Part shown: positions 1 to 64,000 of the stretch, one piece after another
Layout: each line of letters opens with the position of its first letter
Numbering within the stretch: the first letter of the stretch is position 1
DNA from: Pseudoalteromonas ulvae UL12
GTDB lineage: Bacteria > Pseudomonadota > Gammaproteobacteria > Enterobacterales > Alteromonadaceae
Assembly (NCBI RefSeq): GCF_014925405.1
Contig: NZ_AQHJ01000027.1
Span: 248,001-312,000, forward strand
Length of the DNA stretch: 64,000 nucleotides
Direction of reading: 5' to 3'
Made by a program: the position numbers and the translations under genes
Notes under the pieces: model-generated
Told to the model about the DNA's origin: nothing
Database searches by the model: none
What the model saw: only the letters and a program-made list of their open reading frames with translations

Positions 1-331
1 TGACTGAGTTGCCAAGCAGATCTGAGCGAGCCCCTGAAACAAACGCAGCGTATTGAAATTCATTTGGGCCTGTACAGACTAAACCATGACGATCGATATG
101 CGCTGAAAACATAATGCTGTGGGGATCGTTTCCTTGAGCTACGAGCACACCTTCATACCAAGTGACTTTCGCACCGCGCTCTTCTAACTCTCGTTGTAAA
201 ACTCGAAAAAAAGAATGCTCCGCTCCAACCACGCTTGGGTTACGTAGCAGCGAATTAAGGAGATGAATAAATGAATCGGGTAAACCATGATGATGATTAT
301 CTGAGTGACTCTTATGATGGACTGAACTCAT
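1..331 (-). CDS. M42-family-like metallopeptidase, N-terminal part (runs off the left edge)
   Basis: Reading the minus strand from an ATG at 329-331 gives an open frame to the window edge (about 110 residues). After a His-rich start it contains a segment reading FSAHIDRHGL, which resembles the first metal-binding His-x-Asp of M42 (glutamyl aminopeptidase/deblocking) or M20 co-catalytic zinc peptidases. The spacing from the N terminus fits M42 proteins. The C-terminal catalytic and second metal residues lie outside the window, so the family call is tentative. It is divergent from the GNAT/C39 gene at 598 with about 250 bp between them. I recall peptidases and RimK-type ligases occurring near GNAT/C39 genes in related genomes, but that is memory and not shown here. 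Confidence 0.6.
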   Translation of the reverse strand, partial: MSSVHHKSHSDNHHHGLPDSFIHLLNSLLRNPSVVGAEHSFFRVLQRELEERGAKVTWYEGVLVAQGNDPHSIMFSAHIDRHGLVCTGPNEFQYAAFVSGARSDLLGNSV

Positions 332-583
332 ATTTATTCCAATTATAAATAGGTCGCTAGGGCAATGCTTGCCACATCATTTCTGACGGTCTGGGCACCC
401 CAACTTAAGGGGTTAAAACAGCTATATAACGTGGAATATTCATAAATGCAAATAAAAACATTGATTTTTTAAATAAAATATTCATCTCATCCTGACGATT
501 AAAATAAGTTGTCAAACTATAGTATTTCAATACTTTACAACTATTTTTTCAAAGCGCACAATTCTCACTACACAGGTAATTTT

Positions 584-601
584 ATGAGCAACAAACGTTG
601 A
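584..601 (+). other. Five-codon mini-ORF overlapping the TTG start of the GNAT/C39 gene
   Basis: ATG at 584 follows CAGGTAATTTT and encodes Met-Ser-Asn-Lys-Arg before TGA at 599-601. The stop overlaps the TTG at 598-600 that opens the GNAT frame. It could be a coupling leader or the true N terminus displaced by a single-base indel. Confidence 0.4.
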
Positions 602-1701
602 TCTCCCCTCTTTTCAGACCCGCAGTAATGAGTGATCTGACTGCACTTGAAGCCCTCGAAAACACGTGTTTTAGCAGTGATAAAATTAGTCGACGAAGCT
701 TTTTACGCTGGCTCAAGTCCGGCAATTGCCTCATTTATGTTGCAGAGCAAGAACAAATATTGCTCGGCTACGGATTAGTGTTACTTCATAAAGGCACTCA
801 ACTGGCCCGCTTATACTCATTGGCGATTAGTCCTAACGCCAGAGGATTAGGCATCGCCAAGCAATTATTGGCTCATTTAGAGTTAGCTGCTGCAGATTCT
901 GGGCGGTTATTTATGCGACTAGAAGTAGCCAAACCCAACCTTGCCGCGATTAGTCTGTATCAGCAACTAGGGTACAAAAAATTTGGTGAATACAGCCAAT
1001 ACTACCACGATCATAGCGATGCCCTGCGGATGCAAAAGCGGATCCGGAATCTAGTTGCAGCAAAGCAGCCAAAACCGGTTCCTTGGTATCAACAAACCAC
1101 CGAGTTTACCTGCGGGCCGGCATCTTTAATGATGGCCATGGCGTCATTGGATACCACTCTTGTGCCAAATCAAATGCTAGAGCTCGATATTTGGCGAGAA
1201 GCCACCACTATTTTTATGACCTCAGGCCATGGTGGTTGCCATCCTTTAGGTTTAGCTATTGCAGCAAAACATCGCGGCTACCCTGTTGATTGTTACATCA
1301 GCCACCAGCGCCCTCTTTTTATTGACGGTGTACGCAGCGCGCACAAAAAAGAAGTGATGCAAGTGGTCGAGCAACAATTTAGAAGTAAATCAGAGCAACT
1401 AGGTATCAATGTTCACTACCAAGATTTTAGCCAAATACAGGTAGAACAATGGCTGCAAAGCGGCTATGCCATTTTAATTTTGATTAGCACATACCGCATG
1501 GATGGCCGTAAAGTCCCTCATTGGGTTGCCGTAACTGCGATTGATGAAGTGTGCTTATATGTGCATGATCCAGATCCTGACGATGAACGCCCCGATCCAC
1601 TCGATTGCCAGCATTTACCGATTGCCCGAGCAGACTTTGATAAAATGTCTCAATTCGGCTCTGATAAATTGCGCACTTGTGTGGTACTAAAGCCCAGTTA
1701 A
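598..1701 (+). CDS. GNAT acetyltransferase fused to a peptidase C39-like domain
   Basis: Residues about 1-150 form a GNAT fold: it opens with FRPAVMSDLTALEALE and has the acetyl-CoA loop region SPNARGLGIAKQLL. Residues about 155-367 form a C39-like cysteine peptidase with Cys172 in TCGPASLMMA, a His in VPHWVAV and an Asp in YVHDPD, the usual Cys-His-Asp triad. The combination is a known fusion family of unknown substrate. The start is unusual. The only in-frame candidate upstream of the GNAT core is TTG at 598. It overlaps the stop of a five-codon ORF (ATG at 584, TGA at 599-601) that has the better ribosome site (CAGGTAA). Translation may be coupled, or one base may have been lost. An internal ATG at 628 would cut into the first GNAT strand. 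It is convergent with the GDPD gene, overlapping by 15 bp. Confidence 0.85.
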   Translation: MISPLFRPAVMSDLTALEALENTCFSSDKISRRSFLRWLKSGNCLIYVAEQEQILLGYGLVLLHKGTQLARLYSLAISPNARGLGIAKQLLAHLELAAADSGRLFMRLEVAKPNLAAISLYQQLGYKKFGEYSQYYHDHSDALRMQKRIRNLVAAKQPKPVPWYQQTTEFTCGPASLMMAMASLDTTLVPNQMLELDIWREATTIFMTSGHGGCHPLGLAIAAKHRGYPVDCYISHQRPLFIDGVRSAHKKEVMQVVEQQFRSKSEQLGINVHYQDFSQIQVEQWLQSGYAILILISTYRMDGRKVPHWVAVTAIDEVCLYVHDPDPDDERPDPLDCQHLPIARADFDKMSQFGSDKLRTCVVLKPS

Positions 1702-2904
1702 ATCTAAACAATTTGCATAATAAGCCGCTGTAGCTGGCCAATCAGAAAACACCGCTTTGACTCCTACTTGTTGTGCTAAAACATCAAGCACAACAAGTTT
1801 ATCACCCGAATGACGAATTGCAGATTGCACACTTTGGTAGTACCACATCGCACCACGCGGCGGTGAACGCTCAAAAGACCAAGCAATCAGATTTAATCCT
1901 GCTTTTTTGGCAGCTAATGCATAGGCCGATGGAATGATCTCACCTTGCTCAGAGAGCTGAACCAAAACCCAAATAGGCGGAGCTAAGTTTTTTAGCCCCG
2001 CTTGAGCCAGTTGCTGCATGGACGGTTGCCATGTTGAGGGATCATTGGCATTAAATTCAGCTTGCTCATAACGCTCATCCAGCCACACAATCTGCTCAGC
2101 AGGGATAGTGGGGTGCGCGAGCCAAAACTCAATATCAGAAAACTGAAATGATTGCAGCCAAACATCCTGCCATTTCACCCCAGCTTGCTGATACTCATTG
2201 AATAACATCGTCGCGTATTGTGTTTGTGTGAGCCCAAAAAAAGGCATCTCAACCATAGGCTGTTTTAGCTCAGGCACCATTTTGACATCGAGCGATTGAA
2301 ACAATTGGATACTCTGTTTATGTGTCATCAATGTACCCGTTTGTGCATATAAATCAGTGCGCCACTTTTCAGTTCCTTGGACAAATTCAGCCGGTGTTTT
2401 TGCTTTGGGGTTCACACCATCCATTTTGCCTTTTAGGGTTAAAAACTCATCAACTGTGATATCTGATGTACAACACAATGCTGAAGCTGCTTGCCCTGTT
2501 TGCTCATTATAAGATTCAAAAGGTTGTCGACACGTTTTAGCCAAACTTGGCTGTAATAAAATATCCGTAGTCGCATGTAGGTCACATTGTGAATGGCGGC
2601 AAACCAATTGAGCATCTTTGGTAAATGTGACGTCACACTCTAATGCCCCGGCTCCCATTTTGGCGGCTGCTATATATGATTCACGGGTATGCTCTGGAAA
2701 TTGAAGGGGAGCTCCTCGATGCCCAATCGCAAATGATTGGCCTTTCATTGGTTTATGTTCACAGCTTTTTAAACGTGATTTCAATACACTCGGCGCTAAA
2801 AGCTCTATTTGGTAATTAGGCCTCACCCCCACAGATACATTCGCTAAACTTGACAAACTCACGACACATAATAAAACACAGCTTAAAAAATTATAAATTT
2901 GCAT
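1687..2904 (-). CDS. Periplasmic glycerophosphodiester phosphodiesterase family protein
   Basis: The 405-residue protein starts with a Sec signal peptide (hydrophobic stretch to about residue 21). The GDPD catalytic set is visible: His62-Arg63 in GHRGAP, Glu89 and Asp91 in ALECDVTF, and His104. These coordinate the metal and hydrolyse glycerophosphodiesters in the family. The protein is longer than compact GDPDs (about 250 residues) because of insertions in the middle, including a Cys-rich stretch near residues 140-150, as in GlpQ-like periplasmic forms. The substrate cannot be read from sequence. It is a single gene, convergent with and overlapping the tail of the GNAT/C39 gene. Confidence 0.85.
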   Translation of the reverse strand: MQIYNFLSCVLLCVVSLSSLANVSVGVRPNYQIELLAPSVLKSRLKSCEHKPMKGQSFAIGHRGAPLQFPEHTRESYIAAAKMGAGALECDVTFTKDAQLVCRHSQCDLHATTDILLQPSLAKTCRQPFESYNEQTGQAASALCCTSDITVDEFLTLKGKMDGVNPKAKTPAEFVQGTEKWRTDLYAQTGTLMTHKQSIQLFQSLDVKMVPELKQPMVEMPFFGLTQTQYATMLFNEYQQAGVKWQDVWLQSFQFSDIEFWLAHPTIPAEQIVWLDERYEQAEFNANDPSTWQPSMQQLAQAGLKNLAPPIWVLVQLSEQGEIIPSAYALAAKKAGLNLIAWSFERSPPRGAMWYYQSVQSAIRHSGDKLVVLDVLAQQVGVKAVFSDWPATAAYYANCLDLTGL

Positions 2905-3075
2905 AGATTACTCTGTTTATCAAACTCCATTAAGTTTAACGAAACAATATGTCATTTTTGCTAATCAAACTTATATTTTAATAATCAATCAGCGAATAAA
3001 GCTGACCTAACAGATTAAAAATACAACAAATACGCTACGCTTAATTGAACGTAACCGCTTACAAGGAGAGTATGA

Positions 3076-5553
3076 ATGCAAACACCTCTTGAGGCTTTTT
3101 TCAACTCGAGTTACATGCCCCACGGCCACTGCTATTTATGGCAGCCTGGTATTTTATGGGTGAATGTTCTTTCAGATTTATTGATTGCCACCGCCTACTT
3201 TTCAATCCCTATTGCACTATGGATATTTGTTAAACAACGCAAAGATTTAAGGTTCAAAGGTATTTTCATTTTATTTGCTTTGTTCATCCTATGCTGTGGT
3301 ATTACACATTTATTTTCTATTTATACCATTTGGCATGGCTCTTATGGCGTGCATGGCATTTTAAAAGCAATTACCGCTATTATTTCAATAACCACAGCTC
3401 TCATTCTATTTAAAAACATTAACACACTGCTCGCTATTCCTTCGGCTCAACAATTAGAAGAAGCTATTAATCGTGCTGCTACGGAAAAATCACGACGCGC
3501 ACATGCAGAGCAAACCCAAAAATCAGAGGCGATTTTTAAGTTTGCATTAGAGTTACTTCCAACAGGGTTACTCATTATAGATACCAATCAAACCATCCGA
3601 GTAGTGAATAATGCACTCGCTAAACTTTTTGAATATGAACCTGATGAATTAGTTGGTATGCCTTTAGCTGCTTTGCTCAACGATGAGCAAGCCAAATTTC
3701 ATCACGTATTAACACAAAGCTATTTAAACCAACCCGAGCAAGCGCATGCTATGGCATCAGGTCGGACAGTAAGAGGGAAAACAAAATATGGAAACGAAGT
3801 ATGGGTCGAAGTGAGTCTGTCTACGCATGACTTCAACAATGAAAAGCATGTTTTTGCGAGTGTCAACAATACATACGAAACAATCAGCGACCTCAATTTT
3901 GTCTTCGAAAAATCCAATCGATTACAGCGAGTAATTGATGCCACCGAAGATGGCATCTGGGAATGGAATATCCAAAGTAATGATGTGTGGTATTCAAACC
4001 GATTAATGCACATGCTAGGAGTTAACCCTGATACAACAAAAGCAGACTTTAATCTATGGCGTGAACATATTCACCCAGATGATAAAGACAGAGTGCTTGA
4101 AGCATTAGAGCAGCATGTAACTCAACAACAAAAGTATGATGTTACATATAGAGGGCAAGTGTCACCGGAGCAATATCAATGGGTCCGAGCAAGAGGAAAC
4201 ACTATTTTTGATACTGATAACCAGCCATTATTAATGTCAGGAACACTAACTAATGTAAATTATTTAAAAGAGCTCGAAATCGAAATAAGTGAAAAAAGTC
4301 GGTTCTTAAATGCCATTTTAAACAAATCTCTCAGTGGTATGTTTATCTATGATCTGCCTTTGCAGCGCATCACCTTTGTTAATAAACAGTTTTGTGAAAT
4401 AACCGGTTATAACTTTAAACAACTTGAAATCATACAAAGTCAGAAGAGCTTTATCGAATTGATTCATCCTGACGATCAAGTAATGTTACAAACGCAATTT
4501 AACGACTTGTTCACTAATCAAAACAGTGAAGCTAACTCACTTGAATTTCGGATCCAGCATCAAAATGGGCATTGGGTATGGTGCTTTTGTAAACAATCTG
4601 TCTATTCGTTCAATGACCTGCACCTGGTCAAAGAAATCATTGGTACTTTCTTTGACATCTCTGATCAAAAAGAACAGAAAGATAAGATCCGTTCTTTATC
4701 ACAAGACTTTTATACTACATTCGAACAAGCCGCAGTAGGGATAGCACATGTTGGTTTGGATGGTTCTTGGCTCAAAGCGAATAAAAAAATATGTGAAATA
4801 CTCGAGTATAACTTAGTAGAATTGCTCAGTTTGAACTTTCAAAAAATTACCCACCCTGATGACCTCGATGAAGATCTAGAATTAGTAGCAACATTAATGT
4901 CTGGAGAGCAAACACAATACTCCATTGAAAAACGTTATATTTGTAAGAGTGGTCGTGTTATTTGGGCTTATTTGACCGTTTCGTTAGTGATAGATGAATG
5001 GGATAATCCCAGCCATTTTATTTCAGTCATTGAAGATATTACTGAACGAAAAGAAGTCGAAAGTGCACTAGCAGAATCAAATCTAGCGCTGGAAAAGTTC
5101 GCTTATTCAGCCTCTCATGACTTGCAAGAACCTTTACGTAAAATCAGTGCATTTTCTGATAGTTTAAGTGACAGATTAGTCGGAAAATTAAGTGATCCTG
5201 ATGCCGTATACGAACTTAGCCGTATCACCGATGCGGCCAGTCGCATGCGCGGTATGATTAATAGTTTATTGCAACTTTCCCGCTACTCTAAACACCAACT
5301 ACATAAAGAACAACTGCAATTTTCTGGCCTAGTTGAACTGCTCAAAGAAGATCTTTCGCAAGCTATCAAAGAGAGCCAATGTACTATACTGCTTGAACAA
5401 GATTTCATCATTGATGCGGATTTGAATAGCTTTTTACAAGTATTACGTAATTTAGTCACTAATAGTATTCGCTATCGAGATGAATCTCGGGCACTGGTGG
5501 TTACTTTTTCCAGCCAAACCATTAACGATAAACTAATGTTAACGATAAACTAA
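3076..5553 (+). CDS. Ethylene-receptor-like multi-PAS histidine kinase, large 5' part of a split gene
   Basis: Residues 1-125 form a three-helix membrane domain with PHGHCYLWQP followed by the ethylene-binding signature: Asp34, Tyr41, Ile44, Pro45, Ile71, Cys74 and His78 match ETR1 Asp25, Tyr32, Ile35, Pro36, Ile62, Cys65 and His69. Cys and His are the Cu(I) ligands in ETR1. Four PAS domains follow (about 150-270, 285-400, 405-535, 545-665), then HisKA with the phospho-acceptor His681 in SASHDLQEPL and the ATPase N-box near residues 785-800. The frame stops at 5553, before the G1 box, because a 17-bp tandem duplication shifts the frame. The rest of the ATPase is encoded at 5553-5777. Removing one repeat unit would restore an 894-residue kinase. 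The start is supported by AAGGAGAG just upstream. Co-transcription with the REC and GGDEF genes downstream is likely. Confidence 0.88.
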   Translation: MQTPLEAFFNSSYMPHGHCYLWQPGILWVNVLSDLLIATAYFSIPIALWIFVKQRKDLRFKGIFILFALFILCCGITHLFSIYTIWHGSYGVHGILKAITAIISITTALILFKNINTLLAIPSAQQLEEAINRAATEKSRRAHAEQTQKSEAIFKFALELLPTGLLIIDTNQTIRVVNNALAKLFEYEPDELVGMPLAALLNDEQAKFHHVLTQSYLNQPEQAHAMASGRTVRGKTKYGNEVWVEVSLSTHDFNNEKHVFASVNNTYETISDLNFVFEKSNRLQRVIDATEDGIWEWNIQSNDVWYSNRLMHMLGVNPDTTKADFNLWREHIHPDDKDRVLEALEQHVTQQQKYDVTYRGQVSPEQYQWVRARGNTIFDTDNQPLLMSGTLTNVNYLKELEIEISEKSRFLNAILNKSLSGMFIYDLPLQRITFVNKQFCEITGYNFKQLEIIQSQKSFIELIHPDDQVMLQTQFNDLFTNQNSEANSLEFRIQHQNGHWVWCFCKQSVYSFNDLHLVKEIIGTFFDISDQKEQKDKIRSLSQDFYTTFEQAAVGIAHVGLDGSWLKANKKICEILEYNLVELLSLNFQKITHPDDLDEDLELVATLMSGEQTQYSIEKRYICKSGRVIWAYLTVSLVIDEWDNPSHFISVIEDITERKEVESALAESNLALEKFAYSASHDLQEPLRKISAFSDSLSDRLVGKLSDPDAVYELSRITDAASRMRGMINSLLQLSRYSKHQLHKEQLQFSGLVELLKEDLSQAIKESQCTILLEQDFIIDADLNSFLQVLRNLVTNSIRYRDESRALVVTFSSQTINDKLMLTIN

Positions 5554-5565
5554 TGTTAACGATAA
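5522..5565 (+). repeat. 17-bp tandem duplication that shifts the kinase frame
   Basis: AACGATAAACTAATGTT occurs at 5524-5540 and again at 5541-5557, followed by a partial third copy AACGATAA (5558-5565). The 10-base TTAACGATAA recurs at 5522, 5539 and 5556. One unit would read through as an intact ATPase; two units give +17 bases and a stop. Seventeen is not a multiple of three. Confidence 0.97.
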
Positions 5566-5777
5566 CAGACAATGGCATTGGGTTTGATCAAAAGTACGCT
5601 TCTGATATTTTTCAACCCTTTAAACGTTTAGCGCCCAATAAGATTCTGGGATATGGTATGGGGTTAGCTATTTGCAAACAGATAATCAGAGCCCATGAGG
5701 GTGATATAAAAGCAAATAGCCATCAATCTCTTGGGTGTGAATTTATCATCACACTACCGACAAAAGGAGTGGTTTAA
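5553..5777 (+). CDS. C-terminal HATPase fragment of the split ethylene-receptor-like kinase
   Basis: The 74-residue frame contains the rest of the HATPase_c domain: the G1 box TDNGIGF, the F-box IFQPFKRL and the G2 box GYGMGLAI. It lacks the N-box and the phospho-acceptor His, which are in the preceding frame. Its ATG overlaps the stop of that frame (TAATG at 5551-5555), so coupled re-initiation is possible. It could complement in trans, or simply be the broken tail. Its stop overlaps the ATG of the next gene by one base, which keeps the ancestral operon organisation. Confidence 0.85.
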   Translation: MLTITDNGIGFDQKYASDIFQPFKRLAPNKILGYGMGLAICKQIIRAHEGDIKANSHQSLGCEFIITLPTKGVV

Positions 5778-6199
5778 TGAGCGATTGTTTTAGAATTTTG
5801 TTTGTTGATGACGACGCTGATGATCAATACCTAGTACAACGCGCACTAGAAAAAATAACCTATCGTATTGAGCTCGTGTGTTTAAGTTCGGCTAATGAGC
5901 TGTTCACATTTTTGGAAAAACCAACAGAGCCCGTTAAGCAGCTTATTTTGCTCGACCTGAATCTGCCCATGATTAGTGGGTACGAAGCATTAAAAAAAGT
6001 TAAACAATCAAAACAGTTTTGTAGTACCCCTTGTATTATTTATTCAACCTCTCAATCGAGTCGAGATATCGCAGATTCATACCAGGTTGGAGCCAACTCA
6101 TTTATTATTAAACCCGATACATTTACTGAAACAGTCAATATTTTGCAGGATTTATGTGATTACTGGTTTGGTATCGTCACATTAAAAGGCAGTAATTAA
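5777..6199 (+). CDS. Single-domain response regulator (Rcp1-like REC)
   Basis: The 140 residues form one REC domain: the acidic cluster DDDADD near the N terminus, the phospho-acceptor Asp in LILLDLNLP, the Ser/Thr switch in IYSTSQS and the conserved Lys in IIKPDT. The double-acid pattern after the first Asp and the missing output domain match Rcp1-type regulators, which often partner PAS- or phytochrome-type kinases. It overlaps the 3' kinase fragment by one base (TAATG), so it is probably the cognate partner of the ethylene-receptor-like kinase. A downstream phosphate acceptor cannot be identified. Confidence 0.88.
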   Translation: MSDCFRILFVDDDADDQYLVQRALEKITYRIELVCLSSANELFTFLEKPTEPVKQLILLDLNLPMISGYEALKKVKQSKQFCSTPCIIYSTSQSSRDIADSYQVGANSFIIKPDTFTETVNILQDLCDYWFGIVTLKGSN

Positions 6200-6244
6200 A
6201 ATGTACTATGCCCTCCAGTTATTTTTTCATAAGGATTTGAACCT

Positions 6245-7189
6245 ATGCTAGTTTCACCAACATTAACTCTCGGACAACACCATGTAGACTTTAGTGTGTT
6301 AGTTATTGAAGATAACTTCGATGATTTTTATTTAGTTCGTCAAATGCTGGCTAAAGATCTTCGTAAAACCTATGAGCTGTTGCATGCCCAATCACTTGAA
6401 GAAGCCCAACTCACCTTAGAGCACGCCAAGCCTGATCTTATATTACTAGATTTGGGGCTCGAACAAACACAAGGACTGCAAACCTTAACGGCTCTACAAG
6501 AACAGAGCACGGATCTGCCTGTGATTGTTTTTACTGGCGTTGATGATGAAGATTTAGGAGAGCAAGCCATTAAAATGGGCGCAGAAGATTATTTGCCCAA
6601 AGCGCAAGCCAATAGCGCGATTCTCTCGCGCGCCATTTCCTATGCAGTGGAGCGACATAGTCTGTTAACTAAAATCCAGCAACAAGCCTGGGTTGATACC
6701 CTAACGGGGTTAGCTAATCGCCCCGCACTATTTCAATATTTAACAACTCAAATCAACAATTCAAATAGGAATAAACAGTCTATTACCGTTGTGATGATTG
6801 ATCTCGATGGATTTAAAGCCATTAACGATAAATTTGGCCATCAAGCGGGTGATGATGTCTTAATCACGATAGCAAATCGACTAGAAGAACATAAACGTGT
6901 CAATGATTTTGTTGCGCGATTAGGTGGAGATGAATTTATTTGGGTCTTAATTGGCTGCGAGCCAAAAGAAAAAACCCTTGATTTAATTGAACATAAGCTA
7001 AAGTTGATTAATCATGATATTCCCCTTGAGCTAGATCTGCACCAGTCGATCACGGCACGTGTTGGGGCCAGTATTGGTGTCGCTATGTGGGAATCAGAAA
7101 ACAACCCGCAAGCACTTATTAATCGTGCTGATAAAGCCATGTACCAAAGCAAACATCATGGTAAAAATCAAATTCACTTTGCAGAATAA
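6245..7189 (+). CDS. REC-GGDEF response regulator (diguanylate cyclase)
   Basis: Residues about 15-135 are a REC domain (IEDNFDDFYLV, phospho-Asp in LILLDLGL, conserved Lys in YLPKAQ). Residues about 150-312 are a GGDEF domain with an intact active site RLGGDEFIWV, so c-di-GMP synthesis from two GTP is expected. No RxxD inhibitory site was identified at the usual place just upstream of GGDEF. It lies 45 bp after the REC gene in the same direction and probably forms a sensor-regulator-cyclase operon with the split kinase. Loss of kinase function could leave this cyclase without input. Confidence 0.9.
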   Translation: MLVSPTLTLGQHHVDFSVLVIEDNFDDFYLVRQMLAKDLRKTYELLHAQSLEEAQLTLEHAKPDLILLDLGLEQTQGLQTLTALQEQSTDLPVIVFTGVDDEDLGEQAIKMGAEDYLPKAQANSAILSRAISYAVERHSLLTKIQQQAWVDTLTGLANRPALFQYLTTQINNSNRNKQSITVVMIDLDGFKAINDKFGHQAGDDVLITIANRLEEHKRVNDFVARLGGDEFIWVLIGCEPKEKTLDLIEHKLKLINHDIPLELDLHQSITARVGASIGVAMWESENNPQALINRADKAMYQSKHHGKNQIHFAE

Positions 7190-7356
7190 TACATGGGTCA
7201 CCGACATTTTTTACACACCCCTTAGTCTAAACCGTACGTGTAATGTGCCTGATTCGACCACCACACTCTCAAGCACAAGTAACTACGCCCTACTGACAGT
7301 CGGCGTTAAAAACGCTATTCTCTGCAATCTTATACATTATCACAGTGTTGAAAACC

Positions 7357-8319
7357 ATGCTGACTAAGAAGCTGATACATTGTTTACTTCTCTTACTGTT
7401 ACTCACTCAAATGGGCTGTACTGCTCGCGAACAGGGAATTAATGCCAATAACATTTCAGTTAAAGAGTTATCGGCCACCGTGCTCAATCACCAACAAGTT
7501 CATTTCAAGCCTCTCGCTCATCCACCGCAAGCGTTAAAGGAAACCTCAGGGCTAGCACTCTTTAACAATCAACTATGGAGTATCAATGATAGTGGAGATA
7601 CCCCCACTCTTTATGGCTTATCGGCTGAATTAAACACAATAGAGCAAAAAGTGACACTCAATCAGGCCACAAACAAAGATTGGGAATCGTTAGCCAGTGA
7701 TAACGATCATTTATACATCGCAGATTGTGGCAATAATTCAGGGGCGCGTAATCAATTCACCCTTTACCAAGTACCGTGGCAGTCTATTAACGAAGCAAAA
7801 CAGCACACCATCGAACCGTCATTAGCGATTGTGTTTAGTTACTTAAATAAACCGGCTCAGCTAAAAAAATACCAACATAATTTTGACTGTGAGGCGATCA
7901 CCTTAGTGAATGATACTATGTGGTTATTTTCTAAAAACTGGGAAAATAACTACACAGACTTATATCACGTGCCATTAAGCGAAGGCTCTCAATCAATAGC
8001 CTCTCAGGCTACGTATAATATTAATGGTTTAATCACTGCGGCCGATTATCATCCAAAAACTCAGCAGCTCGCGTTATTGGGTTACAGTAAAAATCGCTTG
8101 TTTGGCCATGCTTTTGTTTGGTTATTCGATGTAAGAGATAATAAGGTTGTTACAACAACTGCCCAGTATTACCAGCTCCCCTTGTACGCGCAATGGGAAG
8201 GGATCGTGTGGCAAAATGACAAGCAACTTATTATTAGCACAGAGCAAAGCCCGCTTTCTAAAGTCATGATTGCTCAGTTAACACTGAGCTTAAATGAACC
8301 AAATAAACAGCCCTTCTAG
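7357..8319 (+). CDS. Secreted or lipoprotein-like beta-propeller protein of unknown function
   Basis: The ATG at 7357 is preferred over a GTG at 7345 because it directly precedes a compact signal (Lys-Lys, a poly-Leu core, then TQMGC). The Cys may be lipidated, but the lipobox is imperfect (Gln and Met at -3 and -2). The mature part has repeated strand-turn segments such as ETSGLALFNNQLWSINDSGD and a WEGIVW near the end, typical of SdiA-regulated/NHL-type beta-propellers. No catalytic motif is evident. The coding end runs into a terminator hairpin. Confidence 0.65.
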   Translation: MLTKKLIHCLLLLLLLTQMGCTAREQGINANNISVKELSATVLNHQQVHFKPLAHPPQALKETSGLALFNNQLWSINDSGDTPTLYGLSAELNTIEQKVTLNQATNKDWESLASDNDHLYIADCGNNSGARNQFTLYQVPWQSINEAKQHTIEPSLAIVFSYLNKPAQLKKYQHNFDCEAITLVNDTMWLFSKNWENNYTDLYHVPLSEGSQSIASQATYNINGLITAADYHPKTQQLALLGYSKNRLFGHAFVWLFDVRDNKVVTTTAQYYQLPLYAQWEGIVWQNDKQLIISTEQSPLSKVMIAQLTLSLNEPNKQPF

Positions 8320-8327
8320 GGCTTTTT
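8309..8327 (+). terminator. Hairpin terminator overlapping the stop of the propeller gene
   Basis: AGCCC-TTCTA-GGGCT followed by TTTTT. The stem includes the stop codon TAG, and the hairpin abuts the convergent kinase gene, so it may act in both directions. Confidence 0.7.
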
Positions 8328-9933
8328 ATTGATGAGATTGCAAGGTTTGATTAATCACATTTATTAAAACTGCCCGCTCCATAGGCTTACTTATAAAACC
8401 ATCAAACCCTTCTTTTAAATAATCACTTGAAAAGACGTCAGCCGTTAACGCGATGATAGGTGTATCGACACCAGCATCTCGGATTTGCTGCAACGCTTGA
8501 TAACCCGAAATACCGGGTAACTGAATGTCCATAAAAATGCATTCGTAAGCTTGCTCTGTAGCCAATGACACTCCTTCCTCACCAGTTGCTGCCATGGTGA
8601 CGATACAGCCAAGAGATTGAAATAAAGCTTGCGCAACCATTTGGTTAAGTGGGTTATCTTCGACGATTAGAACATTAAGTGAAGAGGCTATCAGCTGTTT
8701 ATTGGGATTTCTTTGTTCTGTAATCTTAGTTGAAGCAGCTCCTTGCCCAAGATAAAACTTAATATGGGTTCCCTTTCCTTCTTCACTTTGCACATGCAAC
8801 GTCCCACCCATTAACTCAATAAATCCTTTACACAGACATAGGCCAATCCCGGTTCCGCCACGCTGATGGTTTCCCACTTGCTGATATTTTGAAAAAAGCT
8901 TTGCTTGATCTGCAGCACTGATGCCAATTCCCTCATCAATAACTTCAAAGCAGATTTCTTGGTTGGATGACAGTGAGACTTTGACTGTGATATGTTGTCC
9001 TGCATCTGAAAACTTAATACTGTTATTCATTAAATTAACCAGCACTTCAGCCAGTTTTGAACGATCAACGCTCAAGGTAGCAGGAAGGTTATCAGCTAAG
9101 TCTAATCTCAGTTCAATACCCGATTTTTTTGCTTCACTGGCCAGCATGCCATGGATATCTCGCAAAAACGTAGCCAAAATAACGACTTCGTTGGCTAATT
9201 CCATTTTTCCTGCTTCAATTTTATTTAAGTCCAACACGCTATTGATCACAGACAGTAAGTGCTTGCCACTAAAGCTGATGTGGCGAACATACTCGGCCGC
9301 CTCATCAGGTAAGTTATAATCAGATTCTCGCTCAATCAAAATATCACTGAAGCCAATAATGGCATTTAAAGGAGTGCGAATTTCGTGGCTAATTCGAGAC
9401 AGAAAGTCAGTTTTGTTTTGATTGGCTTGCGCGAGTGAGAGCATTGTTTTACGCAGCTCTAATTGTGCAATAACTTCGCGACCTAAAATGGTGAGAGCCT
9501 TTTTCTGTTTATCTGTCAGCTTTTTAGGTTTATCACTAATCGCACAGAGTGTCCCTATTGGCTGACCATTTGGCGCAACGAGTTGGGTGCCTGCATAAAA
9601 ACGGATTTCAGGGCCTGCTGTAACCAGAGGGTTATCAGCAAAACGTTCATCTTCTAATGCATTACATACTTCAAACAAATCCTGCTGTAAAATCGCATGG
9701 GAACAAAATGCGATATCGCGCTCTGTTTCACTCACATCTAAACCCACTTTGGCCTTAAACCATTGCCTGTCAGGGTCAACTAGGCTGATTAGAGCTATCG
9801 GCGTGTCACAAATTTCAGATGCCAACTGGGTTAGTTCATCGAAAACAATTTCTCCATCAGTATCGAGAATATCGTAACTGAATAACGTTTTCAGCCTGAG
9901 GTTCTCATCAGATGGTTTTGCAGCTATTTGCAT
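8326..9933 (-). CDS. GAF hybrid histidine kinase (GAF-HisKA-HATPase-REC)
   Basis: The 535 residues contain an N-terminal GAF domain (about 10-170, with the AFCSHAI and GTLCAISD segments typical of this GAF group), HisKA with the acceptor His in SRISHEIRTPLN, HATPase_c (N-box VNLMNNSIKFS, G1 DEGIGI, G2 GTGIGLCL) and a C-terminal REC with Asp in CIFMDIQLPG and Lys in ISKPMER. There is no membrane segment, so the sensor is cytoplasmic. There is no HPt domain; a free HPt protein is encoded at 16827-17150. The signal sensed is unknown. Confidence 0.92.
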   Translation of the reverse strand: MQIAAKPSDENLRLKTLFSYDILDTDGEIVFDELTQLASEICDTPIALISLVDPDRQWFKAKVGLDVSETERDIAFCSHAILQQDLFEVCNALEDERFADNPLVTAGPEIRFYAGTQLVAPNGQPIGTLCAISDKPKKLTDKQKKALTILGREVIAQLELRKTMLSLAQANQNKTDFLSRISHEIRTPLNAIIGFSDILIERESDYNLPDEAAEYVRHISFSGKHLLSVINSVLDLNKIEAGKMELANEVVILATFLRDIHGMLASEAKKSGIELRLDLADNLPATLSVDRSKLAEVLVNLMNNSIKFSDAGQHITVKVSLSSNQEICFEVIDEGIGISAADQAKLFSKYQQVGNHQRGGTGIGLCLCKGFIELMGGTLHVQSEEGKGTHIKFYLGQGAASTKITEQRNPNKQLIASSLNVLIVEDNPLNQMVAQALFQSLGCIVTMAATGEEGVSLATEQAYECIFMDIQLPGISGYQALQQIRDAGVDTPIIALTADVFSSDYLKEGFDGFISKPMERAVLINVINQTLQSHQ

Positions 9934-9996
9934 GGTTTATCCCGTACTCGTTGAATCAGTCCTAACTACATTATTGTAGATATATCAAGATAATGT

Positions 9997-10926
9997 CTAC
10001 TCAGACAAGGATGTTTTTTCACTGGGCTTATATTCAGCATATTTCATTCCAAATAAACCCAGTACGGTGCCAAAAGACGAGCAAAATCGGAGCGTCGCAG
10101 CAAACCCAAGTCCCTTATCAGCACAACATAAGGCTTTAAGGGCTAGCCTACACGCATCTAAAAATCGATAACCGCTATAAATCGGTGTTAATAAAATACT
10201 TTTAAGCAGCCCATGTTGTTTAAGCATCACCCGTGTCGCGCCCTGTCCAAGTCGAATACCACGTAATGCAAACCAACCTAGGTGACTTCGCGACTCAGGG
10301 TGTAACTCGATGACTTTTGCATCTTGGGCATAGGCAATTTTAAAACCGAGCTGTTTTGTCCGTAAACAATAGTCGTAATCTTCTGACCCCGTTTGATTAA
10401 ATCGTAAATCAAACATGCCGACTTGCTCAATCACACGACGTGTTAGTAGTGTATTATTGGTATAAAAAAAACGAACTTCTTCGCCTTGAGATTGCGCCAT
10501 TGGCTTTGGATAGAGTGCATGAACTAAAAACTGCTTACTCGGATCTTCAGGAGTTGATAGCACATCACTGCACACAATATCTGCATGTGTTTGAACCTGT
10601 GTTTTCAATAAATTAGCCAACCAATCATCGTGTTGTGGCCATTCATCGTCATCAATCCACACCAAAGCATCCGCATCAGTCACGAGAAAGCTCTCCAAAC
10701 ACTTGTTTCGCGCATGCACAACGCCTTGTTGTTGCTCATGGCAGAGGGTAATAGCTAAAGAGTCAGCAAATCGCTCGACCACAGTAGTGACTGAAGAATT
10801 GGCTGCATTATCAGTAATAATGACCTGATATGGCTTGACTGATTGTGTCGATAAAGACGACAACAGAGTCGCGAGTAGCGCTTCTCGCTGATAAGTGGTA
10901 ATACAAATTGCAGGCTTAGATACCAT
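9997..10926 (-). CDS. Glycosyltransferase family 2
   Basis: A GT-A fold is evident: an opening ICITTYQREALLATLL, a DNAAN motif after the second strand, and the metal-binding cluster WIDDDEWP near residues 90-97. The 309 residues match single-domain GT2 enzymes. The C-terminal part has short hydrophobic segments that may contact the membrane. It is an orphan gene about 8 kb from the polysaccharide locus, so its role in that pathway is uncertain. The start ATG at 10926 fits the family N terminus. Confidence 0.88.
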   Translation of the reverse strand: MVSKPAICITTYQREALLATLLSSLSTQSVKPYQVIITDNAANSSVTTVVERFADSLAITLCHEQQQGVVHARNKCLESFLVTDADALVWIDDDEWPQHDDWLANLLKTQVQTHADIVCSDVLSTPEDPSKQFLVHALYPKPMAQSQGEEVRFFYTNNTLLTRRVIEQVGMFDLRFNQTGSEDYDYCLRTKQLGFKIAYAQDAKVIELHPESRSHLGWFALRGIRLGQGATRVMLKQHGLLKSILLTPIYSGYRFLDACRLALKALCCADKGLGFAATLRFCSSFGTVLGLFGMKYAEYKPSEKTSLSE

Positions 10927-11007
10927 ATGAAACCTAAATTAATACAATAAATTAGTTTAAGTCTGGTTCAATTTAAGTTTTTAGCCATATTTAACTCAGA
11001 TTAAGAC

Positions 11008-11037
11008 AAAAAACGCCCATCAAAGATGAGCGTTTTC
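11008..11037 (-). terminator. Probable terminator after ibpA
   Basis: AAAACGC-C-CATC, loop AAA, GATG-A-GCGTTTT: an interrupted 11-bp stem flanked by A and T tracts between the end of ibpA and the start of the GT2 gene. Confidence 0.65.
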
Positions 11038-11065
11038 AGGGAAAAATGACTGATATATTGAGCTT

Positions 11066-11518
11066 TTAATTGACGTTTTCAAGCAGTTTGCTTGTGCCTA
11101 TGGCTATTTTGCGAGGTTTAAGTGCCTCTGGAATTTTGCGTTCTAATTCAACATAAAGTAAGCCATTTTCTAAATTAGCCCCCACGACATTTACGTGGTC
11201 ACCTAATTGAAATCTACGTTCGAAGTTTCGCTCTGCGATCCCTTGGTGAATAAAGTTGCGCTCTGGCTTATCGGCGTTTTTGTCCGCTTTCACACCCGTG
11301 ACTTTAAGGGTATTGTTTTCGGTTTCAATGTGTAGTTCATTATCATTAAAACCTGCCACGGCCATGGTAATTAAATATTTATCTTCAGCGATCAGTTCAA
11401 TATTGTAAGGAGGAAAGCTCGGTTGCTTGTCGGTTCTTGCTGCTGCATCCATCAATGATGCTAAATGATCAAATCCAATAAATGAACGATAAAGTGGTGA
11501 TAAATCTACTGTACGCAT
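11066..11518 (-). CDS. ibpA: Small heat shock protein IbpA (Hsp20)
   Basis: The 150-residue protein starts MRTVDLSPLYRSFIGFDHL, almost the E. coli IbpA opening, and has the alpha-crystallin core with FIHQGIAERNFERRFQL and GANLENGLLYVELER. It ends with the I-x-I-like KIAIGT plus a short tail. The ATG at 11518 is chosen because it gives the family N terminus and has GAGGATA as ribosome site; the open frame 15 codons upstream has neither. As an ATP-independent holdase it binds unfolding proteins. Its leader carries a sigma-32 promoter and a ROSE-like hairpin that occludes the ribosome site, both listed separately. Confidence 0.95.
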   Translation of the reverse strand: MRTVDLSPLYRSFIGFDHLASLMDAAARTDKQPSFPPYNIELIAEDKYLITMAVAGFNDNELHIETENNTLKVTGVKADKNADKPERNFIHQGIAERNFERRFQLGDHVNVVGANLENGLLYVELERKIPEALKPRKIAIGTSKLLENVN

Positions 11519-11521
11519 AAT

Positions 11522-11545
11522 GATATCCTCATATAAAGCGATATA
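11522..11545 (-). promoter_or_regulatory. ROSE-like RNA thermometer hairpin of ibpA
   Basis: On the transcript AUAUCGCUU and GAGGAUAU pair around loop UAUAU. The UCGCU strand matches the ROSE motif U(U/C)GCU pairing with AGGA of the ribosome site, leaving the G unpaired. It ends a few bases before the ATG at 11518, as in the ROSE elements known for ibpA-type genes. Confidence 0.78.
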
Positions 11546-11640
11546 AAATTTTCTGCCATTCACAATGAACTGGCATAATATTGTTAACCATTACTTTTGG
11601 TTGGAAATGGTAAAGGCCCATCAGGCGCCTTCAATAAACT

Positions 11641-11668
11641 TAATATGGTCACGCATTATCTTTTCAAG
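11641..11668 (-). promoter_or_regulatory. Sigma-32 (RpoH) heat-shock promoter of ibpA
   Basis: Minus strand CTTGAAA (11662-11668), 13-bp spacer, CCATATTA (11641-11648), against the consensus CTTGAAA-N11-16-CCCCATNT. It lies about 120 bp upstream of the start codon. Confidence 0.82.
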
Positions 11669-11869
11669 AAAAAACCACAAAAGATTTTCATATAAATTTT
11701 AACCCACTGATTTTAATGGTTTTGTTTTTAGAGCTTGATTAATGCCGATTTGGTTTTTATTCCCTTGTTGTTTTATCGCGACACTGAGAAATAGCTAATT
11801 CACCTCGCTTCTGGCAGTGAGTTGTTTATAGTGTGTATTTGGGTGACTCATTTAATCATAAGGTCTATC

Positions 11870-13054
11870 GTGCAAGACACTGATCATTTTTATCAACAGC
11901 TCACTGGATTTTCTAATTTTGAAAATCTAACTGACACACGCTATTACCAGCCCCTTCCTGATAATTGGAGTGTGGTGGTGACCGATGTAGAAGGCTCAAC
12001 TCACGCCATTGAGCAAGGTCGCTATAAAGAGGTCAATGCTGTCGGCGTGGCTTCAATTGTCGCACTGCTCAATAACCTAAAACCACTCAGCGTACCCTAT
12101 GTATTTGGCGGAGATGGCGCCACATTATGCTTTCCTGATAGTTGTATTCAACAAGTCACTCAAGCACTGTGTGCCGCAAAAGAATTAGCCCGTACTCAAT
12201 TTGGCTTAACATTACGAACTGGACTTGTCCCTATTGGGACGCTTCGGGCAATGAATGCAGACGTGTTGGTCGCAAAATATCAACCCCATTCGAGTTTCCA
12301 ACAAGCCATGTTTAGCGCAGAAGGGCTAGGCACAGCCGAAAAGCTCATCAAAGACTCAACAGATAATAATCCCTATTTAATTGATGGCGATGCACCAGAA
12401 AATCACTCGTTATTTGAAGGATTTGAATGTCGCTGGAATGAAGTGCCAACACCCCATCAAGAAAACATTAGCTTGCTGATCCAAGTCACAGATAAACACG
12501 CTGACCAAAACCAGCTCTACAAAGAGATCATTGCCCATATTCGCCGCATCTATATTTCGGAGCAGCACTATCACCCCCTTCGCGAAAATAGCCTATCCCT
12601 CACCCACTCATTTAAGCTATTATCCATCGAAAGTCGCATCCGAAACCGCCTTGCAAACGGATGGCAAAAAATATCTTATTTTTTGAAATTACAATACCTT
12701 CGACTGATTGGTATCTATGTAATGAAGAACAACGTCATAACAGACGCTACGGATTGGGGAGCCTATAAGCATCGTTTAGTGATTAATTCTGATTTTCAAA
12801 AATTTGATGAAACATTAAGGATGATTATTTCTGGCACCCACCAGCAAGGAGAGCAATTAAAAAGCTTGTTGTTAGAGTATCAAAACAATAATCACATCGC
12901 TTTTGGCCTCCATCAAAGTCATGCCTCACTCATCACTTGCATGGTTAACGATTACGACAAAGATCACATTCACTTTGTTGATGGCGCCAATGGCGGGTAT
13001 GCACTCGCTGCATTACAACTCAAACAACAACTTAAAAAAATGAAAGCCAATTAA
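11870..13054 (+). CDS. DUF3095 family protein (cyclase-like fold)
   Basis: The N-terminal half reads FYQQLTGFSNFENL ... TRYYQPLPDNW, then VVVTDVEGSTHAIEQGRYK and VFGGDGATLCFP, the hallmarks of DUF3095. These segments resemble the metal-binding DIVGST-type loop and the Gly-Gly-Asp turn of class III cyclase folds, but nucleotide cyclase activity has not been established for the family to my knowledge. The GTG at 11870 is taken as start (AAGG a few bases upstream and a family-like N terminus). The longer TTG start at 11822 would add a hydrophobic stretch not expected. Only 2 bp separate it from the thioredoxin-like gene, so they are likely co-transcribed. Confidence 0.8.
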   Translation: MQDTDHFYQQLTGFSNFENLTDTRYYQPLPDNWSVVVTDVEGSTHAIEQGRYKEVNAVGVASIVALLNNLKPLSVPYVFGGDGATLCFPDSCIQQVTQALCAAKELARTQFGLTLRTGLVPIGTLRAMNADVLVAKYQPHSSFQQAMFSAEGLGTAEKLIKDSTDNNPYLIDGDAPENHSLFEGFECRWNEVPTPHQENISLLIQVTDKHADQNQLYKEIIAHIRRIYISEQHYHPLRENSLSLTHSFKLLSIESRIRNRLANGWQKISYFLKLQYLRLIGIYVMKNNVITDATDWGAYKHRLVINSDFQKFDETLRMIISGTHQQGEQLKSLLLEYQNNNHIAFGLHQSHASLITCMVNDYDKDHIHFVDGANGGYALAALQLKQQLKKMKAN

Positions 13055-13056
13055 CG

Positions 13057-13581
13057 ATGACTCTGCGTAAAAAAAACGATTTATCTGTGACCTTAAAAAA
13101 AATACTCCGTGGGCTCGGACAGTGCCTGATTGGAGTCATAATTTATTACGCGATTAGTTCCTACCAACAACGGCATTTAATCACAACAGGCACACTGGCC
13201 CCATCGTTTCATTTACCGCAATTACAGCAAACAAGGTGGTTCGATAGTAAAGAGCTAGCCGAAAAAACCAGTATTATTTATTTTTTTGCACCTTGGTGCC
13301 AAGTCTGTAAGCTCAGCGCCAGTAATCTAAATACATTAGATAATCAAAAACTCAATGTGATCATGATAGCCTTAGATTACCAACACACCGAAGAAGTGAG
13401 TCAGTTTGTGGAAGAACTTGACTTATCCATGCCCATTTTGCTGGGTAATAACACGCTCAAACAACAATTTAATATCTCAGCTTATCCGACCTATTATGTG
13501 CTCGACAAAGAACAACGGATCATTGGCCATTCTATGGGCTATTCGACCGAGTTAGGACTAAAACTCAGAAGTTTGCAGTAA
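13057..13581 (+). CDS. Membrane-anchored TlpA/ResA-like thioredoxin
   Basis: The 174-residue protein has one N-terminal membrane segment (about residues 20-37) and a periplasmic thioredoxin fold opening with GTLAPSFHLPQLQ. The active site is CQVC in FFAPWCQVCKLSASNL, with the cis-Pro in ISAYPTYYVLD. Such proteins reduce or transfer disulfides in the envelope. Its pairing with a DUF3095 gene gives no known pathway. Confidence 0.88.
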   Translation: MTLRKKNDLSVTLKKILRGLGQCLIGVIIYYAISSYQQRHLITTGTLAPSFHLPQLQQTRWFDSKELAEKTSIIYFFAPWCQVCKLSASNLNTLDNQKLNVIMIALDYQHTEEVSQFVEELDLSMPILLGNNTLKQQFNISAYPTYYVLDKEQRIIGHSMGYSTELGLKLRSLQ

Positions 13582-13623
13582 CTTCGTTGTACTAAAAATT
13601 GCTTGAATGAGTGTATAAAGCCG

Positions 13624-15654
13624 TTAGTGCGCTTTGGCATAATGAGCGACTTTCTGTGCTAACAATCGGCTATCAACAGGTTTAGTAAGCACGTCATTCA
13701 TACCCACGTCTAAGCACAACTGCTTATCCGCCAAGCTCGCGTTGGCCGTTAACGCCACTATGGGTAATTGCACGTCAGTAAATGTTTCACGAATCAGTTT
13801 TGTCGCTGTAAGGCCATCCATCACTGGCATCATCATATCCATTAGCACCAAATCATAAGAGTGCGCCTTAGATAAGATTACCGCCACCTCGCCATTTTCA
13901 GCCAGTGTGACATGATGATTCCGCTTCTCAAGTAAAGCCTTTATCACCATCTGATTCGCTAAGTTATCTTCGGCCACCAAAATACTCAATCGAGCAACCT
14001 TTTGCTCCGCAAGACTCTTATTGGGTGAGTCAGATTGTTCGGCGGCCTGGTAGGGTAAATAAAAATAAAACTCCGTGAACTGTCCCAACTCACTCCGACA
14101 TTGAATATCACCTTGCATCAAATTCAACAGTTGCTTGGCAATGCTTAATCCAAGCCCAACGCCTTCGTGGCGTCGCTGACTTGATGAATTAGCTTGTGTA
14201 AAAGGTTTAAACAATTGGCTTATAGTGTACGCATTCATTCCTATGCCCGTATCGCGAATAGTGAAAGTGATATCTTGATCAACTTTATCTACGCAAAGCG
14301 ACACAGACCCGTGGCGAGTGAATTTAAAAGCATTGCCGAGCACATTAAACAATACCTGAGCTAGGCGGTGTGCATCACCCATAATTAAAGTCGGTACTGA
14401 TGATGATATCGATACATTAAACGCTAAACCTTGTTTCACTGATTGCGTTTCAAACTGCTTAGTGATGTTGTTTATCAATCGTTCAAGATTAACAACATTA
14501 GATTCTAACTCGATGGTGCCGGATTCTATCTTTGCAAAATCCAACGTATCTGAAATAACTGTTAATAATAACCCGGTACTACTACGAATATATTCTAAAT
14601 ACTCTAGCTGCTGTTCATTCACACCCGTGTCTTCAAGCAATTCAAGCATACCTATAATGGCATTCATTGGGGTGCGAATTTCATGGGACATCACAGCAAG
14701 AAAGCGAGACTTAGCCGCACTGGCTTGCTCAGCTTTTTCTTTTGCGGCTTGAATTTCAAACTCCCGATGCTTGATATACGAAATATCTTTGCCTATGCCT
14801 AAATAACCACAAAATTGATCGCGTTCATCAAACTGCGCACGACCACTGAGTGAAATCCAAAAGTCTTGCCCATGTGCACCTTTTACTTCGTACTCAAAAT
14901 CGATTACCGGCTCACGCTGATTCAAAATATGTAAAAAATGCCCCCATTTTTTTAATTGAGTACTTTCATTTTGACTTCGAAGCTCGACCGGCGTTTTCCC
15001 TAAAAAATGTTGATATTTATTGTGCTTAATCTCATTATCACTATTCGATAAATAGACATACTTTAATTCGTCATCGATTTCCCAAAACCAATCAGACGCA
15101 AGCTCTGCATAAGTTTTAAATCGCTGCTCACTATTTTTTAATGCCGACGTACGCTCTTTAACCAGCAAACTCAAAGCATGTTGTTGTTGAACTTGTAAAA
15201 ATAAACTTTTAAAAACGGCTTCAAGTGCCAATAATTTGGAACGATCGATTAAGCTCAAGGTGCTATCAGGGGAAAGGTGAAATAAAATGATGCCTTTGTG
15301 ATCAGCAAAATGAAGACCAAATATCAATACCTTTTGCCAATCGTTTCTTATCGTTTCAGGCTGAGTCATAAACTCCAAGTCTTGTGTGACATCATCAATG
15401 ACCACCACTTTTTCATGAAAAGCCCGTTCAAAAAGCTCACAAATAGGCCAAGTCAATTGGGTATAGGCTGACTCAGTAGAAATAAGCGTATTGAGCTGCT
15501 GATCGGCAGCTAACGCCAAAATACTCATACTTTGACAGGGCAACAATGCATGCAAATTTATTTTTAAACTCAACAAAGCTTCATCATTATTGCGAGCCGC
15601 GCACATATCATCCAACAAACTAAAAATAAACTGAGTAGTGAAACTCTGTTCCAT
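13624..15654 (-). CDS. GAF/PAS hybrid histidine kinase (PAS-HisKA-HATPase-REC)
   Basis: The start at 15654 (MEQSFTTQF) is chosen because GGAG lies 8 bp upstream. The domains are an N-terminal GAF-like region (about 1-170), PAS (about 185-300, FWEIDDELKYVYLSN), HisKA with His in AVMSHEIRTPMN, HATPase_c (DTGIGM, GVGLGLSI) and REC (Asp in LVLMDMMMPVMDG, Lys in LTKPVD). It lacks a C-terminal HPt, so a separate HPt is needed to relay phosphate; one is encoded 1.2 kb away at 16827-17150. It is soluble, with no membrane helices. A palindrome TTGCAAATTGCAA lies 31 bp before the start codon. It is a candidate stand-in for SypF, the kinase missing from the nearby syp-like locus. Confidence 0.9.
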   Translation of the reverse strand: MEQSFTTQFIFSLLDDMCAARNNDEALLSLKINLHALLPCQSMSILALAADQQLNTLISTESAYTQLTWPICELFERAFHEKVVVIDDVTQDLEFMTQPETIRNDWQKVLIFGLHFADHKGIILFHLSPDSTLSLIDRSKLLALEAVFKSLFLQVQQQHALSLLVKERTSALKNSEQRFKTYAELASDWFWEIDDELKYVYLSNSDNEIKHNKYQHFLGKTPVELRSQNESTQLKKWGHFLHILNQREPVIDFEYEVKGAHGQDFWISLSGRAQFDERDQFCGYLGIGKDISYIKHREFEIQAAKEKAEQASAAKSRFLAVMSHEIRTPMNAIIGMLELLEDTGVNEQQLEYLEYIRSSTGLLLTVISDTLDFAKIESGTIELESNVVNLERLINNITKQFETQSVKQGLAFNVSISSSVPTLIMGDAHRLAQVLFNVLGNAFKFTRHGSVSLCVDKVDQDITFTIRDTGIGMNAYTISQLFKPFTQANSSSQRRHEGVGLGLSIAKQLLNLMQGDIQCRSELGQFTEFYFYLPYQAAEQSDSPNKSLAEQKVARLSILVAEDNLANQMVIKALLEKRNHHVTLAENGEVAVILSKAHSYDLVLMDMMMPVMDGLTATKLIRETFTDVQLPIVALTANASLADKQLCLDVGMNDVLTKPVDSRLLAQKVAHYAKAH

Positions 15655-15684
15655 CACCATGACTCCATTTGAGTGCTTAATGCT

Positions 15685-15697
15685 TTGCAAATTGCAA
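15685..15697. promoter_or_regulatory. TTGCA-N3-TGCAA palindrome (LuxO/SypG-type operator candidate)
   Basis: TTGCA-AAT-TGCAA between the hybrid kinase and the YvcK-like gene. On the minus strand the flank continues AAGCA, as at the 29904 and 37654 copies. Confidence 0.7.
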
Positions 15698-15849
15698 AAT
15701 TTAATCACTAACAAGCAGCCTTCTTGTGCTTACTTGTTTAATTTTTTGAGTTATTAAAGATTAAATTTAGAAAAGATTACCTTATAAAACAATTTTTTAA
15801 GACATTATTCAAAGAAATTAACCAACAGATTTGAATAAACTCCTGAACT

Positions 15850-15865
15850 TGGCCTAAAGCTTGAT
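15850..15865 (+). promoter_or_regulatory. Weak sigma-54 promoter candidate before the YvcK-like gene
   Basis: TGGCCT-AAAGC-TTGAT compared with TGGCAC-N5-TTGCA. The -12 dinucleotide is GA instead of GC. It lies 58 bp upstream of the ATG at 15923, with the palindrome at 15685 further upstream. Confidence 0.35.
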
Positions 15866-15922
15866 TAATTTTTCTAAGAGTTAAAACAAGAGAGTCGAAG
15901 TTGGTCTCTTAAGGGAGTTCAC

Positions 15923-16822
15923 ATGAAGATAGTCTGTATCGGCGGCGGCCATGGCCTAGCCCAAATGCTATTAGCTTTAAAACCTTTAAACGCCGACATT
16001 ACGGCCATTGTTGCCACAACAGACAATGGTGGTAGTACAGGAGAGATTCGCAAAAACAATAACGTTATTGCGCTTGGCGATATTCGCCGCTGTATCCTCG
16101 CGCTTGCAGAGGATAACGACTTACTGGCGGTGATGGCCAAACAACGTTTCGAGCATTGTGGCCAACTGTCAGGTCACAGTTTAGGGAACCTAATGCTGCT
16201 TGCTCTGACGCAAATTTCATCTTCTCCCACCGATGCAATTACTTGGCTTTGTCATTTATTAGGTGTTGAACAAACCATTTTACCCATGAGTGACACGCCT
16301 GTGGATTTAGTGGCAACCCTTGCCAACGGCAAGCGAGTACTCGGAGAATGCAGTATCGATGCGCTTAAAACAGTACCTGAAACAGTCGCGCTCAACGACA
16401 TTGTCTTTGCTCCCTTACAAGCGACATCAGCTATTTTAAATGCAGATTATGTTTTTATTGGTCCTGGCAGCGTCTTAACCAGTGTGCTCCCTCCTTTGTT
16501 GGTACCGAACATTCAACAGGCTCTGCAAAAAACCCTTGCTTGTCGTGTATTTGTTGAAAACGTCGCAAAAGAGCAAAGTGTCGCAGATTTGCAACCTCTT
16601 TCAACCCAAGAATGGCTAAGCCAATTACTTGGTTTTCAATTTAATGATATTACCATCACCACTGACGCGATTTCGCTCATAGACCAGCGTGAGCATACCG
16701 AGCAACATAATCCTAAGAATGAGCAACTTCATGATTTAAACACCTTGAATCATGTACTCTCGCAATTTCTAAAACCCAACTATATCAACTCACATGATTT
16801 AAGTAATCAAACCCTTCATTAG
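15923..16822 (+). CDS. YvcK/CofD-like nucleotide-sugar-binding protein
   Basis: The 299-residue protein has the family pattern: IGGGHGLAQMLLAL at the N terminus, TDNGGSTGEIR, GDIRRCILALA, SGHSLGNLMLLAL and a IGPGSVLTSVLPPLL segment near residue 180. YvcK (gluconeogenesis factor) proteins bind UDP-GlcNAc and affect envelope and carbon metabolism; CofD members transfer a phospholactyl group. Length and motifs favour the YvcK side. It has AAGGGAG as ribosome site. The location beside hybrid kinase, HPt and EPS genes suggests a link to surface polysaccharide precursors, which is inference. Confidence 0.85.
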   Translation: MKIVCIGGGHGLAQMLLALKPLNADITAIVATTDNGGSTGEIRKNNNVIALGDIRRCILALAEDNDLLAVMAKQRFEHCGQLSGHSLGNLMLLALTQISSSPTDAITWLCHLLGVEQTILPMSDTPVDLVATLANGKRVLGECSIDALKTVPETVALNDIVFAPLQATSAILNADYVFIGPGSVLTSVLPPLLVPNIQQALQKTLACRVFVENVAKEQSVADLQPLSTQEWLSQLLGFQFNDITITTDAISLIDQREHTEQHNPKNEQLHDLNTLNHVLSQFLKPNYINSHDLSNQTLH

Positions 16823-16826
16823 AGGC

Positions 16827-17150
16827 TCAGGTGAACTGTATGGCTTGTGAAAACGTCTTGTTAGCAATATCAGGTAGAGTCGCCATAGCTTGGGCCAATG
16901 CATCGCGATTACCTGCTTTTGCGCTCATTTCAATTTGTTCGCAAAGGTTGCCAAGAATCAGCGCGCCATATGTTTTGGCTGAACTTTTTAAACTATGGCT
17001 AAGTAAAATAACCTGCTGGTCATCAATGGGTAATGCCAGTAACTGTTCAACAATTTTCGTACTTTCATTTATAAACACATTCATCAAACTTTTCGATAAT
17101 TCGTCACCGACATCCACTTTAAGTTGTTGCACGATTGTTTGTTCAAACAT
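16827..17150 (-). CDS. Free-standing HPt phosphotransfer protein
   Basis: The 107-residue protein is a single HPt domain with His52 in LLSHSLKSSAKTYGA, the signature His-x-Leu-Lys-x-x-x-x-x-x-Gly arrangement. Such proteins pass phosphate between the REC of a hybrid kinase and a response regulator, as LuxU does to LuxO. Two hybrid kinases in the window (8326 and 13624) lack an HPt, and a LuxO/SypG-like regulator lies at 18275-19678, so it is a plausible hub for them. It is divergent from the GT4 gene with 32 bp between starts. Confidence 0.9.
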   Translation of the reverse strand: MFEQTIVQQLKVDVGDELSKSLMNVFINESTKIVEQLLALPIDDQQVILLSHSLKSSAKTYGALILGNLCEQIEMSAKAGNRDALAQAMATLPDIANKTFSQAIQFT

Positions 17151-17182
17151 TCTGTACTCCTGTTTTTATCCGAGGTATCAAT

Positions 17183-18235
17183 ATGAAAACACGTATAATT
17201 CTATTGGTTGATTCTAGTCTATTTGGCGGAATTGAGTCACATTTAGTGCAGCTATCACAATTGCTGGTACACCATAACGTTGCGTTTGAAGTGCTCTTTT
17301 ATCAACAGCATAATAACCAACAATTTTATCAACAGCTCGAACAACATAACATCAATTTTACTGTACTTTTGGGGACGTTTAGAGCTTTATATCAGTATCT
17401 TAAGCAACAAACTCAGCCTATTGTGGTACATACTCATGGCTATAAAGCAGGAATTTTAGGCCGTCTTGCCTGTTTGATACAGCGTAAAGCCGTTGTGTCT
17501 ACTTTTCATGCTGGAGAAATAGGCTTAGGCCGAGTGAAATATTACAACTTGCTTGACCGGATCAGCAGCATCTTATCCGTCAACTTTGCCGTCTCGCAGC
17601 CCATCGCCAAAAAAGTGCATCAAGCCACCTTGATAGCTAACTTTATTAACCCTCGAACCCTACATTATCAGCCTTTAAAATCCGTTATCAATATTGGCTA
17701 TGTTGGCCGACTATCGAGTGAAAAAGGGCCCGACGTGTTTTTATCATTAGCACAGGCGTGCCAGTATTTGCCGCAGTTTTCATTCCATATTTTTGGAGAT
17801 GGGCCACTCAAAGAGCAAATTACATCCGTGCCCAGTGTTCATTACCATGGTCAATGTAACAGTGATGAAATCTGGCCAAAATTGGATGTGCTCATCGTCA
17901 GTTCCCGCGAAGAAGGCATGCCAATGGTTATTTTGGAAGCAATGAATAATGGCGTCGCCATCATCAGCCATCCTGTAGGTGCAATCCCAACGATTATCGA
18001 GAACAATCAAACGGGTCAAATTAGCAAAGGGTTTGGGGCGTCCTGTTTAAAAAATGCGTTATTACATTGGTTTTATTTAGCGGAACCAGTCAAGCAGCAA
18101 CAAATTTTGGCTGCGCATACAAAGGTCAATCGTGATTTTTGCGGCCAATCGCAATTTAAACAACTCCAACAAGGCTACCACAAAGCCCTTGAAAAAGTGG
18201 CTAATCGATTAACCAGCACACACATCACCGATTAA
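17183..18235 (+). CDS. Glycosyltransferase family 4
   Basis: The start at 17183 (MKTRIILLVDSSLFGGIESH) has GAGG 9 bp upstream and gives the family N terminus. GT4 features are the N-terminal FGGIESHLVQL, the GYVGRLSSEKGPDVFL strand-loop at the start of the C-terminal domain, and the Glu-rich site SSREEGMPMVILEAMNNG, which binds the donor nucleotide-sugar. It is retaining by family. It lies convergent to the sigma-54 regulator that ends the syp-like locus, so it may supply a sugar to that polysaccharide (the position of sypH in V. fischeri), but its strand is opposite. Confidence 0.9.
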   Translation: MKTRIILLVDSSLFGGIESHLVQLSQLLVHHNVAFEVLFYQQHNNQQFYQQLEQHNINFTVLLGTFRALYQYLKQQTQPIVVHTHGYKAGILGRLACLIQRKAVVSTFHAGEIGLGRVKYYNLLDRISSILSVNFAVSQPIAKKVHQATLIANFINPRTLHYQPLKSVINIGYVGRLSSEKGPDVFLSLAQACQYLPQFSFHIFGDGPLKEQITSVPSVHYHGQCNSDEIWPKLDVLIVSSREEGMPMVILEAMNNGVAIISHPVGAIPTIIENNQTGQISKGFGASCLKNALLHWFYLAEPVKQQQILAAHTKVNRDFCGQSQFKQLQQGYHKALEKVANRLTSTHITD

Positions 18236-18259
18236 AAAAGGCACCGTTGGTGCCTTTTA
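18234..18259. terminator. Bidirectional terminator between GT4 and the sigma-54 regulator
   Basis: AAAAGGCACC-GTT-GGTGCCTTTT, a 10-bp perfect stem with A and T tracts on both sides, between the convergent stops at 18235 and 18275. Confidence 0.92.
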
Positions 18260-18274
18260 CTAACATGCCAGCGG

Positions 18275-19678
18275 TTAAACTGACATTTCTTGCCACTGTT
18301 TCATTTTACGATAAATCGTCGATGGGCTGACTTCTAACATTGCTGCAGCACGAGGAATATTGTCATTGGCGACGGCTATCGCTTGTTCTATATAACGTTT
18401 TTCGGCTAGCCAAAGCGGCTCTATTTGCGCATCGCCATCACTAAAACGGGCTCTTTTTGATGGCTCAGGGGTTGCGCTAAGGGGCGCTTGCGTTGCCGTA
18501 TTGATGATATTACCATGCTGTAATTGTGGCAACATCGTCACTTCTATCCAGCCTGACTCGTTTAAAACAACTGTATTTCTGACCACATTTTCTAGCTGTC
18601 GCACATTACCAGGCCAATCATAGTTGACTAGATAATGACGCGTGGTCGGCGCCATACCTTGATAGTCTTTTGATTCTTCTTTACTGATTTTTTTAAATAA
18701 AAATTCTGCAATTTCAATCACATCCTGTCCACGCTCACGCAACGCGGGTAAAACAATGGGTATTACATGCAAACGATAAAACAAATCTTCTCTAAAGCGC
18801 CCTTCATTCACTTCTAAAAGAGGATCGCGATTGGTAGCACATACAAAACGCACATCGACGGACTCGAGCTTTTCACTGCCCACTTTTTGAAAAGTCCCCG
18901 TTTGGATAAAGCGCAGTAGTTTACTTTGTAGTTTTAAATCCATTTCGCAGATTTCATCTAAAAACAATGTCCCCCCGTTCGCTTGACCTGCCGCTCCCTC
19001 GCGGTTATTGGTCGCACCTGTAAACGCACCTTTAACATGGCCAAATATTTCACTTTCGATTAAATCTTTAGGAATGGCCGCACAATTGAGGGCAATAAAC
19101 GGAGCTTTCGCTCTGGGGCTGCATTGATGAACGGCACTGGCGCATAGCTCTTTACCTGTACCACTTTCACCGGTAATAAAAACCGTTGCTTTACTGGCTG
19201 CGGCACTGTTGATGATCTGATAGACAGACTGCATAATTGGCGAGCTCCCAACCAACTGACAAAAGCGGCCATTGCTATATTGGTTTTGAAAGCTGCTGAC
19301 TTTTTCAGTTAACGTTTTCAGTTTTAAAGCATTATTTACTGTGACGCGAAAACGCTCTGCATCGATGGGTTTTTCGAGGAAATCAGTCGCGCCAAGGCGA
19401 ATGGCTTGCACTGCTAATTCTTTACTACCATGACCAGTTAACACCACCACTTGTGGCCGCTCATCAGTGTCTGGTAAAGAGGCTAAAATATCCATGCCAT
19501 TCATATCTGGCAACATAATATCCAAAATGATCAACTGGGGAGTATGCGTGGCTAAAAAATCCAGCGCCGCTTGTCCTGTGTTAGCAATATGGCTCGTTGT
19601 GCCAGTTGGAATTAAATAGGATTGATACATCAAGGCCAACGATTCGGTATCTTCTACAATTAACACCTTTGCTGTCAT
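18275..19678 (-). CDS. Sigma-54-dependent response regulator, LuxO/SypG-like
   Basis: The 467 residues comprise REC (phospho-Asp53 in LIILDIMLPDMNG, Lys in FLEKPID), an AAA+ domain (Walker A GESGTGKE, GAFTGA sigma-54 contact loop, Walker B GGTLFLDEI, arginine-finger region FREDLFYRL) and a C-terminal Fis-type HTH ending in AAAMLEVSPSTIYRKMKQW. Several stretches resemble V. harveyi LuxO as I recall it (IPKDLIESE, LLRFIQTGTFQKVGS). It closes the A-B-C-D-E-G gene order, so it is the SypG counterpart. It is probably activated through the HPt protein. Its likely targets are the TTGCA-N3-TGCAA sites and sigma-54 promoters across the locus. Confidence 0.93.
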   Translation of the reverse strand: MTAKVLIVEDTESLALMYQSYLIPTGTTSHIANTGQAALDFLATHTPQLIILDIMLPDMNGMDILASLPDTDERPQVVVLTGHGSKELAVQAIRLGATDFLEKPIDAERFRVTVNNALKLKTLTEKVSSFQNQYSNGRFCQLVGSSPIMQSVYQIINSAAASKATVFITGESGTGKELCASAVHQCSPRAKAPFIALNCAAIPKDLIESEIFGHVKGAFTGATNNREGAAGQANGGTLFLDEICEMDLKLQSKLLRFIQTGTFQKVGSEKLESVDVRFVCATNRDPLLEVNEGRFREDLFYRLHVIPIVLPALRERGQDVIEIAEFLFKKISKEESKDYQGMAPTTRHYLVNYDWPGNVRQLENVVRNTVVLNESGWIEVTMLPQLQHGNIINTATQAPLSATPEPSKRARFSDGDAQIEPLWLAEKRYIEQAIAVANDNIPRAAAMLEVSPSTIYRKMKQWQEMSV

Positions 19679-19723
19679 TCATCACTCCCTTTATTATTTT
19701 TATCACTTTTTGAGACCCTCCTC

Positions 19724-21202
19724 CTAATTAAGTACCACAAGTGAAGAATCGTCAATCTCTTGATGCAAATTAGGAAAACTGTTTTTCCACAGTGCGTTAG
19801 CAAAATTATGACCATAATCTGAGGGGCCAATCCGCTGAACAATCTCAAAAACCTGTTTTTCGGCCGTTTGTTCTTTAGAAGCATTTTCAAACCAACCATC
19901 AGTATAAAGTAACAAGTGATGCCCATTAGGCAGGTGCTGCTGCGTTATTTGATAACAATGATCTGAGCTTAAGCCTAACAAAGGTTGACTGTCCCCCCAG
20001 ATATGTCCTTTATGATGTTTATCCACTTCGAGAGGCAACGGGTGACCCGCAGAAATCCAACTAATGCAACGCTCATTAATCTGTAAAACAATTAAAGTCA
20101 CTAAACTGGCTTGCAGTAATTCTTCCTCATAAATGGCGTGTGAGAGCGCATTCATCATTTTTGCTATATCAGTGGAAACAGCCCCTAAAAACCCTTGAAT
20201 AAACCCTTTAAGTGCGTAACTTTCTTTTTTAGCTGCTAAACCGTGGCCCATCACATCGGCTAAAATTAAGATGCTGTGTTTTTTATCTGTTTTAAGGAGT
20301 AAAAAATCACCACCATTACCACTGACCACACTGCCAAACGGCCACATCGTTAGCTGGCTATTAATCATTTGGTGTTTACAGGCTTCATTATGGCTGGTTT
20401 GTGCCTGTTTCATTGCTTGTTGCTGCTTGCGTTTAAGCACCCGATCGCAGACTAAATGGAGTTGAGTTTTCAGTAATGGTTTTAATAAGTAGTCGTCAAT
20501 ATATGATTGATTCGCTTGGTGAATCGTTTCAGGTTGATGATCACTGCTCATCAAAATAATGGCCATTTCTGTACACGTTTTAAAAGCTCTAATTTGCTCA
20601 ATAACTTCGATAGCCGTTGTGTTTGGGAAATTAAAGTCGGTAATCAATAAATCATTTTGGCTGTGTTTTAAATAATGAAGTGCCTCATCGGGTTCGCTAA
20701 ACACACTTATTGAGTAACGTTCGCTTAAATAGGCACTTAACAAGGGTAATAAAGTGAGATCATCATCTAAAAGCACGACCTTTTTCTTATTCGTATTTTT
20801 AGAGACACTAAAGCTAAACTGATTTTTTCCATCTAGATTAACATACTGATAATCCGGGAAACTATGTCGAATTAATGCCAGTCCCATTCCTCCTTCAACG
20901 AGGTCGCCACTGTGCACTTGCCACCCTTCTTTTTCACTGCACATCAACTTAAAATATGGGGTCGGATCAATCAACATTACATTAATGTCTCCTTGTTCTT
21001 CACTGATCACTAAGGTGATCGCTTCATCTTCTCCACTGCAATGGCGCAATAAATTCGTTAAGTACTCCGTCATCACTAAACCTGCACTATCAATGTCATT
21101 TTCGTCGACTGATAATCCACCCAGTACATGTAGTAAGGCTTGCCTGATCTGACTCACAGCTGGCCAAATCAAATTAAAACGACGATGAAATAAAGTGGCC
21201 AT
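19724..21202 (-). CDS. SypE-like partner-switch regulator (RsbW-like kinase - REC - PP2C phosphatase)
   Basis: The domain order is N-terminal HATPase/RsbW-like (about 1-140, N-box MTEYLTNLLRH, GGMGLALI), a central REC (about 142-260, Asp in LLITDFNFP, Lys in LLKPL) and a SpoIIE/PP2C phosphatase (about 290-492, GNGGDF, LADVMGHG, LYTDGWFE, DDSSLVVL). This three-part order is that of V. fischeri SypE, which phosphorylates and dephosphorylates the STAS protein SypA. All catalytic motifs look intact, so both activities are possible. The STAS partner is encoded at 24974-25300 in the same operon. The REC probably sets the balance between the two activities. Confidence 0.92.
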   Translation of the reverse strand: MATLFHRRFNLIWPAVSQIRQALLHVLGGLSVDENDIDSAGLVMTEYLTNLLRHCSGEDEAITLVISEEQGDINVMLIDPTPYFKLMCSEKEGWQVHSGDLVEGGMGLALIRHSFPDYQYVNLDGKNQFSFSVSKNTNKKKVVLLDDDLTLLPLLSAYLSERYSISVFSEPDEALHYLKHSQNDLLITDFNFPNTTAIEVIEQIRAFKTCTEMAIILMSSDHQPETIHQANQSYIDDYLLKPLLKTQLHLVCDRVLKRKQQQAMKQAQTSHNEACKHQMINSQLTMWPFGSVVSGNGGDFLLLKTDKKHSILILADVMGHGLAAKKESYALKGFIQGFLGAVSTDIAKMMNALSHAIYEEELLQASLVTLIVLQINERCISWISAGHPLPLEVDKHHKGHIWGDSQPLLGLSSDHCYQITQQHLPNGHHLLLYTDGWFENASKEQTAEKQVFEIVQRIGPSDYGHNFANALWKNSFPNLHQEIDDSSLVVLN

Positions 21203-21228
21203 TTGAATCTCCTTAAATCAACCTGAGC

Positions 21229-21936
21229 TTATGGGCAGCGAAATAAAAATGCTTTATTACGGACTTGTTTTAATAACCATTGGGCTAACTTTGGAAAGCG
21301 AAGACACTTTTCTTGTATGGTTTGAATTAACAAAGGCCCGAGGGGCGGTAAATATTGCTGCTGTAAAATATAGTAGCTTTTATTCAAACCAGCTTTTTGC
21401 AGCATATGCTGAGTATTACAAATATCTTCTTCTGTATTTTTGCCAAGTGCGACGCACACTAAGGTTAAATCAGTGCAAGTTGCAATGACATGTAAAGGCA
21501 CATTTGCCCGATTTACACGCAGCGCTGGTGACATATCAATCAAGATATAGTCGTATTCTTGGCGCAGTCTAAATATCGCCTCTTGTAATATCACCGGATC
21601 CCGTATTTCAGCCAATTGATCGAGACTTTGCACACTGAGTAAATCGAGATTATCGACTGTCATCACATTAGTCTGACAGCTTATATCTTCGAAACACCAC
21701 GACTGTTTAGGCGCTTCAACACCAAAGTAATCGAGTTTAAAAGGCTGACAGTGATTCAAATCGATGACCAATACATTCTTTTGTGCATCAATCAAACGTT
21801 CAGCCAGTGACAGTGTTAATGAGGTGGTGCCTTCTTGGCCGTTGGCTGAAATGAGTGTAATACAGTGGGCATTTTCACTGCGCACTTGCTTATACAGCTC
21901 TTCTATTTCTTGATAATGCTTCGGTATAATTTTCAT
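21229..21936 (-). CDS. SypD-like Wzc/BY-kinase-type ATPase with degraded Walker A
   Basis: The fold is that of a BY-kinase or CpsD ATPase: VLVIDLNH (Walker A' position) and YDYILIDMSPAL (Walker B). The P-loop reads SANGQEGTTSL where active kinases have S-x-x-P-G-E-G-K-S/T-T, so the catalytic Lys is replaced by Thr. There is also no C-terminal tyrosine cluster. It may be a pseudokinase that only couples chain-length control (Wzz-like protein at 28376) to export. It overlaps the export gene by four bases (ATGA), so it is translationally coupled. At 235 residues it has the normal cytoplasmic-domain length. Confidence 0.85.
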   Translation of the reverse strand: MKIIPKHYQEIEELYKQVRSENAHCITLISANGQEGTTSLTLSLAERLIDAQKNVLVIDLNHCQPFKLDYFGVEAPKQSWCFEDISCQTNVMTVDNLDLLSVQSLDQLAEIRDPVILQEAIFRLRQEYDYILIDMSPALRVNRANVPLHVIATCTDLTLVCVALGKNTEEDICNTQHMLQKAGLNKSYYILQQQYLPPLGPLLIQTIQEKCLRFPKLAQWLLKQVRNKAFLFRCP

Positions 21937-24095
21937 AAGCCCACCAACAATGCAACGATGGTTAATACATCTAAGAATGAATTTTTTGCCACTTTGGTTA
22001 AATCTTCTTTATCGCTTGGGATATACACAGTGTCGCCTGCACGTAACACCGGGATATTGGCTGAATTTGGTTTTTTAACAAATTTTTCCAAGTCAAAGCG
22101 ACGTGATTGTTCTTTACAACATGAGTGGTTAATCACAATAATTTTATCAATCATGGCTTGACTCGAAGGCCCCCCCGCTTCTGCTAAAATATCCAGTAAT
22201 GTCATCGAATCATCAAAACTATAACGGCCAGGTTTTTCAATTGCTCCCATGATGCGAACGACTTGCTCTTTGGGTTTACTTAGCCAATCTTTGCTTTTTT
22301 CAGGAATAAAAATCGTGTCACCCGGTAAAACTTTAGGAAACAGTGTTTCATCGCCGGTTTCAAAGTACAGTGCTAAATCTAATTTGCTGACACGGGCTTT
22401 ATTATCATTACGATGGGTAATACGAATATTTCGAATATCGGCTTTTTCAGTAGGACCATCTGCAGCAGACAAAATATCAATGAAATTAAGTTGCTCAGTA
22501 AATGCATACCGACCTGGCGCGCCTACTTGTCCTAAGATATAAATCGAATTTTTCGCATCTTGTCTAATCCATTGTGACTTGTTGTCTTTTGGGTCATGCG
22601 GTAACTCTTCCACAATCACCGTGTCGCCAGACAAAATCTCCGGCAATGTATAGCTACCATCACTCGAATTGGCATAAGACTCTAAGCTAAAACTGGCTGT
22701 GACTTTGCCTTTGCGCATAATTTTAATGTCATTCACATTGGCTCCTTTTGTTGGTCCTCCGGCATGAGCAAATAAATCAGTAAAGTCCATTTCTTTGCTC
22801 CACTCATAGCGCCCTGGACTATGCACCGCACCAATAATTTTCACTGCGCGAGTGGGAGGCACTTTTAACCAGCTTTTTTCATTGATATCAGTTTTTTCTG
22901 GCACAAACACCACATCACCAGGGCGCACGGTTGGCACAGAATCATTGAGTAGTCCTTCACTGTATGCCAATAAATCAAATAAAATATTTTCACCCGCGCT
23001 GGTTAAAATTTTAATTTGACGGGTTTCGGCAAACCGAGTCGGCCCGCCCGCATTGGCTAAAATATCTAAAAAACTGACGTTTTCTGGTGCTTCATAAGCA
23101 CCGGGTTTTTGTACTTCCCCCATAATGTAGACAGTACGGGCATTGGCTTTGACATCCTCAACCATAATAGGCACATAAATCGTTGATCCCGCGACCATTT
23201 CAGGTAAAACACTGTCATCACCTGAATCGAGGTACTGTTTGAGATCAAACATGATAGGTTCACCTTTTAAGATCACACGAATGTTATTTACATCAGCAAA
23301 ACGTGTGACCCCACCTGCGCGCATTAAGGCCTCAACAATACTCATGCCCTCTTTGTATGAAAAGGTGCCTGGATTATGCAGCTCACCAAATAAGGTAATC
23401 GACTCTTTACTGGTCCCATCTCCGGCTGCACTTAAGGTCTGTGCGTCAAAGTCAATTTGTACATTGCCAATCAATGGCGAGACTGGCACAAACACAGTGT
23501 CACCACTTTTAAGCTCAGGTAAAATACGGCTATCACCGCTATCGAGATAGGATTTATAGTTAAAAATAATCCGCTCTTCGCCGCGACGAATTTGTAAACG
23601 GTCAAGCTGTGCGCCTGCTTTGAGACCACCCGCTTTACTGATCACCATTTGCACATTGCCTGACTCAGGAATACTGATTTGACTCGGTGTATTCACATAC
23701 CCTAAGGCGTTGATTAATAAATCACGTGAACGGACTTCAATATAAAAACGTGATAACGCTTTATAGACACCTGCAAGGCGTAATTTCAGTTCTGCTTGTG
23801 CGCGAGACGGTAATTTCCCAGCTAACTTCACTTTGCCAATTTCTGGTAGATTAATGTCGCCTTTATCATCCACCTCAAATAACGTTTCGAATTGCGGTTC
23901 ACCTGGCACGTAAATAAAGAGTTTATTACCCACCTCAATGACGCGTTCTTGCTCTGTTTGCATGACGCTTTTATCGGCTTCTAAAGAAGGTTGCGTGGAC
24001 ACGGCGTTCTCAGCAGAAGCAGTCTGTGCCATCACTGAATTCATCAGCAAGCTAAGCGTGACCAAACAAAGTGTCTTTATGAATGGTTTCATCAT
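21933..24095 (-). CDS. SypC-like polysaccharide export protein with about six SLBB repeats
   Basis: After a signal peptide (to about residue 24, ending in VMAQTASA) comes a polysaccharide-export (Wza-type) domain, then about six SLBB repeats in sequence, each with a G-x-V/I-x-x-PG-x-Y opening and a DILA-x-AGGPT end, spaced about 85-100 residues (for example PGTFSYKEGMSIVEAL, PGAYEAPENVSFLDIL, PGRYEWSKEMDFTDLF, PGRYAFTEQLNFIDIL, PGRYSFDDSMTLLDIL). It is 720 residues, roughly twice E. coli Wza. The end is a hydrophobic LDVLTIVALLVGL. It forms the periplasmic/outer-membrane exit in the family. It overlaps the ATPase gene by 4 bp and abuts the OmpA gene with no gap. Confidence 0.92.
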   Translation of the reverse strand: MMKPFIKTLCLVTLSLLMNSVMAQTASAENAVSTQPSLEADKSVMQTEQERVIEVGNKLFIYVPGEPQFETLFEVDDKGDINLPEIGKVKLAGKLPSRAQAELKLRLAGVYKALSRFYIEVRSRDLLINALGYVNTPSQISIPESGNVQMVISKAGGLKAGAQLDRLQIRRGEERIIFNYKSYLDSGDSRILPELKSGDTVFVPVSPLIGNVQIDFDAQTLSAAGDGTSKESITLFGELHNPGTFSYKEGMSIVEALMRAGGVTRFADVNNIRVILKGEPIMFDLKQYLDSGDDSVLPEMVAGSTIYVPIMVEDVKANARTVYIMGEVQKPGAYEAPENVSFLDILANAGGPTRFAETRQIKILTSAGENILFDLLAYSEGLLNDSVPTVRPGDVVFVPEKTDINEKSWLKVPPTRAVKIIGAVHSPGRYEWSKEMDFTDLFAHAGGPTKGANVNDIKIMRKGKVTASFSLESYANSSDGSYTLPEILSGDTVIVEELPHDPKDNKSQWIRQDAKNSIYILGQVGAPGRYAFTEQLNFIDILSAADGPTEKADIRNIRITHRNDNKARVSKLDLALYFETGDETLFPKVLPGDTIFIPEKSKDWLSKPKEQVVRIMGAIEKPGRYSFDDSMTLLDILAEAGGPSSQAMIDKIIVINHSCCKEQSRRFDLEKFVKKPNSANIPVLRAGDTVYIPSDKEDLTKVAKNSFLDVLTIVALLVGL

Positions 24096-24959
24096 TTACT
24101 CCTTATCTAACTGAAGGTGATCGGTCCACTGGCTCAACGAAACTTTCTTTTCATCAGTGAGGCCCTGTTGGTTGACAAACTTTTTGCCATCGGTGAGCAA
24201 ATACGCGTTCACTCTGCGATCTGAATGCTGACTTGCTGCCGTTTGTTCTGTCTGTTGATAAGGCGATAATGCGCCTTGTGTCAGCGTGGTTAACTGCGCT
24301 TCTTGCACGCCGTACATCATCAACCAATATTTCACTTGCTCAGCGCGTTTAAACGCTAATTCATAGTTCACAACTAGTTGACCACGGGCATCAGCATGGC
24401 CTACCAACAAAATGTTCAGTTCAGGTGCCATTTTGATAAGCTCTGCAGCTTGCGCCAGACCCGTCATGTATTTTGGTGTGACCTGAAAGTTATTAAATGC
24501 AAATTGGTTATCGCTATTGAGCAACTGTTCAATGCGTGTAAATAAACTAGATTGCTCTGATGCCTGCTTGGTACTGGCGCATTGTGTTTGGGCCACGATA
24601 TACTTGAAGTGGCGATCTAATTGGTTGAGCTGGTGATACCAAACACTTAAATCTGCTTGTGCATCTATGACCATATTGGCGGTGAGCTCACGTTTAATTC
24701 TGTTTCTCATCAAATTTGCTTGATAGAGCTGAGCTGGCATGCAATCACCTAAACCTTGAGTGATTAACATTTCTAACTTCAGTGATAAATGTTCAAACTC
24801 ATTTTCAACTTGGTGTAACGTTTGATAGTGCCAAGCTTCATCAACGGTGACGCCTTGCGGTGTATAATGTTCAGCCCAGCCGCCCTGTCCTTCGTCTGGC
24901 CAGCTAGTACACCCAGCAGCCACTAATGAAATTAGTGAGACAGCAATAAAATGTTTCAT
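24096..24959 (-). CDS. SypB-like OmpA-domain lipoprotein
   Basis: A lipoprotein signal with lipobox LVAAGC puts the mature Cys at about residue 17. The C-terminal half is an OmpA/peptidoglycan-binding domain: NILLVGHADARGQLVVNY and AFKRAEQVKYWLM, with the Asp-Arg pair typical of diaminopimelate binding. The N-terminal half is helical, probably coiled coil. It likely anchors the export machinery to the cell wall. It directly follows the STAS gene and precedes the export gene with no gap, in the order A-B-C of the syp locus. Confidence 0.9.
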   Translation of the reverse strand: MKHFIAVSLISLVAAGCTSWPDEGQGGWAEHYTPQGVTVDEAWHYQTLHQVENEFEHLSLKLEMLITQGLGDCMPAQLYQANLMRNRIKRELTANMVIDAQADLSVWYHQLNQLDRHFKYIVAQTQCASTKQASEQSSLFTRIEQLLNSDNQFAFNNFQVTPKYMTGLAQAAELIKMAPELNILLVGHADARGQLVVNYELAFKRAEQVKYWLMMYGVQEAQLTTLTQGALSPYQQTEQTAASQHSDRRVNAYLLTDGKKFVNQQGLTDEKKVSLSQWTDHLQLDKE

Positions 24960-24973
24960 AGCCAGCCTCCTTA

Positions 24974-25300
24974 TTACGCGCTTTTAAGTTGGTCGATAAA
25001 CCCAATGGTTCTATCAACACGTAGCAGGGTCATCAACTTGTGAGGCTGACCACGGACTTTAAACAGCTCTAACGACATCCCCTTACGAGCTAAGCGTTTG
25101 TATAAAAACACCATCGCACCGATGCCTGACGAATCAATGAAATCGGTATCAGAAAAGTCGAGCACCAAATGAGATTGCGGCGCATTAAGCAATTCATCAA
25201 ATTGATCCCGATAATGCTCCACTGCCATACCAGAGAAATCTGCGGGTAACGCCACCACAAGGGTGTTGTCATAAATATGAGTAGTTAATGATGTAGACAT
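24974..25300 (-). CDS. SypA-like STAS-domain anti-sigma-antagonist-type protein
   Basis: The 108-residue protein (ATG at 25300, AAGGTGAG six bases upstream; the frame also opens with GTG at 25309) is one STAS domain. The phosphorylatable Ser lies in DFIDSSGIGAM (Ser57 by position relative to SpoIIAA Ser58 and SypA). In V. fischeri, SypA must be unphosphorylated to promote biofilm, and SypE sets its state. The SypE-like kinase/phosphatase is encoded in the same operon. It is the first gene of the A-B-C-D-E-G operon and follows two palindromes and a -24/-12 candidate. Confidence 0.93.
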   Translation of the reverse strand: MSTSLTTHIYDNTLVVALPADFSGMAVEHYRDQFDELLNAPQSHLVLDFSDTDFIDSSGIGAMVFLYKRLARKGMSLELFKVRGQPHKLMTLLRVDRTIGFIDQLKSA

Positions 25301-25339
25301 GGGACTCACCTTAAAAAAGTAACCGAGTTACTGGGTTAG

Positions 25340-25355
25340 TCCAAGATCGATGCCA
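25340..25355 (-). promoter_or_regulatory. Sigma-54 promoter candidate of the sypA-like operon
   Basis: Minus strand TGGCAT-CGATC-TTGGA against TGGCAC-N5-TTGCA; the -12 dinucleotide is GG instead of GC. It lies about 40 bp before the ATG at 25300. Confidence 0.6.
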
Positions 25356-25407
25356 ATAAATATTAGCTATTAAAATCAGTTAATTAATAAATTTAAGCGT
25401 TCATTTT

Positions 25408-25420
25408 TTGCATATTGCAA
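25408..25420. promoter_or_regulatory. TTGCA-N3-TGCAA palindrome, proximal
   Basis: TTGCA-TAT-TGCAA, centred about 66 bp upstream of the -24/-12 candidate of the sypA-like operon. Confidence 0.8.
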
Positions 25421-25439
25421 CTACGTATTTAACACGCTA

Positions 25440-25452
25440 TTGCAATATGCAA
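25440..25452. promoter_or_regulatory. TTGCA-N3-TGCAA palindrome, distal
   Basis: TTGCA-ATA-TGCAA. Centre-to-centre distance to the proximal copy is 32 bp, about three helix turns, so both lie on one face of the DNA. Confidence 0.8.
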
Positions 25453-25473
25453 TGCAGACAGCTTACTGTTCAC

Positions 25474-27294
25474 TTATTGGCCTTTGCCTAGCAAAACAAT
25501 GCGGATAGTTTTAGCGATAATCATCAGCTCCATGCTTAACCATTGTTTTGGTGAAGTCAGTGCCAGCGCATAAGCGTAATCCCAACCAATTTTGCGCTTC
25601 ACATCTTCCATGTTTTCATCATAACCATTCATCACTTGTGCAAGTCCAGAAATACCAGGTTTAATACCATATGTGCGAAGACTAAAATACGGAATATTGG
25701 TTTCAAGTTCATTATAGAAAACAGGACGCTCAGGGCGTGGACCAATTAACGACATTTCGCCTTTAAGTACATTAATAAACTGGGGTAATTCATCGATACG
25801 AGTCTTTCTTAAAAAACGTCCTACACGCGTAATTCTTGGGTCACCTTTGGTGGCCCACACGGCTCCAGAACGGCTTTCAGCATCGATAAACATACTGCGG
25901 AACTTATAAACATAAAACAATTCAACAAAGTGCTCATCGGCTTGACCGACACGCAATTGTTGATAAAAAACCGACCCTTTTGAGTCTAACTTGATGGCTA
26001 TCATGGCCAATAACATAATTGGACTAGTTAACAAAATACCAGCTAATGCACCGACGATATCAATGCTACGTTTAATACTTTTAACCATGCGATGACCCTC
26101 ACTTACTTGATTGGTAACTGCTTGTGTTTGATTAACTCTACGCCAAGGTTGTTTAAACCCACCAAGACAAAATTTAACTATACCCATAAATGCCACTGCG
26201 TAACTGAGCAAGACATAATTAACCTGATCAACTACAGGGATCACTTTAGATACACCGCAACATTTCTTAATTCCACCGACCAACAAACAGGCACCCAAGG
26301 CGACTAAACAGCCTTGTGCAAAAAGATGATTTTCAATGATAGCGGCCAGCGCCATCGTGATAATCGCAGCGATTACCACTAGCGGCATCAAGCCCCGTAA
26401 TACTTTATGAGATAAAAAGTTAAAGCTCAGCCAGACATTTTTAGAGCTCATCAAATGACGCAAAATAAAGATTTGCTGAAAATTACCTGCCCCTATTCGC
26501 GCTCGACGAGCAAAATCGGCTGCTTGGTCATCCGTTTCCATTTCTACAATATGTAGACTTGCATCAACGATTGCGCGGTGCCCTTCACACAGCGCTTGCA
26601 TCGCTAAGATAAAATCATCATTAATGGCGCTTTGTGGAATTGGCTGTACGAGCTCACTGCGAATGGCGCACATTGCACCGGGCACACCAATCACAGCACC
26701 GAGTTTAGATTCGGCCATTTTCAATTTATTTTGATAATGCCAATAAGCCTGCTGGCAGCCTTGCTCTTGTTGATAAAACTGATAAATACCCGATACAACA
26801 CCAATCAGAGGATCACTAAAATGCAGCGCCAAGCGCGACATCGCATCAACACTCATTATTGCGCTAACATCGGTGAATACTAGCACATCGTACTGATGTT
26901 TAAATTCCGCAATCAAGTAGTTGACCCCGGCAATCTTTCCGCGGTTATGCTCAAATTTATGTACCTGAACACAAATATTCTGCATATGAAGCTGCCGAAT
27001 GGCTCGACTCGCTTCTTGTTCGGTCTTATCCGTGCAACCATCGAGGACAAGCTGTATTTCAAACTTGTCTGCTGGATAATCAAGAGCCGATAAATTAAAC
27101 AACTTTTGAGCAATAAATGCTTGCTCATTGTGGGCGCAAATCATCACACCTATTCGTGGTTTTTCGGTGTCTGCATCTGGCTGTGTTTGCACCCCGTAAC
27201 GTTTGCCTAATACCGTAATTAAACGAGGATAAATAACATGATGATAAACAAACACACCAGCCATTAAGCCGGTAAAAATCAACAGTAAAGTCAT
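25474..27294 (-). CDS. SypQ-SypR fusion: GT2 membrane glycosyltransferase and initiating sugar transferase
   Basis: Residues about 1-390 are a GT2 enzyme with an N-terminal membrane helix, [24 protein letters not shown] at the DxD position and C-terminal membrane helices. Residues about 403-606 are a bacterial sugar transferase (phosphoglycosyltransferase): one membrane helix, then [32 protein letters not shown] and [11 protein letters not shown]. In V. fischeri these are the separate genes sypQ and sypR. At the join an internal ATG (26088) begins [14 protein letters not shown], the usual sugar-transferase start, and GAGGG lies 7 bp upstream. The fusion may be recent and the C-terminal enzyme may also be made alone. 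It initiates synthesis on undecaprenyl phosphate by family role. Confidence 0.92.
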
Positions 27295-27303
27295 CTTCTC
27301 ACC

Positions 27304-28383
27304 TCACACAACAAGCGCGCGGTAAAGCGCATCATAGCGTTTAGCCATTAAACTCGAACACACTTGGGTCAAGTTGTTGGCACGAATTGTTTTTGATTGT
27401 TTTAAAGCAAAAGCTTGCTCTAAACTCTCTGGCAGAAGATCGGCTCGATCGGGCGCGATGAGTATCCCCGCTTGCTGATCAACGATTTCGCTGATCCCCC
27501 CTACATTGCTTGCAACAACAGGGGTATTGCATGCTAATGCTTCAAGTAGTGTCAGCGGCAGACCTTCTCGTTGTGAAAATAAGCAAAAGACATCAATCGC
27601 TGAATAAAACACCTCCATCTCCTTGACCATACCGAGCCAATGAACCCGTTTACTTAATCCTAATTGATCGGTCATGTGAATTAATTCAGCTTTTAAGCTC
27701 CCTTCACCGGCAAACGCTACATGGACGTCTTGAGGTAGCTGAGTCAAGTGGGCAATTAAGTCTTGATGACCTTTACCAGGCTCTAATCGTGCACCACAGC
27801 CGACAATACGGGCATGATTTGGCAGACCCAATTGAAAGCGCGCATACTGTTGATTAATCGGGCTAAATTGCACGCTATCAATACCATTGATAATCACTTG
27901 CTCTGCACTATGATGCACTTTACGTTTGACTTCTTGCGCCACAGCTTGTGCATCAGCAACCACATTCATGGCGGTAAATTTACACAATGCCCACGTCATC
28001 AAACGATAACGCCATTGCTGTAGGTACCATGCATCATGAATTGTGGTGATATGCTTAACGTGCGGACGTTGCTTAATAGCCATAGCAGCGTACAACATTG
28101 GACCAATATGATGACTGTGAATGACGTCAATCTGATGTTGGTCGATATGCTCAACTAATTGTTTAACCACAGACCACTGGATACCATCTGGTTTGTTCAA
28201 ACATGTGACATGAGCATTATGATAAAGGTCAGGCCAACACTCTGCCAAATCACTGTGCTTATCTGATAACGAAACAAGATGTGTACTTTGCCGATGGGCG
28301 CTCTTTCGACTTAACTCCACCACCATTTTTTCTAAACCACCAATTACAGTAAAATGTTGCACCAATTGCATTACATTAATCAT
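27304..28383 (-). CDS. Glycosyltransferase family 4 (SypP-like position)
   Basis: A GT4 fold is seen: an N-terminal VIGGLEKMVVELSRK, the C-terminal domain beginning at GCGARLEPGKGHQDLI, and the donor site SQREGLPLTLLEALACNTP with the Glu-x7-Glu spacing. The 359 residues are normal for the family. Its start overlaps the end of the Wzz-like gene by 8 bp, so the two are translationally coupled, and the fused GT gene follows 9 bp downstream. The acceptor and sugar are not predictable. Confidence 0.92.
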   Translation of the reverse strand: MINVMQLVQHFTVIGGLEKMVVELSRKSAHRQSTHLVSLSDKHSDLAECWPDLYHNAHVTCLNKPDGIQWSVVKQLVEHIDQHQIDVIHSHHIGPMLYAAMAIKQRPHVKHITTIHDAWYLQQWRYRLMTWALCKFTAMNVVADAQAVAQEVKRKVHHSAEQVIINGIDSVQFSPINQQYARFQLGLPNHARIVGCGARLEPGKGHQDLIAHLTQLPQDVHVAFAGEGSLKAELIHMTDQLGLSKRVHWLGMVKEMEVFYSAIDVFCLFSQREGLPLTLLEALACNTPVVASNVGGISEIVDQQAGILIAPDRADLLPESLEQAFALKQSKTIRANNLTQVCSSLMAKRYDALYRALVV

Positions 28384-29887
28384 TGTTACCTCGACTTAGA
28401 TTTTCAGCAAAATCATGTTTTGTTTGATTCAGATTGTCATATGCAGGCTCAGCCATTAGCGGCATGACTGCTAAGACTTTTGCACCGGTAAGTTGTTCGA
28501 CAGTGCGGACATCTTTAACGCCACTGTCAAGCAAGACACTGACAAAAATCACCGCAATCCCAGCAACAATGCCTAAAATCAACGCGATAATAATGGTCAG
28601 AATAATAGGGGTATTGATGGCGTGGGTCGGACTAAATGCACGCTCAATCGTTTTTATTTTATCTGGGCCTTCATAACGGACTAACTTGCCTGTTACTTTG
28701 GCCATTTCATAACGACCGAGCATTTCTTTATAAAGCAATTGCTTCACATCGTAATCACGCTCAAGTTTACGCAGCTCTTTTTCAATATCATTCGTTTGTA
28801 ATAAGCGTGATGATATTGATGCTATTTGACCAACCAACATATCGAGTTCTTGCTGCTGTTGCTCTACATTATTTTTCGCTTCTTGAAGTGCCACTAGTTG
28901 CGATACCAACAAATTCGTTTCGCCCGCGACACCTTGATGTGCCGGTAAGGTATTGGCCATTTGCCATAACTTTTCCATGTCATTGGTATCTAAATCTTTA
29001 CTACTAGACATTAATTGAGCTTGACGCTCTTTTAAGTGCTCAAGTTCACGAAATCTGGCTTGGATTTGACTGTGCTGATCAGTATAGCGGGTGCGTAATA
29101 ACGCCACTTCAGATTCAATCTTAACAATTTTATCTTCTAAAATTCCCAGCACCGGATTGGTTTTACTCAATTTTTTTGCTAACGCTTCCAAGCGACCTTT
29201 CGCGCCACTTAAACTCACTGACTTTTCTCTGCGTAACCGCTCTAAGTCATCCAATGCGCCGCGATTGGCACTAAATAGCTGTGGCAAGGTATCACTGTGA
29301 GTACTTTTAAACTGAGACAGCATATCTTCCGAATACTCAAGCTCTCCTCTTAACACTTCGAGCTGCTGTAAAAAGAACTGCTCAGAGGTATCAAGTGATG
29401 TTTTAGTTGGCGCAAGTAAACGCTCAATAAACTGTTCGACCACCGCTTCTAACACGGGCTTCATTTGCTCTCTGACTGGCCATTTGAATGAAATTTTCAC
29501 TAACTCATCACCCACCAGTGACAAAGACAAACCTTGTGCCAATTTACGCTGCATATCATCCACCTCGAGCTCTGACGCACCTTCGTCCACTAAACCTGAT
29601 TGCTTGGCTACTTCAGATAACACTTTACGGCCAATGATCAGTGTTTTTAGCGCGTCCATACGGTCACTTAATTCAAATGAAAAAGACAAATCATCCAAAA
29701 AGGGATTTAAAAGCGCCGACTCTTCGATTAACACGGTGGCATGATTCACGTATTGCTTTTCAGCCATTAAGCTAGAAAGGATCACGACTGAAGGCACCAC
29801 TATCATTGGCAGGATCATTAAGCGGATCCTGCTATATAGCGCATAGAGTGCTAAGTAAATCAGTCGTTTTATCTGCTCTCTAACCAT
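28376..29887 (-). CDS. SypO-like polysaccharide chain-length determinant (Wzz/GumC type)
   Basis: The 503 residues have a first membrane helix near residues 20-42, a long periplasmic coiled-coil region (about 150-380, rich in Leu/Glu/Lys/Gln) and a second membrane helix near 430-455. The C-terminal cytoplasmic tail lacks a kinase domain; the Wzc-type ATPase is a separate gene (21229). This is the Wzz/GumC-like co-polymerase layout that sets chain length with the Wzy polymerase. A sigma-54 candidate lies at 29995-30010 and a palindrome 17 bp before the start codon. Confidence 0.92.
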   Translation of the reverse strand: MVREQIKRLIYLALYALYSRIRLMILPMIVVPSVVILSSLMAEKQYVNHATVLIEESALLNPFLDDLSFSFELSDRMDALKTLIIGRKVLSEVAKQSGLVDEGASELEVDDMQRKLAQGLSLSLVGDELVKISFKWPVREQMKPVLEAVVEQFIERLLAPTKTSLDTSEQFFLQQLEVLRGELEYSEDMLSQFKSTHSDTLPQLFSANRGALDDLERLRREKSVSLSGAKGRLEALAKKLSKTNPVLGILEDKIVKIESEVALLRTRYTDQHSQIQARFRELEHLKERQAQLMSSSKDLDTNDMEKLWQMANTLPAHQGVAGETNLLVSQLVALQEAKNNVEQQQQELDMLVGQIASISSRLLQTNDIEKELRKLERDYDVKQLLYKEMLGRYEMAKVTGKLVRYEGPDKIKTIERAFSPTHAINTPIILTIIIALILGIVAGIAVIFVSVLLDSGVKDVRTVEQLTGAKVLAVMPLMAEPAYDNLNQTKHDFAENLSRGNND

Positions 29888-29903
29888 GAAAAGTGACCCT
29901 TAT

Positions 29904-29916
29904 TTGCAATTTGCAA
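29904..29916. promoter_or_regulatory. TTGCA-N3-TGCAA palindrome in the wzz-like leader
   Basis: TTGCA-ATT-TGCAA, with flank AAGCAAAC. It lies between the sigma-54 candidate and the start codon, so it is downstream of the promoter, unlike the other copies. Confidence 0.7.
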
Positions 29917-29994
29917 AGCAAACTGCGTTTTCAACTCAATAATGATTGCAAAATTAGATTTTTATCTCTAAATTCACCTCTCTTACCTTGATAA

Positions 29995-30010
29995 CGCAAT
30001 TTTGCGGCCA
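29995..30010 (-). promoter_or_regulatory. Sigma-54 promoter candidate of the wzz-like operon
   Basis: Minus strand TGGCCG-CAAAA-TTGCG; both GG (-24) and GC (-12) are present with the exact 10-bp spacing. It lies 108 bp before the start codon. Confidence 0.68.
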
Positions 30011-30099
30011 AGTTTTTATGTTCGATTGATTAAATTGACCACTATGCTTTGTCCAGACATGCGCGTGCTTTGTCGCTCACTTCGCCGACTGGTTTAAAC

Positions 30100-30126
30100 T
30101 AAAAAAGGAGCCGAAGCTCCTTTATC
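30100..30126 (-). terminator. Terminator after the lipoprotein gene
   Basis: Minus strand AAAGGAGC-TTCG-GCTCCTTT followed by T tract; a UUCG tetraloop. It separates the lipoprotein/LruC pair from the wzz-like operon. Confidence 0.9.
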
Positions 30127-30161
30127 ATTTTGCGAGTGCCATATTTAAATCAAGTACGTTG

Positions 30162-30629
30162 TTAGCGGATCTCAAAAATCGCGCTATCCGAACCATTTTG
30201 ATTTTGCCATTGATATTGTAAAGGCTCTGATGAGGCTGACACAGTCCAGATATCTGCCAATAGCGTTTGATTGGCCTGATTAAGGGTCACTGTTTTTCGT
30301 AATGTCCCATCAAGTAACGCAACACGAAGTACACAGTTATTGTAATCAATCCGCTCACTGGTGGGTTCGCTATAACAGACATTTAAAAAGCTGCGCTGTG
30401 TTAACTCTGGTAACGAAACATCAACCACCAACTCGGTTTGGGTCGAAAAATCAAACTCCTGGCTGGCGACTAAATCTTGTGTTTTGATTGGTTCAGGGGA
30501 AGTTGTACCGGTGCCAGCACTCGGCGGCTGCGCCGTTGCAACAGGCTGGCTGCTTTCACTTCCACCGCCTCCACAGCCAACCATTAAGAAGACACACATA
30601 ATATTGGTAACTTTAATGAATGAATTCAT
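30162..30629 (-). CDS. Small secreted lipoprotein of unknown function
   Basis: The 155-residue protein has a signal ending in the lipobox LMVGC followed by a Gly tract (CGGGGSES), which often marks outer-membrane-bound lipoproteins. The mature part begins with a Pro/Thr/Ser-rich linker, then a predicted beta-rich region with three separated Cys. I do not recognise the family. It starts 12 bp after the LruC-domain gene and probably shares its transcript. A role as a matrix or envelope partner of the LruC protein is inference from position. Confidence 0.75.
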   Translation of the reverse strand: MNSFIKVTNIMCVFLMVGCGGGGSESSQPVATAQPPSAGTGTTSPEPIKTQDLVASQEFDFSTQTELVVDVSLPELTQRSFLNVCYSEPTSERIDYNNCVLRVALLDGTLRKTVTLNQANQTLLADIWTVSASSEPLQYQWQNQNGSDSAIFEIR

Positions 30630-30640
30630 GGTTTTTCTCC

Positions 30641-32707
30641 TTAATTATTAATCGTTTGATTAGCGGCTGGACGACTAAACCACTGTGGTTTATCCACCCC
30701 TGATGACTGGGTAAATTCGGCAAATTCTGGGTAAGCCAATAACAAATCAATTTTCTCTTTAGGGTGCGCCCAATTAGCCCCCATTTCCATTGCCCAAGGA
30801 AGACCTGACTCTGATTGATAATAAAATCCAGCACTTGCTTGGCTTCGATCATCCGCTTGACCGAATAAACCGCTATCGAATGCTTCTGTAGGGGACTGAT
30901 TCTTTAGGTGGACTTCCCAGCCACGAGCATTATTCGGGTTAACAAATGGGCCATGGTTTTGACCATTAACAGCAAAAATAAATGGGTCTAACAATCCACT
31001 CGGTGCACTGTTTTCACTGATACCACTGCTTAAAGGCACGGACACTCGAAAGTCAACTAAAGCATCATTTTCACATCCAGATTGCGTCCTAAAAAAACGA
31101 CAGCTACCAGTGCTGGCTGCCCAGTTTTTGGTATCAGGCATCACCACAATAATGGCTTCGTTACGATTAGCTTCAAGCGATGAGAAAGTTTGTGTTTGTT
31201 GATTGATTTGATGATGAATAACTGCTTGGTTAATTTGCGAAGCCGCCACCCCCGCTAAGCGCACAGCAAAACCATTGTGATAACTGGCACCCAAAGCGAC
31301 CAACTGGCCCTCGATAATGTAACGTACCACCTGTCCTTCTTTAGTATCGGTAATCGTACGGTACTTCACCACCACATCATTGAAATCATAATCGCCCACT
31401 TCAGGCCATAAATCTTCATAGGCCAACGTAACCCAACCACTTTGGCTGGGGTAGTATTGGCGACTAATGCCTGAATCAAGCACCGTGATGGAGTAATCTT
31501 CGACTTCACCATTGCCAACACCACCGATGGCGCCAACGACGGCCCCTTCTGTCACTCTAAAACGTGCCCATGTATTGGCTGCTACTGCATTGTCAGGCAC
31601 TGAAATTAAAAAGGTATTATTGCCTGCTTGAAGTTGCTCAGCACTGAGTACTTGCTCATCAGTATCAAACTGACCATTATTGTTCCAATCAAACCAGCCA
31701 TTCAGATAGCCTGATTGAGACGCGCTAACGACAATCAATGCATCAAAACCCGTTTCTAATGTAGTTACAAACTGCACACCATCATCCGAATCATCGGAGG
31801 CCTTTGGTTGCGCCTCACCATTGACTATCGAACCAAGAAAAAGACCATCGCTATTGTGTTCATGTCGTGCTCCGTTACTCGCTAATGTAGTGCCATAACT
31901 ATCAGGGGCATCACCAAAGTCGATACTGGTATCGTCTTCATCAATGATGGGTGCGGTCGCACACCGTGCACCATCGTTGTTTCCTGAAATCGGACCAAAC
32001 GCAAAAAATTGCGCCACGGGTTGCGACGCTGCCACATCAATGCGAAAGACATGACCATCTTGGTTTCTACTGATGTAAAAATTACCTTCAACGTCAAAAT
32101 AGACGGCCCCAAACGTACCGCTTTCACCCACATCAGCTACAGCCGTTGCTTGGCCAGTCGCGACATCTATTTGAAACAATATTCCTCGGCTGTCTACACT
32201 GAACGCATCGCCAGTGCTTGGGTGAAAGGCCAAATCAAAAATATTTAAATTTAATTGTCCACCATCAATCACTCGCTGAGCTTGCAGGTAATCAGGGCTT
32301 GATTGGTCCAGCTCAAGTCGATACAACCCTAAACTTGAGCCTTTTTTGTAGGCATAATAAGCATTCTCAAGTACCGAGACATCACCGACAAAAAAATCAG
32401 TGTTTGGAAAACCCGATGTCGTGATTGGCTGCTCTTGATAATCTTTCCCGATGCGAATAAAACTGCGGTTTTGATATCCCCAGCCGTAAAGATAACGATC
32501 ATGCACACTAAAGCCAATCGCGTTGATTTTGTTATTGGTACCCATTTCATTGGCTAACGTTAACGCACTCCCCGTCGCGAGGTTCACTCCAAACAGCACC
32601 GCTTTGTTTTGTTGCACTAAAAATGCTTTAGAAGGACAGGTGTCAAATGGTTCAGCAAAGCCCGCTACACTCGCTAAACACGCGCACCCGAGTAAAAGTT
32701 GTTTCAT
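30641..32707 (-). CDS. Secreted LruC-domain protein with propeller and GEVED modules
   Basis: After a signal peptide (to about residue 18) lies a propeller-like region (about 20-270, strands such as NAIGFSVHDRYLYGWGY). It is followed by an acidic linker DFGDAPDSYGTT, a GEVED-type module ending in GNGEVEDYSITV, and from about residue 415 an LruC domain opening LAYEDLWPEVGDYDFNDVVV. Acidic clusters (DWNNNGQFDTDE) suggest Ca binding. At 688 residues it is a large secreted protein. It sits inside the polysaccharide locus, where V. fischeri has sypN, with its own sigma-54 candidate and palindrome. A biofilm-matrix or adhesion role is inferred, not shown. Confidence 0.9.
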   Translation of the reverse strand: MKQLLLGCACLASVAGFAEPFDTCPSKAFLVQQNKAVLFGVNLATGSALTLANEMGTNNKINAIGFSVHDRYLYGWGYQNRSFIRIGKDYQEQPITTSGFPNTDFFVGDVSVLENAYYAYKKGSSLGLYRLELDQSSPDYLQAQRVIDGGQLNLNIFDLAFHPSTGDAFSVDSRGILFQIDVATGQATAVADVGESGTFGAVYFDVEGNFYISRNQDGHVFRIDVAASQPVAQFFAFGPISGNNDGARCATAPIIDEDDTSIDFGDAPDSYGTTLASNGARHEHNSDGLFLGSIVNGEAQPKASDDSDDGVQFVTTLETGFDALIVVSASQSGYLNGWFDWNNNGQFDTDEQVLSAEQLQAGNNTFLISVPDNAVAANTWARFRVTEGAVVGAIGGVGNGEVEDYSITVLDSGISRQYYPSQSGWVTLAYEDLWPEVGDYDFNDVVVKYRTITDTKEGQVVRYIIEGQLVALGASYHNGFAVRLAGVAASQINQAVIHHQINQQTQTFSSLEANRNEAIIVVMPDTKNWAASTGSCRFFRTQSGCENDALVDFRVSVPLSSGISENSAPSGLLDPFIFAVNGQNHGPFVNPNNARGWEVHLKNQSPTEAFDSGLFGQADDRSQASAGFYYQSESGLPWAMEMGANWAHPKEKIDLLLAYPEFAEFTQSSGVDKPQWFSRPAANQTINN

Positions 32708-32741
32708 AATGAGTCACCCTCAAGTAAATGTACCTAAGGAA

Positions 32742-32757
32742 TGCATGATTAAGACCA
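32742..32757 (-). promoter_or_regulatory. Sigma-54 promoter candidate of the LruC gene
   Basis: Minus strand TGGTCT-TAATC-ATGCA; GG and GC at exact spacing. It lies about 35 bp before the start codon, with the palindrome at 32831 centred 87 bp upstream. Confidence 0.62.
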
Positions 32758-32817
32758 AATATAAAACATCATAAATTCAATAAATTAAATGAAAGCACTC
32801 TTTATTTATTTGCAAAA

Positions 32818-32856
32818 TAAAAACCCCTAATTGCAAACTGCAACAAGGGGTTTTAG
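32818..32856 (-). terminator. Terminator with an operator-like palindrome as its loop
   Basis: AAAACCCCT and AGGGGTTTT form a 9-bp stem; the enclosed bases are AA-TTGCA-AAC-TGCAA-CA, so the inner palindrome extends the hairpin. It ends the acetyltransferase operon 20 bp after its stop. Confidence 0.88.
32831..32843. promoter_or_regulatory. TTGCA-N3-TGCAA palindrome inside the terminator loop
   Basis: TTGCA-AAC-TGCAA. It lies about 87 bp upstream of the sigma-54 candidate for the LruC gene. Confidence 0.7.
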
Positions 32857-32874
32857 TGCAAACACGTACAGGGT

Positions 32875-33573
32875 TTAAAGCGTTTTGACCACTTTCGCTG
32901 GATTACCAGCTGCGATAGAAAACGCAGGAACATCTTTAGTGACAACTGCACCTGCACCAATAATTGCCCCTTGGCCAATTGTTACGCCAGCAAGCACAGT
33001 GACGCCAGTACCTAACCATGCCCCCTGTTTAATAATAATGTCGCCAACTTGTTCATCCTTATCAGGGGCACCTTGTGCGCGTGCATCATTATCGAGTGGG
33101 TGACCAGGATACCCAGCTAAAAACACTCGCCCAGCGAGACGCACATCATCTTCTAACACAATGCGCGTGCCTACGGCTAACGTATTTTGCCAACCAATAT
33201 CCACATTATCACCGACGATTAGCTGAGGTTTGTCAGCGGATGCGCTGCGACCGCTTAAAGTGGAAATCCCGGAAATTCGAACACGATTGCCTAACGAAAT
33301 CGACAATGGCCCTAAAATCAGTGGTAAACCTGAATACAGATACAATTGCTGTTTCGTGCCTGCCACTTGGCTTTTCAACAACGGCGTAAAATAGACAACC
33401 CGTGTGCCCTCTTGCCAGAGTTTGACGACTAATTTATGCAATAAATATAACAGCGAATGCACACCAGGGATCACCGGTATTTGGGGGTTTAAAATAAGAT
33501 GTGCAAAGCGGCGAAGGAATCGAGCTTGTGGGCTGTCATTTGTTTTAACCCATTGTTTAATAGTTAATAGCAT
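32875..33573 (-). CDS. SypM-like hexapeptide-repeat acetyltransferase
   Basis: The 232 residues contain left-handed beta-helix hexapeptide repeats in the second half ([37 protein letters not shown]) and end in the family-typical [11 protein letters not shown]. It is a serine-acetyltransferase/WcaF-type O-acetyltransferase by fold, likely to acetylate a sugar of the repeat unit. The stop-start gap to the O-antigen-ligase-like gene is 2 bp, so they are co-transcribed. It has the sypM position. Confidence 0.9.
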
Positions 33574-33575
33574 AT

Positions 33576-34976
33576 TTAACCCCTTAATGATCCATATTCA
33601 GCTTGCGTCATTTTTTCAAGCGCAATGGTTAACGATAAAATAATATAAATAGGCCAGTTAAATGCCTGTGTTAAAAATGTGCCTGCCACACAAAAACCTA
33701 GTAACCCTGCCCGCAGTGCATTGGTGTTTAGCATCAAACTCGCACAAGATAATTGATTACAAATCATGAAACTTCGCCGCAATGAGCGCACGATGACTGC
33801 CAGCATTAAAAAATAGACTGCTAAGCCGACAAAGCCAGTCTCACCGAGTACTTGAAACCAGGTACTATGCACGGCATGATTTTTCCCATCCCAATGAGGG
33901 CTATAAAAATAGTAGTTCGAAACAAAGTTATTCACCCCCACTCCTGTTAATGGGTTCGATGTCGCCATATTAATTGCGGCTTGCCATGCATAAATCCGCC
34001 CCATCGCAGATGCGTCGACCCCTTCTTCAGCTGCACCGCCACTTTGGCGATCACTGATACCGGCTGCTGCAATCAACACTAACATTGCCAACCCACCGAT
34101 GGCCGCCACGACCACAGGGTTTTTAACTTTTTGATAAATGAAATAAGCCATCACAGCACAAATTCCAAGTAATCCTCCACGACTTTGCGTTGCAATCACC
34201 CCAGAAATCACTATGGCCAATCCTAATAGCGCTAAAAAACGGATCCATTTGCTGTTGTGAGCGCAAAACAGTTCTGCAGCTAAAAAAGAAACCGGAAACA
34301 TCAGTACCAGCGATAAATCATTCGGAGCGCCAATTTGTGATCGAAGATGACGAGATATCGTCACCCGAGTGCCCTCAACTAATCCGATGCCATTAGCCTT
34401 GTTATACAAGGCAACACACGCGACTAACACGCCTGACAACATAATACCAAAGCGTACCCAATTAAACGCTTTTTTGGTATTCAACCACCAGCTAATCACA
34501 AACACCATTAAAAAGACTTTAGTGAAAATATCGATCCAAAATTGCATCGCCAAAGGGCGATCTTTAGCTGCAAAAACTGAAACCGTCACCCATACAAACA
34601 CTAAGCAAAATGCCATATGTCCCGTGTGCCAAAATGGCGTGAGCTTACGTGAAATAAACAAGTGCCATGCAATCCCAGCCAATGAAGCCAGTGCTAACAA
34701 CTTTGGAATTTTAAATGGCATTAACACCGGGAACGCTTCGTGTAGCCGAAAATAACTAAACAAGATAAATAAGATGATAAACACAGTACTGATTTGCACT
34801 GCCATCACTGCTGCAAACGGCAATAACACAATTGCAAAAGCAGCGATAAAACCCAGCTCTTGGTAGAGCACAATTATTAGCACACAAAAAATACCCGTGA
34901 GCCACATCGCTAAGTTTACTTTAGGTTGCGCCATAGCAACTGTTGCTGTTGGAAACTGTGCTGAATCTGGTTTCAT
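33576..34976 (-). CDS. SypL-like O-antigen ligase/polymerase (Wzy) family protein
   Basis: The 466-residue integral membrane protein has about 10-12 hydrophobic helices and a large periplasmic loop with the signature region [15 protein letters not shown] followed by [12 protein letters not shown], the Wzy/WaaL pattern. [10 protein letters not shown] marks the preceding helix boundary (read as [11 protein letters not shown]). In a Wzx/Wzy locus without a lipid A ligase role it is most likely the polymerase. It overlaps the flippase gene by 4 bp. Confidence 0.9.
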
Positions 34977-36394
34977 GCCAATTTGCCCCTAACTTGACCT
35001 GCGATACGCTGATAACATTGTTTTATGAAAGGTTGATGCCCGACACTTAGCACAATGAGATTCAAAACAATTGCAACAAGGTTGATAAACACAGCCATTA
35101 AAGGCAAAGCAGACTGACTCTCAAACACAAGCGTTTGACCTAACACCACCAAAAATATCAGCCAACTCAAGGCTAACTGTCGAAATGGATACGCTAATGG
35201 GAGTAAATACTGACTAATCGTAAAAAACAGGATTGCCCGAATGAATGCGGCGCTCACCATCACAGCAAATAAGCCATTCAATTCCCAATGAGCAAGAGCA
35301 ATATAACCAGCGACCAGCAAATATACTGCAGTCGTAGCATTGACAAACAACGCCAGGCTGGCACTTTTCTTTAGGTAACACCCTAAGTTCAGTAACTCCG
35401 CATGAAAACGCGCCACCATAATCAAACAAAACCACGGAATATAACTCAAACTAGGCGCAAAGTGTGCGGGTAACAATATAGCCAATAAAGTAGGTGCGAT
35501 GATTAACATTAACACTGTCAGAAACATCCCCAATTGCACACCAAAAAGTGCATATTGCGCGCCTTGTTCTGAATCTTTCTCTTGAAATTGAAACCGTTTC
35601 GCGTACCACCACATCCGAAACGGTTCAAATGCCACTGACACCATTAATCCAAATTGTGCAGCAGCAAAAAATAAGGCCAATTGTTCAGCTCCTAAAGCCG
35701 CGACCACCAACCAATTTTCAGCACCATTAAAGCCATACAAACACAAGCTTGAGAGTAAAATAAACAAACAATATTGATAATGGGTGCGATTAAACGCCAC
35801 TCTAGGCCCAAACCAAGTTGCTCGGTAATGAACCAAAACAGCCACCAGGATAATCACCGCACTGATCGCCCCTGAATACATTAAACCGCGGATCCCAAAA
35901 CCCAGTAGTAGAAAACACACCGATAAACACGTCTGTAGTGCACCTTGTGCAATAGAAAAAACCGCAAAGGCTGTGGCATTTTGAGTTAAGCGAAAATAGC
36001 AATACGGCACAGTTAACATACCGCCAGCGGTGAGGGTTATCAGCAAAAGCCGCACATCGGTTGGTGCGGGTGCAAACGACACTTGTTCAAGTATGGGTGT
36101 TAACAATAGTTGGCCAATCAAGAGCATCGCGCAGCAAATCAGCGTGGATAAAAATAAACATTGGCGCATCACCTCATCGGGTGCACGACAGGTGTGAGCA
36201 AAACGAAAGAGTGCCTCGCCAAGCCCAAAGGTCATGAACAAACTCAATACAGCAGCCATCGATACAAGAACGTTAAGCTGGCCATATTCTGCTTGCGTTA
36301 AAAAACGGGTCACCATGGGCAGCATGATAAAACTCAGCCCTTTGAGCATAAAAATAGCAACCACATAAAGCAGCATTTCTTTGGCTGATTTCAT
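34973..36394 (-). CDS. SypK-like Wzx flippase (MOP superfamily)
   Basis: The protein of about 473 residues has 12-14 hydrophobic helices and the N-terminal MOP pattern MLLYVVAIFMLKGLSFIMLP and FLTQAEYGQLNV. It moves undecaprenyl-linked repeat units across the inner membrane. The start at 36394 is preferred over 36415 because its ATG overlaps the stop of the preceding GT4 gene (ATGA at 36391-36394) and begins with a family-like N terminus. The next gene overlaps its end by 4 bp. Confidence 0.9.
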   Translation of the reverse strand: MKSAKEMLLYVVAIFMLKGLSFIMLPMVTRFLTQAEYGQLNVLVSMAAVLSLFMTFGLGEALFRFAHTCRAPDEVMRQCLFLSTLICCAMLLIGQLLLTPILEQVSFAPAPTDVRLLLITLTAGGMLTVPYCYFRLTQNATAFAVFSIAQGALQTCLSVCFLLLGFGIRGLMYSGAISAVIILVAVLVHYRATWFGPRVAFNRTHYQYCLFILLSSLCLYGFNGAENWLVVAALGAEQLALFFAAAQFGLMVSVAFEPFRMWWYAKRFQFQEKDSEQGAQYALFGVQLGMFLTVLMLIIAPTLLAILLPAHFAPSLSYIPWFCLIMVARFHAELLNLGCYLKKSASLALFVNATTAVYLLVAGYIALAHWELNGLFAVMVSAAFIRAILFFTISQYLLPLAYPFRQLALSWLIFLVVLGQTLVFESQSALPLMAVFINLVAIVLNLIVLSVGHQPFIKQCYQRIAGQVRGKLA

Positions 36395-37551
36395 ACACGT
36401 GCCTGCTCTATCCATTGTGATAATTTAGCCCCTTGCAACTGTGCATTAAAGCACTGTTCGACTTGTTGGCGGGCGTGTTGACGCATACTCAAATACGATG
36501 TGGCTGGCAATTGGCAAAATGCCGTAATCGCTTTGACTAGCTGAGTGACATTTTTTTGCTCAACTAAAAATCCTGTATCGGCTGTCGCTATTTCTGGACA
36601 CCCCATAATATTAGTGGTGATGACAGGTAACCCCATCGCCATGGCTTCTTTGAGCACCACAGGGCCCGTATCACAATCGCCGTTATCTGCAATACAAAAA
36701 GGTGCCAAAAAGCCATGGTAATGCAAGCCAATTCGACTGATCCACTCCGGTGTTTGATAACCTAAAAAGCGTACATAATCATTGAGCCTGAGTTGCTCAA
36801 CTTGTTTCATGAGTGCTTTTTTAAGCGGCCCTTCTCCCACAATATCGAGCACAGGGCGTATTTCATGCGGTAGGTTGGCGAGCGCACTCAGTGCATAGGT
36901 CAGCCCTTTTTTCTCAACCAAGCGACCAACAAACAGAAGCTTTTTTTCATCCGATACAGGTTTGTGTGCAAATTCAAATCGTTCAATGTTAACCCCACAA
37001 TGCAATAGATTGGTTTTTTGCCCACCCAAACCAGCAAAGTGTGCTTCCATATCACCACACACAGCAACATTAAAGCTGCAACGACGCAACTTAGTTTCTA
37101 GATTTTGTTGATTAATGTACACATCATGACCATGACCAATACTCGACACTGGAATATTCGCCCAACAAGCTGCAATCATTGAATAGGCTAAGCCACTGTG
37201 CATAAAATGACAGTGAATGTGCTGACATTGATGCTTTTTAAGTAAACACGCTAACTTTGCGCCGTGATAAAGTAATGATTGCGCAGAAATTGCATCTAAC
37301 TCTAAGGCAAGTTGCCAGGTTTTTGCTAAACGCATTGAGCGCTGAGTGCAATAAACCGCCACTTCTTTTGTCGAAACTTCGGCGACACTGACCACTTTTA
37401 AACCTTTGGGAAGCACCACTTCATTTTGTAAATATGTAAAACAAAACAAAGTAACGGGGTGACCTTGTTTTAAAAGCGCATCAATTTCAGTTAGCACAAA
37501 GGTTTCTGAAGGAACTGGAAACTCATTAATGAAAAAGGCGATATGTTTCAT
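36391..37551 (-). CDS. Glycosyltransferase family 4 (SypJ-like position)
   Basis: The 386-residue protein opens with IAFFINEFPVPSETFVLTEI, typical of the WcaL/AmsK group of GT4 enzymes that act on exopolysaccharide repeat units. The C-terminal domain has LLFVGRLVEKKGLTYAL and the donor site TGPVVLKEAMAMGLPVITTN. It is first in the J-K-L-M operon. A sigma-54 candidate (37588-37603) lies 37 bp before the ATG and a palindrome about 100 bp before it. Confidence 0.92.
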   Translation of the reverse strand: MKHIAFFINEFPVPSETFVLTEIDALLKQGHPVTLFCFTYLQNEVVLPKGLKVVSVAEVSTKEVAVYCTQRSMRLAKTWQLALELDAISAQSLLYHGAKLACLLKKHQCQHIHCHFMHSGLAYSMIAACWANIPVSSIGHGHDVYINQQNLETKLRRCSFNVAVCGDMEAHFAGLGGQKTNLLHCGVNIERFEFAHKPVSDEKKLLFVGRLVEKKGLTYALSALANLPHEIRPVLDIVGEGPLKKALMKQVEQLRLNDYVRFLGYQTPEWISRIGLHYHGFLAPFCIADNGDCDTGPVVLKEAMAMGLPVITTNIMGCPEIATADTGFLVEQKNVTQLVKAITAFCQLPATSYLSMRQHARQQVEQCFNAQLQGAKLSQWIEQARV

Positions 37552-37587
37552 AGCTTGAACTCACATTGAAGTTTGATACTGTGGTAT

Positions 37588-37603
37588 CGCAAACTTCATG
37601 CCG
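37588..37603 (-). promoter_or_regulatory. Sigma-54 promoter candidate of the J-K-L-M operon
   Basis: Minus strand CGGCAT-GAAGT-TTGCG against TGGCAC-N5-TTGCA; GG and GC at exact spacing. It is among the best matches in the window. Confidence 0.72.
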
Positions 37604-37653
37604 CCTAAAAACTCGCGTTTTTGGCTTGATTTAGCGCCTTTTGCAAACATTTA

Positions 37654-37666
37654 TTGCATTTTGCAA
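37654..37666. promoter_or_regulatory. TTGCA-N3-TGCAA palindrome before the J-K-L-M operon
   Basis: TTGCA-TTT-TGCAA with flank AAGCAAAC, centred about 64 bp upstream of the -24/-12 candidate. It lies in a 342-bp gap (37552-37893) that also holds a run of eight C (37781-37788); I see no gene in this gap. Confidence 0.8.
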
Positions 37667-37893
37667 AGCAAACTCAAAATCGGTTGGCATTTTAAAGCAA
37701 CACATAAAACCATCGCTAATAAATAAATTCAATCCCTTAATAGGCAGAACATAATACTTAAGGTATTGAATTGTAAGACTCCCCCCCCATTTCACCCAAT
37801 CTTTTTGCTTCTGTGCCATTAGTTAACTTATAGATGCAGCCTAATTGGCACTGGAATTGCGATACAACACGCAAGCAATGTGGAGGACAAATA

Positions 37894-38841
37894 ATGTCTA
37901 AAGATGTCAGCGTAATCATCCCAAACTATAACTGCAGGACGTTTTTGCCAAAAGCAATCAGTAGTGTGCTACAGCAAACAGGACTCAACATCGAAATCAT
38001 CATTATTGATGATGGCTCAACCGATGGCAGCAATGAATGGCTTAACCACGCCGAACGAGCATTTAATCAAGTGCGCGTTATTCGCCAAGTGCAAAGAGGC
38101 GTGGTTGCCGCACGAAATAATGCGATTAAAAAAGCCAACAGTGAGTTTATCGCCTTCTTAGATGCCGATGATTATTGGTTTGCTAACAAACTCAGCGCAC
38201 AAATCAACCACATGCGTAAAAATCAGCAATGTGTTTTAACCTTCACCAACTACTTACATGTCGATATGCAATACGAAGGGATCATTGACTGCTTTTCATT
38301 TTGGCCTGAGTTTGCCAATCAACACACTAATCAAGATACTGAATACAAAACCATCACCGACCCATTAAACGTATTATTGCAAGCCAATGTGGTTGGGACG
38401 TCATCTGTTGTCGTCAGGCGAGATGCCATTCTTGCAGCAGGAGGGTTTGACCCGACATTACGTTCCGCCAGTGATTGGGATTGTTGGCTACGTATTGCTA
38501 TGCTCGGCGACGTCGCCTTTAGTGAGGCGGTGACTATGGGGTATTTAATGCGGCCCAACTCGATTACGGCTAATCGCATTAATCGTTTAGAGGCCATGGC
38601 CGAAATAATCGAGCGTATCGGCCATCATCCAGACATCCTACCGCTAACTCGCAAACGGGCTAAGGCATTGTTAATTGAATTTTATGGCGAGTATTATCGC
38701 GAATCGGGAGACAGGCTAAACGCGCTCAAGCATGCCTTGATTGCATTAAGTCTGCATCCCCACAAGCGAAATGTGAAAAACCTACTGCATGATTTTAAGT
38801 ATTTGCTGGTACCGAACATTCAGCAAGGCATTACAAATTAA
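37894..38841 (+). CDS. Glycosyltransferase family 2
   Basis: The start at 37894 (MSKDVSVIIPNYN) has GGAGG 8 bp upstream and gives the GT2 N terminus; the frame is open from 37834. The motifs are IIIIDDGSTDGSNEWL, FLDADDYW (the DxD site) and a C-terminal SASDWDCWLRIAMLG acceptor region. At 315 residues it is a soluble inverting enzyme. It is divergent from the J-K-L-M operon and may supply one sugar transfer for the same polymer. Confidence 0.9.
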   Translation: MSKDVSVIIPNYNCRTFLPKAISSVLQQTGLNIEIIIIDDGSTDGSNEWLNHAERAFNQVRVIRQVQRGVVAARNNAIKKANSEFIAFLDADDYWFANKLSAQINHMRKNQQCVLTFTNYLHVDMQYEGIIDCFSFWPEFANQHTNQDTEYKTITDPLNVLLQANVVGTSSVVVRRDAILAAGGFDPTLRSASDWDCWLRIAMLGDVAFSEAVTMGYLMRPNSITANRINRLEAMAEIIERIGHHPDILPLTRKRAKALLIEFYGEYYRESGDRLNALKHALIALSLHPHKRNVKNLLHDFKYLLVPNIQQGITN

Positions 38842-38885
38842 GCACTTTTTTAGATATATTCTATTCTAGAATAAGGAGGTGTCTG

Positions 38886-39308
38886 ATGGCACATATTTTA
38901 TTAGTCGATGATGAGCCCGAAGTGCTCAATGCCTTAACTCGAATACTGCGCAAGCAGTACCAGATAACGACAGCCAATAGCGCCAGCGAAGCATTATCGA
39001 TTTTAAATGAGCATTCGATTGATCTGATTATCTCTGATATCAGAATGCCAATAATAGATGGGATAGAGTTACTGACTCAAATTCGTGACCGCTATCCAAA
39101 CATGGGCCGCGTTCTGCTATCTGGATATGCCGATATGGAACAGTGTCAGCGAGCCATCAACGACGATGTCGCAAAAATTATTTTGGCTAAACCTTGGGAT
39201 AATTTTGAACTAAAAAATATTGTCGCTCTGTTAATTGAGTTCAACCAACTCAGAGCAGAGAACGAGATACTATCTCAACAACTCACTCATTTAGGAGCCT
39301 CAGTATGA
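38886..39308 (+). CDS. REC response regulator of the H-NOX operon
   Basis: The 140-residue protein is a REC domain (ILLVDDEPEVLNALTR, phospho-Asp in LIISDIRMPIIDG, switch Ser in LLSGYAD, Lys in AKPWDN) with a short helical tail and no output domain. The KPWD form is common in RpfG/HD-GYP-type regulators. It has AAGGAGG and overlaps the H-NOX gene by four bases (ATGA). Its partner is probably the kinase two genes downstream. The downstream target is not evident. Confidence 0.9.
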   Translation: MAHILLVDDEPEVLNALTRILRKQYQITTANSASEALSILNEHSIDLIISDIRMPIIDGIELLTQIRDRYPNMGRVLLSGYADMEQCQRAINDDVAKIILAKPWDNFELKNIVALLIEFNQLRAENEILSQQLTHLGASV

Positions 39309-39841
39309 AAGGGATTATTTTTACCAACTTTGCAGATTTTATAAGCGATAGCTTTGGCCTAATCGCATGGCAAAACATCCTAGATGACACAGCACTTGAT
39401 GAGGATGGTTGCTACGTCGGCACTATGACCTACCCTGACAACGAGTTTATGGCGTTGTTTGTTTCCGCCTGTACTCACTGTCAACGCGATTCTGTGGAGA
39501 TGCAACTTGAATTTGGCCGTTGGCTGTTTCCTATTTTACTTGCTAAAAGCCCTGCAGAAGTGAAGCTTATTGATAATCTTAAAGAGTTTTTATTTTCAAT
39601 TGATACGGTGATCCATGTTGAGGTAAAAAAACTTGACCCTGAAGCGCAAACCCCCTCACTGCATTGCACACAGCTTGATGAAAAAACGGTATGCTTAGAT
39701 TACCTGTCTTCACGAGGCATGGGCTATTTGGCTCAAGGGTTAATTGAAGGGGCATCATCACATTTTAATGAGACCACGACCATCACGATTACCCCTAGCG
39801 AAAGCCCTGAAAAGTTTAAAATTATGGTCTATTTCAAATGA
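39305..39841 (+). CDS. H-NOX heme-binding nitric oxide sensor
   Basis: The 178 residues cover the H-NOX fold: MKGIIFTNFADFISDSFGL at the start, the proximal heme ligand His104 in VIHVEVKKLDP, Pro117, and the heme-propionate motif Y-x-S-x-R (Tyr133, Ser135, Arg137). It senses NO in facultative and aerobic bacteria and inhibits its kinase when NO is bound. Four-base overlaps on both sides (ATGA at 39305-39308 and 39838-39841) make it a tightly coupled three-gene operon. Confidence 0.96.
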   Translation: MKGIIFTNFADFISDSFGLIAWQNILDDTALDEDGCYVGTMTYPDNEFMALFVSACTHCQRDSVEMQLEFGRWLFPILLAKSPAEVKLIDNLKEFLFSIDTVIHVEVKKLDPEAQTPSLHCTQLDEKTVCLDYLSSRGMGYLAQGLIEGASSHFNETTTITITPSESPEKFKIMVYFK

Positions 39842-41328
39842 CCGACGATTTACAAACGCAACTCATTGCCACTGAAAAAGCGCTGTTACGCGAAAAGCGT
39901 GCTCGCATGCAAGTCGAATTGCAGCTTGAAGAATTTAGTCACCGTGCCTATGAATCAAAAGTATTACTTCTCGAAGCGTATGAACAAGCCTCAAGTAAAC
40001 AAGTGCATCTCCAATTTCTTTCTTATTTGACTTCCGATATTTTATCTGAGAAATCGCTGGATGAATTAATTACCGCCTTCATCGAACATGTATTAATGCT
40101 GGTTGATTACCAGTTTGCTTTTAATATTAAGTATCATCACCCTCACCCAGAGCAATCTCTGATCAATATTAAATTACGCTCTCAACCGTGGCAGCCCTTT
40201 GCTACCGATGAAGAATTCTTAACCCATATTGCAAAACTCAAACAGTCAAGTCATGATGAATGGCAGCTATGTCAATATGATCGCAGTTTGTTTTATACCA
40301 TCAAGTCATTACCCCAGAGCAAAGAGCTATTGAGTGTGGTGTATCCACTGTCAACAACCGAATCAGGTCTCATCGCAATTGCACTGGATCATAATGAGAA
40401 TTCCAATGAATTTTTGCAGACAATTAATACTGCAATTAAGCAGTTAACGTCTGCGATTTTTAGACGCAAAACCGAAGAAAAATTACATCGTAATTATGTC
40501 AAACTCAAAGCGACCTATAACGAATTACAAAAAACGCAAAAGCAATTATTACAAAGTGAAAAAATGGCCTCGCTAGGTCAGTTGGCTGCCGGGGTCGCCC
40601 ATGAAATTAATAATCCACTCGCCTACATTAATAGTAATTTAGAAACCTTACTGGATTATGTTGGCGAATATAGCGATCTGTTAAAGCAGGTCGAAGAAAT
40701 GCTCAGTGATGAGCAAAAACTACAACTCAAAAATATCAAATCATGCGCTGATTTTGATTTTGTAGAACAAGACTTTCAACAACTCGTGCCAACAACCCTT
40801 GAAGGGGTTTTACGAGTCAAAGAAATCGTCGATAGCCTAAAATCGTTCTCCCGTGCCGACGATGGCTCTGCGGCCCAACAGATCTCATTAACACAATGTA
40901 TTCAAGATTCACTCAAAGTGGTGTGGAACTCACTAAAATATGGCCACACCGTCAACATGCTGATCCCAGATGATCAACCGCTGATAATTCAGGGATTTTA
41001 TGGGAAATTACAACAAGTCTTTGTCAATTTTTTTGTTAACGCCGCACAAGCAATGCCCGATGGTGGTGAACTCACAATCGCAGCCAAGACCGAGCAAGGT
41101 TATCATTGCATCACGATTACTGATACAGGGTGCGGCATGGATGAAGCCACGCAGCGCCAAGTCTTCAATCCATTTTTTACCACCAAACCCGAAAATGTCG
41201 GTACTGGGCTTGGATTATCCGTCAGTTTTGCTATTTTACAATCCCATCATGTCGACATTCATATCGACTCCACTGTTGGCGTAGGCACGACATTTACGCT
41301 TAATTTCCCCATTCCTGAAGATGAATAA
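39838..41328 (+). CDS. H-NOX-associated histidine kinase
   Basis: The 496-residue soluble kinase has an N-terminal coiled coil (about 1-45), a GAF-like region (about 60-215), a second coiled coil and an NtrB-like HisKA with His in AAGVAHEINNPLAY. The HATPase_c has DTGCGM and GTGLGLSVSF. There is no REC or HPt, so phosphate is expected to go to the REC gene of the operon or to another regulator. In Vibrio and Shewanella, H-NOX kinases control biofilm or quorum-sensing relays through an HPt protein; here a free HPt is encoded 22 kb away. Confidence 0.93.
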   Translation: MTDDLQTQLIATEKALLREKRARMQVELQLEEFSHRAYESKVLLLEAYEQASSKQVHLQFLSYLTSDILSEKSLDELITAFIEHVLMLVDYQFAFNIKYHHPHPEQSLINIKLRSQPWQPFATDEEFLTHIAKLKQSSHDEWQLCQYDRSLFYTIKSLPQSKELLSVVYPLSTTESGLIAIALDHNENSNEFLQTINTAIKQLTSAIFRRKTEEKLHRNYVKLKATYNELQKTQKQLLQSEKMASLGQLAAGVAHEINNPLAYINSNLETLLDYVGEYSDLLKQVEEMLSDEQKLQLKNIKSCADFDFVEQDFQQLVPTTLEGVLRVKEIVDSLKSFSRADDGSAAQQISLTQCIQDSLKVVWNSLKYGHTVNMLIPDDQPLIIQGFYGKLQQVFVNFFVNAAQAMPDGGELTIAAKTEQGYHCITITDTGCGMDEATQRQVFNPFFTTKPENVGTGLGLSVSFAILQSHHVDIHIDSTVGVGTTFTLNFPIPEDE

Positions 41329-41455
41329 TCGATATTGCTGTACAAATTAACTACCTCAATCAATTTTTACGAAAGAGACTATCGATTTTATTGAGTGTAT
41401 TTTGTGCGAAAGTTCCGTAATACTAGCCACATCAAAACAAATAACCGAGGTGATA

Positions 41456-41719
41456 ATGTTTACAGTAATTTTTGGCCGTGATGGCTGCCCCTATTGTGTT
41501 CGTGCAAAAGAGTTAGCAACAAAATTAACTGAAGAACGTGATGATTTTTCGTTTAAGTATGTTGATATTATTAAAGAAGGTATTTCTAAAGCAGACTTAG
41601 AAAAATCTGCGGGTGTCCCTGTCGAAACCGTACCGCAAATATTTTTAGACCAAAAGCACATTGGCGGCTTTACTGACTTTGAAGCCTATGCGAAACAAAA
41701 TTTAAGCCTTTATCAGTAA
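41456..41719 (+). CDS. grxA: Glutaredoxin 1
   Basis: The start at 41456 (MFTVIFGRDGCPYC) follows CGAGGTGATA; the 54 bases of open frame before it look like leader. The CPYC dithiol active site, the cis-Pro in ETVPQIFLDQ and the GGFTDFEAY segment are the GrxA pattern. The 87-residue size is the family norm. It reduces ribonucleotide reductase and protein mixed disulfides with glutathione. Single gene; the sequence shows no special regulation. Confidence 0.94.
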   Translation: MFTVIFGRDGCPYCVRAKELATKLTEERDDFSFKYVDIIKEGISKADLEKSAGVPVETVPQIFLDQKHIGGFTDFEAYAKQNLSLYQ

Positions 41720-41816
41720 AAACGGGTGCTTGCGACTTATTGTTGGTGAATTAAACAAGCACTTACTCGCTATTTCCTGTATACTACGCGCCTCTTTCAA
41801 TTTGTGAGGCGCATTA

Positions 41817-43610
41817 ATGTCCGAACCAGTCACTTTTTCATCCTTAAACCTTTCTTCTGAAATCTTAAAATCTGTCGAGAAATTAGGCTACGTTACCCCT
41901 TCAGAAATCCAAGCCCAATGTATTCCTATGTTACTAGATGGAAAGGATGTACTCGGACTCGCCCAAACAGGTACAGGTAAAACAGCCGCATTTGCATTAC
42001 CTTTACTGAACAATATTGATGCCAGTATCAAGCACCCACAAGTATTAGTGTTAGCGCCTACCCGTGAGCTCGCAATTCAAGTTGCAGAAGCGTTTGAACA
42101 ATACGCCCAGTTTGTATCTGGTGTTAACGTATTAGCTCTGTACGGTGGCCAAAGCTATAACGTTCAATTAAGTGGTCTACGCAGAGGCCCACAAGTGATT
42201 GTTGCCACACCAGGTCGATTAATCGATCACCTTAATCGCGGTACAATCAAATTTGATACCCTTAAGGCCCTTGTACTTGATGAAGCGGATGAAATGCTGC
42301 GTATGGGGTTCATAGATGATGTTGAAACCATCATGGCTAAAACACCTAAAAATAAACAAACGTGTTTATTCTCAGCCACCATGCCACAGCAAATTCAAAG
42401 TATTTGCAGCACCTACTTAGAAAATGCTGAGCACGTTAGAATCTCACCTCGAAACAGTACTGTAGAAAGCGTTGAGCAAGTCTATTGGCAAGCTAATACA
42501 CATAAAAACAACGCCATTATTCGTTTCTTACAAGCTGAAACATATGATGGTGCCATTGTATTTGTTCGCACCCGAAATGACACAGTGCAAATTGCTGAAT
42601 TACTCGAGCAAGCTGGTTTTTCTGCAGCCCCTCTAAATGGTGATATGAACCAGCAAGCACGTGAGCGTACGGTTGAGCGACTCAAAAATGGCTTACTGGA
42701 TATAGTGATTGCGACCGATGTTGCTGCACGTGGTCTGGATGTAGAGCGCTTATCGTTAGTCATTAACTATGATATTCCACAAGATTCAGAAGCATATGTA
42801 CACCGTATTGGCCGTACCGGTCGTGCTGGGCGCACTGGTAAAGCGATTTTGTTTGTAAAACACAACGAGCGTTACTTACTTAAAAATATTGTTCGTCATA
42901 CTAAATCAAACATTACACAAGTCGGCATGCCTAGTACGGAGCTTGTTGAGCAAAAACGCATTGAACAATTGGCTGTAAAAGTAGCAGCCAGTGCTGAGCA
43001 AAAAGATATTCTGTATTACAACGAATTAGCAGAGAAATTATCTGAGCAACTAGGCCTTGAAGGCAATGACTTAGCTGGTGCTCTATTGTTTCTTGCTCAA
43101 CAACACGCGCCGATTAAAGTAAAAGAAGTGCCAATTCACCGCGAAGCACGAAATGATCGTGATAATAAATCTCGTGATAGAAATTCACGTCAAGAGCGTG
43201 AAGGCCGCGGTCGTCGTGACGAGCGTAGCCCTAGAGCTGAGCGCAGTGACAAACCTCGTGAGCGTCGTAACAGCGATAACGGACCGATGGATACATATCG
43301 TATTGAAGTGGGTCGTGAGCACGGCGTACAAGTGAAAAATATCGTTGGTGCCATCGCCAATGAAGCGGATATTCCAAGCAAGTTCATTGGCGACATTCGT
43401 TTATTTGATGATCACAGTACTGTTCAGTTACCACTGAATATGCCACAAGATACGCTTAAACACTTCCAAAAAGTCTTTATTTGTAAGCGCCCAATGAATA
43501 TGCAGCTTCATAAAGATCAAGCATCAAATCAAGCATTTGAAAAGCCTAGAGAAACAGGCCGCCCACGCAGTGCCGAAAAACGAGGCCAAAAACACCCTCG
43601 TAAAAACTAA
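41817..43610 (+). CDS. deaD: DEAD-box RNA helicase (DeaD/CsdA type)
   Basis: The core (about 1-360) has the Q motif, Walker A AQTGTGKTAA, DEAD in VLDEADEMLRMGF, SAT and the C-terminal HRIGRTGRAGRTG. The C terminus has a DbpA-like RNA-binding region (about 485-555) and basic Arg/Asp/Lys/Ser-rich linkers before and after, the CsdA arrangement. It unwinds structured RNA and assists ribosome assembly at low temperature. A strong terminator follows. Confidence 0.93.
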   Translation: MSEPVTFSSLNLSSEILKSVEKLGYVTPSEIQAQCIPMLLDGKDVLGLAQTGTGKTAAFALPLLNNIDASIKHPQVLVLAPTRELAIQVAEAFEQYAQFVSGVNVLALYGGQSYNVQLSGLRRGPQVIVATPGRLIDHLNRGTIKFDTLKALVLDEADEMLRMGFIDDVETIMAKTPKNKQTCLFSATMPQQIQSICSTYLENAEHVRISPRNSTVESVEQVYWQANTHKNNAIIRFLQAETYDGAIVFVRTRNDTVQIAELLEQAGFSAAPLNGDMNQQARERTVERLKNGLLDIVIATDVAARGLDVERLSLVINYDIPQDSEAYVHRIGRTGRAGRTGKAILFVKHNERYLLKNIVRHTKSNITQVGMPSTELVEQKRIEQLAVKVAASAEQKDILYYNELAEKLSEQLGLEGNDLAGALLFLAQQHAPIKVKEVPIHREARNDRDNKSRDRNSRQEREGRGRRDERSPRAERSDKPRERRNSDNGPMDTYRIEVGREHGVQVKNIVGAIANEADIPSKFIGDIRLFDDHSTVQLPLNMPQDTLKHFQKVFICKRPMNMQLHKDQASNQAFEKPRETGRPRSAEKRGQKHPRKN

Positions 43611-43611
43611 T

Positions 43612-43640
43612 AAAAAACCAGTCGAAAGACTGGTTTTTTT
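43612..43640 (+). terminator. Terminator after deaD
   Basis: AAAACCAGTC-GAAA-GACTGGTTTT followed by T tract, a GNRA-like loop. It may also serve the convergent HD-GYP gene. Confidence 0.95.
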
Positions 43641-43649
43641 TTCATCACA

Positions 43650-44768
43650 CTAACCATAACAACCGGCAAACGTGGGGTCGCGTTCATAACACCTCATAAA
43701 TGCATCAACTACATAATGGTCATACACAATACCTCGCCCTTGCATGAGGACCTCGATGGCTTTTTTCTTTCCGGGTGCAACGCGATAAGGACGATCGTTG
43801 CTCATCGCATCAAACGTATCAGCCACCGCGATAATTTTCGCTTCTAAGCAAATTTCATGTTCGGTTAGCCCATTAGGGTATCCACTGCCATCAAGCCGCT
43901 CATGGTGTTGACCTATCATGTCTTTAATTGGCCAAGGAAAATGAGTATCACGAAATATTTCTAAGCCATGTCTTGGGTGTGCTTTTAAAAGCAGTAGCTC
44001 TTCAGCAAATAATGCACCCGGTTTGGTTAATATAGAACTTGGGATCAGCATTTTACCGATATCATGGATCAACGCCCCTACGTATAAGCCCAAACAGACT
44101 TTTTCTTCGAGCTGCAGTTCTTTACCTATATCAGTGCAAATATAAGCAACATGTTTTTGGTGGTCGGCAGTGTAAGGATCACGAAGCTCTAAGGTATGGG
44201 AGATTGCTTTTAGCATTTCCAGCAGAATCTGCTGTGGACCTTGCTGTAAAAATTCCGCTTCGATTAATTGCTCACGAACTTTAATTCGATTCACTTTATG
44301 ACCGACTTTTTGCCAAATCGTATCAATAAAGTGGCTCGTGTTACGAATATCGTCATCTTGATAATCAGTGCTTTTATTGCCAACACCAATCACAGCAACA
44401 ATTTTATCAGCGATAAATAATGGAAAAGCTAAATGATTAAGTAGCTTAAAATGCCCTTCAGGCAAACCTTGTGCGCCTTGGCTCGTAGTGTATTGATTAT
44501 GCACCACCCAATGGCGCTCACGAATCGCATCTGCCCAAATTCCTGCCTCACTAAGCGGATAATGACTTTCTATCGTTGCGGTGCAATAACTCAAAACAGA
44601 TTTTGACCACACTGTTAAACTTAAGGTTTCACTCGCTTCTTCATATAAATGAAAGTAGCCAATTTCACTGTCAGCAAAATTGACAACTAACTCTAAAAAG
44701 TCTTGATACACGCCTCTCATCGTATAATAGTCACGATGTTCAAACGCCTGAAGCAAAGACATGTCCAT
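43650..44768 (-). CDS. GAF-HD-GYP c-di-GMP phosphodiesterase
   Basis: The 372 residues contain a GAF-like domain (about 15-160) and an HD-GYP domain with HDIGKMLIPSSIL, DPYTADHQKHV and HHERLDGSGYPNG, plus DTFDAMSNDRPYR. All metal and GYP residues are intact, so c-di-GMP hydrolysis is expected. There is no membrane helix. With the GGDEF protein at 6245 and the GGDEF-EAL protein at 59423 it makes three c-di-GMP genes in the window. Confidence 0.93.
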   Translation of the reverse strand: MDMSLLQAFEHRDYYTMRGVYQDFLELVVNFADSEIGYFHLYEEASETLSLTVWSKSVLSYCTATIESHYPLSEAGIWADAIRERHWVVHNQYTTSQGAQGLPEGHFKLLNHLAFPLFIADKIVAVIGVGNKSTDYQDDDIRNTSHFIDTIWQKVGHKVNRIKVREQLIEAEFLQQGPQQILLEMLKAISHTLELRDPYTADHQKHVAYICTDIGKELQLEEKVCLGLYVGALIHDIGKMLIPSSILTKPGALFAEELLLLKAHPRHGLEIFRDTHFPWPIKDMIGQHHERLDGSGYPNGLTEHEICLEAKIIAVADTFDAMSNDRPYRVAPGKKKAIEVLMQGRGIVYDHYVVDAFMRCYERDPTFAGCYG

Positions 44769-44856
44769 ACTCCACCTCCTTTGTATCTATCGAGTATAGA
44801 CTTATTTAGATAAAATTTGCGCTCAATGTCAGTAAATTACATCGCCAAATTGCTTG

Positions 44857-46167
44857 CTAATCATCTGATGAGTCACCAGTGTTTTTAATCTCCGAGACCC
44901 GAGTCACTAATAGCTGCTCAACGCGGATCCCATCAATGTCAATAGCCTCAAACTTAAATCCTGCATGAATGACATAATCGGCACGTTTGGGAATGCGCTT
45001 CATCATATAAATTAAAAATCCAGCTAATGTTTCGTATTGATTATCATCAGGAAATTCGTTAATTTCGAGCAGTTTCATCAGATCAACAATTGGTGTAACA
45101 CCATCGACCAACCACGAATTAGCATCCCGTTGCACGATTTGCTCTTCGCCATGAAACGTGACCAAATTCCCCATAAAACTGCTCATCAAATCTTTGACCG
45201 TCACCATTCCCACCACTAATGCGTATTCATTAACCACAATTGCAAAAGGCTGTGCCGCAGACTTAAATGCATTAAGCGCTTCTGACAGCGTCAGTGTCTC
45301 GGGTAAATAAAAAACATCACGGTTGATCATCTTATCGTCTAAATGCGCAGTTTCACCTTTGAGCAATTGACGTAAAATTTCTTTTGACTCAATTGAGCCA
45401 ATTAATCGGTCTAAATGCCCATCACAGACTAAAAAGTGGTTATGTGGGTGTTCTAAAATCTTGGCACTAATGGTTTCGCTGGAGTCATTTATGTCAAAAT
45501 AGACAATAGATTCGCGCGTAGTCATTGCGGTGGGTAAAGTCCGCCCTTCAAGTTCAAATACATTGCCAATTAAATGGTATTCTTGTTGTTGTAATGAGCC
45601 ATCTTGTGCTCCCGCTTCCATCATTGCGACAATGTCTTCGGTGGTGACAATTTCTTCACGTTCCGTCGGCAGTTTAAAAATGCGTAAAATAAGGTTACTG
45701 ATGCCATTAAAGGTCATAACAAGTGGCGTTAAGGCAAAAGTAATCCCATTCATTAACGTCACTACTTTCGCTGCCACCACTTCAGGCATAATCATCGCGA
45801 TACGTTTAGGGAGTAAATCTGCGAATAAAATGAATAAAGAAGTGATCACCAAAAACGACAAGAAAAAGCTAATTTGATCGGCTAAAGGGCCCACATAAAT
45901 AAGACTGACTAATTCAGAAATATAAGGAGTGAGTGTTTGCTCACCAATGATACCGCCTAAAATAGCTATCGCATTGAGCGCTATTTGGATCATGGCAAAA
46001 AAACTACCAGGCTGTTCTTGCAAGGTCATTACCGCTTGCGCTTTGCGGTTGCCTTCATCCGCCATTACACGCAACTTAATTTTTCGAGCTGCAGCAATCG
46101 AAATTTCGGACATGGCGAATAATGCCCCAAAGATAATTAAGATGCCAATGCCTATTAAGTCACTCAT
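44857..46167 (-). CDS. CNNM/CorC (HlyC) family membrane protein
   Basis: The start at 46167 (MSDLIGIGILIIFGAL) is supported by GGAG 7 bp upstream; the frame is open 9 codons further. It has an N-terminal DUF21 domain with four hydrophobic helices (about 1-190), paired CBS domains (about 200-345) and a C-terminal CorC_HlyC domain (about 350-425). The family includes Mg/Co efflux and regulatory transporters. At 436 residues it matches YtfL/YoaE-like proteins. The substrate is inferred only. Confidence 0.88.
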   Translation of the reverse strand: MSDLIGIGILIIFGALFAMSEISIAAARKIKLRVMADEGNRKAQAVMTLQEQPGSFFAMIQIALNAIAILGGIIGEQTLTPYISELVSLIYVGPLADQISFFLSFLVITSLFILFADLLPKRIAMIMPEVVAAKVVTLMNGITFALTPLVMTFNGISNLILRIFKLPTEREEIVTTEDIVAMMEAGAQDGSLQQQEYHLIGNVFELEGRTLPTAMTTRESIVYFDINDSSETISAKILEHPHNHFLVCDGHLDRLIGSIESKEILRQLLKGETAHLDDKMINRDVFYLPETLTLSEALNAFKSAAQPFAIVVNEYALVVGMVTVKDLMSSFMGNLVTFHGEEQIVQRDANSWLVDGVTPIVDLMKLLEINEFPDDNQYETLAGFLIYMMKRIPKRADYVIHAGFKFEAIDIDGIRVEQLLVTRVSEIKNTGDSSDD

Positions 46168-46386
46168 TCTAATACTCCAAAAATACGTTAACACTGTGCT
46201 AACAGTGTTGCTTAGTCAAAAAGCGAGCAATTATTATGGAATATCAGAGTAACAGCAATGCTTTTATCTGAAAATCAAAAATTAATTTTTAGAGACTATT
46301 TATCAATAGCTTGTATTATTTTTTATTCGCAAAGAAAGGGAGAAATCAAGCCAGAAGCAGGCCAAAGCCTACTTCTGTCGGATGGA

Positions 46387-46665
46387 CTATTCTGCGAGCG
46401 CTTTAACTTGCTCCCAAATTGTCACAACGTGCACTTTGTCTTCGTCGGTTAATTCACCGTCACGGTAGGCTTTGACTAAGCTTTTTTCTACTTTCTCATT
46501 GAGTTCGTCAGCACTTAGGGCTAGCTCTTCAACTTGCGCATATCCAACCGCTAAATCAAAGTGGCCACGTAAATACCCCCCGGCAAACAATTCATCATCA
46601 TTGGCTTTTTCAACCAACTGGTCAAAAAAATGTTGCGCTTGTTCTACATACTCTAAATACGTCAT
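46387..46665 (-). CDS. yfcL: YfcL family protein
   Basis: The 92-residue acidic helical protein has the YfcL pattern (YVEQAQHFFDQLVE, DDELFAGGYLRGHFDL, LTDEDKVHVVTIWE). The function of the family is unknown. Its ATG overlaps the stop of the NAD-kinase-like gene (ATGA at 46662-46665), so it is in an operon with that gene and epmC. In E. coli yfcL also neighbours epmC. A hairpin with an 11-bp near-perfect stem (46352-46377), without a clear T tract, follows its stop. Confidence 0.9.
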   Translation of the reverse strand: MTYLEYVEQAQHFFDQLVEKANDDELFAGGYLRGHFDLAVGYAQVEELALSADELNEKVEKSLVKAYRDGELTDEDKVHVVTIWEQVKALAE

Positions 46666-47792
46666 TTGTTTTCCTCAATGTGCCCCACGCGATACAACAC
46701 GTGGTCATTAAATCCGGTTGTTACATTCATGTAGCCACTAAGCGCATCGTCAAGCTCACTGTCACCGGTATCGGCAATCAGAGGGCGACCGTTTAGTGCC
46801 TGTAATTTAGTTTTTGTAGCCACGACGATGATATTGTCTCTGCCGATGGCTTGGATGAGTGCAGGACTAAGCTGCTGATTGCCACGGCCAAAAATGTGCC
46901 CTTGCCCACCAATCAAAGTGATGACTAATTTTGTCGGTTTGTTGGCAACATAATCAAGGAGTTGTTGAGCAGTTAAATCACTGGCTATCAACTGCTGATC
47001 GTCGACTAAGTCAACGCCTAGCAAGGTATTCTCTAAGCCCATTTCGGCCATAATAGCGCCGACGGTCGAACCTGAGCCCATAATGTATTGCCAGTCTTCA
47101 TCCATTTCTGAGACAACATACGCCGCAATATCTGCGAGCACTAATTCATCCGTTTCCTTACCGCCATTTTTTACCGCTTGCACATAACGAAGCTCTGTCG
47201 GCACTTTCATTTCACCATAACGTTTCGCTTTAACGGTACCGGCCCGAAACGCTTCTTCATCAATGTCCATCACATCCGCTTCGCCAAGTGTTACCAGCTC
47301 GCCTTTGACTAACAGTTCGACCACGCGCCCTGCCGCTTTTGGGGTAATTGCATACACACCCGAATGAATTTTGCAGCCTGCAGGAATACCCAGTACTGGC
47401 AAGGTATCGTCGATAATATGGCAAATATTACGCGCTGTACCATCGCCTCCTGCAAACAGTAATAAGTCAACGCCTTGCGCTTTAAGGATCTGCGCGGCTT
47501 GCTCAGTATCATCGGGGCAGGTTGGCGTGCCCGCTTGATAAATCACTTGGCAGCTAAACCCTAGCTCAGTTGCTAAACGCTCCCCCATCTCGCCACTTAC
47601 CGTTAGCACTTCAATCTGTGACTGATAAGGGATTAATTGCTCAAGCGCTGCTTTTGTACGAATATTAGCTTTTGGCTCAGCACCTAACGCAATGGCTTGT
47701 GCAGCCGTTTGGGCACCATCGCTCCCTTTGAGAGCAACCGAACCACCTAAACCCGCGACAGGGTTAATAATCAAACCTAATTTAAATTTCAT
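46662..47792 (-). CDS. ATP-NAD kinase family protein
   Basis: The 376-residue protein opens with LGLIINPVAGLGGSVALKG and has the nucleotide-binding GGDGTARN motif (in LLLFAGGDGTARNICH), as in the NAD/diacylglycerol kinase superfamily. The C-terminal half (about 210-376) differs from classical NadK. It is the large form named ATP-NAD kinase family; its substrate is unproven. It overlaps epmC by 11 bp and yfcL by 4 bp. Confidence 0.85.
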   Translation of the reverse strand: MKFKLGLIINPVAGLGGSVALKGSDGAQTAAQAIALGAEPKANIRTKAALEQLIPYQSQIEVLTVSGEMGERLATELGFSCQVIYQAGTPTCPDDTEQAAQILKAQGVDLLLFAGGDGTARNICHIIDDTLPVLGIPAGCKIHSGVYAITPKAAGRVVELLVKGELVTLGEADVMDIDEEAFRAGTVKAKRYGEMKVPTELRYVQAVKNGGKETDELVLADIAAYVVSEMDEDWQYIMGSGSTVGAIMAEMGLENTLLGVDLVDDQQLIASDLTAQQLLDYVANKPTKLVITLIGGQGHIFGRGNQQLSPALIQAIGRDNIIVVATKTKLQALNGRPLIADTGDSELDDALSGYMNVTTGFNDHVLYRVGHIEENK

Positions 47793-48351
47793 GACATGCT
47801 TCTTGTGGTTGAATCGTCAAATCATCGTGCCAAGTAAACTGGCTGACTTTCATCGGCCAAGGGGTACCATAAAAGTGTGCTAACACACGCAAAAAAGCCT
47901 CAGTACGTGCGTTGAGACCCTGCTGTAATAAATACATAACACGTTGATATACTTCTCGCTGAAAACTGACGCGACAGGGCTGAACACCATTTAAGTTGTC
48001 ACAGGAAACATTGAATTTAAATCCTGCAGCTGCACACAATAGCCATTCTATCGCTTGCGGTTTGACTTCAACAGTTTGAAATGCAACTTGCTGCTGTTCA
48101 TCGCGGCCATCCGGACAATACCAGTAACCATAATCTTCCTGCAACCGACGTTGCTCTCCCGCCACCAGCCAGTGCGCAATCTCATGTAAGGCTGACGCAA
48201 AATAACCATGAGCAAACACAATTTGATGAAATGAGCAGCTTTGATCAGCGGGCAAATAAATCGGTTCGTCTTGCCCTTTTATGAGCCGAGTTTGATGGCT
48301 GGCAAAAAAAGTCTCGTCAAAAAGAGACATTAAATCAGTGATGTGATGCAT
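47782..48351 (-). CDS. epmC: Elongation factor P hydroxylase EpmC
   Basis: The 189 residues carry the EpmC metal-binding pattern ALHEIAHWLVAG and YGYWYCPDGRDEQQ. EpmC hydroxylates the modified lysine of EF-P after EpmA and EpmB act; those two genes are not in this window. It is first in the operon epmC / NAD-kinase-like / yfcL, which reflects conserved gammaproteobacterial synteny. Confidence 0.93.
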   Translation of the reverse strand: MHHITDLMSLFDETFFASHQTRLIKGQDEPIYLPADQSCSFHQIVFAHGYFASALHEIAHWLVAGEQRRLQEDYGYWYCPDGRDEQQQVAFQTVEVKPQAIEWLLCAAAGFKFNVSCDNLNGVQPCRVSFQREVYQRVMYLLQQGLNARTEAFLRVLAHFYGTPWPMKVSQFTWHDDLTIQPQEACHEI

Positions 48352-48490
48352 ACAATAGCTTTACGGCGCTGCTTTAGTGAGGGTGGCAAATTTAAGTGAG
48401 CCGATTGTACGGATTTTTGCGCTTAAAGTAAAAGCACTGTGTGAATAGCTTATGCTAAACACACAGTGAATTGAGTGACCGCAGCCAAGT

Positions 48491-49150
48491 TTAGATTTCG
48501 ACCCCAGCTTCATCGATAGCAACAATTTGTGTTTCTTGTAAAGCGGCGTCTATCCAACGGTTTAAATCTGGGCAAGCAAGTACATGCTTCATGTACGCTT
48601 GACTGGGCGCTGACATTTCAATTGCGTAGGTGATTAAGCGCATCACGACCGGCGCAAACATCATGTCTGTAATGGACCATTGGCCAAATAACCAGCTCCC
48701 TTTATCTGTGCTTTGAGTGGCTTGCATACATTGACTAAAAATATCGTCAATCCGTGCGATGTCTTTTTTGGCTGTGCTGGATAACTCAACCATACGTTTA
48801 GCGCGAATGTTCATAGGCATTTCATTTCGTAATGCCATAAAACCAGAGTGCATTTCACACGCTAAAGCTCTCGCTTTAGCTCGCTGAGCGGGTTCTTGCG
48901 GCCAACCACTGCCATTTAAATACGTTTCGTTGATATATTCACAAATAGCCAACGAATCCCAGACCGTTACATCGCCATCCACTAAAGTCGGTACTTTTAA
49001 TGTCGGAGTGACTTGCTTAAGCGCCTGATAAAAGTGTTCAGTATCAAGTTCAAGTTGGGTTTCTTCAAATGAGATACCTGATTTTGCTAACATTAACCAG
49101 GCTCGAAGTGACCAGCTCGAATAGTTTTTATTACCTATATACAATTGCAT
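48491..49150 (-). CDS. Glutathione S-transferase family protein
   Basis: The 219-residue protein has a thioredoxin-fold N terminus (MQLYIGNKNYSSWSLRAWL), with Ser/Tyr in the G-site region, cis-Pro in LKVPTLVD, and an all-helical C-terminal domain. It resembles YfcF-type GSTs. The sequence does not show the electrophile handled. It is divergent from the LysR gene at 49261, which could regulate it; 110 bp lie between the starts. Confidence 0.88.
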   Translation of the reverse strand: MQLYIGNKNYSSWSLRAWLMLAKSGISFEETQLELDTEHFYQALKQVTPTLKVPTLVDGDVTVWDSLAICEYINETYLNGSGWPQEPAQRAKARALACEMHSGFMALRNEMPMNIRAKRMVELSSTAKKDIARIDDIFSQCMQATQSTDKGSWLFGQWSITDMMFAPVVMRLITYAIEMSAPSQAYMKHVLACPDLNRWIDAALQETQIVAIDEAGVEI

Positions 49151-49260
49151 TATCGATTCCTTTGATTGATTACTCAGATAAAATAAGGCATTTTTATCCT
49201 TATAACTAACTGATAATTTTTATAACACCCATTCGATATTCGAATAGGTTAAAGGGCAAT

Positions 49261-50106
49261 ATGGATTTAGAAGCACTACGCAGCTTACTTGCATTTGTCG
49301 AAACGGGCAGCTTTACTCGTGCAGCCTTGCAAGTGCATCGCAGTCAATCAGCTGTGAGTATGCAGATGAAAAAGCTTGAATCTGACGTAGGCCAGCGCTT
49401 ATTCGTCAAACAAGGCCGTGACTTAACACTCACACAAGCAGGTTTAGCTTTAGCCCGCCAAGCCCATGCATTAGTGCAATTACATGATAAAACGCTAAAG
49501 GAGCTAAAAAGTAATCAACACAATACCGTGTTACGTTTGGGGTGCCCTGATGACTATGCGCAGACTATTTTACCCAAATTGGTCGACTTATTACGCCAAC
49601 ACATCAACCCCCTTGATCTTCAAGTAAGTTGCGCTTCAAGTTCTTTGATCCGCCACCAACTCGATTGTGGTCAACTCGATGCTGCAATTTTAACCCGATC
49701 TCCAGGCTCTGAAGAAGGCCACTTTTTACAGAGCAGCCAAGGCGCATGGTTTAAACATGTTGATTTTGAAGTTGATCAGCAGCAAGCGCTGCCTATCGTG
49801 GTCTTTCAACGTGATTGCAAATTTCATCAAACAGCCATTGAAGGGCTGATTAAACTCAATCAACCTTTTGAAGTCATTGCACATTGCGGCAGTGCAGTGG
49901 CTTTAAATGGCCTCGTCGCACAAGGGTTAGCCATTGGTGCAATGGCCCAAATCAGCAATATGCAACAGCTTGTTGCTATTTCTGCACCCTATTTACCCAT
50001 ATTACCGGCCATCACGATTGTGCTTGCAACCAATCAGTTTTCTCACAATCCGATGACCCCTCAATTAGCACAGCAGCTCAGTGCAGCGTTTCAACACACT
50101 GAATAA
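49261..50106 (+). CDS. LysR-family transcriptional regulator
   Basis: The 281-residue protein has an N-terminal winged HTH (MDLEALRSLLAFVETGSF, SQSAVSMQMKKLE) and a LysR substrate-binding domain. ATG at 49261; ribosome site AAAGGGC. It is divergent from the GST gene, the classical arrangement for autoregulation and control of the neighbour, which is inference. A strong terminator follows. Confidence 0.9.
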   Translation: MDLEALRSLLAFVETGSFTRAALQVHRSQSAVSMQMKKLESDVGQRLFVKQGRDLTLTQAGLALARQAHALVQLHDKTLKELKSNQHNTVLRLGCPDDYAQTILPKLVDLLRQHINPLDLQVSCASSSLIRHQLDCGQLDAAILTRSPGSEEGHFLQSSQGAWFKHVDFEVDQQQALPIVVFQRDCKFHQTAIEGLIKLNQPFEVIAHCGSAVALNGLVAQGLAIGAMAQISNMQQLVAISAPYLPILPAITIVLATNQFSHNPMTPQLAQQLSAAFQHTE

Positions 50107-50112
50107 TCGACA

Positions 50113-50143
50113 TAAAAAAAAGCGTTCACTGAACGCTTTTTTA
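50113..50143 (+). terminator. Bidirectional terminator between lysR-type gene and aroC
   Basis: AAAAAAGCGTTC-ACT-GAACGCTTTTTT, a 12-bp stem with A and T tracts, between convergent stops at 50106 and 50158. Confidence 0.95.
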
Positions 50144-50157
50144 CTCAATAAACGATA

Positions 50158-51258
50158 TTAACCGACCGAACCAGGGATCGGGCCATGAGCTAAATTCACA
50201 TGCGGATTTTGGCCACGTTGACGCAGTAAATGATCCATTAATGTGATTGCCAACATCGCTTCGGCTATCGGAATTGCCCGGATCCCTACGCAAGGATCGT
50301 GGCGGCCTTTAGTGATCATTTCCACTGATTCATTACTGGTATTAATGCTGTTACCGGTAATCGTAATGCTCGAGGTTGGTTTAAGGGCAATAGACGCAAT
50401 AATATCTTGGCCGGTTGAAATACCCGCCAAGGTGCCACCAGCATGATTAGAGGTAAAACCTTGTGGGGTGAGTTCATCGCGGTGTTCAGAACCTTTTTGC
50501 TCAACCACGGCAAAACCATCTCCAATCTCAACGCCTTTGACAGCATTAATACTCATCAAAGAATGGGCAATTTCCGCGTCAAGGCGATCAAACACAGGCT
50601 CACCTAGCCCAACTGGGACACCGGTGGCAACGACCATTACTTTTGCACCAATCGAATCACCGGACTTTTTAAGGTCACGCATGTACTCATCTAAAGCATC
50701 AATTTTGCTCGGATCAGGGAAGAAAAATAAGTTGTTTTCAACTTCAGACCAATTAAACTCTTCAGCCTTTATCGGGCCGAGTTGACTTAAACAAGCTTTA
50801 ACTTCAACACCATGAAACTGCTTTAAATATTTTTTAGCAATGGCCCCTGCGGCCACCCGAATTGCGGTTTCTCTGGCCGACGAACGACCTCCACCACGAT
50901 AATCTCGGATCCCATATTTATGCCAATAACTGTAATCACCATGGCCAGGTCGAAATACGTCTTTAATTTTGCCGTAATCTTGAGAGCGCTGATCAGTATT
51001 TTCAATCAATAAACCAATACTGGTCCCTGTGGTTTTACCTTCAAATACACCCGACAACAGCTTGATTTGATCGGCCTCACGGCGCTGGGTGGTATAACGA
51101 CTTTGCCCCGGTTTACGTCGATCAAGATCGACTTGTAAATCGGCTTCAGTTATCTCAAGCCCAGCAGGACACCCATCGACGACTCCGCCCAAAGCAACCC
51201 CATGGCTTTCACCAAAGGTGCTGACGCGAAACAGCTGCCCTATACTATTACCTGCCAT
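50158..51258 (-). CDS. aroC: Chorismate synthase
   Basis: The 366 residues contain the FMN/EPSP-binding signatures: [18 protein letters not shown] near the N terminus, [28 protein letters not shown], and in the C-terminal part GISTGQDI and [17 protein letters not shown]. It makes chorismate from EPSP, the last common step of the shikimate path. It lies 88 bp after the prmB stop; with smrB and prmB it follows the smrB/prmB-aroC order seen in E. coli. Confidence 0.97.
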
Positions 51259-51345
51259 TTTTTACCTCATTCCAAAAAATGTCATTACCAGAAACCCACC
51301 TTGTTTGAAGCAAGGGGACGAAAAATCTCTCTTTTGCTACATCGA

Positions 51346-52287
51346 TTAATCTTCGATGCTGCGAACAAGCGCTTGTTTAGAAATCACAAATACGCCTAAA
51401 CCGCCTTTATCAAAATCAATCCATTCAAATTCAGCATTGGGATAAATTTCTTCCATGTGTACCATAGAATTCCCTACTTCAACAAATAACAATCCGTTAT
51501 CAGTTAGATGCTCTGCTGCACCTGCTAAAATCTTACGGGTCACATCTAGACCATCAAAGCCTGATGCCAGTCCCAACTCTGGCTCATGATGAAACTCACT
51601 GGGTAAGTCAGCCATATCTTCAGCATCAACATACGGCGGATTGGCAATAATTAAATCGTACTTTTGCCCTTCAACCCCACTGAACACATCTGATTGAATA
51701 GGGAAAACACGATCTTCAAGTTGGTAATCGCTAATATTAATATCAGCAACATCCAGTGCATCAGTTGAAATATCAACAGCATCAACCTGCGCCTCATCGA
51801 ACTTTTCTGCTAACGCAATCGCAATACACGCAGAGCCTGTGCACATATCCAAAATGCGGTGCACATCTTGCTCTTGCGCTAACCATGGCGAAAAGCGCTT
51901 TTCGATTAGCTCCGCAAAAGGAGAACGAGGGATCAACACTCGCTCATCAACATAAAAGGGAGAGCCCGCAAACCATGCCTGATTGGTTAAATAAGCAACC
52001 GGTGTGCGGTTGTTAACACGCTCAGCAATGACTTCGGCTAACATCATTTTTTCTGAGCGAGTTAAGCGAGTAAGCACTAACTCTTTTGGTGTATCAATTG
52101 GCAATGATAAGGTCGGTAAAATTAAGCTAACGGCTTCATCCCACGCGTTGTCGGTACCATGACCAAAAAACAACCCTGCAGCAGAGAACTGACTCGCACT
52201 CCAACGTAACCAGTCATTGATGGTTTCAAGGTCGCTGATCGCTTCTTCAAATTGATGGGCGGCAATAAATTGTTCTGTCATGGTCAA
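51346..52287 (-). CDS. prmB: Ribosomal protein uL3 glutamine N5-methyltransferase PrmB
   Basis: The 313 residues contain the methyltransferase core with SAM-binding ILDMCTGSACIAIALAE and the NPPY motif in LIIANPPYVDAEDM, which recognises the glutamine side chain. The N-terminal helical domain (about 1-100) is PrmB-type. It modifies Gln150 of ribosomal protein L3 in E. coli. The frame could start at either of two close ATGs (52287 or 52281). Confidence 0.95.
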   Translation of the reverse strand: MTMTEQFIAAHQFEEAISDLETINDWLRWSASQFSAAGLFFGHGTDNAWDEAVSLILPTLSLPIDTPKELVLTRLTRSEKMMLAEVIAERVNNRTPVAYLTNQAWFAGSPFYVDERVLIPRSPFAELIEKRFSPWLAQEQDVHRILDMCTGSACIAIALAEKFDEAQVDAVDISTDALDVADINISDYQLEDRVFPIQSDVFSGVEGQKYDLIIANPPYVDAEDMADLPSEFHHEPELGLASGFDGLDVTRKILAGAAEHLTDNGLLFVEVGNSMVHMEEIYPNAEFEWIDFDKGGLGVFVISKQALVRSIED

Positions 52288-52394
52288 TACACTTAAAATA
52301 GCTATGAATTAGGGGCCTATTGTAGCGTCAAAAAGCAATCCCTAGGTACTCATTCACCTCGATTTTTTAATTTTTTTTGTTTACACTGCGCGCT

Positions 52395-52940
52395 ATGAAA
52401 AAACCCACCCCACTTAACGATGATGATTTGGCGCTCTTTCGCCAAGAATTAGGCCAAACTCGTGCCTTTGTCCAAGACAAAGCGCATTTCTCGCGCCCGC
52501 AGAAAAAAAAGGCGATCACTCGTCACTCAGAGCAAACCAAGCTTGAACAAGCTGAATTTTTCTTCTCTGATGAATACGAGCCCGATATCGACGGCCAAAA
52601 AGTGCTGTCTTACGTCAAAGCCGGTCACAATAGCTTTTTAGCCAAACAGTTACGCCGTGGTGAATATACCCCTGAGCTAATTTTAGATTTACATGGTTTA
52701 AATAAAGAAGACAGCAAGGCAGAATTAATTGCGTTAATCAATGCCTGTAAAAAACAGCATGTGCAATGCGCCAGTATTATGCATGGTATTGGTGAGCGCG
52801 TTCTAAAAAATAAGATCCCACATTATTTAGTGCAACACCCTGATGTCATTGCGATGCATCAGGCTCCTCTAGAATGGGGAGGCAAAAGTGCCATTTTGAT
52901 TTTAGTGGATTTACACCTTCCCCACGATCCTAAGTATTAA
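52395..52940 (+). CDS. smrB: Ribosome rescue/endonuclease SmrB
   Basis: The start at 52395 (MKKPTPLNDDDLALF) is taken because the upstream bases encode an unlikely extension. The Smr domain (about 90-175) has LDLHGLNKEDSKAEL, IMHGIGERVLKNKIP and HQAPLEWGGKSAILI. The N-terminal Asp/Gln/Lys-rich stretch is SmrB-like. It cleaves mRNA at collided ribosomes in E. coli. It is divergent from prmB, as in E. coli. Confidence 0.94.
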   Translation: MKKPTPLNDDDLALFRQELGQTRAFVQDKAHFSRPQKKKAITRHSEQTKLEQAEFFFSDEYEPDIDGQKVLSYVKAGHNSFLAKQLRRGEYTPELILDLHGLNKEDSKAELIALINACKKQHVQCASIMHGIGERVLKNKIPHYLVQHPDVIAMHQAPLEWGGKSAILILVDLHLPHDPKY

Positions 52941-53003
52941 GAGTTTTGGAGATCAGAACTTGGGGATTAAAAGAGCTGACTATCATCATCCGCATTAAAT
53001 AAG

Positions 53004-53038
53004 CAAAAAAAACCACCTACGAACGAGGTGGTTTTTTA
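53004..53038. terminator. Bidirectional terminator between smrB and the M16 gene
   Basis: AAAACCACCT-ACGAACG-AGGTGGTTTT, 10-bp stem with A and T tracts, between convergent genes. Confidence 0.93.
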
Positions 53039-53050
53039 CATTTTAAATGC

Positions 53051-55828
53051 TTATTTTGCGTCTAGGTAAGTAATTTCACCTAAGTTAAGTGACTCTATTT
53101 GCGCTTTGATTTTCGCAACATCACCCACTATCACCCACGTTAGTTGCTCATCATTAATTAAGTCTTTGGCTTGTTGCTGCACACGCGCTAACTCAATTGC
53201 TTGCACTTTGCTTGCATATTGCTCAAGGTACTTTTCATCTCGCCCTTTGTCATATGCATCTGATAATGCACTTAACAATGACCATTTTTTCTCATAGCTG
53301 CCAGGGATTTTGGCTACTTTATTGCTCACTACTTTTGCTAACTCTTCAGGCTTAGCAGCGTCATTGCCAGTATAGCCATTAAGCTCTTTTAAGATTTCAG
53401 CAATTGACTCTTTGGTTTTATCTGTTTGCACTGGAGCATAAACAAAGAATGGTGATTGACCTTCATTGTTGAACATCGCTGAACGCGCACCATATGACCA
53501 GCCTTTGTCTTCACGTAAATTCATATTCAAACGTGAGGTAAAGCTACCACCAATAATGGTATTCATTAAATTAAGCGTAATATCTTGGTCTGCACTTAAT
53601 TCACTGCGATCAGGACCAAGTAATCCTGCAACAATCAATGATTGAGGCGAGTCAGGTTTATCAAGCACAAACACTCGCGGTTTACTTGGTAAAGCCACTT
53701 TTGCTAACTGCTTTTTAGGCTTCATTGATTTGGGCGTTTTCCATCCACTCAACGACGTGTTTAAGGTACTTGTCAGCTCAGCCATAGTGATATCACCTAC
53801 AACCACTAAACGTGCATTATCTGGGCGTAACCACTGAGCAGTATGCGCAACTAAATCTTCACGGGTGAAGCTCTTAACGGTTTGCTCTGTACCCGAACCC
53901 GTTAGTGGTTGGCTATAAGCATGATTATCACCGTATAACAGCGGTGGTAAAATGCGCAGTGCATTGCTCATAGGACGGGCTTTTTCTTTGTTAATGCCAT
54001 CGAGTGCAAGGCTGCGCACGCGCTCAATATCGCTCTCGTTAAATGCAGGGTTGAGCAATACATCAGAGAACAGTTCAGCACTGCGCTGCCAATTCACTTT
54101 CATCGCCGACAAGCTTAGGTTTGAGCTGTCTAAACTTGCGCCAGCAAAAATACCTGCACCTATCGTTTCTAGTTCTGCCGCAAGTTCTAAACTAGACAAC
54201 GAAGTTGTGCCCTCTTTTAGCATGCCCATCGCAAAATCGGCCAGACCGGCTTTATCACCAGGAGTCGCAGTGTAACCCGCATCAAAGCTCAATTGCATAT
54301 TAACCGTTGGTGTGTCTGTACGACGCGCTAAAATGACTTCAAGGCCATTATTGAGCGTCGCTTTTTCAACTTCAGGTAATACAAGTTTCGGTAACGTGGT
54401 TACTTCTGGTACTGCTGAACGATCTGCGCTCACGTCACTGTGGCTTAGCGTTTCAAATGGTGTAATCGTCAGTACAAAATCGCCGTCGGTTAACCAACGC
54501 TCGCCCGCTGCTTTGACATCTTCAGGACGCGCAGCGTTTTGAATACTTTGCTGCTTTTTATAAAAAACCGGATCGTTGTGATACACCATACCTGACGCTA
54601 ATACGTCTGATTTACCACCAAAGCCACCGACTCCTTCAACACTTTTAACCCAGCTAGCTGCGTTTGAAAATTTAATGCGGTTTAGCTCTTCAATCGTTGG
54701 GCCATCGGCAATTAAACGCGCAAGTTCTTCATCAATAATGGCTTCAATCTCAGCCATATCTTGACCATTAAGTGCATCGGCACCAATTAAAATTTGGCCA
54801 GCCATCACACGAGCATAATTAAATGCGAATACACTTGATGCTTTTTGCTCTTGATAAACAAGACGTTGATAAAGACGGCTGTTTTTCCCACCCGCTAACA
54901 CATCGGCAAATAACGACAGGTATTCACCGTCTTTTGAGCCTAGCTCTGCGGTATTCCACACTTTCACTAAACGCGGATTAGGCACACGGTCTTGCATCGA
55001 CATACGCTTAGTGCCAGTGCGTTTGGCTATCCACGTATCAGTTTGAGCAACTGGTTTACCTGGTTTGATGTCAGCAAAATATTGATTGGCTTTGGCTTTC
55101 GCTGTTTCTAGGTCAATATCGCCCGCCATAACAAGCACTGCGTTATTTGGACCGTAATAATCTTTAAACCACTGGTGAACATCATCTAATGAGGCGGCAT
55201 TGAGATCTTCCATCGACCCAATCACTGACCAAGAGTAAGGGTGCCCTTGTGGGAAGGTATTTTCCGAGACCGCTCCCCACATTTTGCCGTAAGGCTGTGA
55301 CTCACCTTGACGCTTCTCGTTTTGTACAACACCTCGTTGCTCATCAAGTTTTTCTTGCGTGATGGCCCCCAATAGGTGACCCATACGGTCTGATTCCATC
55401 CATAAAGCCATATCTAACGCTGAGGTCGGAACATTTTGGAAATAATTAGTACGATCGCTGTTTGTCGTACCGTTTTGCTCAGTCGCTCCAGCACGTTCAA
55501 ATGGGCCAAAATATTCATCATCATAGTTTTCACTACCGTTGAACATTAAGTGTTCAAATAAATGAGCAAACCCTGTTTTACCAAGTTTTTCATGCTTTGA
55601 ACCCACTTTATACCAAACATTAACTGCGACAATGGGCGCCTTTTTATCTGTATGCACAACCACAGTTAAGCCATTATCTAATTTGAAGCTTTCATAATTG
55701 ATATCGACTGTTGGAATCGCAACGCCCGCAGTTTGAGAAGTTGGGTTTGAAGGTGTAGTGGTTGAGTTACAACCTACTAATGCAAGAGAAACAGCCACCG
55801 CGATGGCGCTGAGCATATTTTTTTTCAT
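53051..55828 (-). CDS. M16 zinc peptidase, two-half periplasmic lipoprotein form
   Basis: A lipoprotein signal with LALVGC puts the mature Cys at about residue 20. The active N-terminal half has the inverted zinc motif HLFEHLMFNGS. A second, catalytically empty M16 half follows from about residue 490. The 925 residues match PqqL-like pitrilysin proteins. It probably degrades peptides in the periplasm. An N-terminal Ser/Thr/Pro-rich linker follows the Cys. It is the first of two M16 genes in this region, with sixA between them. Confidence 0.92.
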   Translation of the reverse strand: MKKNMLSAIAVAVSLALVGCNSTTTPSNPTSQTAGVAIPTVDINYESFKLDNGLTVVVHTDKKAPIVAVNVWYKVGSKHEKLGKTGFAHLFEHLMFNGSENYDDEYFGPFERAGATEQNGTTNSDRTNYFQNVPTSALDMALWMESDRMGHLLGAITQEKLDEQRGVVQNEKRQGESQPYGKMWGAVSENTFPQGHPYSWSVIGSMEDLNAASLDDVHQWFKDYYGPNNAVLVMAGDIDLETAKAKANQYFADIKPGKPVAQTDTWIAKRTGTKRMSMQDRVPNPRLVKVWNTAELGSKDGEYLSLFADVLAGGKNSRLYQRLVYQEQKASSVFAFNYARVMAGQILIGADALNGQDMAEIEAIIDEELARLIADGPTIEELNRIKFSNAASWVKSVEGVGGFGGKSDVLASGMVYHNDPVFYKKQQSIQNAARPEDVKAAGERWLTDGDFVLTITPFETLSHSDVSADRSAVPEVTTLPKLVLPEVEKATLNNGLEVILARRTDTPTVNMQLSFDAGYTATPGDKAGLADFAMGMLKEGTTSLSSLELAAELETIGAGIFAGASLDSSNLSLSAMKVNWQRSAELFSDVLLNPAFNESDIERVRSLALDGINKEKARPMSNALRILPPLLYGDNHAYSQPLTGSGTEQTVKSFTREDLVAHTAQWLRPDNARLVVVGDITMAELTSTLNTSLSGWKTPKSMKPKKQLAKVALPSKPRVFVLDKPDSPQSLIVAGLLGPDRSELSADQDITLNLMNTIIGGSFTSRLNMNLREDKGWSYGARSAMFNNEGQSPFFVYAPVQTDKTKESIAEILKELNGYTGNDAAKPEELAKVVSNKVAKIPGSYEKKWSLLSALSDAYDKGRDEKYLEQYASKVQAIELARVQQQAKDLINDEQLTWVIVGDVAKIKAQIESLNLGEITYLDAK

Positions 55829-55972
55829 TATTGTCCCTTAAAAATGACTTTTTTCGTTTGAATACTTTCAAGGGATATAAAATAGTAATTTGGTATGAAT
55901 ATCAACGATTTTAAAGCAAAAATTGTAAACAATCGTACAAGCCTAGTGCCAGATGAGACGACAATAAGAACG

Positions 55973-56455
55973 TTATGATTGCCTGGTTTTTGGTGAGTTG
56001 ATCCCCACTAAAGAACCTGATAATCGGCTTTCATCTAAATGGATTTCTGCAATCGCAGCCGTATTAAAAATTGGCATTTTGCCACTGCATAGCTGATCAA
56101 CTAAATAACTCACTAGAGGCATATGCGAGACGACTAACCAGGTTTTGCATTCAGGGTGCATCTGCACTAATGCCAGTAGATAGTCTGCAGCGAATTGCGC
56201 GCATGACTCAGGGGTAAAATCAGCACTGGTTTCTTCGAATTTGATCTCTGTGTGTCGACGCTTAATTTGCTCAGCCGTCTGCTGGGCGCGAAGATATGGG
56301 CTGACTACTAATGCGTCGATAGAGGGAGTCCATAAACTTAAGTTGACCGCCATCTCATCGGCTTCATCGAATCCGCTTTCAGTTAAGCTACGATTAAAAT
56401 CATCCGCTTTCATCGCTTCAGCTTCACCATGACGCATAATAAAAATTTTATACAT
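55973..56455 (-). CDS. sixA: Phosphohistidine phosphatase SixA
   Basis: The start at 56455 (MYKIFIMRHGEAEAM) fits the family opening; an ATG at 56470 is also open. The histidine-phosphatase RHG motif has His9, and the second half has HMPLVSYLV carrying the other catalytic His. SixA removes phosphate from HPt domains (ArcB in E. coli) and from the PTS(Ntr) protein NPr. Here it could also act on the free HPt protein at 16827, which is inference. In E. coli sixA is next to fadJ; here two genes are inserted between them. Confidence 0.9.
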   Translation of the reverse strand: MYKIFIMRHGEAEAMKADDFNRSLTESGFDEADEMAVNLSLWTPSIDALVVSPYLRAQQTAEQIKRRHTEIKFEETSADFTPESCAQFAADYLLALVQMHPECKTWLVVSHMPLVSYLVDQLCSGKMPIFNTAAIAEIHLDESRLSGSLVGINSPKTRQS

Positions 56456-56643
56456 TGCAGTCTTAACCATTTAAGAACAAAAAGATTTTGGGAACACTAT
56501 AGCTATTATCAGTACAACTCGGCTATATTTATATTCACTTTTTAATTTCGACATTCAGGCAAGCTTGTTTTTGATTTAAGTTGTCTTCTTTCCTGAACCT
56601 AAACATTGCCTCACATTAGATGGGTCATCACTAGGAGCAGCAT

Positions 56644-59364
56644 TTGAATATCAGTCGCAATGATAACAGAACTTACCACCCACTAACACTGGACAATGGT
56701 CTAAAAGTGTTGCTGATCCAAGATATGCACAGCGAAAAAGCCGCAGCTTCACTAACGGTGAATGCTGGCCACTTTGATGATCCTGACCATCGCCAAGGCC
56801 TCGCTCACTTTCTTGAACACATGCTTTTTTTAGGCACTGATCGCCACCCAGAACCCGGCATCCTCTCACAATTTACCAGCCAACATGGTGGAAGTTGTAA
56901 TGCCTGGACGGGCACTGAACACTCAAGCTATTTTTTCGAAATCGACAACCCCTTTTTTTATCAGGCCCTTGAGATTTTTAGTCGCTTTTTTATCGCCCCA
57001 CTCATTACAGAACAAGCCACCACTAAAGAGCGCAGCGCCATTGACGCCGAATTTAAATTAAAACTTAAAGACGATAGTCGGCGCATTTATCAAGTTCATA
57101 AAGAAACAGCGAACCCAGCTCATCCTTTTGCCAAATTTTCTGTCGGAAATAAAGAAACATTGAATGATACCGACACGTCAATTTGTCATGAAATCCGAGA
57201 TTTTTTTGAACAACATTATCGTGCCGGATATATGACGCTGGCTATTTGCAGCCCTATCGATGTCGCGGAACAAGTGGTGTGGGTCCGTAATTTATTTGCC
57301 GAAATCTCACCTGCAGATAACGCTAAGCCCGTAATAGAAGCGCCGCTCTATTTACCACAACATTTAGGCAAATTTATTGTTATTGAGCCTCATAAACACA
57401 TGCAAAAGCTGATTATTAGTTTTGCGATGCCCAATATCGATGAGTTTTACCGACATAAATCCGTGAGTTTTTTAGCGCATATCCTCGGCTACGAAGGCAA
57501 AGGGTCGTTATACAGCGTACTTAAACAACGCGGCTGGATTAACGGGCTTTCGGCTGGAGGAGGAATTAATGGCAGTAATTTTAAAGACTTTAACTTTAGC
57601 ATTAACCTCACCGATGAAGGGGCGAATCATTATTTAGATATCGTTGAGAGTGTGTTTGCTTTTTTGCAATTGTTACACGATCCCGCGACCGATTTTTCTC
57701 GTTTATATCAAGACAAAAAAACACTGCTCGACATCGCATTTGATAATCAAGAGAAGTCTCGATTACTTGACTGGATTAGTGGCCTCAGTGCAAATATGCA
57801 CCATTATCCAGAAATTGAATATATCAGTGGTGATTTTCTGATGGATGGCTTCAACAGCGATCACTGGCAATGCCTACTTGGCTGGCTTGAACCGCACAAT
57901 ATGCGTGTTGTGTTAATTGACCCAAGTGTTAGCACCAATCAAACCACGGCTTGGTACCATACACCTTATGCGATTGAAGACTTAGATGCGACTTGGCTCA
58001 AGCAGCTCAGTACGATTACTCATCCTCACCCTGACATGGCATTACCTGCCATTAATCCATATTTATCCAAAGCGGCAACATTACACGATTTAGAGCCAAG
58101 CCCTGCATTACCGATTAAGATCCATGATGAAGTTGGCTTTGATTTTTGGTTTAAACAAGATCACACCTATCGAGTCGCAAAAGGACACTTTTATTTAGCC
58201 ATCGATTCTGAATTAGCAGTTAAAGATATTCATCATATGGCGATGACTCGCCTGTTGGCTGATTTATTCATGGATAAGGTTGCCGAGGAGTTTTATCCTG
58301 CAGAGCTTGCCGGTCTAAGCTACCAATTAACCACACATCAAGGTGGGCTGACCCTGCACACTTCAGGACTTTCGGCCAATCAGTGTGATTTAGTGGATAA
58401 GCTACTTGCCCACTTATATCAATGTGAGTTTAGCCCTCTGCGGTTTGCTGAATATAAAAAGCAATTGTGCCGCCATTGGCTCAGTGGCAACCACAATAAA
58501 CCCGTAAGCCAATTATTTAGTCAGCTAAGCTCGACGCTTTTACCGTGGAACCCGACGCCTGAAGCACTAGCCGAGGCACTCGCTACTTGTAGTTTTGCCC
58601 AGTTTGAATATTTCTGTCAGGAGCTATTAAGTAAAATCCACCTTCAAGCACTCCTACATGGTAACTGGCAACGTGAAGATGCCCAGCAGTTTGTATCTGT
58701 ACTAAAAACCCGAACACAGTCCAGTGACACCATGCCTGATTTAACCCGCCCATTGGTGACGGTGACGCAAGCGCAAGTTAAACATCAGATACTACACCAT
58801 GCCGATCATGCTTTAGTGGTCTATTTCCAAGCCCAGACAGAGTCTGTCGACGAAAAAGTCTCTTTAATGTGTCTAAATCACATTATTAGTCAGGACTATT
58901 TTCAGTATATGCGAACAGATAAACAATTGGGTTATTTAGTTGGCACTGGGTACGCACCACTTAATAGCCGCGCTGGCATCGCCCTGTATGTTCAATCACC
59001 AACAAATCCCAGTGATGACCTGCTCGCTCACCATGATCAGTTTACTCAGCAATACTATAAACGAATTCAATCTCTTTCAGAGCAAGATTGGCATCAAATA
59101 AAAATGGGATTAATGACCCAAATAATGGAAAAAGATAAAAATTTGCGGGTGCGCTCTCAGCGGTATTGGCTTAGTTTGAACAATCAAGATTTCAAATTTA
59201 ACATGCAAGCCAGATTACAAACTAGCCTAAGTCATTTGACTCAAAGTACGTTGGCTGACTTTTGCCAGCAATTATTTAGCGAAAATAGCGTAAAAACGGT
59301 GCTATTATCAGCACAAAATGAAAAAGTTACTCAAACCACTACAAAGCTGTCAAAGTCTCTTTGA
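56644..59364 (+). CDS. M16 insulinase-type peptidase (Ptr/pitrilysin-like)
   Basis: A TTG at 56644 is the start, supported by AGGAG 7 bp upstream and no better in-frame codon. The inverted zinc motif is HFLEHMLFLGT, with the distal Glu in the family position. At 906 residues with four M16-type modules it is the one-chain pitrilysin form. No signal peptide is seen, so the protein looks cytoplasmic, unlike E. coli PtrA, which is periplasmic. It is divergent from sixA. Confidence 0.93.
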   Translation: MNISRNDNRTYHPLTLDNGLKVLLIQDMHSEKAAASLTVNAGHFDDPDHRQGLAHFLEHMLFLGTDRHPEPGILSQFTSQHGGSCNAWTGTEHSSYFFEIDNPFFYQALEIFSRFFIAPLITEQATTKERSAIDAEFKLKLKDDSRRIYQVHKETANPAHPFAKFSVGNKETLNDTDTSICHEIRDFFEQHYRAGYMTLAICSPIDVAEQVVWVRNLFAEISPADNAKPVIEAPLYLPQHLGKFIVIEPHKHMQKLIISFAMPNIDEFYRHKSVSFLAHILGYEGKGSLYSVLKQRGWINGLSAGGGINGSNFKDFNFSINLTDEGANHYLDIVESVFAFLQLLHDPATDFSRLYQDKKTLLDIAFDNQEKSRLLDWISGLSANMHHYPEIEYISGDFLMDGFNSDHWQCLLGWLEPHNMRVVLIDPSVSTNQTTAWYHTPYAIEDLDATWLKQLSTITHPHPDMALPAINPYLSKAATLHDLEPSPALPIKIHDEVGFDFWFKQDHTYRVAKGHFYLAIDSELAVKDIHHMAMTRLLADLFMDKVAEEFYPAELAGLSYQLTTHQGGLTLHTSGLSANQCDLVDKLLAHLYQCEFSPLRFAEYKKQLCRHWLSGNHNKPVSQLFSQLSSTLLPWNPTPEALAEALATCSFAQFEYFCQELLSKIHLQALLHGNWQREDAQQFVSVLKTRTQSSDTMPDLTRPLVTVTQAQVKHQILHHADHALVVYFQAQTESVDEKVSLMCLNHIISQDYFQYMRTDKQLGYLVGTGYAPLNSRAGIALYVQSPTNPSDDLLAHHDQFTQQYYKRIQSLSEQDWHQIKMGLMTQIMEKDKNLRVRSQRYWLSLNNQDFKFNMQARLQTSLSHLTQSTLADFCQQLFSENSVKTVLLSAQNEKVTQTTTKLSKSL

Positions 59365-59422
59365 CAGCTAATCTCATTTGCATTAGTGTAATCGGGCTGA
59401 AGTTAACATTTTGTAAAGTAGT

Positions 59423-61660
59423 ATGCAGTCAAATACAAAAAAAGCTGTTGTTATAGCCTCTGGAATTCTAAGTTTTTTCACCTCTTCATGTGTCATTGCC
59501 CATGAAGTGCTATTTAGTGAATCGAGCTATTTTTTACCTTTATCATTAATTTCATTACTCCTACCTTTATCACTGTTTGTTATTTTTAAGTTAATACGCT
59601 CTCAACGTAAATTACGGATCTCTGAAGACAGATTAAAAAGTAGCTTTTTAGGCAGTGGTGACACGTTATGGGATTGGAATATTGTCAGTGGCGAATTAAC
59701 CCGCATGAATGACGGCCAATTTATTGAACAAGATAAAAACGCCACCACCCCCCCTAACCGTAAAAACATCCACCCCAGTGATTTACCTCGGGTTGAACTA
59801 TTACTCAAACAACACTTCTCTGGGCACACCGCGTTTTTCGAAGCAAGCTATCGCACAAAAGACAACTTAGGTCGTTGGCGATGGGTGCTTGACCGAGGCA
59901 AAGTCATCGAAACAGATTCGAATTTGAAACCGACTCGTATGACAGGCACAGTCAAAGATATCAGCCGCATAAAAACCACAGAAGAGCGCCTCAATTTATT
60001 CGCAAAATGTGTGGAAAATTTAAGTGATGCTATTGCGATTTGCGATCGCAATTTCAAAGTGATTGATGTAAACCCAAGCTTTGTTACTTTTTTTGGTAAA
60101 AAAAGAGAGCTCTATATCAACACCCCTTTTAGTTTGCATGGCTACAAACCTGCCTATGTTGAAAAGCTCAAAACCCTATTAATTGAAAAAGGGCATTGGC
60201 AAGAAGAACTCAAATTGCCCGATGCAAAAAATGAATTGATGCCAATCGATTTATCGATAGACGTAGTGAAAAATAATAATGGTCAAGTCACACATTTTGT
60301 CGTGTTATATTCTGATATTAGTGAGCGCAAGCAAGCTGAATCTGAATTACAACGCCTCTCAAATCGCGATCGTCTGACCGGACTGCCCAATCGAAATCAG
60401 TTTTTCACTAACCTTAAAAAACTCGCAACACAAAAATCGCATCATGCACTTCTTGTCTTCGATTTAGATAACTTCAAAAAAATTAACGACTCTCTGGGTC
60501 ATCAGTTAGGGGATATGTTGCTGTGTCGCTTAGCCAATCGCTTAACCAAATTAACCCGCCAGCAAGATAGCTTTTATCGTTTGGGCGGCGATGAGTTCGC
60601 TCTCGTGATGGTGGGCACTAATGATATTCATAAAATCACCACCACTGCCAAAGAGTTCTTACAAGAAATCACTAACCCTTTTCATATGTCTGGTCATGAA
60701 CTAGTGATTACCTCCAGTGTTGGGGTGGTGTTGTTTCCTGAAGATGGCAATACACCTGAAATTTTGCTCAAAAATGCAGATACCGCGATGTATCACGCCA
60801 AGCAACAAGGTAACCGTTATTTATTCTTCAACGACACCATGAATCGCCAAGCCGTTAAGCGCCTACAAATAGAAAACTTAATGAGATTTGGCTTAAAAGA
60901 AGATCACTTCTGTGTCTTTTATCAGCCTAAAATGAATACCGAAACTGGCGAACTCGTCGGAATGGAAGCTTTAGTGCGCTTTATCACACCAAACAAAGGG
61001 CTCATCAGCCCTGCGCAATTTATTCCTATCGCTGAAGAAACCGGGCAAATTATCGAAATTGGTGAAGTCGTGTTAGATAAAGCGTGTGCCGATGTGAAAC
61101 GTTGGCTCAACCAAGGTTTATTTAGTGGTCGCGTCGCCGTTAATTTATCAGCCAAGCAGTTCGCTTTGCCAGATCTCACCGCGCGGATTGATGCAATTTT
61201 ACAAAAACATGCGCTCCCGTCTTATTTCCTAGAGCTTGAAATCACAGAAGGCACCGTCATGGATGATCCTAAAGAAGCCATTGCGATCATGAAATCGCTG
61301 AGTGCGCGCGGGATACATTTAGCCATTGATGATTTCGGGACGGGTTATTCATCATTAGCCTATTTAAAACAATTTCCGCTCAATACCTTAAAAGTTGATA
61401 AAGCATTTGTTGATGATATGGCTACAGAACGCGGACGTAACATGGTCGACTCAATTGTGACTATCGCCCATAACTTAGATTTATCTGTCGTCGCTGAAGG
61501 CGTTGAATATGCAGAGCAAGTCGATATTCTCAGCGAGCTTAATTGTGAAACCATCCAAGGTTACTACTATTCAAAACCGCTTTCAGCAGAGCACTTTGAA
61601 GAGTTTTTAGCGAAACAGCAAGGGCGACAAACCAACAAACTGACTTTAGTAAAAAGCTAA
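59423..61660 (+). CDS. Membrane PAS-GGDEF-EAL c-di-GMP enzyme
   Basis: The 745 residues have two hydrophobic segments near the N terminus (about 8-28 and 38-58), two PAS/PAC domains (about 72-190 and 195-310), GGDEF (about 315-480, RLGGDEFALV) and EAL (about 495-735, MEALVRF with DDFGTGYSSLAYL). Both catalytic motifs are canonical, so either synthesis or hydrolysis of c-di-GMP is possible. Only about 60 bp lie after the M16 stop and no clear terminator lies between them. Confidence 0.93.
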   Translation: MQSNTKKAVVIASGILSFFTSSCVIAHEVLFSESSYFLPLSLISLLLPLSLFVIFKLIRSQRKLRISEDRLKSSFLGSGDTLWDWNIVSGELTRMNDGQFIEQDKNATTPPNRKNIHPSDLPRVELLLKQHFSGHTAFFEASYRTKDNLGRWRWVLDRGKVIETDSNLKPTRMTGTVKDISRIKTTEERLNLFAKCVENLSDAIAICDRNFKVIDVNPSFVTFFGKKRELYINTPFSLHGYKPAYVEKLKTLLIEKGHWQEELKLPDAKNELMPIDLSIDVVKNNNGQVTHFVVLYSDISERKQAESELQRLSNRDRLTGLPNRNQFFTNLKKLATQKSHHALLVFDLDNFKKINDSLGHQLGDMLLCRLANRLTKLTRQQDSFYRLGGDEFALVMVGTNDIHKITTTAKEFLQEITNPFHMSGHELVITSSVGVVLFPEDGNTPEILLKNADTAMYHAKQQGNRYLFFNDTMNRQAVKRLQIENLMRFGLKEDHFCVFYQPKMNTETGELVGMEALVRFITPNKGLISPAQFIPIAEETGQIIEIGEVVLDKACADVKRWLNQGLFSGRVAVNLSAKQFALPDLTARIDAILQKHALPSYFLELEITEGTVMDDPKEAIAIMKSLSARGIHLAIDDFGTGYSSLAYLKQFPLNTLKVDKAFVDDMATERGRNMVDSIVTIAHNLDLSVVAEGVEYAEQVDILSELNCETIQGYYYSKPLSAEHFEEFLAKQQGRQTNKLTLVKS

Positions 61661-61671
61661 ACGGTTTGCTA

Positions 61672-61863
61672 TTAAGCGCGTAATAAACTGCGGTTATCGC
61701 CCAATTGACGTAACCATGCCCGGCGATAATGCACATTAAACAAACACCATGCCATGGGCCCGCATAAGCCTCCTAACAGGCACCATCTTTTAGCTGGCAT
61801 GCCTTTTTTGACGGCCAAAATATACAGCCACAACGCACATAACCCACTTAACACAATTACCAT
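61672..61863 (-). CDS. Small two-helix membrane protein
   Basis: The 63-residue protein has two hydrophobic segments (LSGLCALWLYILAV near residues 5-18 and a WCLLGGLCGPMAWCLFNVHY near 27-46) and a basic C-terminal tail. The family is unrecognised. The AGGG site is 6 bp before the ATG at 61863. It is convergent with the GGDEF-EAL gene. A strong GC-rich hairpin lies upstream of it (61897-61913). Confidence 0.55.
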   Translation of the reverse strand: MVIVLSGLCALWLYILAVKKGMPAKRWCLLGGLCGPMAWCLFNVHYRRAWLRQLGDNRSLLRA

Positions 61864-61886
61864 ACAGCCCTACTTCATATTGTTTA

Positions 61887-61923
61887 TAATACACAACGCC
61901 CCAAAAAGGGGCGGCGTATTATA
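61887..61923. other. GC-rich long hairpin upstream of the small membrane protein
   Basis: CGCCCC-AAAAA-GGGGCG (61897-61913) inside an imperfect outer stem ATAATAC / GTATTAT. It could be a terminator for fadJ or a structured leader for the gene at 61863; sequence alone cannot decide. Confidence 0.45.
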
Positions 61924-61928
61924 AACAA

Positions 61929-61970
61929 AAAAGGCTAAAAAATACACTTCCGTATATTTTTTAGCCTAAT
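61929..61970 (-). terminator. Terminator of fadJ
   Basis: AGGCTAAAAAATA-CACTTCCG-TATATTTTTTAGCCT, a 13-bp near-perfect stem, flanked by A/T tracts and located 34 bp after the fadJ stop. Confidence 0.9.
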
Positions 61971-62003
61971 GCTATTATTTCAATAAGATTTATCTATAAC
62001 TAA

Positions 62004-64000
62004 TTAATAATAAACCGTTTTATTTTCAGCCATTGTCACTAACGCCTCGGCTGGCGTAAAGGCAGTATTTTTTTCAGCGAAAGTAGCCAAACGTGACGCT
62101 AACTGCGCGGCACCTAATTTATCCATATAACTGAAAGGTCCACCTAAAAATGGCGGGAAACCAATACCAAAAATAGCGCCGATATCACCATCTCGTGCAC
62201 TGGCGATAATGCCTTCATCTAAGCAGCGAGCGGCTTCATTAAGCATTTGGCTTACACATCGCTCGGCGATTTCTTCTTTGTTCAGTTTCGGTGAAACTGA
62301 AATACCTAATAAGTCATAAATCGACTCATCCACTTTTTTATCTTTTGCGCCGTATAAGTAGAAACCTTTCCCTGTTTTACGTCCTAAGCGTTTTGCTGCA
62401 ATTAACTTATTAAATGCATCTGGCGCTTTAAATCGCTCTCCGAGTTCATTTTCTAAAATAGGCGCTATTTTTGATCCAATATCAATTCCCACTTCATCAA
62501 GAAGCGTTAATGGACCAACTGGGAAACCAAACTCAACCAATGCTTGGTCAATCTTTTCGATTGGCTCACCGGCTAACAGTAAGTTCGCCGCTTCATTAAC
62601 GTAAGGCGCCAAAATACGGTTAACATAAAAACCCGCTTTATCTTTAACAACGATTGGGGTTTTTCCCTGTTTACGTGCAAAGCTGACAACTTTAGCAATC
62701 ACTTGCTCACTAGTGCCTGCGTGAGGGATCACCTCAACTAAAGGCATTTTCTCAACAGGAGAAAAATAGTGTAGCCCGATTACATTTTCTGGTCGGGCCG
62801 CTTTTTCAGCAATTTGATGAATAGGCAATGACGAGGTGTTACTCGCAAAAATCGTCTGTTCATTGGTATTGGCTTCAATGTCAGCGACCATCGATTGTTT
62901 AAGTGATAAATCTTCAAACACCGCTTCAATGGCGATTTGCGTATGTTTAAAGCCGCTGTAATCTGTCACACCCGTAATACGGTTCATTTGCAGCTGTAAT
63001 TCAGCCGAGGATAAAATACGACGCTTTTGCTTTTTAGATAAAATCTTATAGCTATAATTGAGCGCCTTACTAACACCTTCTGAGGCTACATCTTTGATTC
63101 TCACGCGCGCAGATGCTTTACAAGCACTGACATGAGCAATCCCTGCGCCCATTAAGCCGCCCCCTAACACTGCAACATGGCTGATCGAAGATTTGTCTTC
63201 AACTTGCCATTCTTTTTTCATTTCTGTAGTGGCAAAAAAGATCCCACGAAGTGCTTTAGACTGAGAGCTCATACATAAGTCTGCAAAGCCGTCCGCTTCC
63301 ACTTGGTAAGCGCGCTGGCTATCCATTTCAACACTTGCACGGATCGCCTTGATAATCGCATAAGGAGCAGGATAATGACCGCCCGTCTTTTTAGTCACAT
63401 TATCAGCTGCTTTTTTGAAGATAATGTTACGACCAAACGGGTTGCCTTCTAACAACTGACTAACACGATCAAGTTTAGGCTTAACAGACTTCACTTTACC
63501 TTTAAGCGCCTGCTTAAGCGCAGCTGTTAATAAAATGCTTTGTGGTACACATTGATTAACCAAACCCGCTTTTAGCGCTTGTTTCGCGCGTACTTGTTTG
63601 CCTGTTAACGTCCACTCAAGTGCTTTTTGAATACCAACAAGTTTAGGCAAACGTTGTGTACCGCCACCACCAGGCAATAATCCAAGTTGTACTTCAGGTA
63701 GTCCTAGTTTGGTAATATCTGCATCAGAACACACGCGATAATCACACGCTAACGCAAACTCAAGTCCACCGCCTAACGTCGCACCATGCAGCGCTGCAAC
63801 TGTTGTAAATGGCATAGCAGCCATTTGTGCAAATACATCGTGGCACGTTTTTGATAAATAAAGTGCATCATCGCGAGTTTGTGCAGAATCAAGCATTTTA
63901 ATATCCGCACCCGCAATAAAGTTATCCGCTTTACCGCTAATAAAAACGAGGCCTTTGACACGCTCTGAGGTTGCTTTTTGTAACACCTCATTCAGCTCAT
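62004..64000 (-). CDS. fadJ: Fatty-acid oxidation complex alpha subunit FadJ, 5' end outside the window
   Basis: The frame runs to the right edge, so the N terminus is missing. The visible 665 codons contain the enoyl-CoA hydratase part (VFISGKADNFIAGADI, LPEVQLGLLPGGGGTQRLP) and the 3-hydroxyacyl-CoA dehydrogenase part (VLGGGLMGAGIAHVSA, HYFSPVEKMPLVEVI, GKTPIVVKDKAGFYVNRIL). LPGGGGTQRLP and the overall spacing favour FadJ over FadB. A fadI partner would be expected upstream, outside the window. A terminator hairpin is at 61929-61970. Confidence 0.93.
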   Translation of the reverse strand, partial: ELNEVLQKATSERVKGLVFISGKADNFIAGADIKMLDSAQTRDDALYLSKTCHDVFAQMAAMPFTTVAALHGATLGGGLEFALACDYRVCSDADITKLGLPEVQLGLLPGGGGTQRLPKLVGIQKALEWTLTGKQVRAKQALKAGLVNQCVPQSILLTAALKQALKGKVKSVKPKLDRVSQLLEGNPFGRNIIFKKAADNVTKKTGGHYPAPYAIIKAIRASVEMDSQRAYQVEADGFADLCMSSQSKALRGIFFATTEMKKEWQVEDKSSISHVAVLGGGLMGAGIAHVSACKASARVRIKDVASEGVSKALNYSYKILSKKQKRRILSSAELQLQMNRITGVTDYSGFKHTQIAIEAVFEDLSLKQSMVADIEANTNEQTIFASNTSSLPIHQIAEKAARPENVIGLHYFSPVEKMPLVEVIPHAGTSEQVIAKVVSFARKQGKTPIVVKDKAGFYVNRILAPYVNEAANLLLAGEPIEKIDQALVEFGFPVGPLTLLDEVGIDIGSKIAPILENELGERFKAPDAFNKLIAAKRLGRKTGKGFYLYGAKDKKVDESIYDLLGISVSPKLNKEEIAERCVSQMLNEAARCLDEGIIASARDGDIGAIFGIGFPPFLGGPFSYMDKLGAAQLASRLATFAEKNTAFTPAEALVTMAENKTVYY

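Follow-up and report, generated by a model that had tools for sequence, protein, structure and literature searches.

The palindromes of the form TTGCA-N3-TGCAA that surround a syp-like exopolysaccharide (EPS) locus in Pseudoalteromonas ulvae UL12 very probably act as enhancers of a SypG-type biofilm regulon, with the protein encoded at 18275-19678 as their activator. This reading draws on sequence comparison of the window (the whole stretch of 64,000 nucleotides analysed here, to which all positions refer) with related genomes.

Conserved operators at a syp-like locus

Six perfect copies of the palindrome had been reported in a first-pass annotation of the window, and all six were recovered as exact matches at those positions (Table 1). 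Their number exceeded chance expectation as claimed, since 100 dinucleotide shuffles of the window gave a mean of 0.45 copies and none reached six. Across the whole genome (4.74 Mb, 34 contigs), 18 perfect sites were found versus 4 for the reversed pattern, and the 22 kb containing the locus held 6 of the 18 (binomial P 1.8e-10). Among the 12 sites elsewhere, 10 were located within open reading frames (ORFs) with a length of 393 bp or more, and the other 2 (L004 and L006) outside such ORFs. An all-A/T core was present in five of the six locus sites versus one of the 12 others; no distal regulon member was found in the genome among the sites with such a core, as the sole distal one fell within a TonB-receptor-like ORF. 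The extended flank TGCAAAGCA was indeed common to three copies (15685, 29904 and 37654).

The annotation had placed all six sites in non-coding DNA, which is arguable for the copy at 15685 only, as this would lie within the hybrid-kinase ORF (13624-15714) if translation began at a TTG codon. Nevertheless, in-frame ATG codons at about 15660 and 15654 provide alternative starts, and in the alignment the relative G637 carries an in-frame stop between the homologous site and the ATG, so that this operator is likely non-coding as well.

Relatives of the activator were collected at an E value of 1e-100 or better, which gave 77 of 395 family genomes. The 15 best relatives (14 of the same genus and one of another) were footprinted together with the own genome over 32-40 kb each. 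The locus was syntenic in 14 of these 15 relatives and eroded in G599. Operators with at most one mismatch were located upstream of the GT36391, GNVR (wzz-like) and STAS (sypA-like) genes in 15/15 genomes holding each gene, the own genome included, and in the gap between cofD and the kinase in 10/16. The motif was not equally dense away from EPS genes: 43 of the 185 perfect sites in the 15 relatives fell in the 32-40 kb around sypG versus 1.6 expected. Taken singly, 11 of the 15 relatives were enriched (P below 0.005) and four were not (P 0.06-0.08). Furthermore, composites of operator and promoter (operator-N44-74-box) gave 34 matches in 15 of the 16 carriers versus one for the reversed control, with 29 at the locus or the LruC gene and five elsewhere (two each in G305 and G473, one in G343). 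Nine non-carriers of the same genus yielded one match, as did the reversed control. Among 11 more distant genomes, nine had a perfect operator upstream of the STAS gene, the exceptions being G318 and G259. These footprints of operators, boxes and their conservation strongly support the earlier proposal of a sigma-54 regulon with the syp-like locus at its centre. Some same-genus genomes also carry SypG/LuxO-type genes of a second class, which share about 47-50% identity with the activator (G581:C35:10306-11673, and likewise in G439, G652 and G656).

Table 1 Operators, candidate sigma-54 promoters and predicted target genes in the window
Feature	Position	Strand	Description
Operator, proposed to serve cofD	15685..15697	+	Between hybrid kinase and cofD
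Weak sigma-54-like promoter, cofD	15850..15865	+	TGGCCTAAAGCTTGAT; GA replacing GC
Proposed target genes	15923..18235	+	CofD/YvcK-like gene, GT (Pfam)
SypG-type sigma-54 activator, putative operator binder	18275..19678	-	REC, AAA+ with GAFTGA, Fis-type HTH (Pfam)
sypA-like target operon	18275..25309	-	STAS (SypA-like), OmpA, SLBB export, AAA_31, SypE-like, SypG-like (Pfam)
Sigma-54 promoter, sypA-like operon	25340..25355	-	TGGCATCGATCTTGGA; -12 box non-consensus
Operator, sypA-like operon	25408..25420	-	Nearer of tandem pair 32 bp apart
Operator, sypA-like operon	25440..25452	-	Farther of tandem pair
wzz-like target operon	25474..29887	-	GNVR (wzz-like), GT, sugar transferase (Pfam)
Operator, wzz-like leader	29904..29916	-	Downstream of promoter, centre estimated at about +75
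Sigma-54 promoter, wzz-like operon	29995..30010	-	TGGCCGCAAAATTGCG; in 14/15 genomes
LruC target operon	30162..32707	-	LruC-domain protein, lipoprotein-like 155-aa protein
Sigma-54 promoter, LruC operon	32742..32757	-	TGGTCTTAATCATGCA; in 12/12 LruC genes
Operator, LruC operon	32831..32843	-	In 12/12 LruC genes
GT-wzx-wzy-hexapeptide target operon	32875..37551	-	GT, Wzx, Wzy, hexapeptide transferase (Pfam)
Sigma-54 promoter, GT-wzx-wzy-hexapeptide operon	37588..37603	-	CGGCATGAAGTTTGCG; same place in 14/15 genomes
Operator between GT36391 and divergent GT37834	37654..37666	.	In 15/15 genomes

Candidate promoters and operator spacing

The four sigma-54-like matches described earlier (25340, 29995, 32742 and 37588) were all present on the minus strand. 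At 25340, 32742 and 37588 the operator is upstream as reported, separated from the -24 box by 52 bp (for the nearer operator of the pair), 73 bp and 50 bp, respectively. The operator near 29995 sits downstream of its promoter, as was implied by the annotation's three of four. A general sigma-54 consensus and weights were used, not fitted to the data. When the best score of each upstream region was compared with its shuffles, P 0.05 was reached in 14/15 rows for GNVR, 11/16 for cofD, 7/15 for GT36391, 5/7 for LruC and 2/15 for STAS; among seven control genes an intact GG/GC was the best match in 17 of 88 rows, at scattered positions of which a few recurred. The case therefore rests more on conserved place than on single scores.

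Upstream of the sypA-like operon, at least one operator with at most one mismatch was found in 15/15 genomes and two in 11/15. The -24 box of this STAS promoter was likewise present in 15/15, and a -12 GC at that place in 0/15; beside the strong -24 box, the GC-less -12 position reads TTGTA, TTGGA, TTGGT, TTGAA or TTGAT. The wzz-like leader operator lies 23-37 bp before the start codon in 15/15 genomes, and some leader partner sites read TTTCA-N3-TGCAA. The promoter of the divergent GT37834 gene is intact in 14/15 genomes, the exception being this one. The 37654-type operator is flanked by two divergent promoters in those 14 and not here, where the GT37834 promoter at 37684-37699 (+) looks degraded (TTGGCATTTTAAAGCA, spacing one base short). 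For cofD, the GG/GC elements are intact in 11/16 genomes and not in the own genome, in which the operator is 152 bp from the promoter; the site at 15685 may serve this gene (15923, + strand).

The distances from operator end to -24 box were near 30, 41, 51, 60, 72, 83, 92 and 102 bp, with further values of 44, 71 and 152 (own cofD), and those of the wzz-like leader sites were -65, -95.5, -107 and -117. Merging gaps within 2 bp for each promoter left 21 promoter-specific states, not fully independent given shared descent and tandem sites, which clustered around a single phase when folded on a 10.5-bp period (R 0.78, a value that none of 20,000 jittered sets reached). The phase was 8.9 of 10.5 for upstream and leader operators alike. 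Distances to the start codon were not phased (31 states, R 0.21, 4,822 of 20,000 jittered sets). Within the genus, the operator-promoter distance appears to have shifted in whole helical turns only, as would be expected if operators keep to the promoter's side of the helix. Phasing did not hold for the 7 distinct gaps of additional genera (R 0.61, P 0.07), several of which deviated by about 3 bp, so that the whole-turn rule is restricted to the sampled genus plus G305. The wzz-like leader geometry was also seen in G361, which belongs to another genus.

Under the proposed mechanism, the response regulator at 18275-19678 would be phosphorylated, assemble on the operators and loop to RNA polymerase-sigma54 waiting at the -24/-12 promoters, thereby activating the sypA-like, wzz-like, GT-wzx-wzy and LruC operons and perhaps cofD; dependence of these operons on RpoN is predicted accordingly from their upstream regions. 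In relatives, the 37654 operator would also face the second, divergent promoter. The wzz-like promoter would satisfy the same helical rule through its leader, and any enhancement of it would have to come from downstream. Sigma-54 promoters with operators in the transcribed leader are familiar from the downstream enhancers of the FlrC/FleQ type and the Caulobacter FlbD type. Those belong to another regulator family with another operator, whereas upstream and downstream sites are mixed here in one regulon.

LruC as a candidate regulon member

LruC genes (E 1e-40 or better) were detected in 12 of the 16 carriers versus none of the nine same-genus genomes lacking a SypG relative at 1e-100 (Fisher P 0.0005, relatedness ignored). 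All 12 were preceded by an operator and a sigma-54 box that lay 50-52 bp and/or 72-73 bp apart, and G581 had an extra one-mismatch operator at gap 44. The gene lies on a contig other than that of sypG in G420 and G343, and 104-115 kb from sypG in G590, G559 and G621. Retention of the control region by a gene found at such different places strongly indicates that this region is functional. LruC is accordingly counted as a member of the regulon, its control region having apparently moved with the gene.

The LruC product contains DUF6923, GEVED and LruC domains and begins with a signal-peptide-like segment, and a gene for a lipoprotein-like partner comes next; the protein is probably secreted, and we infer a role in the matrix. 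Its AlphaFold2 model, built from 7 sequences, was weak (mean pLDDT 54.6). Foldseek matches suggested a beta-propeller N-terminus, which was set aside given the low TM-scores, and the sequence profile matched the solved structure 3oqq well at the C-terminus only. Judged by titles, the literature matches listed for 'LruC domain' concerned Leptospira only. The LruC operator also sits at the tip of a terminator-like hairpin (32820-32854, minus strand) that closes the wzy operon. It folded with -26.4 kcal/mol (z -4.86) and was not among the calls of a terminator scan. One palindrome may thus act both as an enhancer and within a terminator.

Relation to SypG and LuxO, and other explanations

The first-pass annotation had described the resident regulator as LuxO/SypG-like with an intact GAFTGA loop. 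The loop is present; synteny marks the protein as SypG-like, and a LuxO-Qrr circuit was not detected. Its best NCBIfam match was the LuxO model at 646 bits, under the model cutoff of 800. Its nearest paralogue in the genome is only 37% identical, which leaves one LuxO/SypG-type activator beside a single RpoN gene, although further sigma-54 activators are present. One locus contains the genes for this activator, a STAS protein (SypA) and an RsbW-REC-PP2C protein (SypE), the last adjoining the activator gene, and sigma-54 boxes precede the EPS operons, that of the sypA-like operon with a non-consensus -12 box. No Qrr gene was detected in the own genome or the 15 relatives by a search that recovered one in the positive control G259. 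Taken together, the single activator of LuxO/SypG type, the single RpoN and the lack of any detected Qrr indicate a SypG-type biofilm regulon rather than a LuxO quorum circuit.

The operator had been described as the LuxO form, and it does match, with an all-A/T core in five of the six copies, the LuxO site TTGCAWWWTGCAA given in the available part of PMC10162802, where SypG's own form is TTCTCANNNTGMDWN and the SypG-responsive parts of the Vibrio fischeri qrr1 promoter contain perfect LuxO-site copies, which V. fischeri SypG is reported to use there. In G259 (L157, contig C75), a pair of perfect operators spaced by 34 bp lies between a LuxO-type gene and a divergently oriented Qrr gene; this genome also contains a second SypG-type gene beside SypE. 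The recognition helix of the G259 LuxO-type protein reads SPSTLYRK versus SPSTIYRK in the activator. This near-identity beside the same operators ties the activator to them by analogy, and makes it their putative binder. In a poorly resolved tree of LuxO versus SypG ancestry, with long branches and no named Vibrio SypG included, the Qrr-linked LuxO of G259 joined the activator's clade (support 80/76).

A LuxO quorum-sensing circuit would account for the operator form and the best NCBIfam match, and the present system has a related activator and sigma-54 in common with the Vibrionaceae LuxO-Qrr system. However, the sites here face polysaccharide operons with no Qrr detected under them, and the sole LuxO/SypG-type gene lies beside a SypE-like gene and scores under the LuxO cutoff. 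The LuxO quorum regulon was rejected on the single gene and the undetected Qrr, and we regard membership of such a circuit as very improbable. An unlinked regulator could bind the palindromes instead, given the other sigma-54 activators of the genome and that binding by the 18275-19678 protein is a prediction. This has similarly slight probability, as composites follow the presence of sypG (15/16 carriers versus 1/9 non-carriers) and the same operator accompanies the near-identical helix in the G259 LuxO-Qrr unit. Chance palindromes in AT-rich intergenic DNA might be suspected from the random look of the 10 of 12 sites in ORFs elsewhere, but this idea is refuted by orthologous conservation, as well as by the shuffles and the clustering, and keeps next to no probability.

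The wzz-like leader operator might alternatively be a repression or feedback site that blocks initiation or elongation while the other sites activate. It does lie between promoter and start codon in 15/15 genomes holding the gene, with a sigma-54 box upstream in 14. Nevertheless, it shares the helical phase of the upstream sites, a match that is accounted for by looping activation and not needed for blocking; repression at this site is thus unlikely, though to be taken seriously. The preferred reading remains activation of a SypG-type regulon. Its more specific form, in which the whole-turn rule includes downstream leader activation, a single enhancer drives two divergent promoters in most relatives, a perfect LuxO operator serves a SypG regulon in bacteria with no LuxO-Qrr unit detected and a relocating LruC gene keeps its enhancers, is held tentatively, with slightly less than even confidence.

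The system resembles the SypG regulon (syp, Vibrio fischeri) and ScvE (scv, V. parahaemolyticus) in having a SypG-type activator with D53 within an EPS locus, STAS and SypE-like partners and sigma-54 control. According to the accessible portion of PMC8941931, scv loci are under ScvE control and occur in 28 genera. It differs from syp in operators that are perfect copies of the LuxO form rather than the published SypG form (PMC10162802, as available), in taking in LruC and probably cofD, and in its leader operators. Furthermore, the hybrid kinase, which lies with the cofD-like gene and a GT gene on the far side of the locus, has no Pfam HPt match, whereas SypF has an HPt in the available text of PMC10162802. 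The kind of regulon is known, and this one is set apart by the operator form, the putative leader enhancers, the whole-turn spacing and the added members. Among the literature matches listed, subscription papers lying outside them, no description of this operator set or of whole-turn spacing in a SypG regulon was found.

These results place the SypG/LuxO operator code in a family whose 16 searched carrier genomes yielded no Qrr, and bear on whether the operator passed from a biofilm-type system to LuxO or in the opposite direction. They also offer a natural series of spacing variants for looping geometry at sigma-54 promoters, downstream positions included, and nominate two proteins for the polysaccharide biofilm programme, one CofD/YvcK-like and the other an LruC-domain protein that is uncharacterised and probably secreted. 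Adjoining the locus at 38886-41328 (+) are REC, H-NOX and histidine-kinase genes, a set reminiscent of HahK/HnoX, the NO-responsive input to SypG mentioned in the abstract of PMC12369376.
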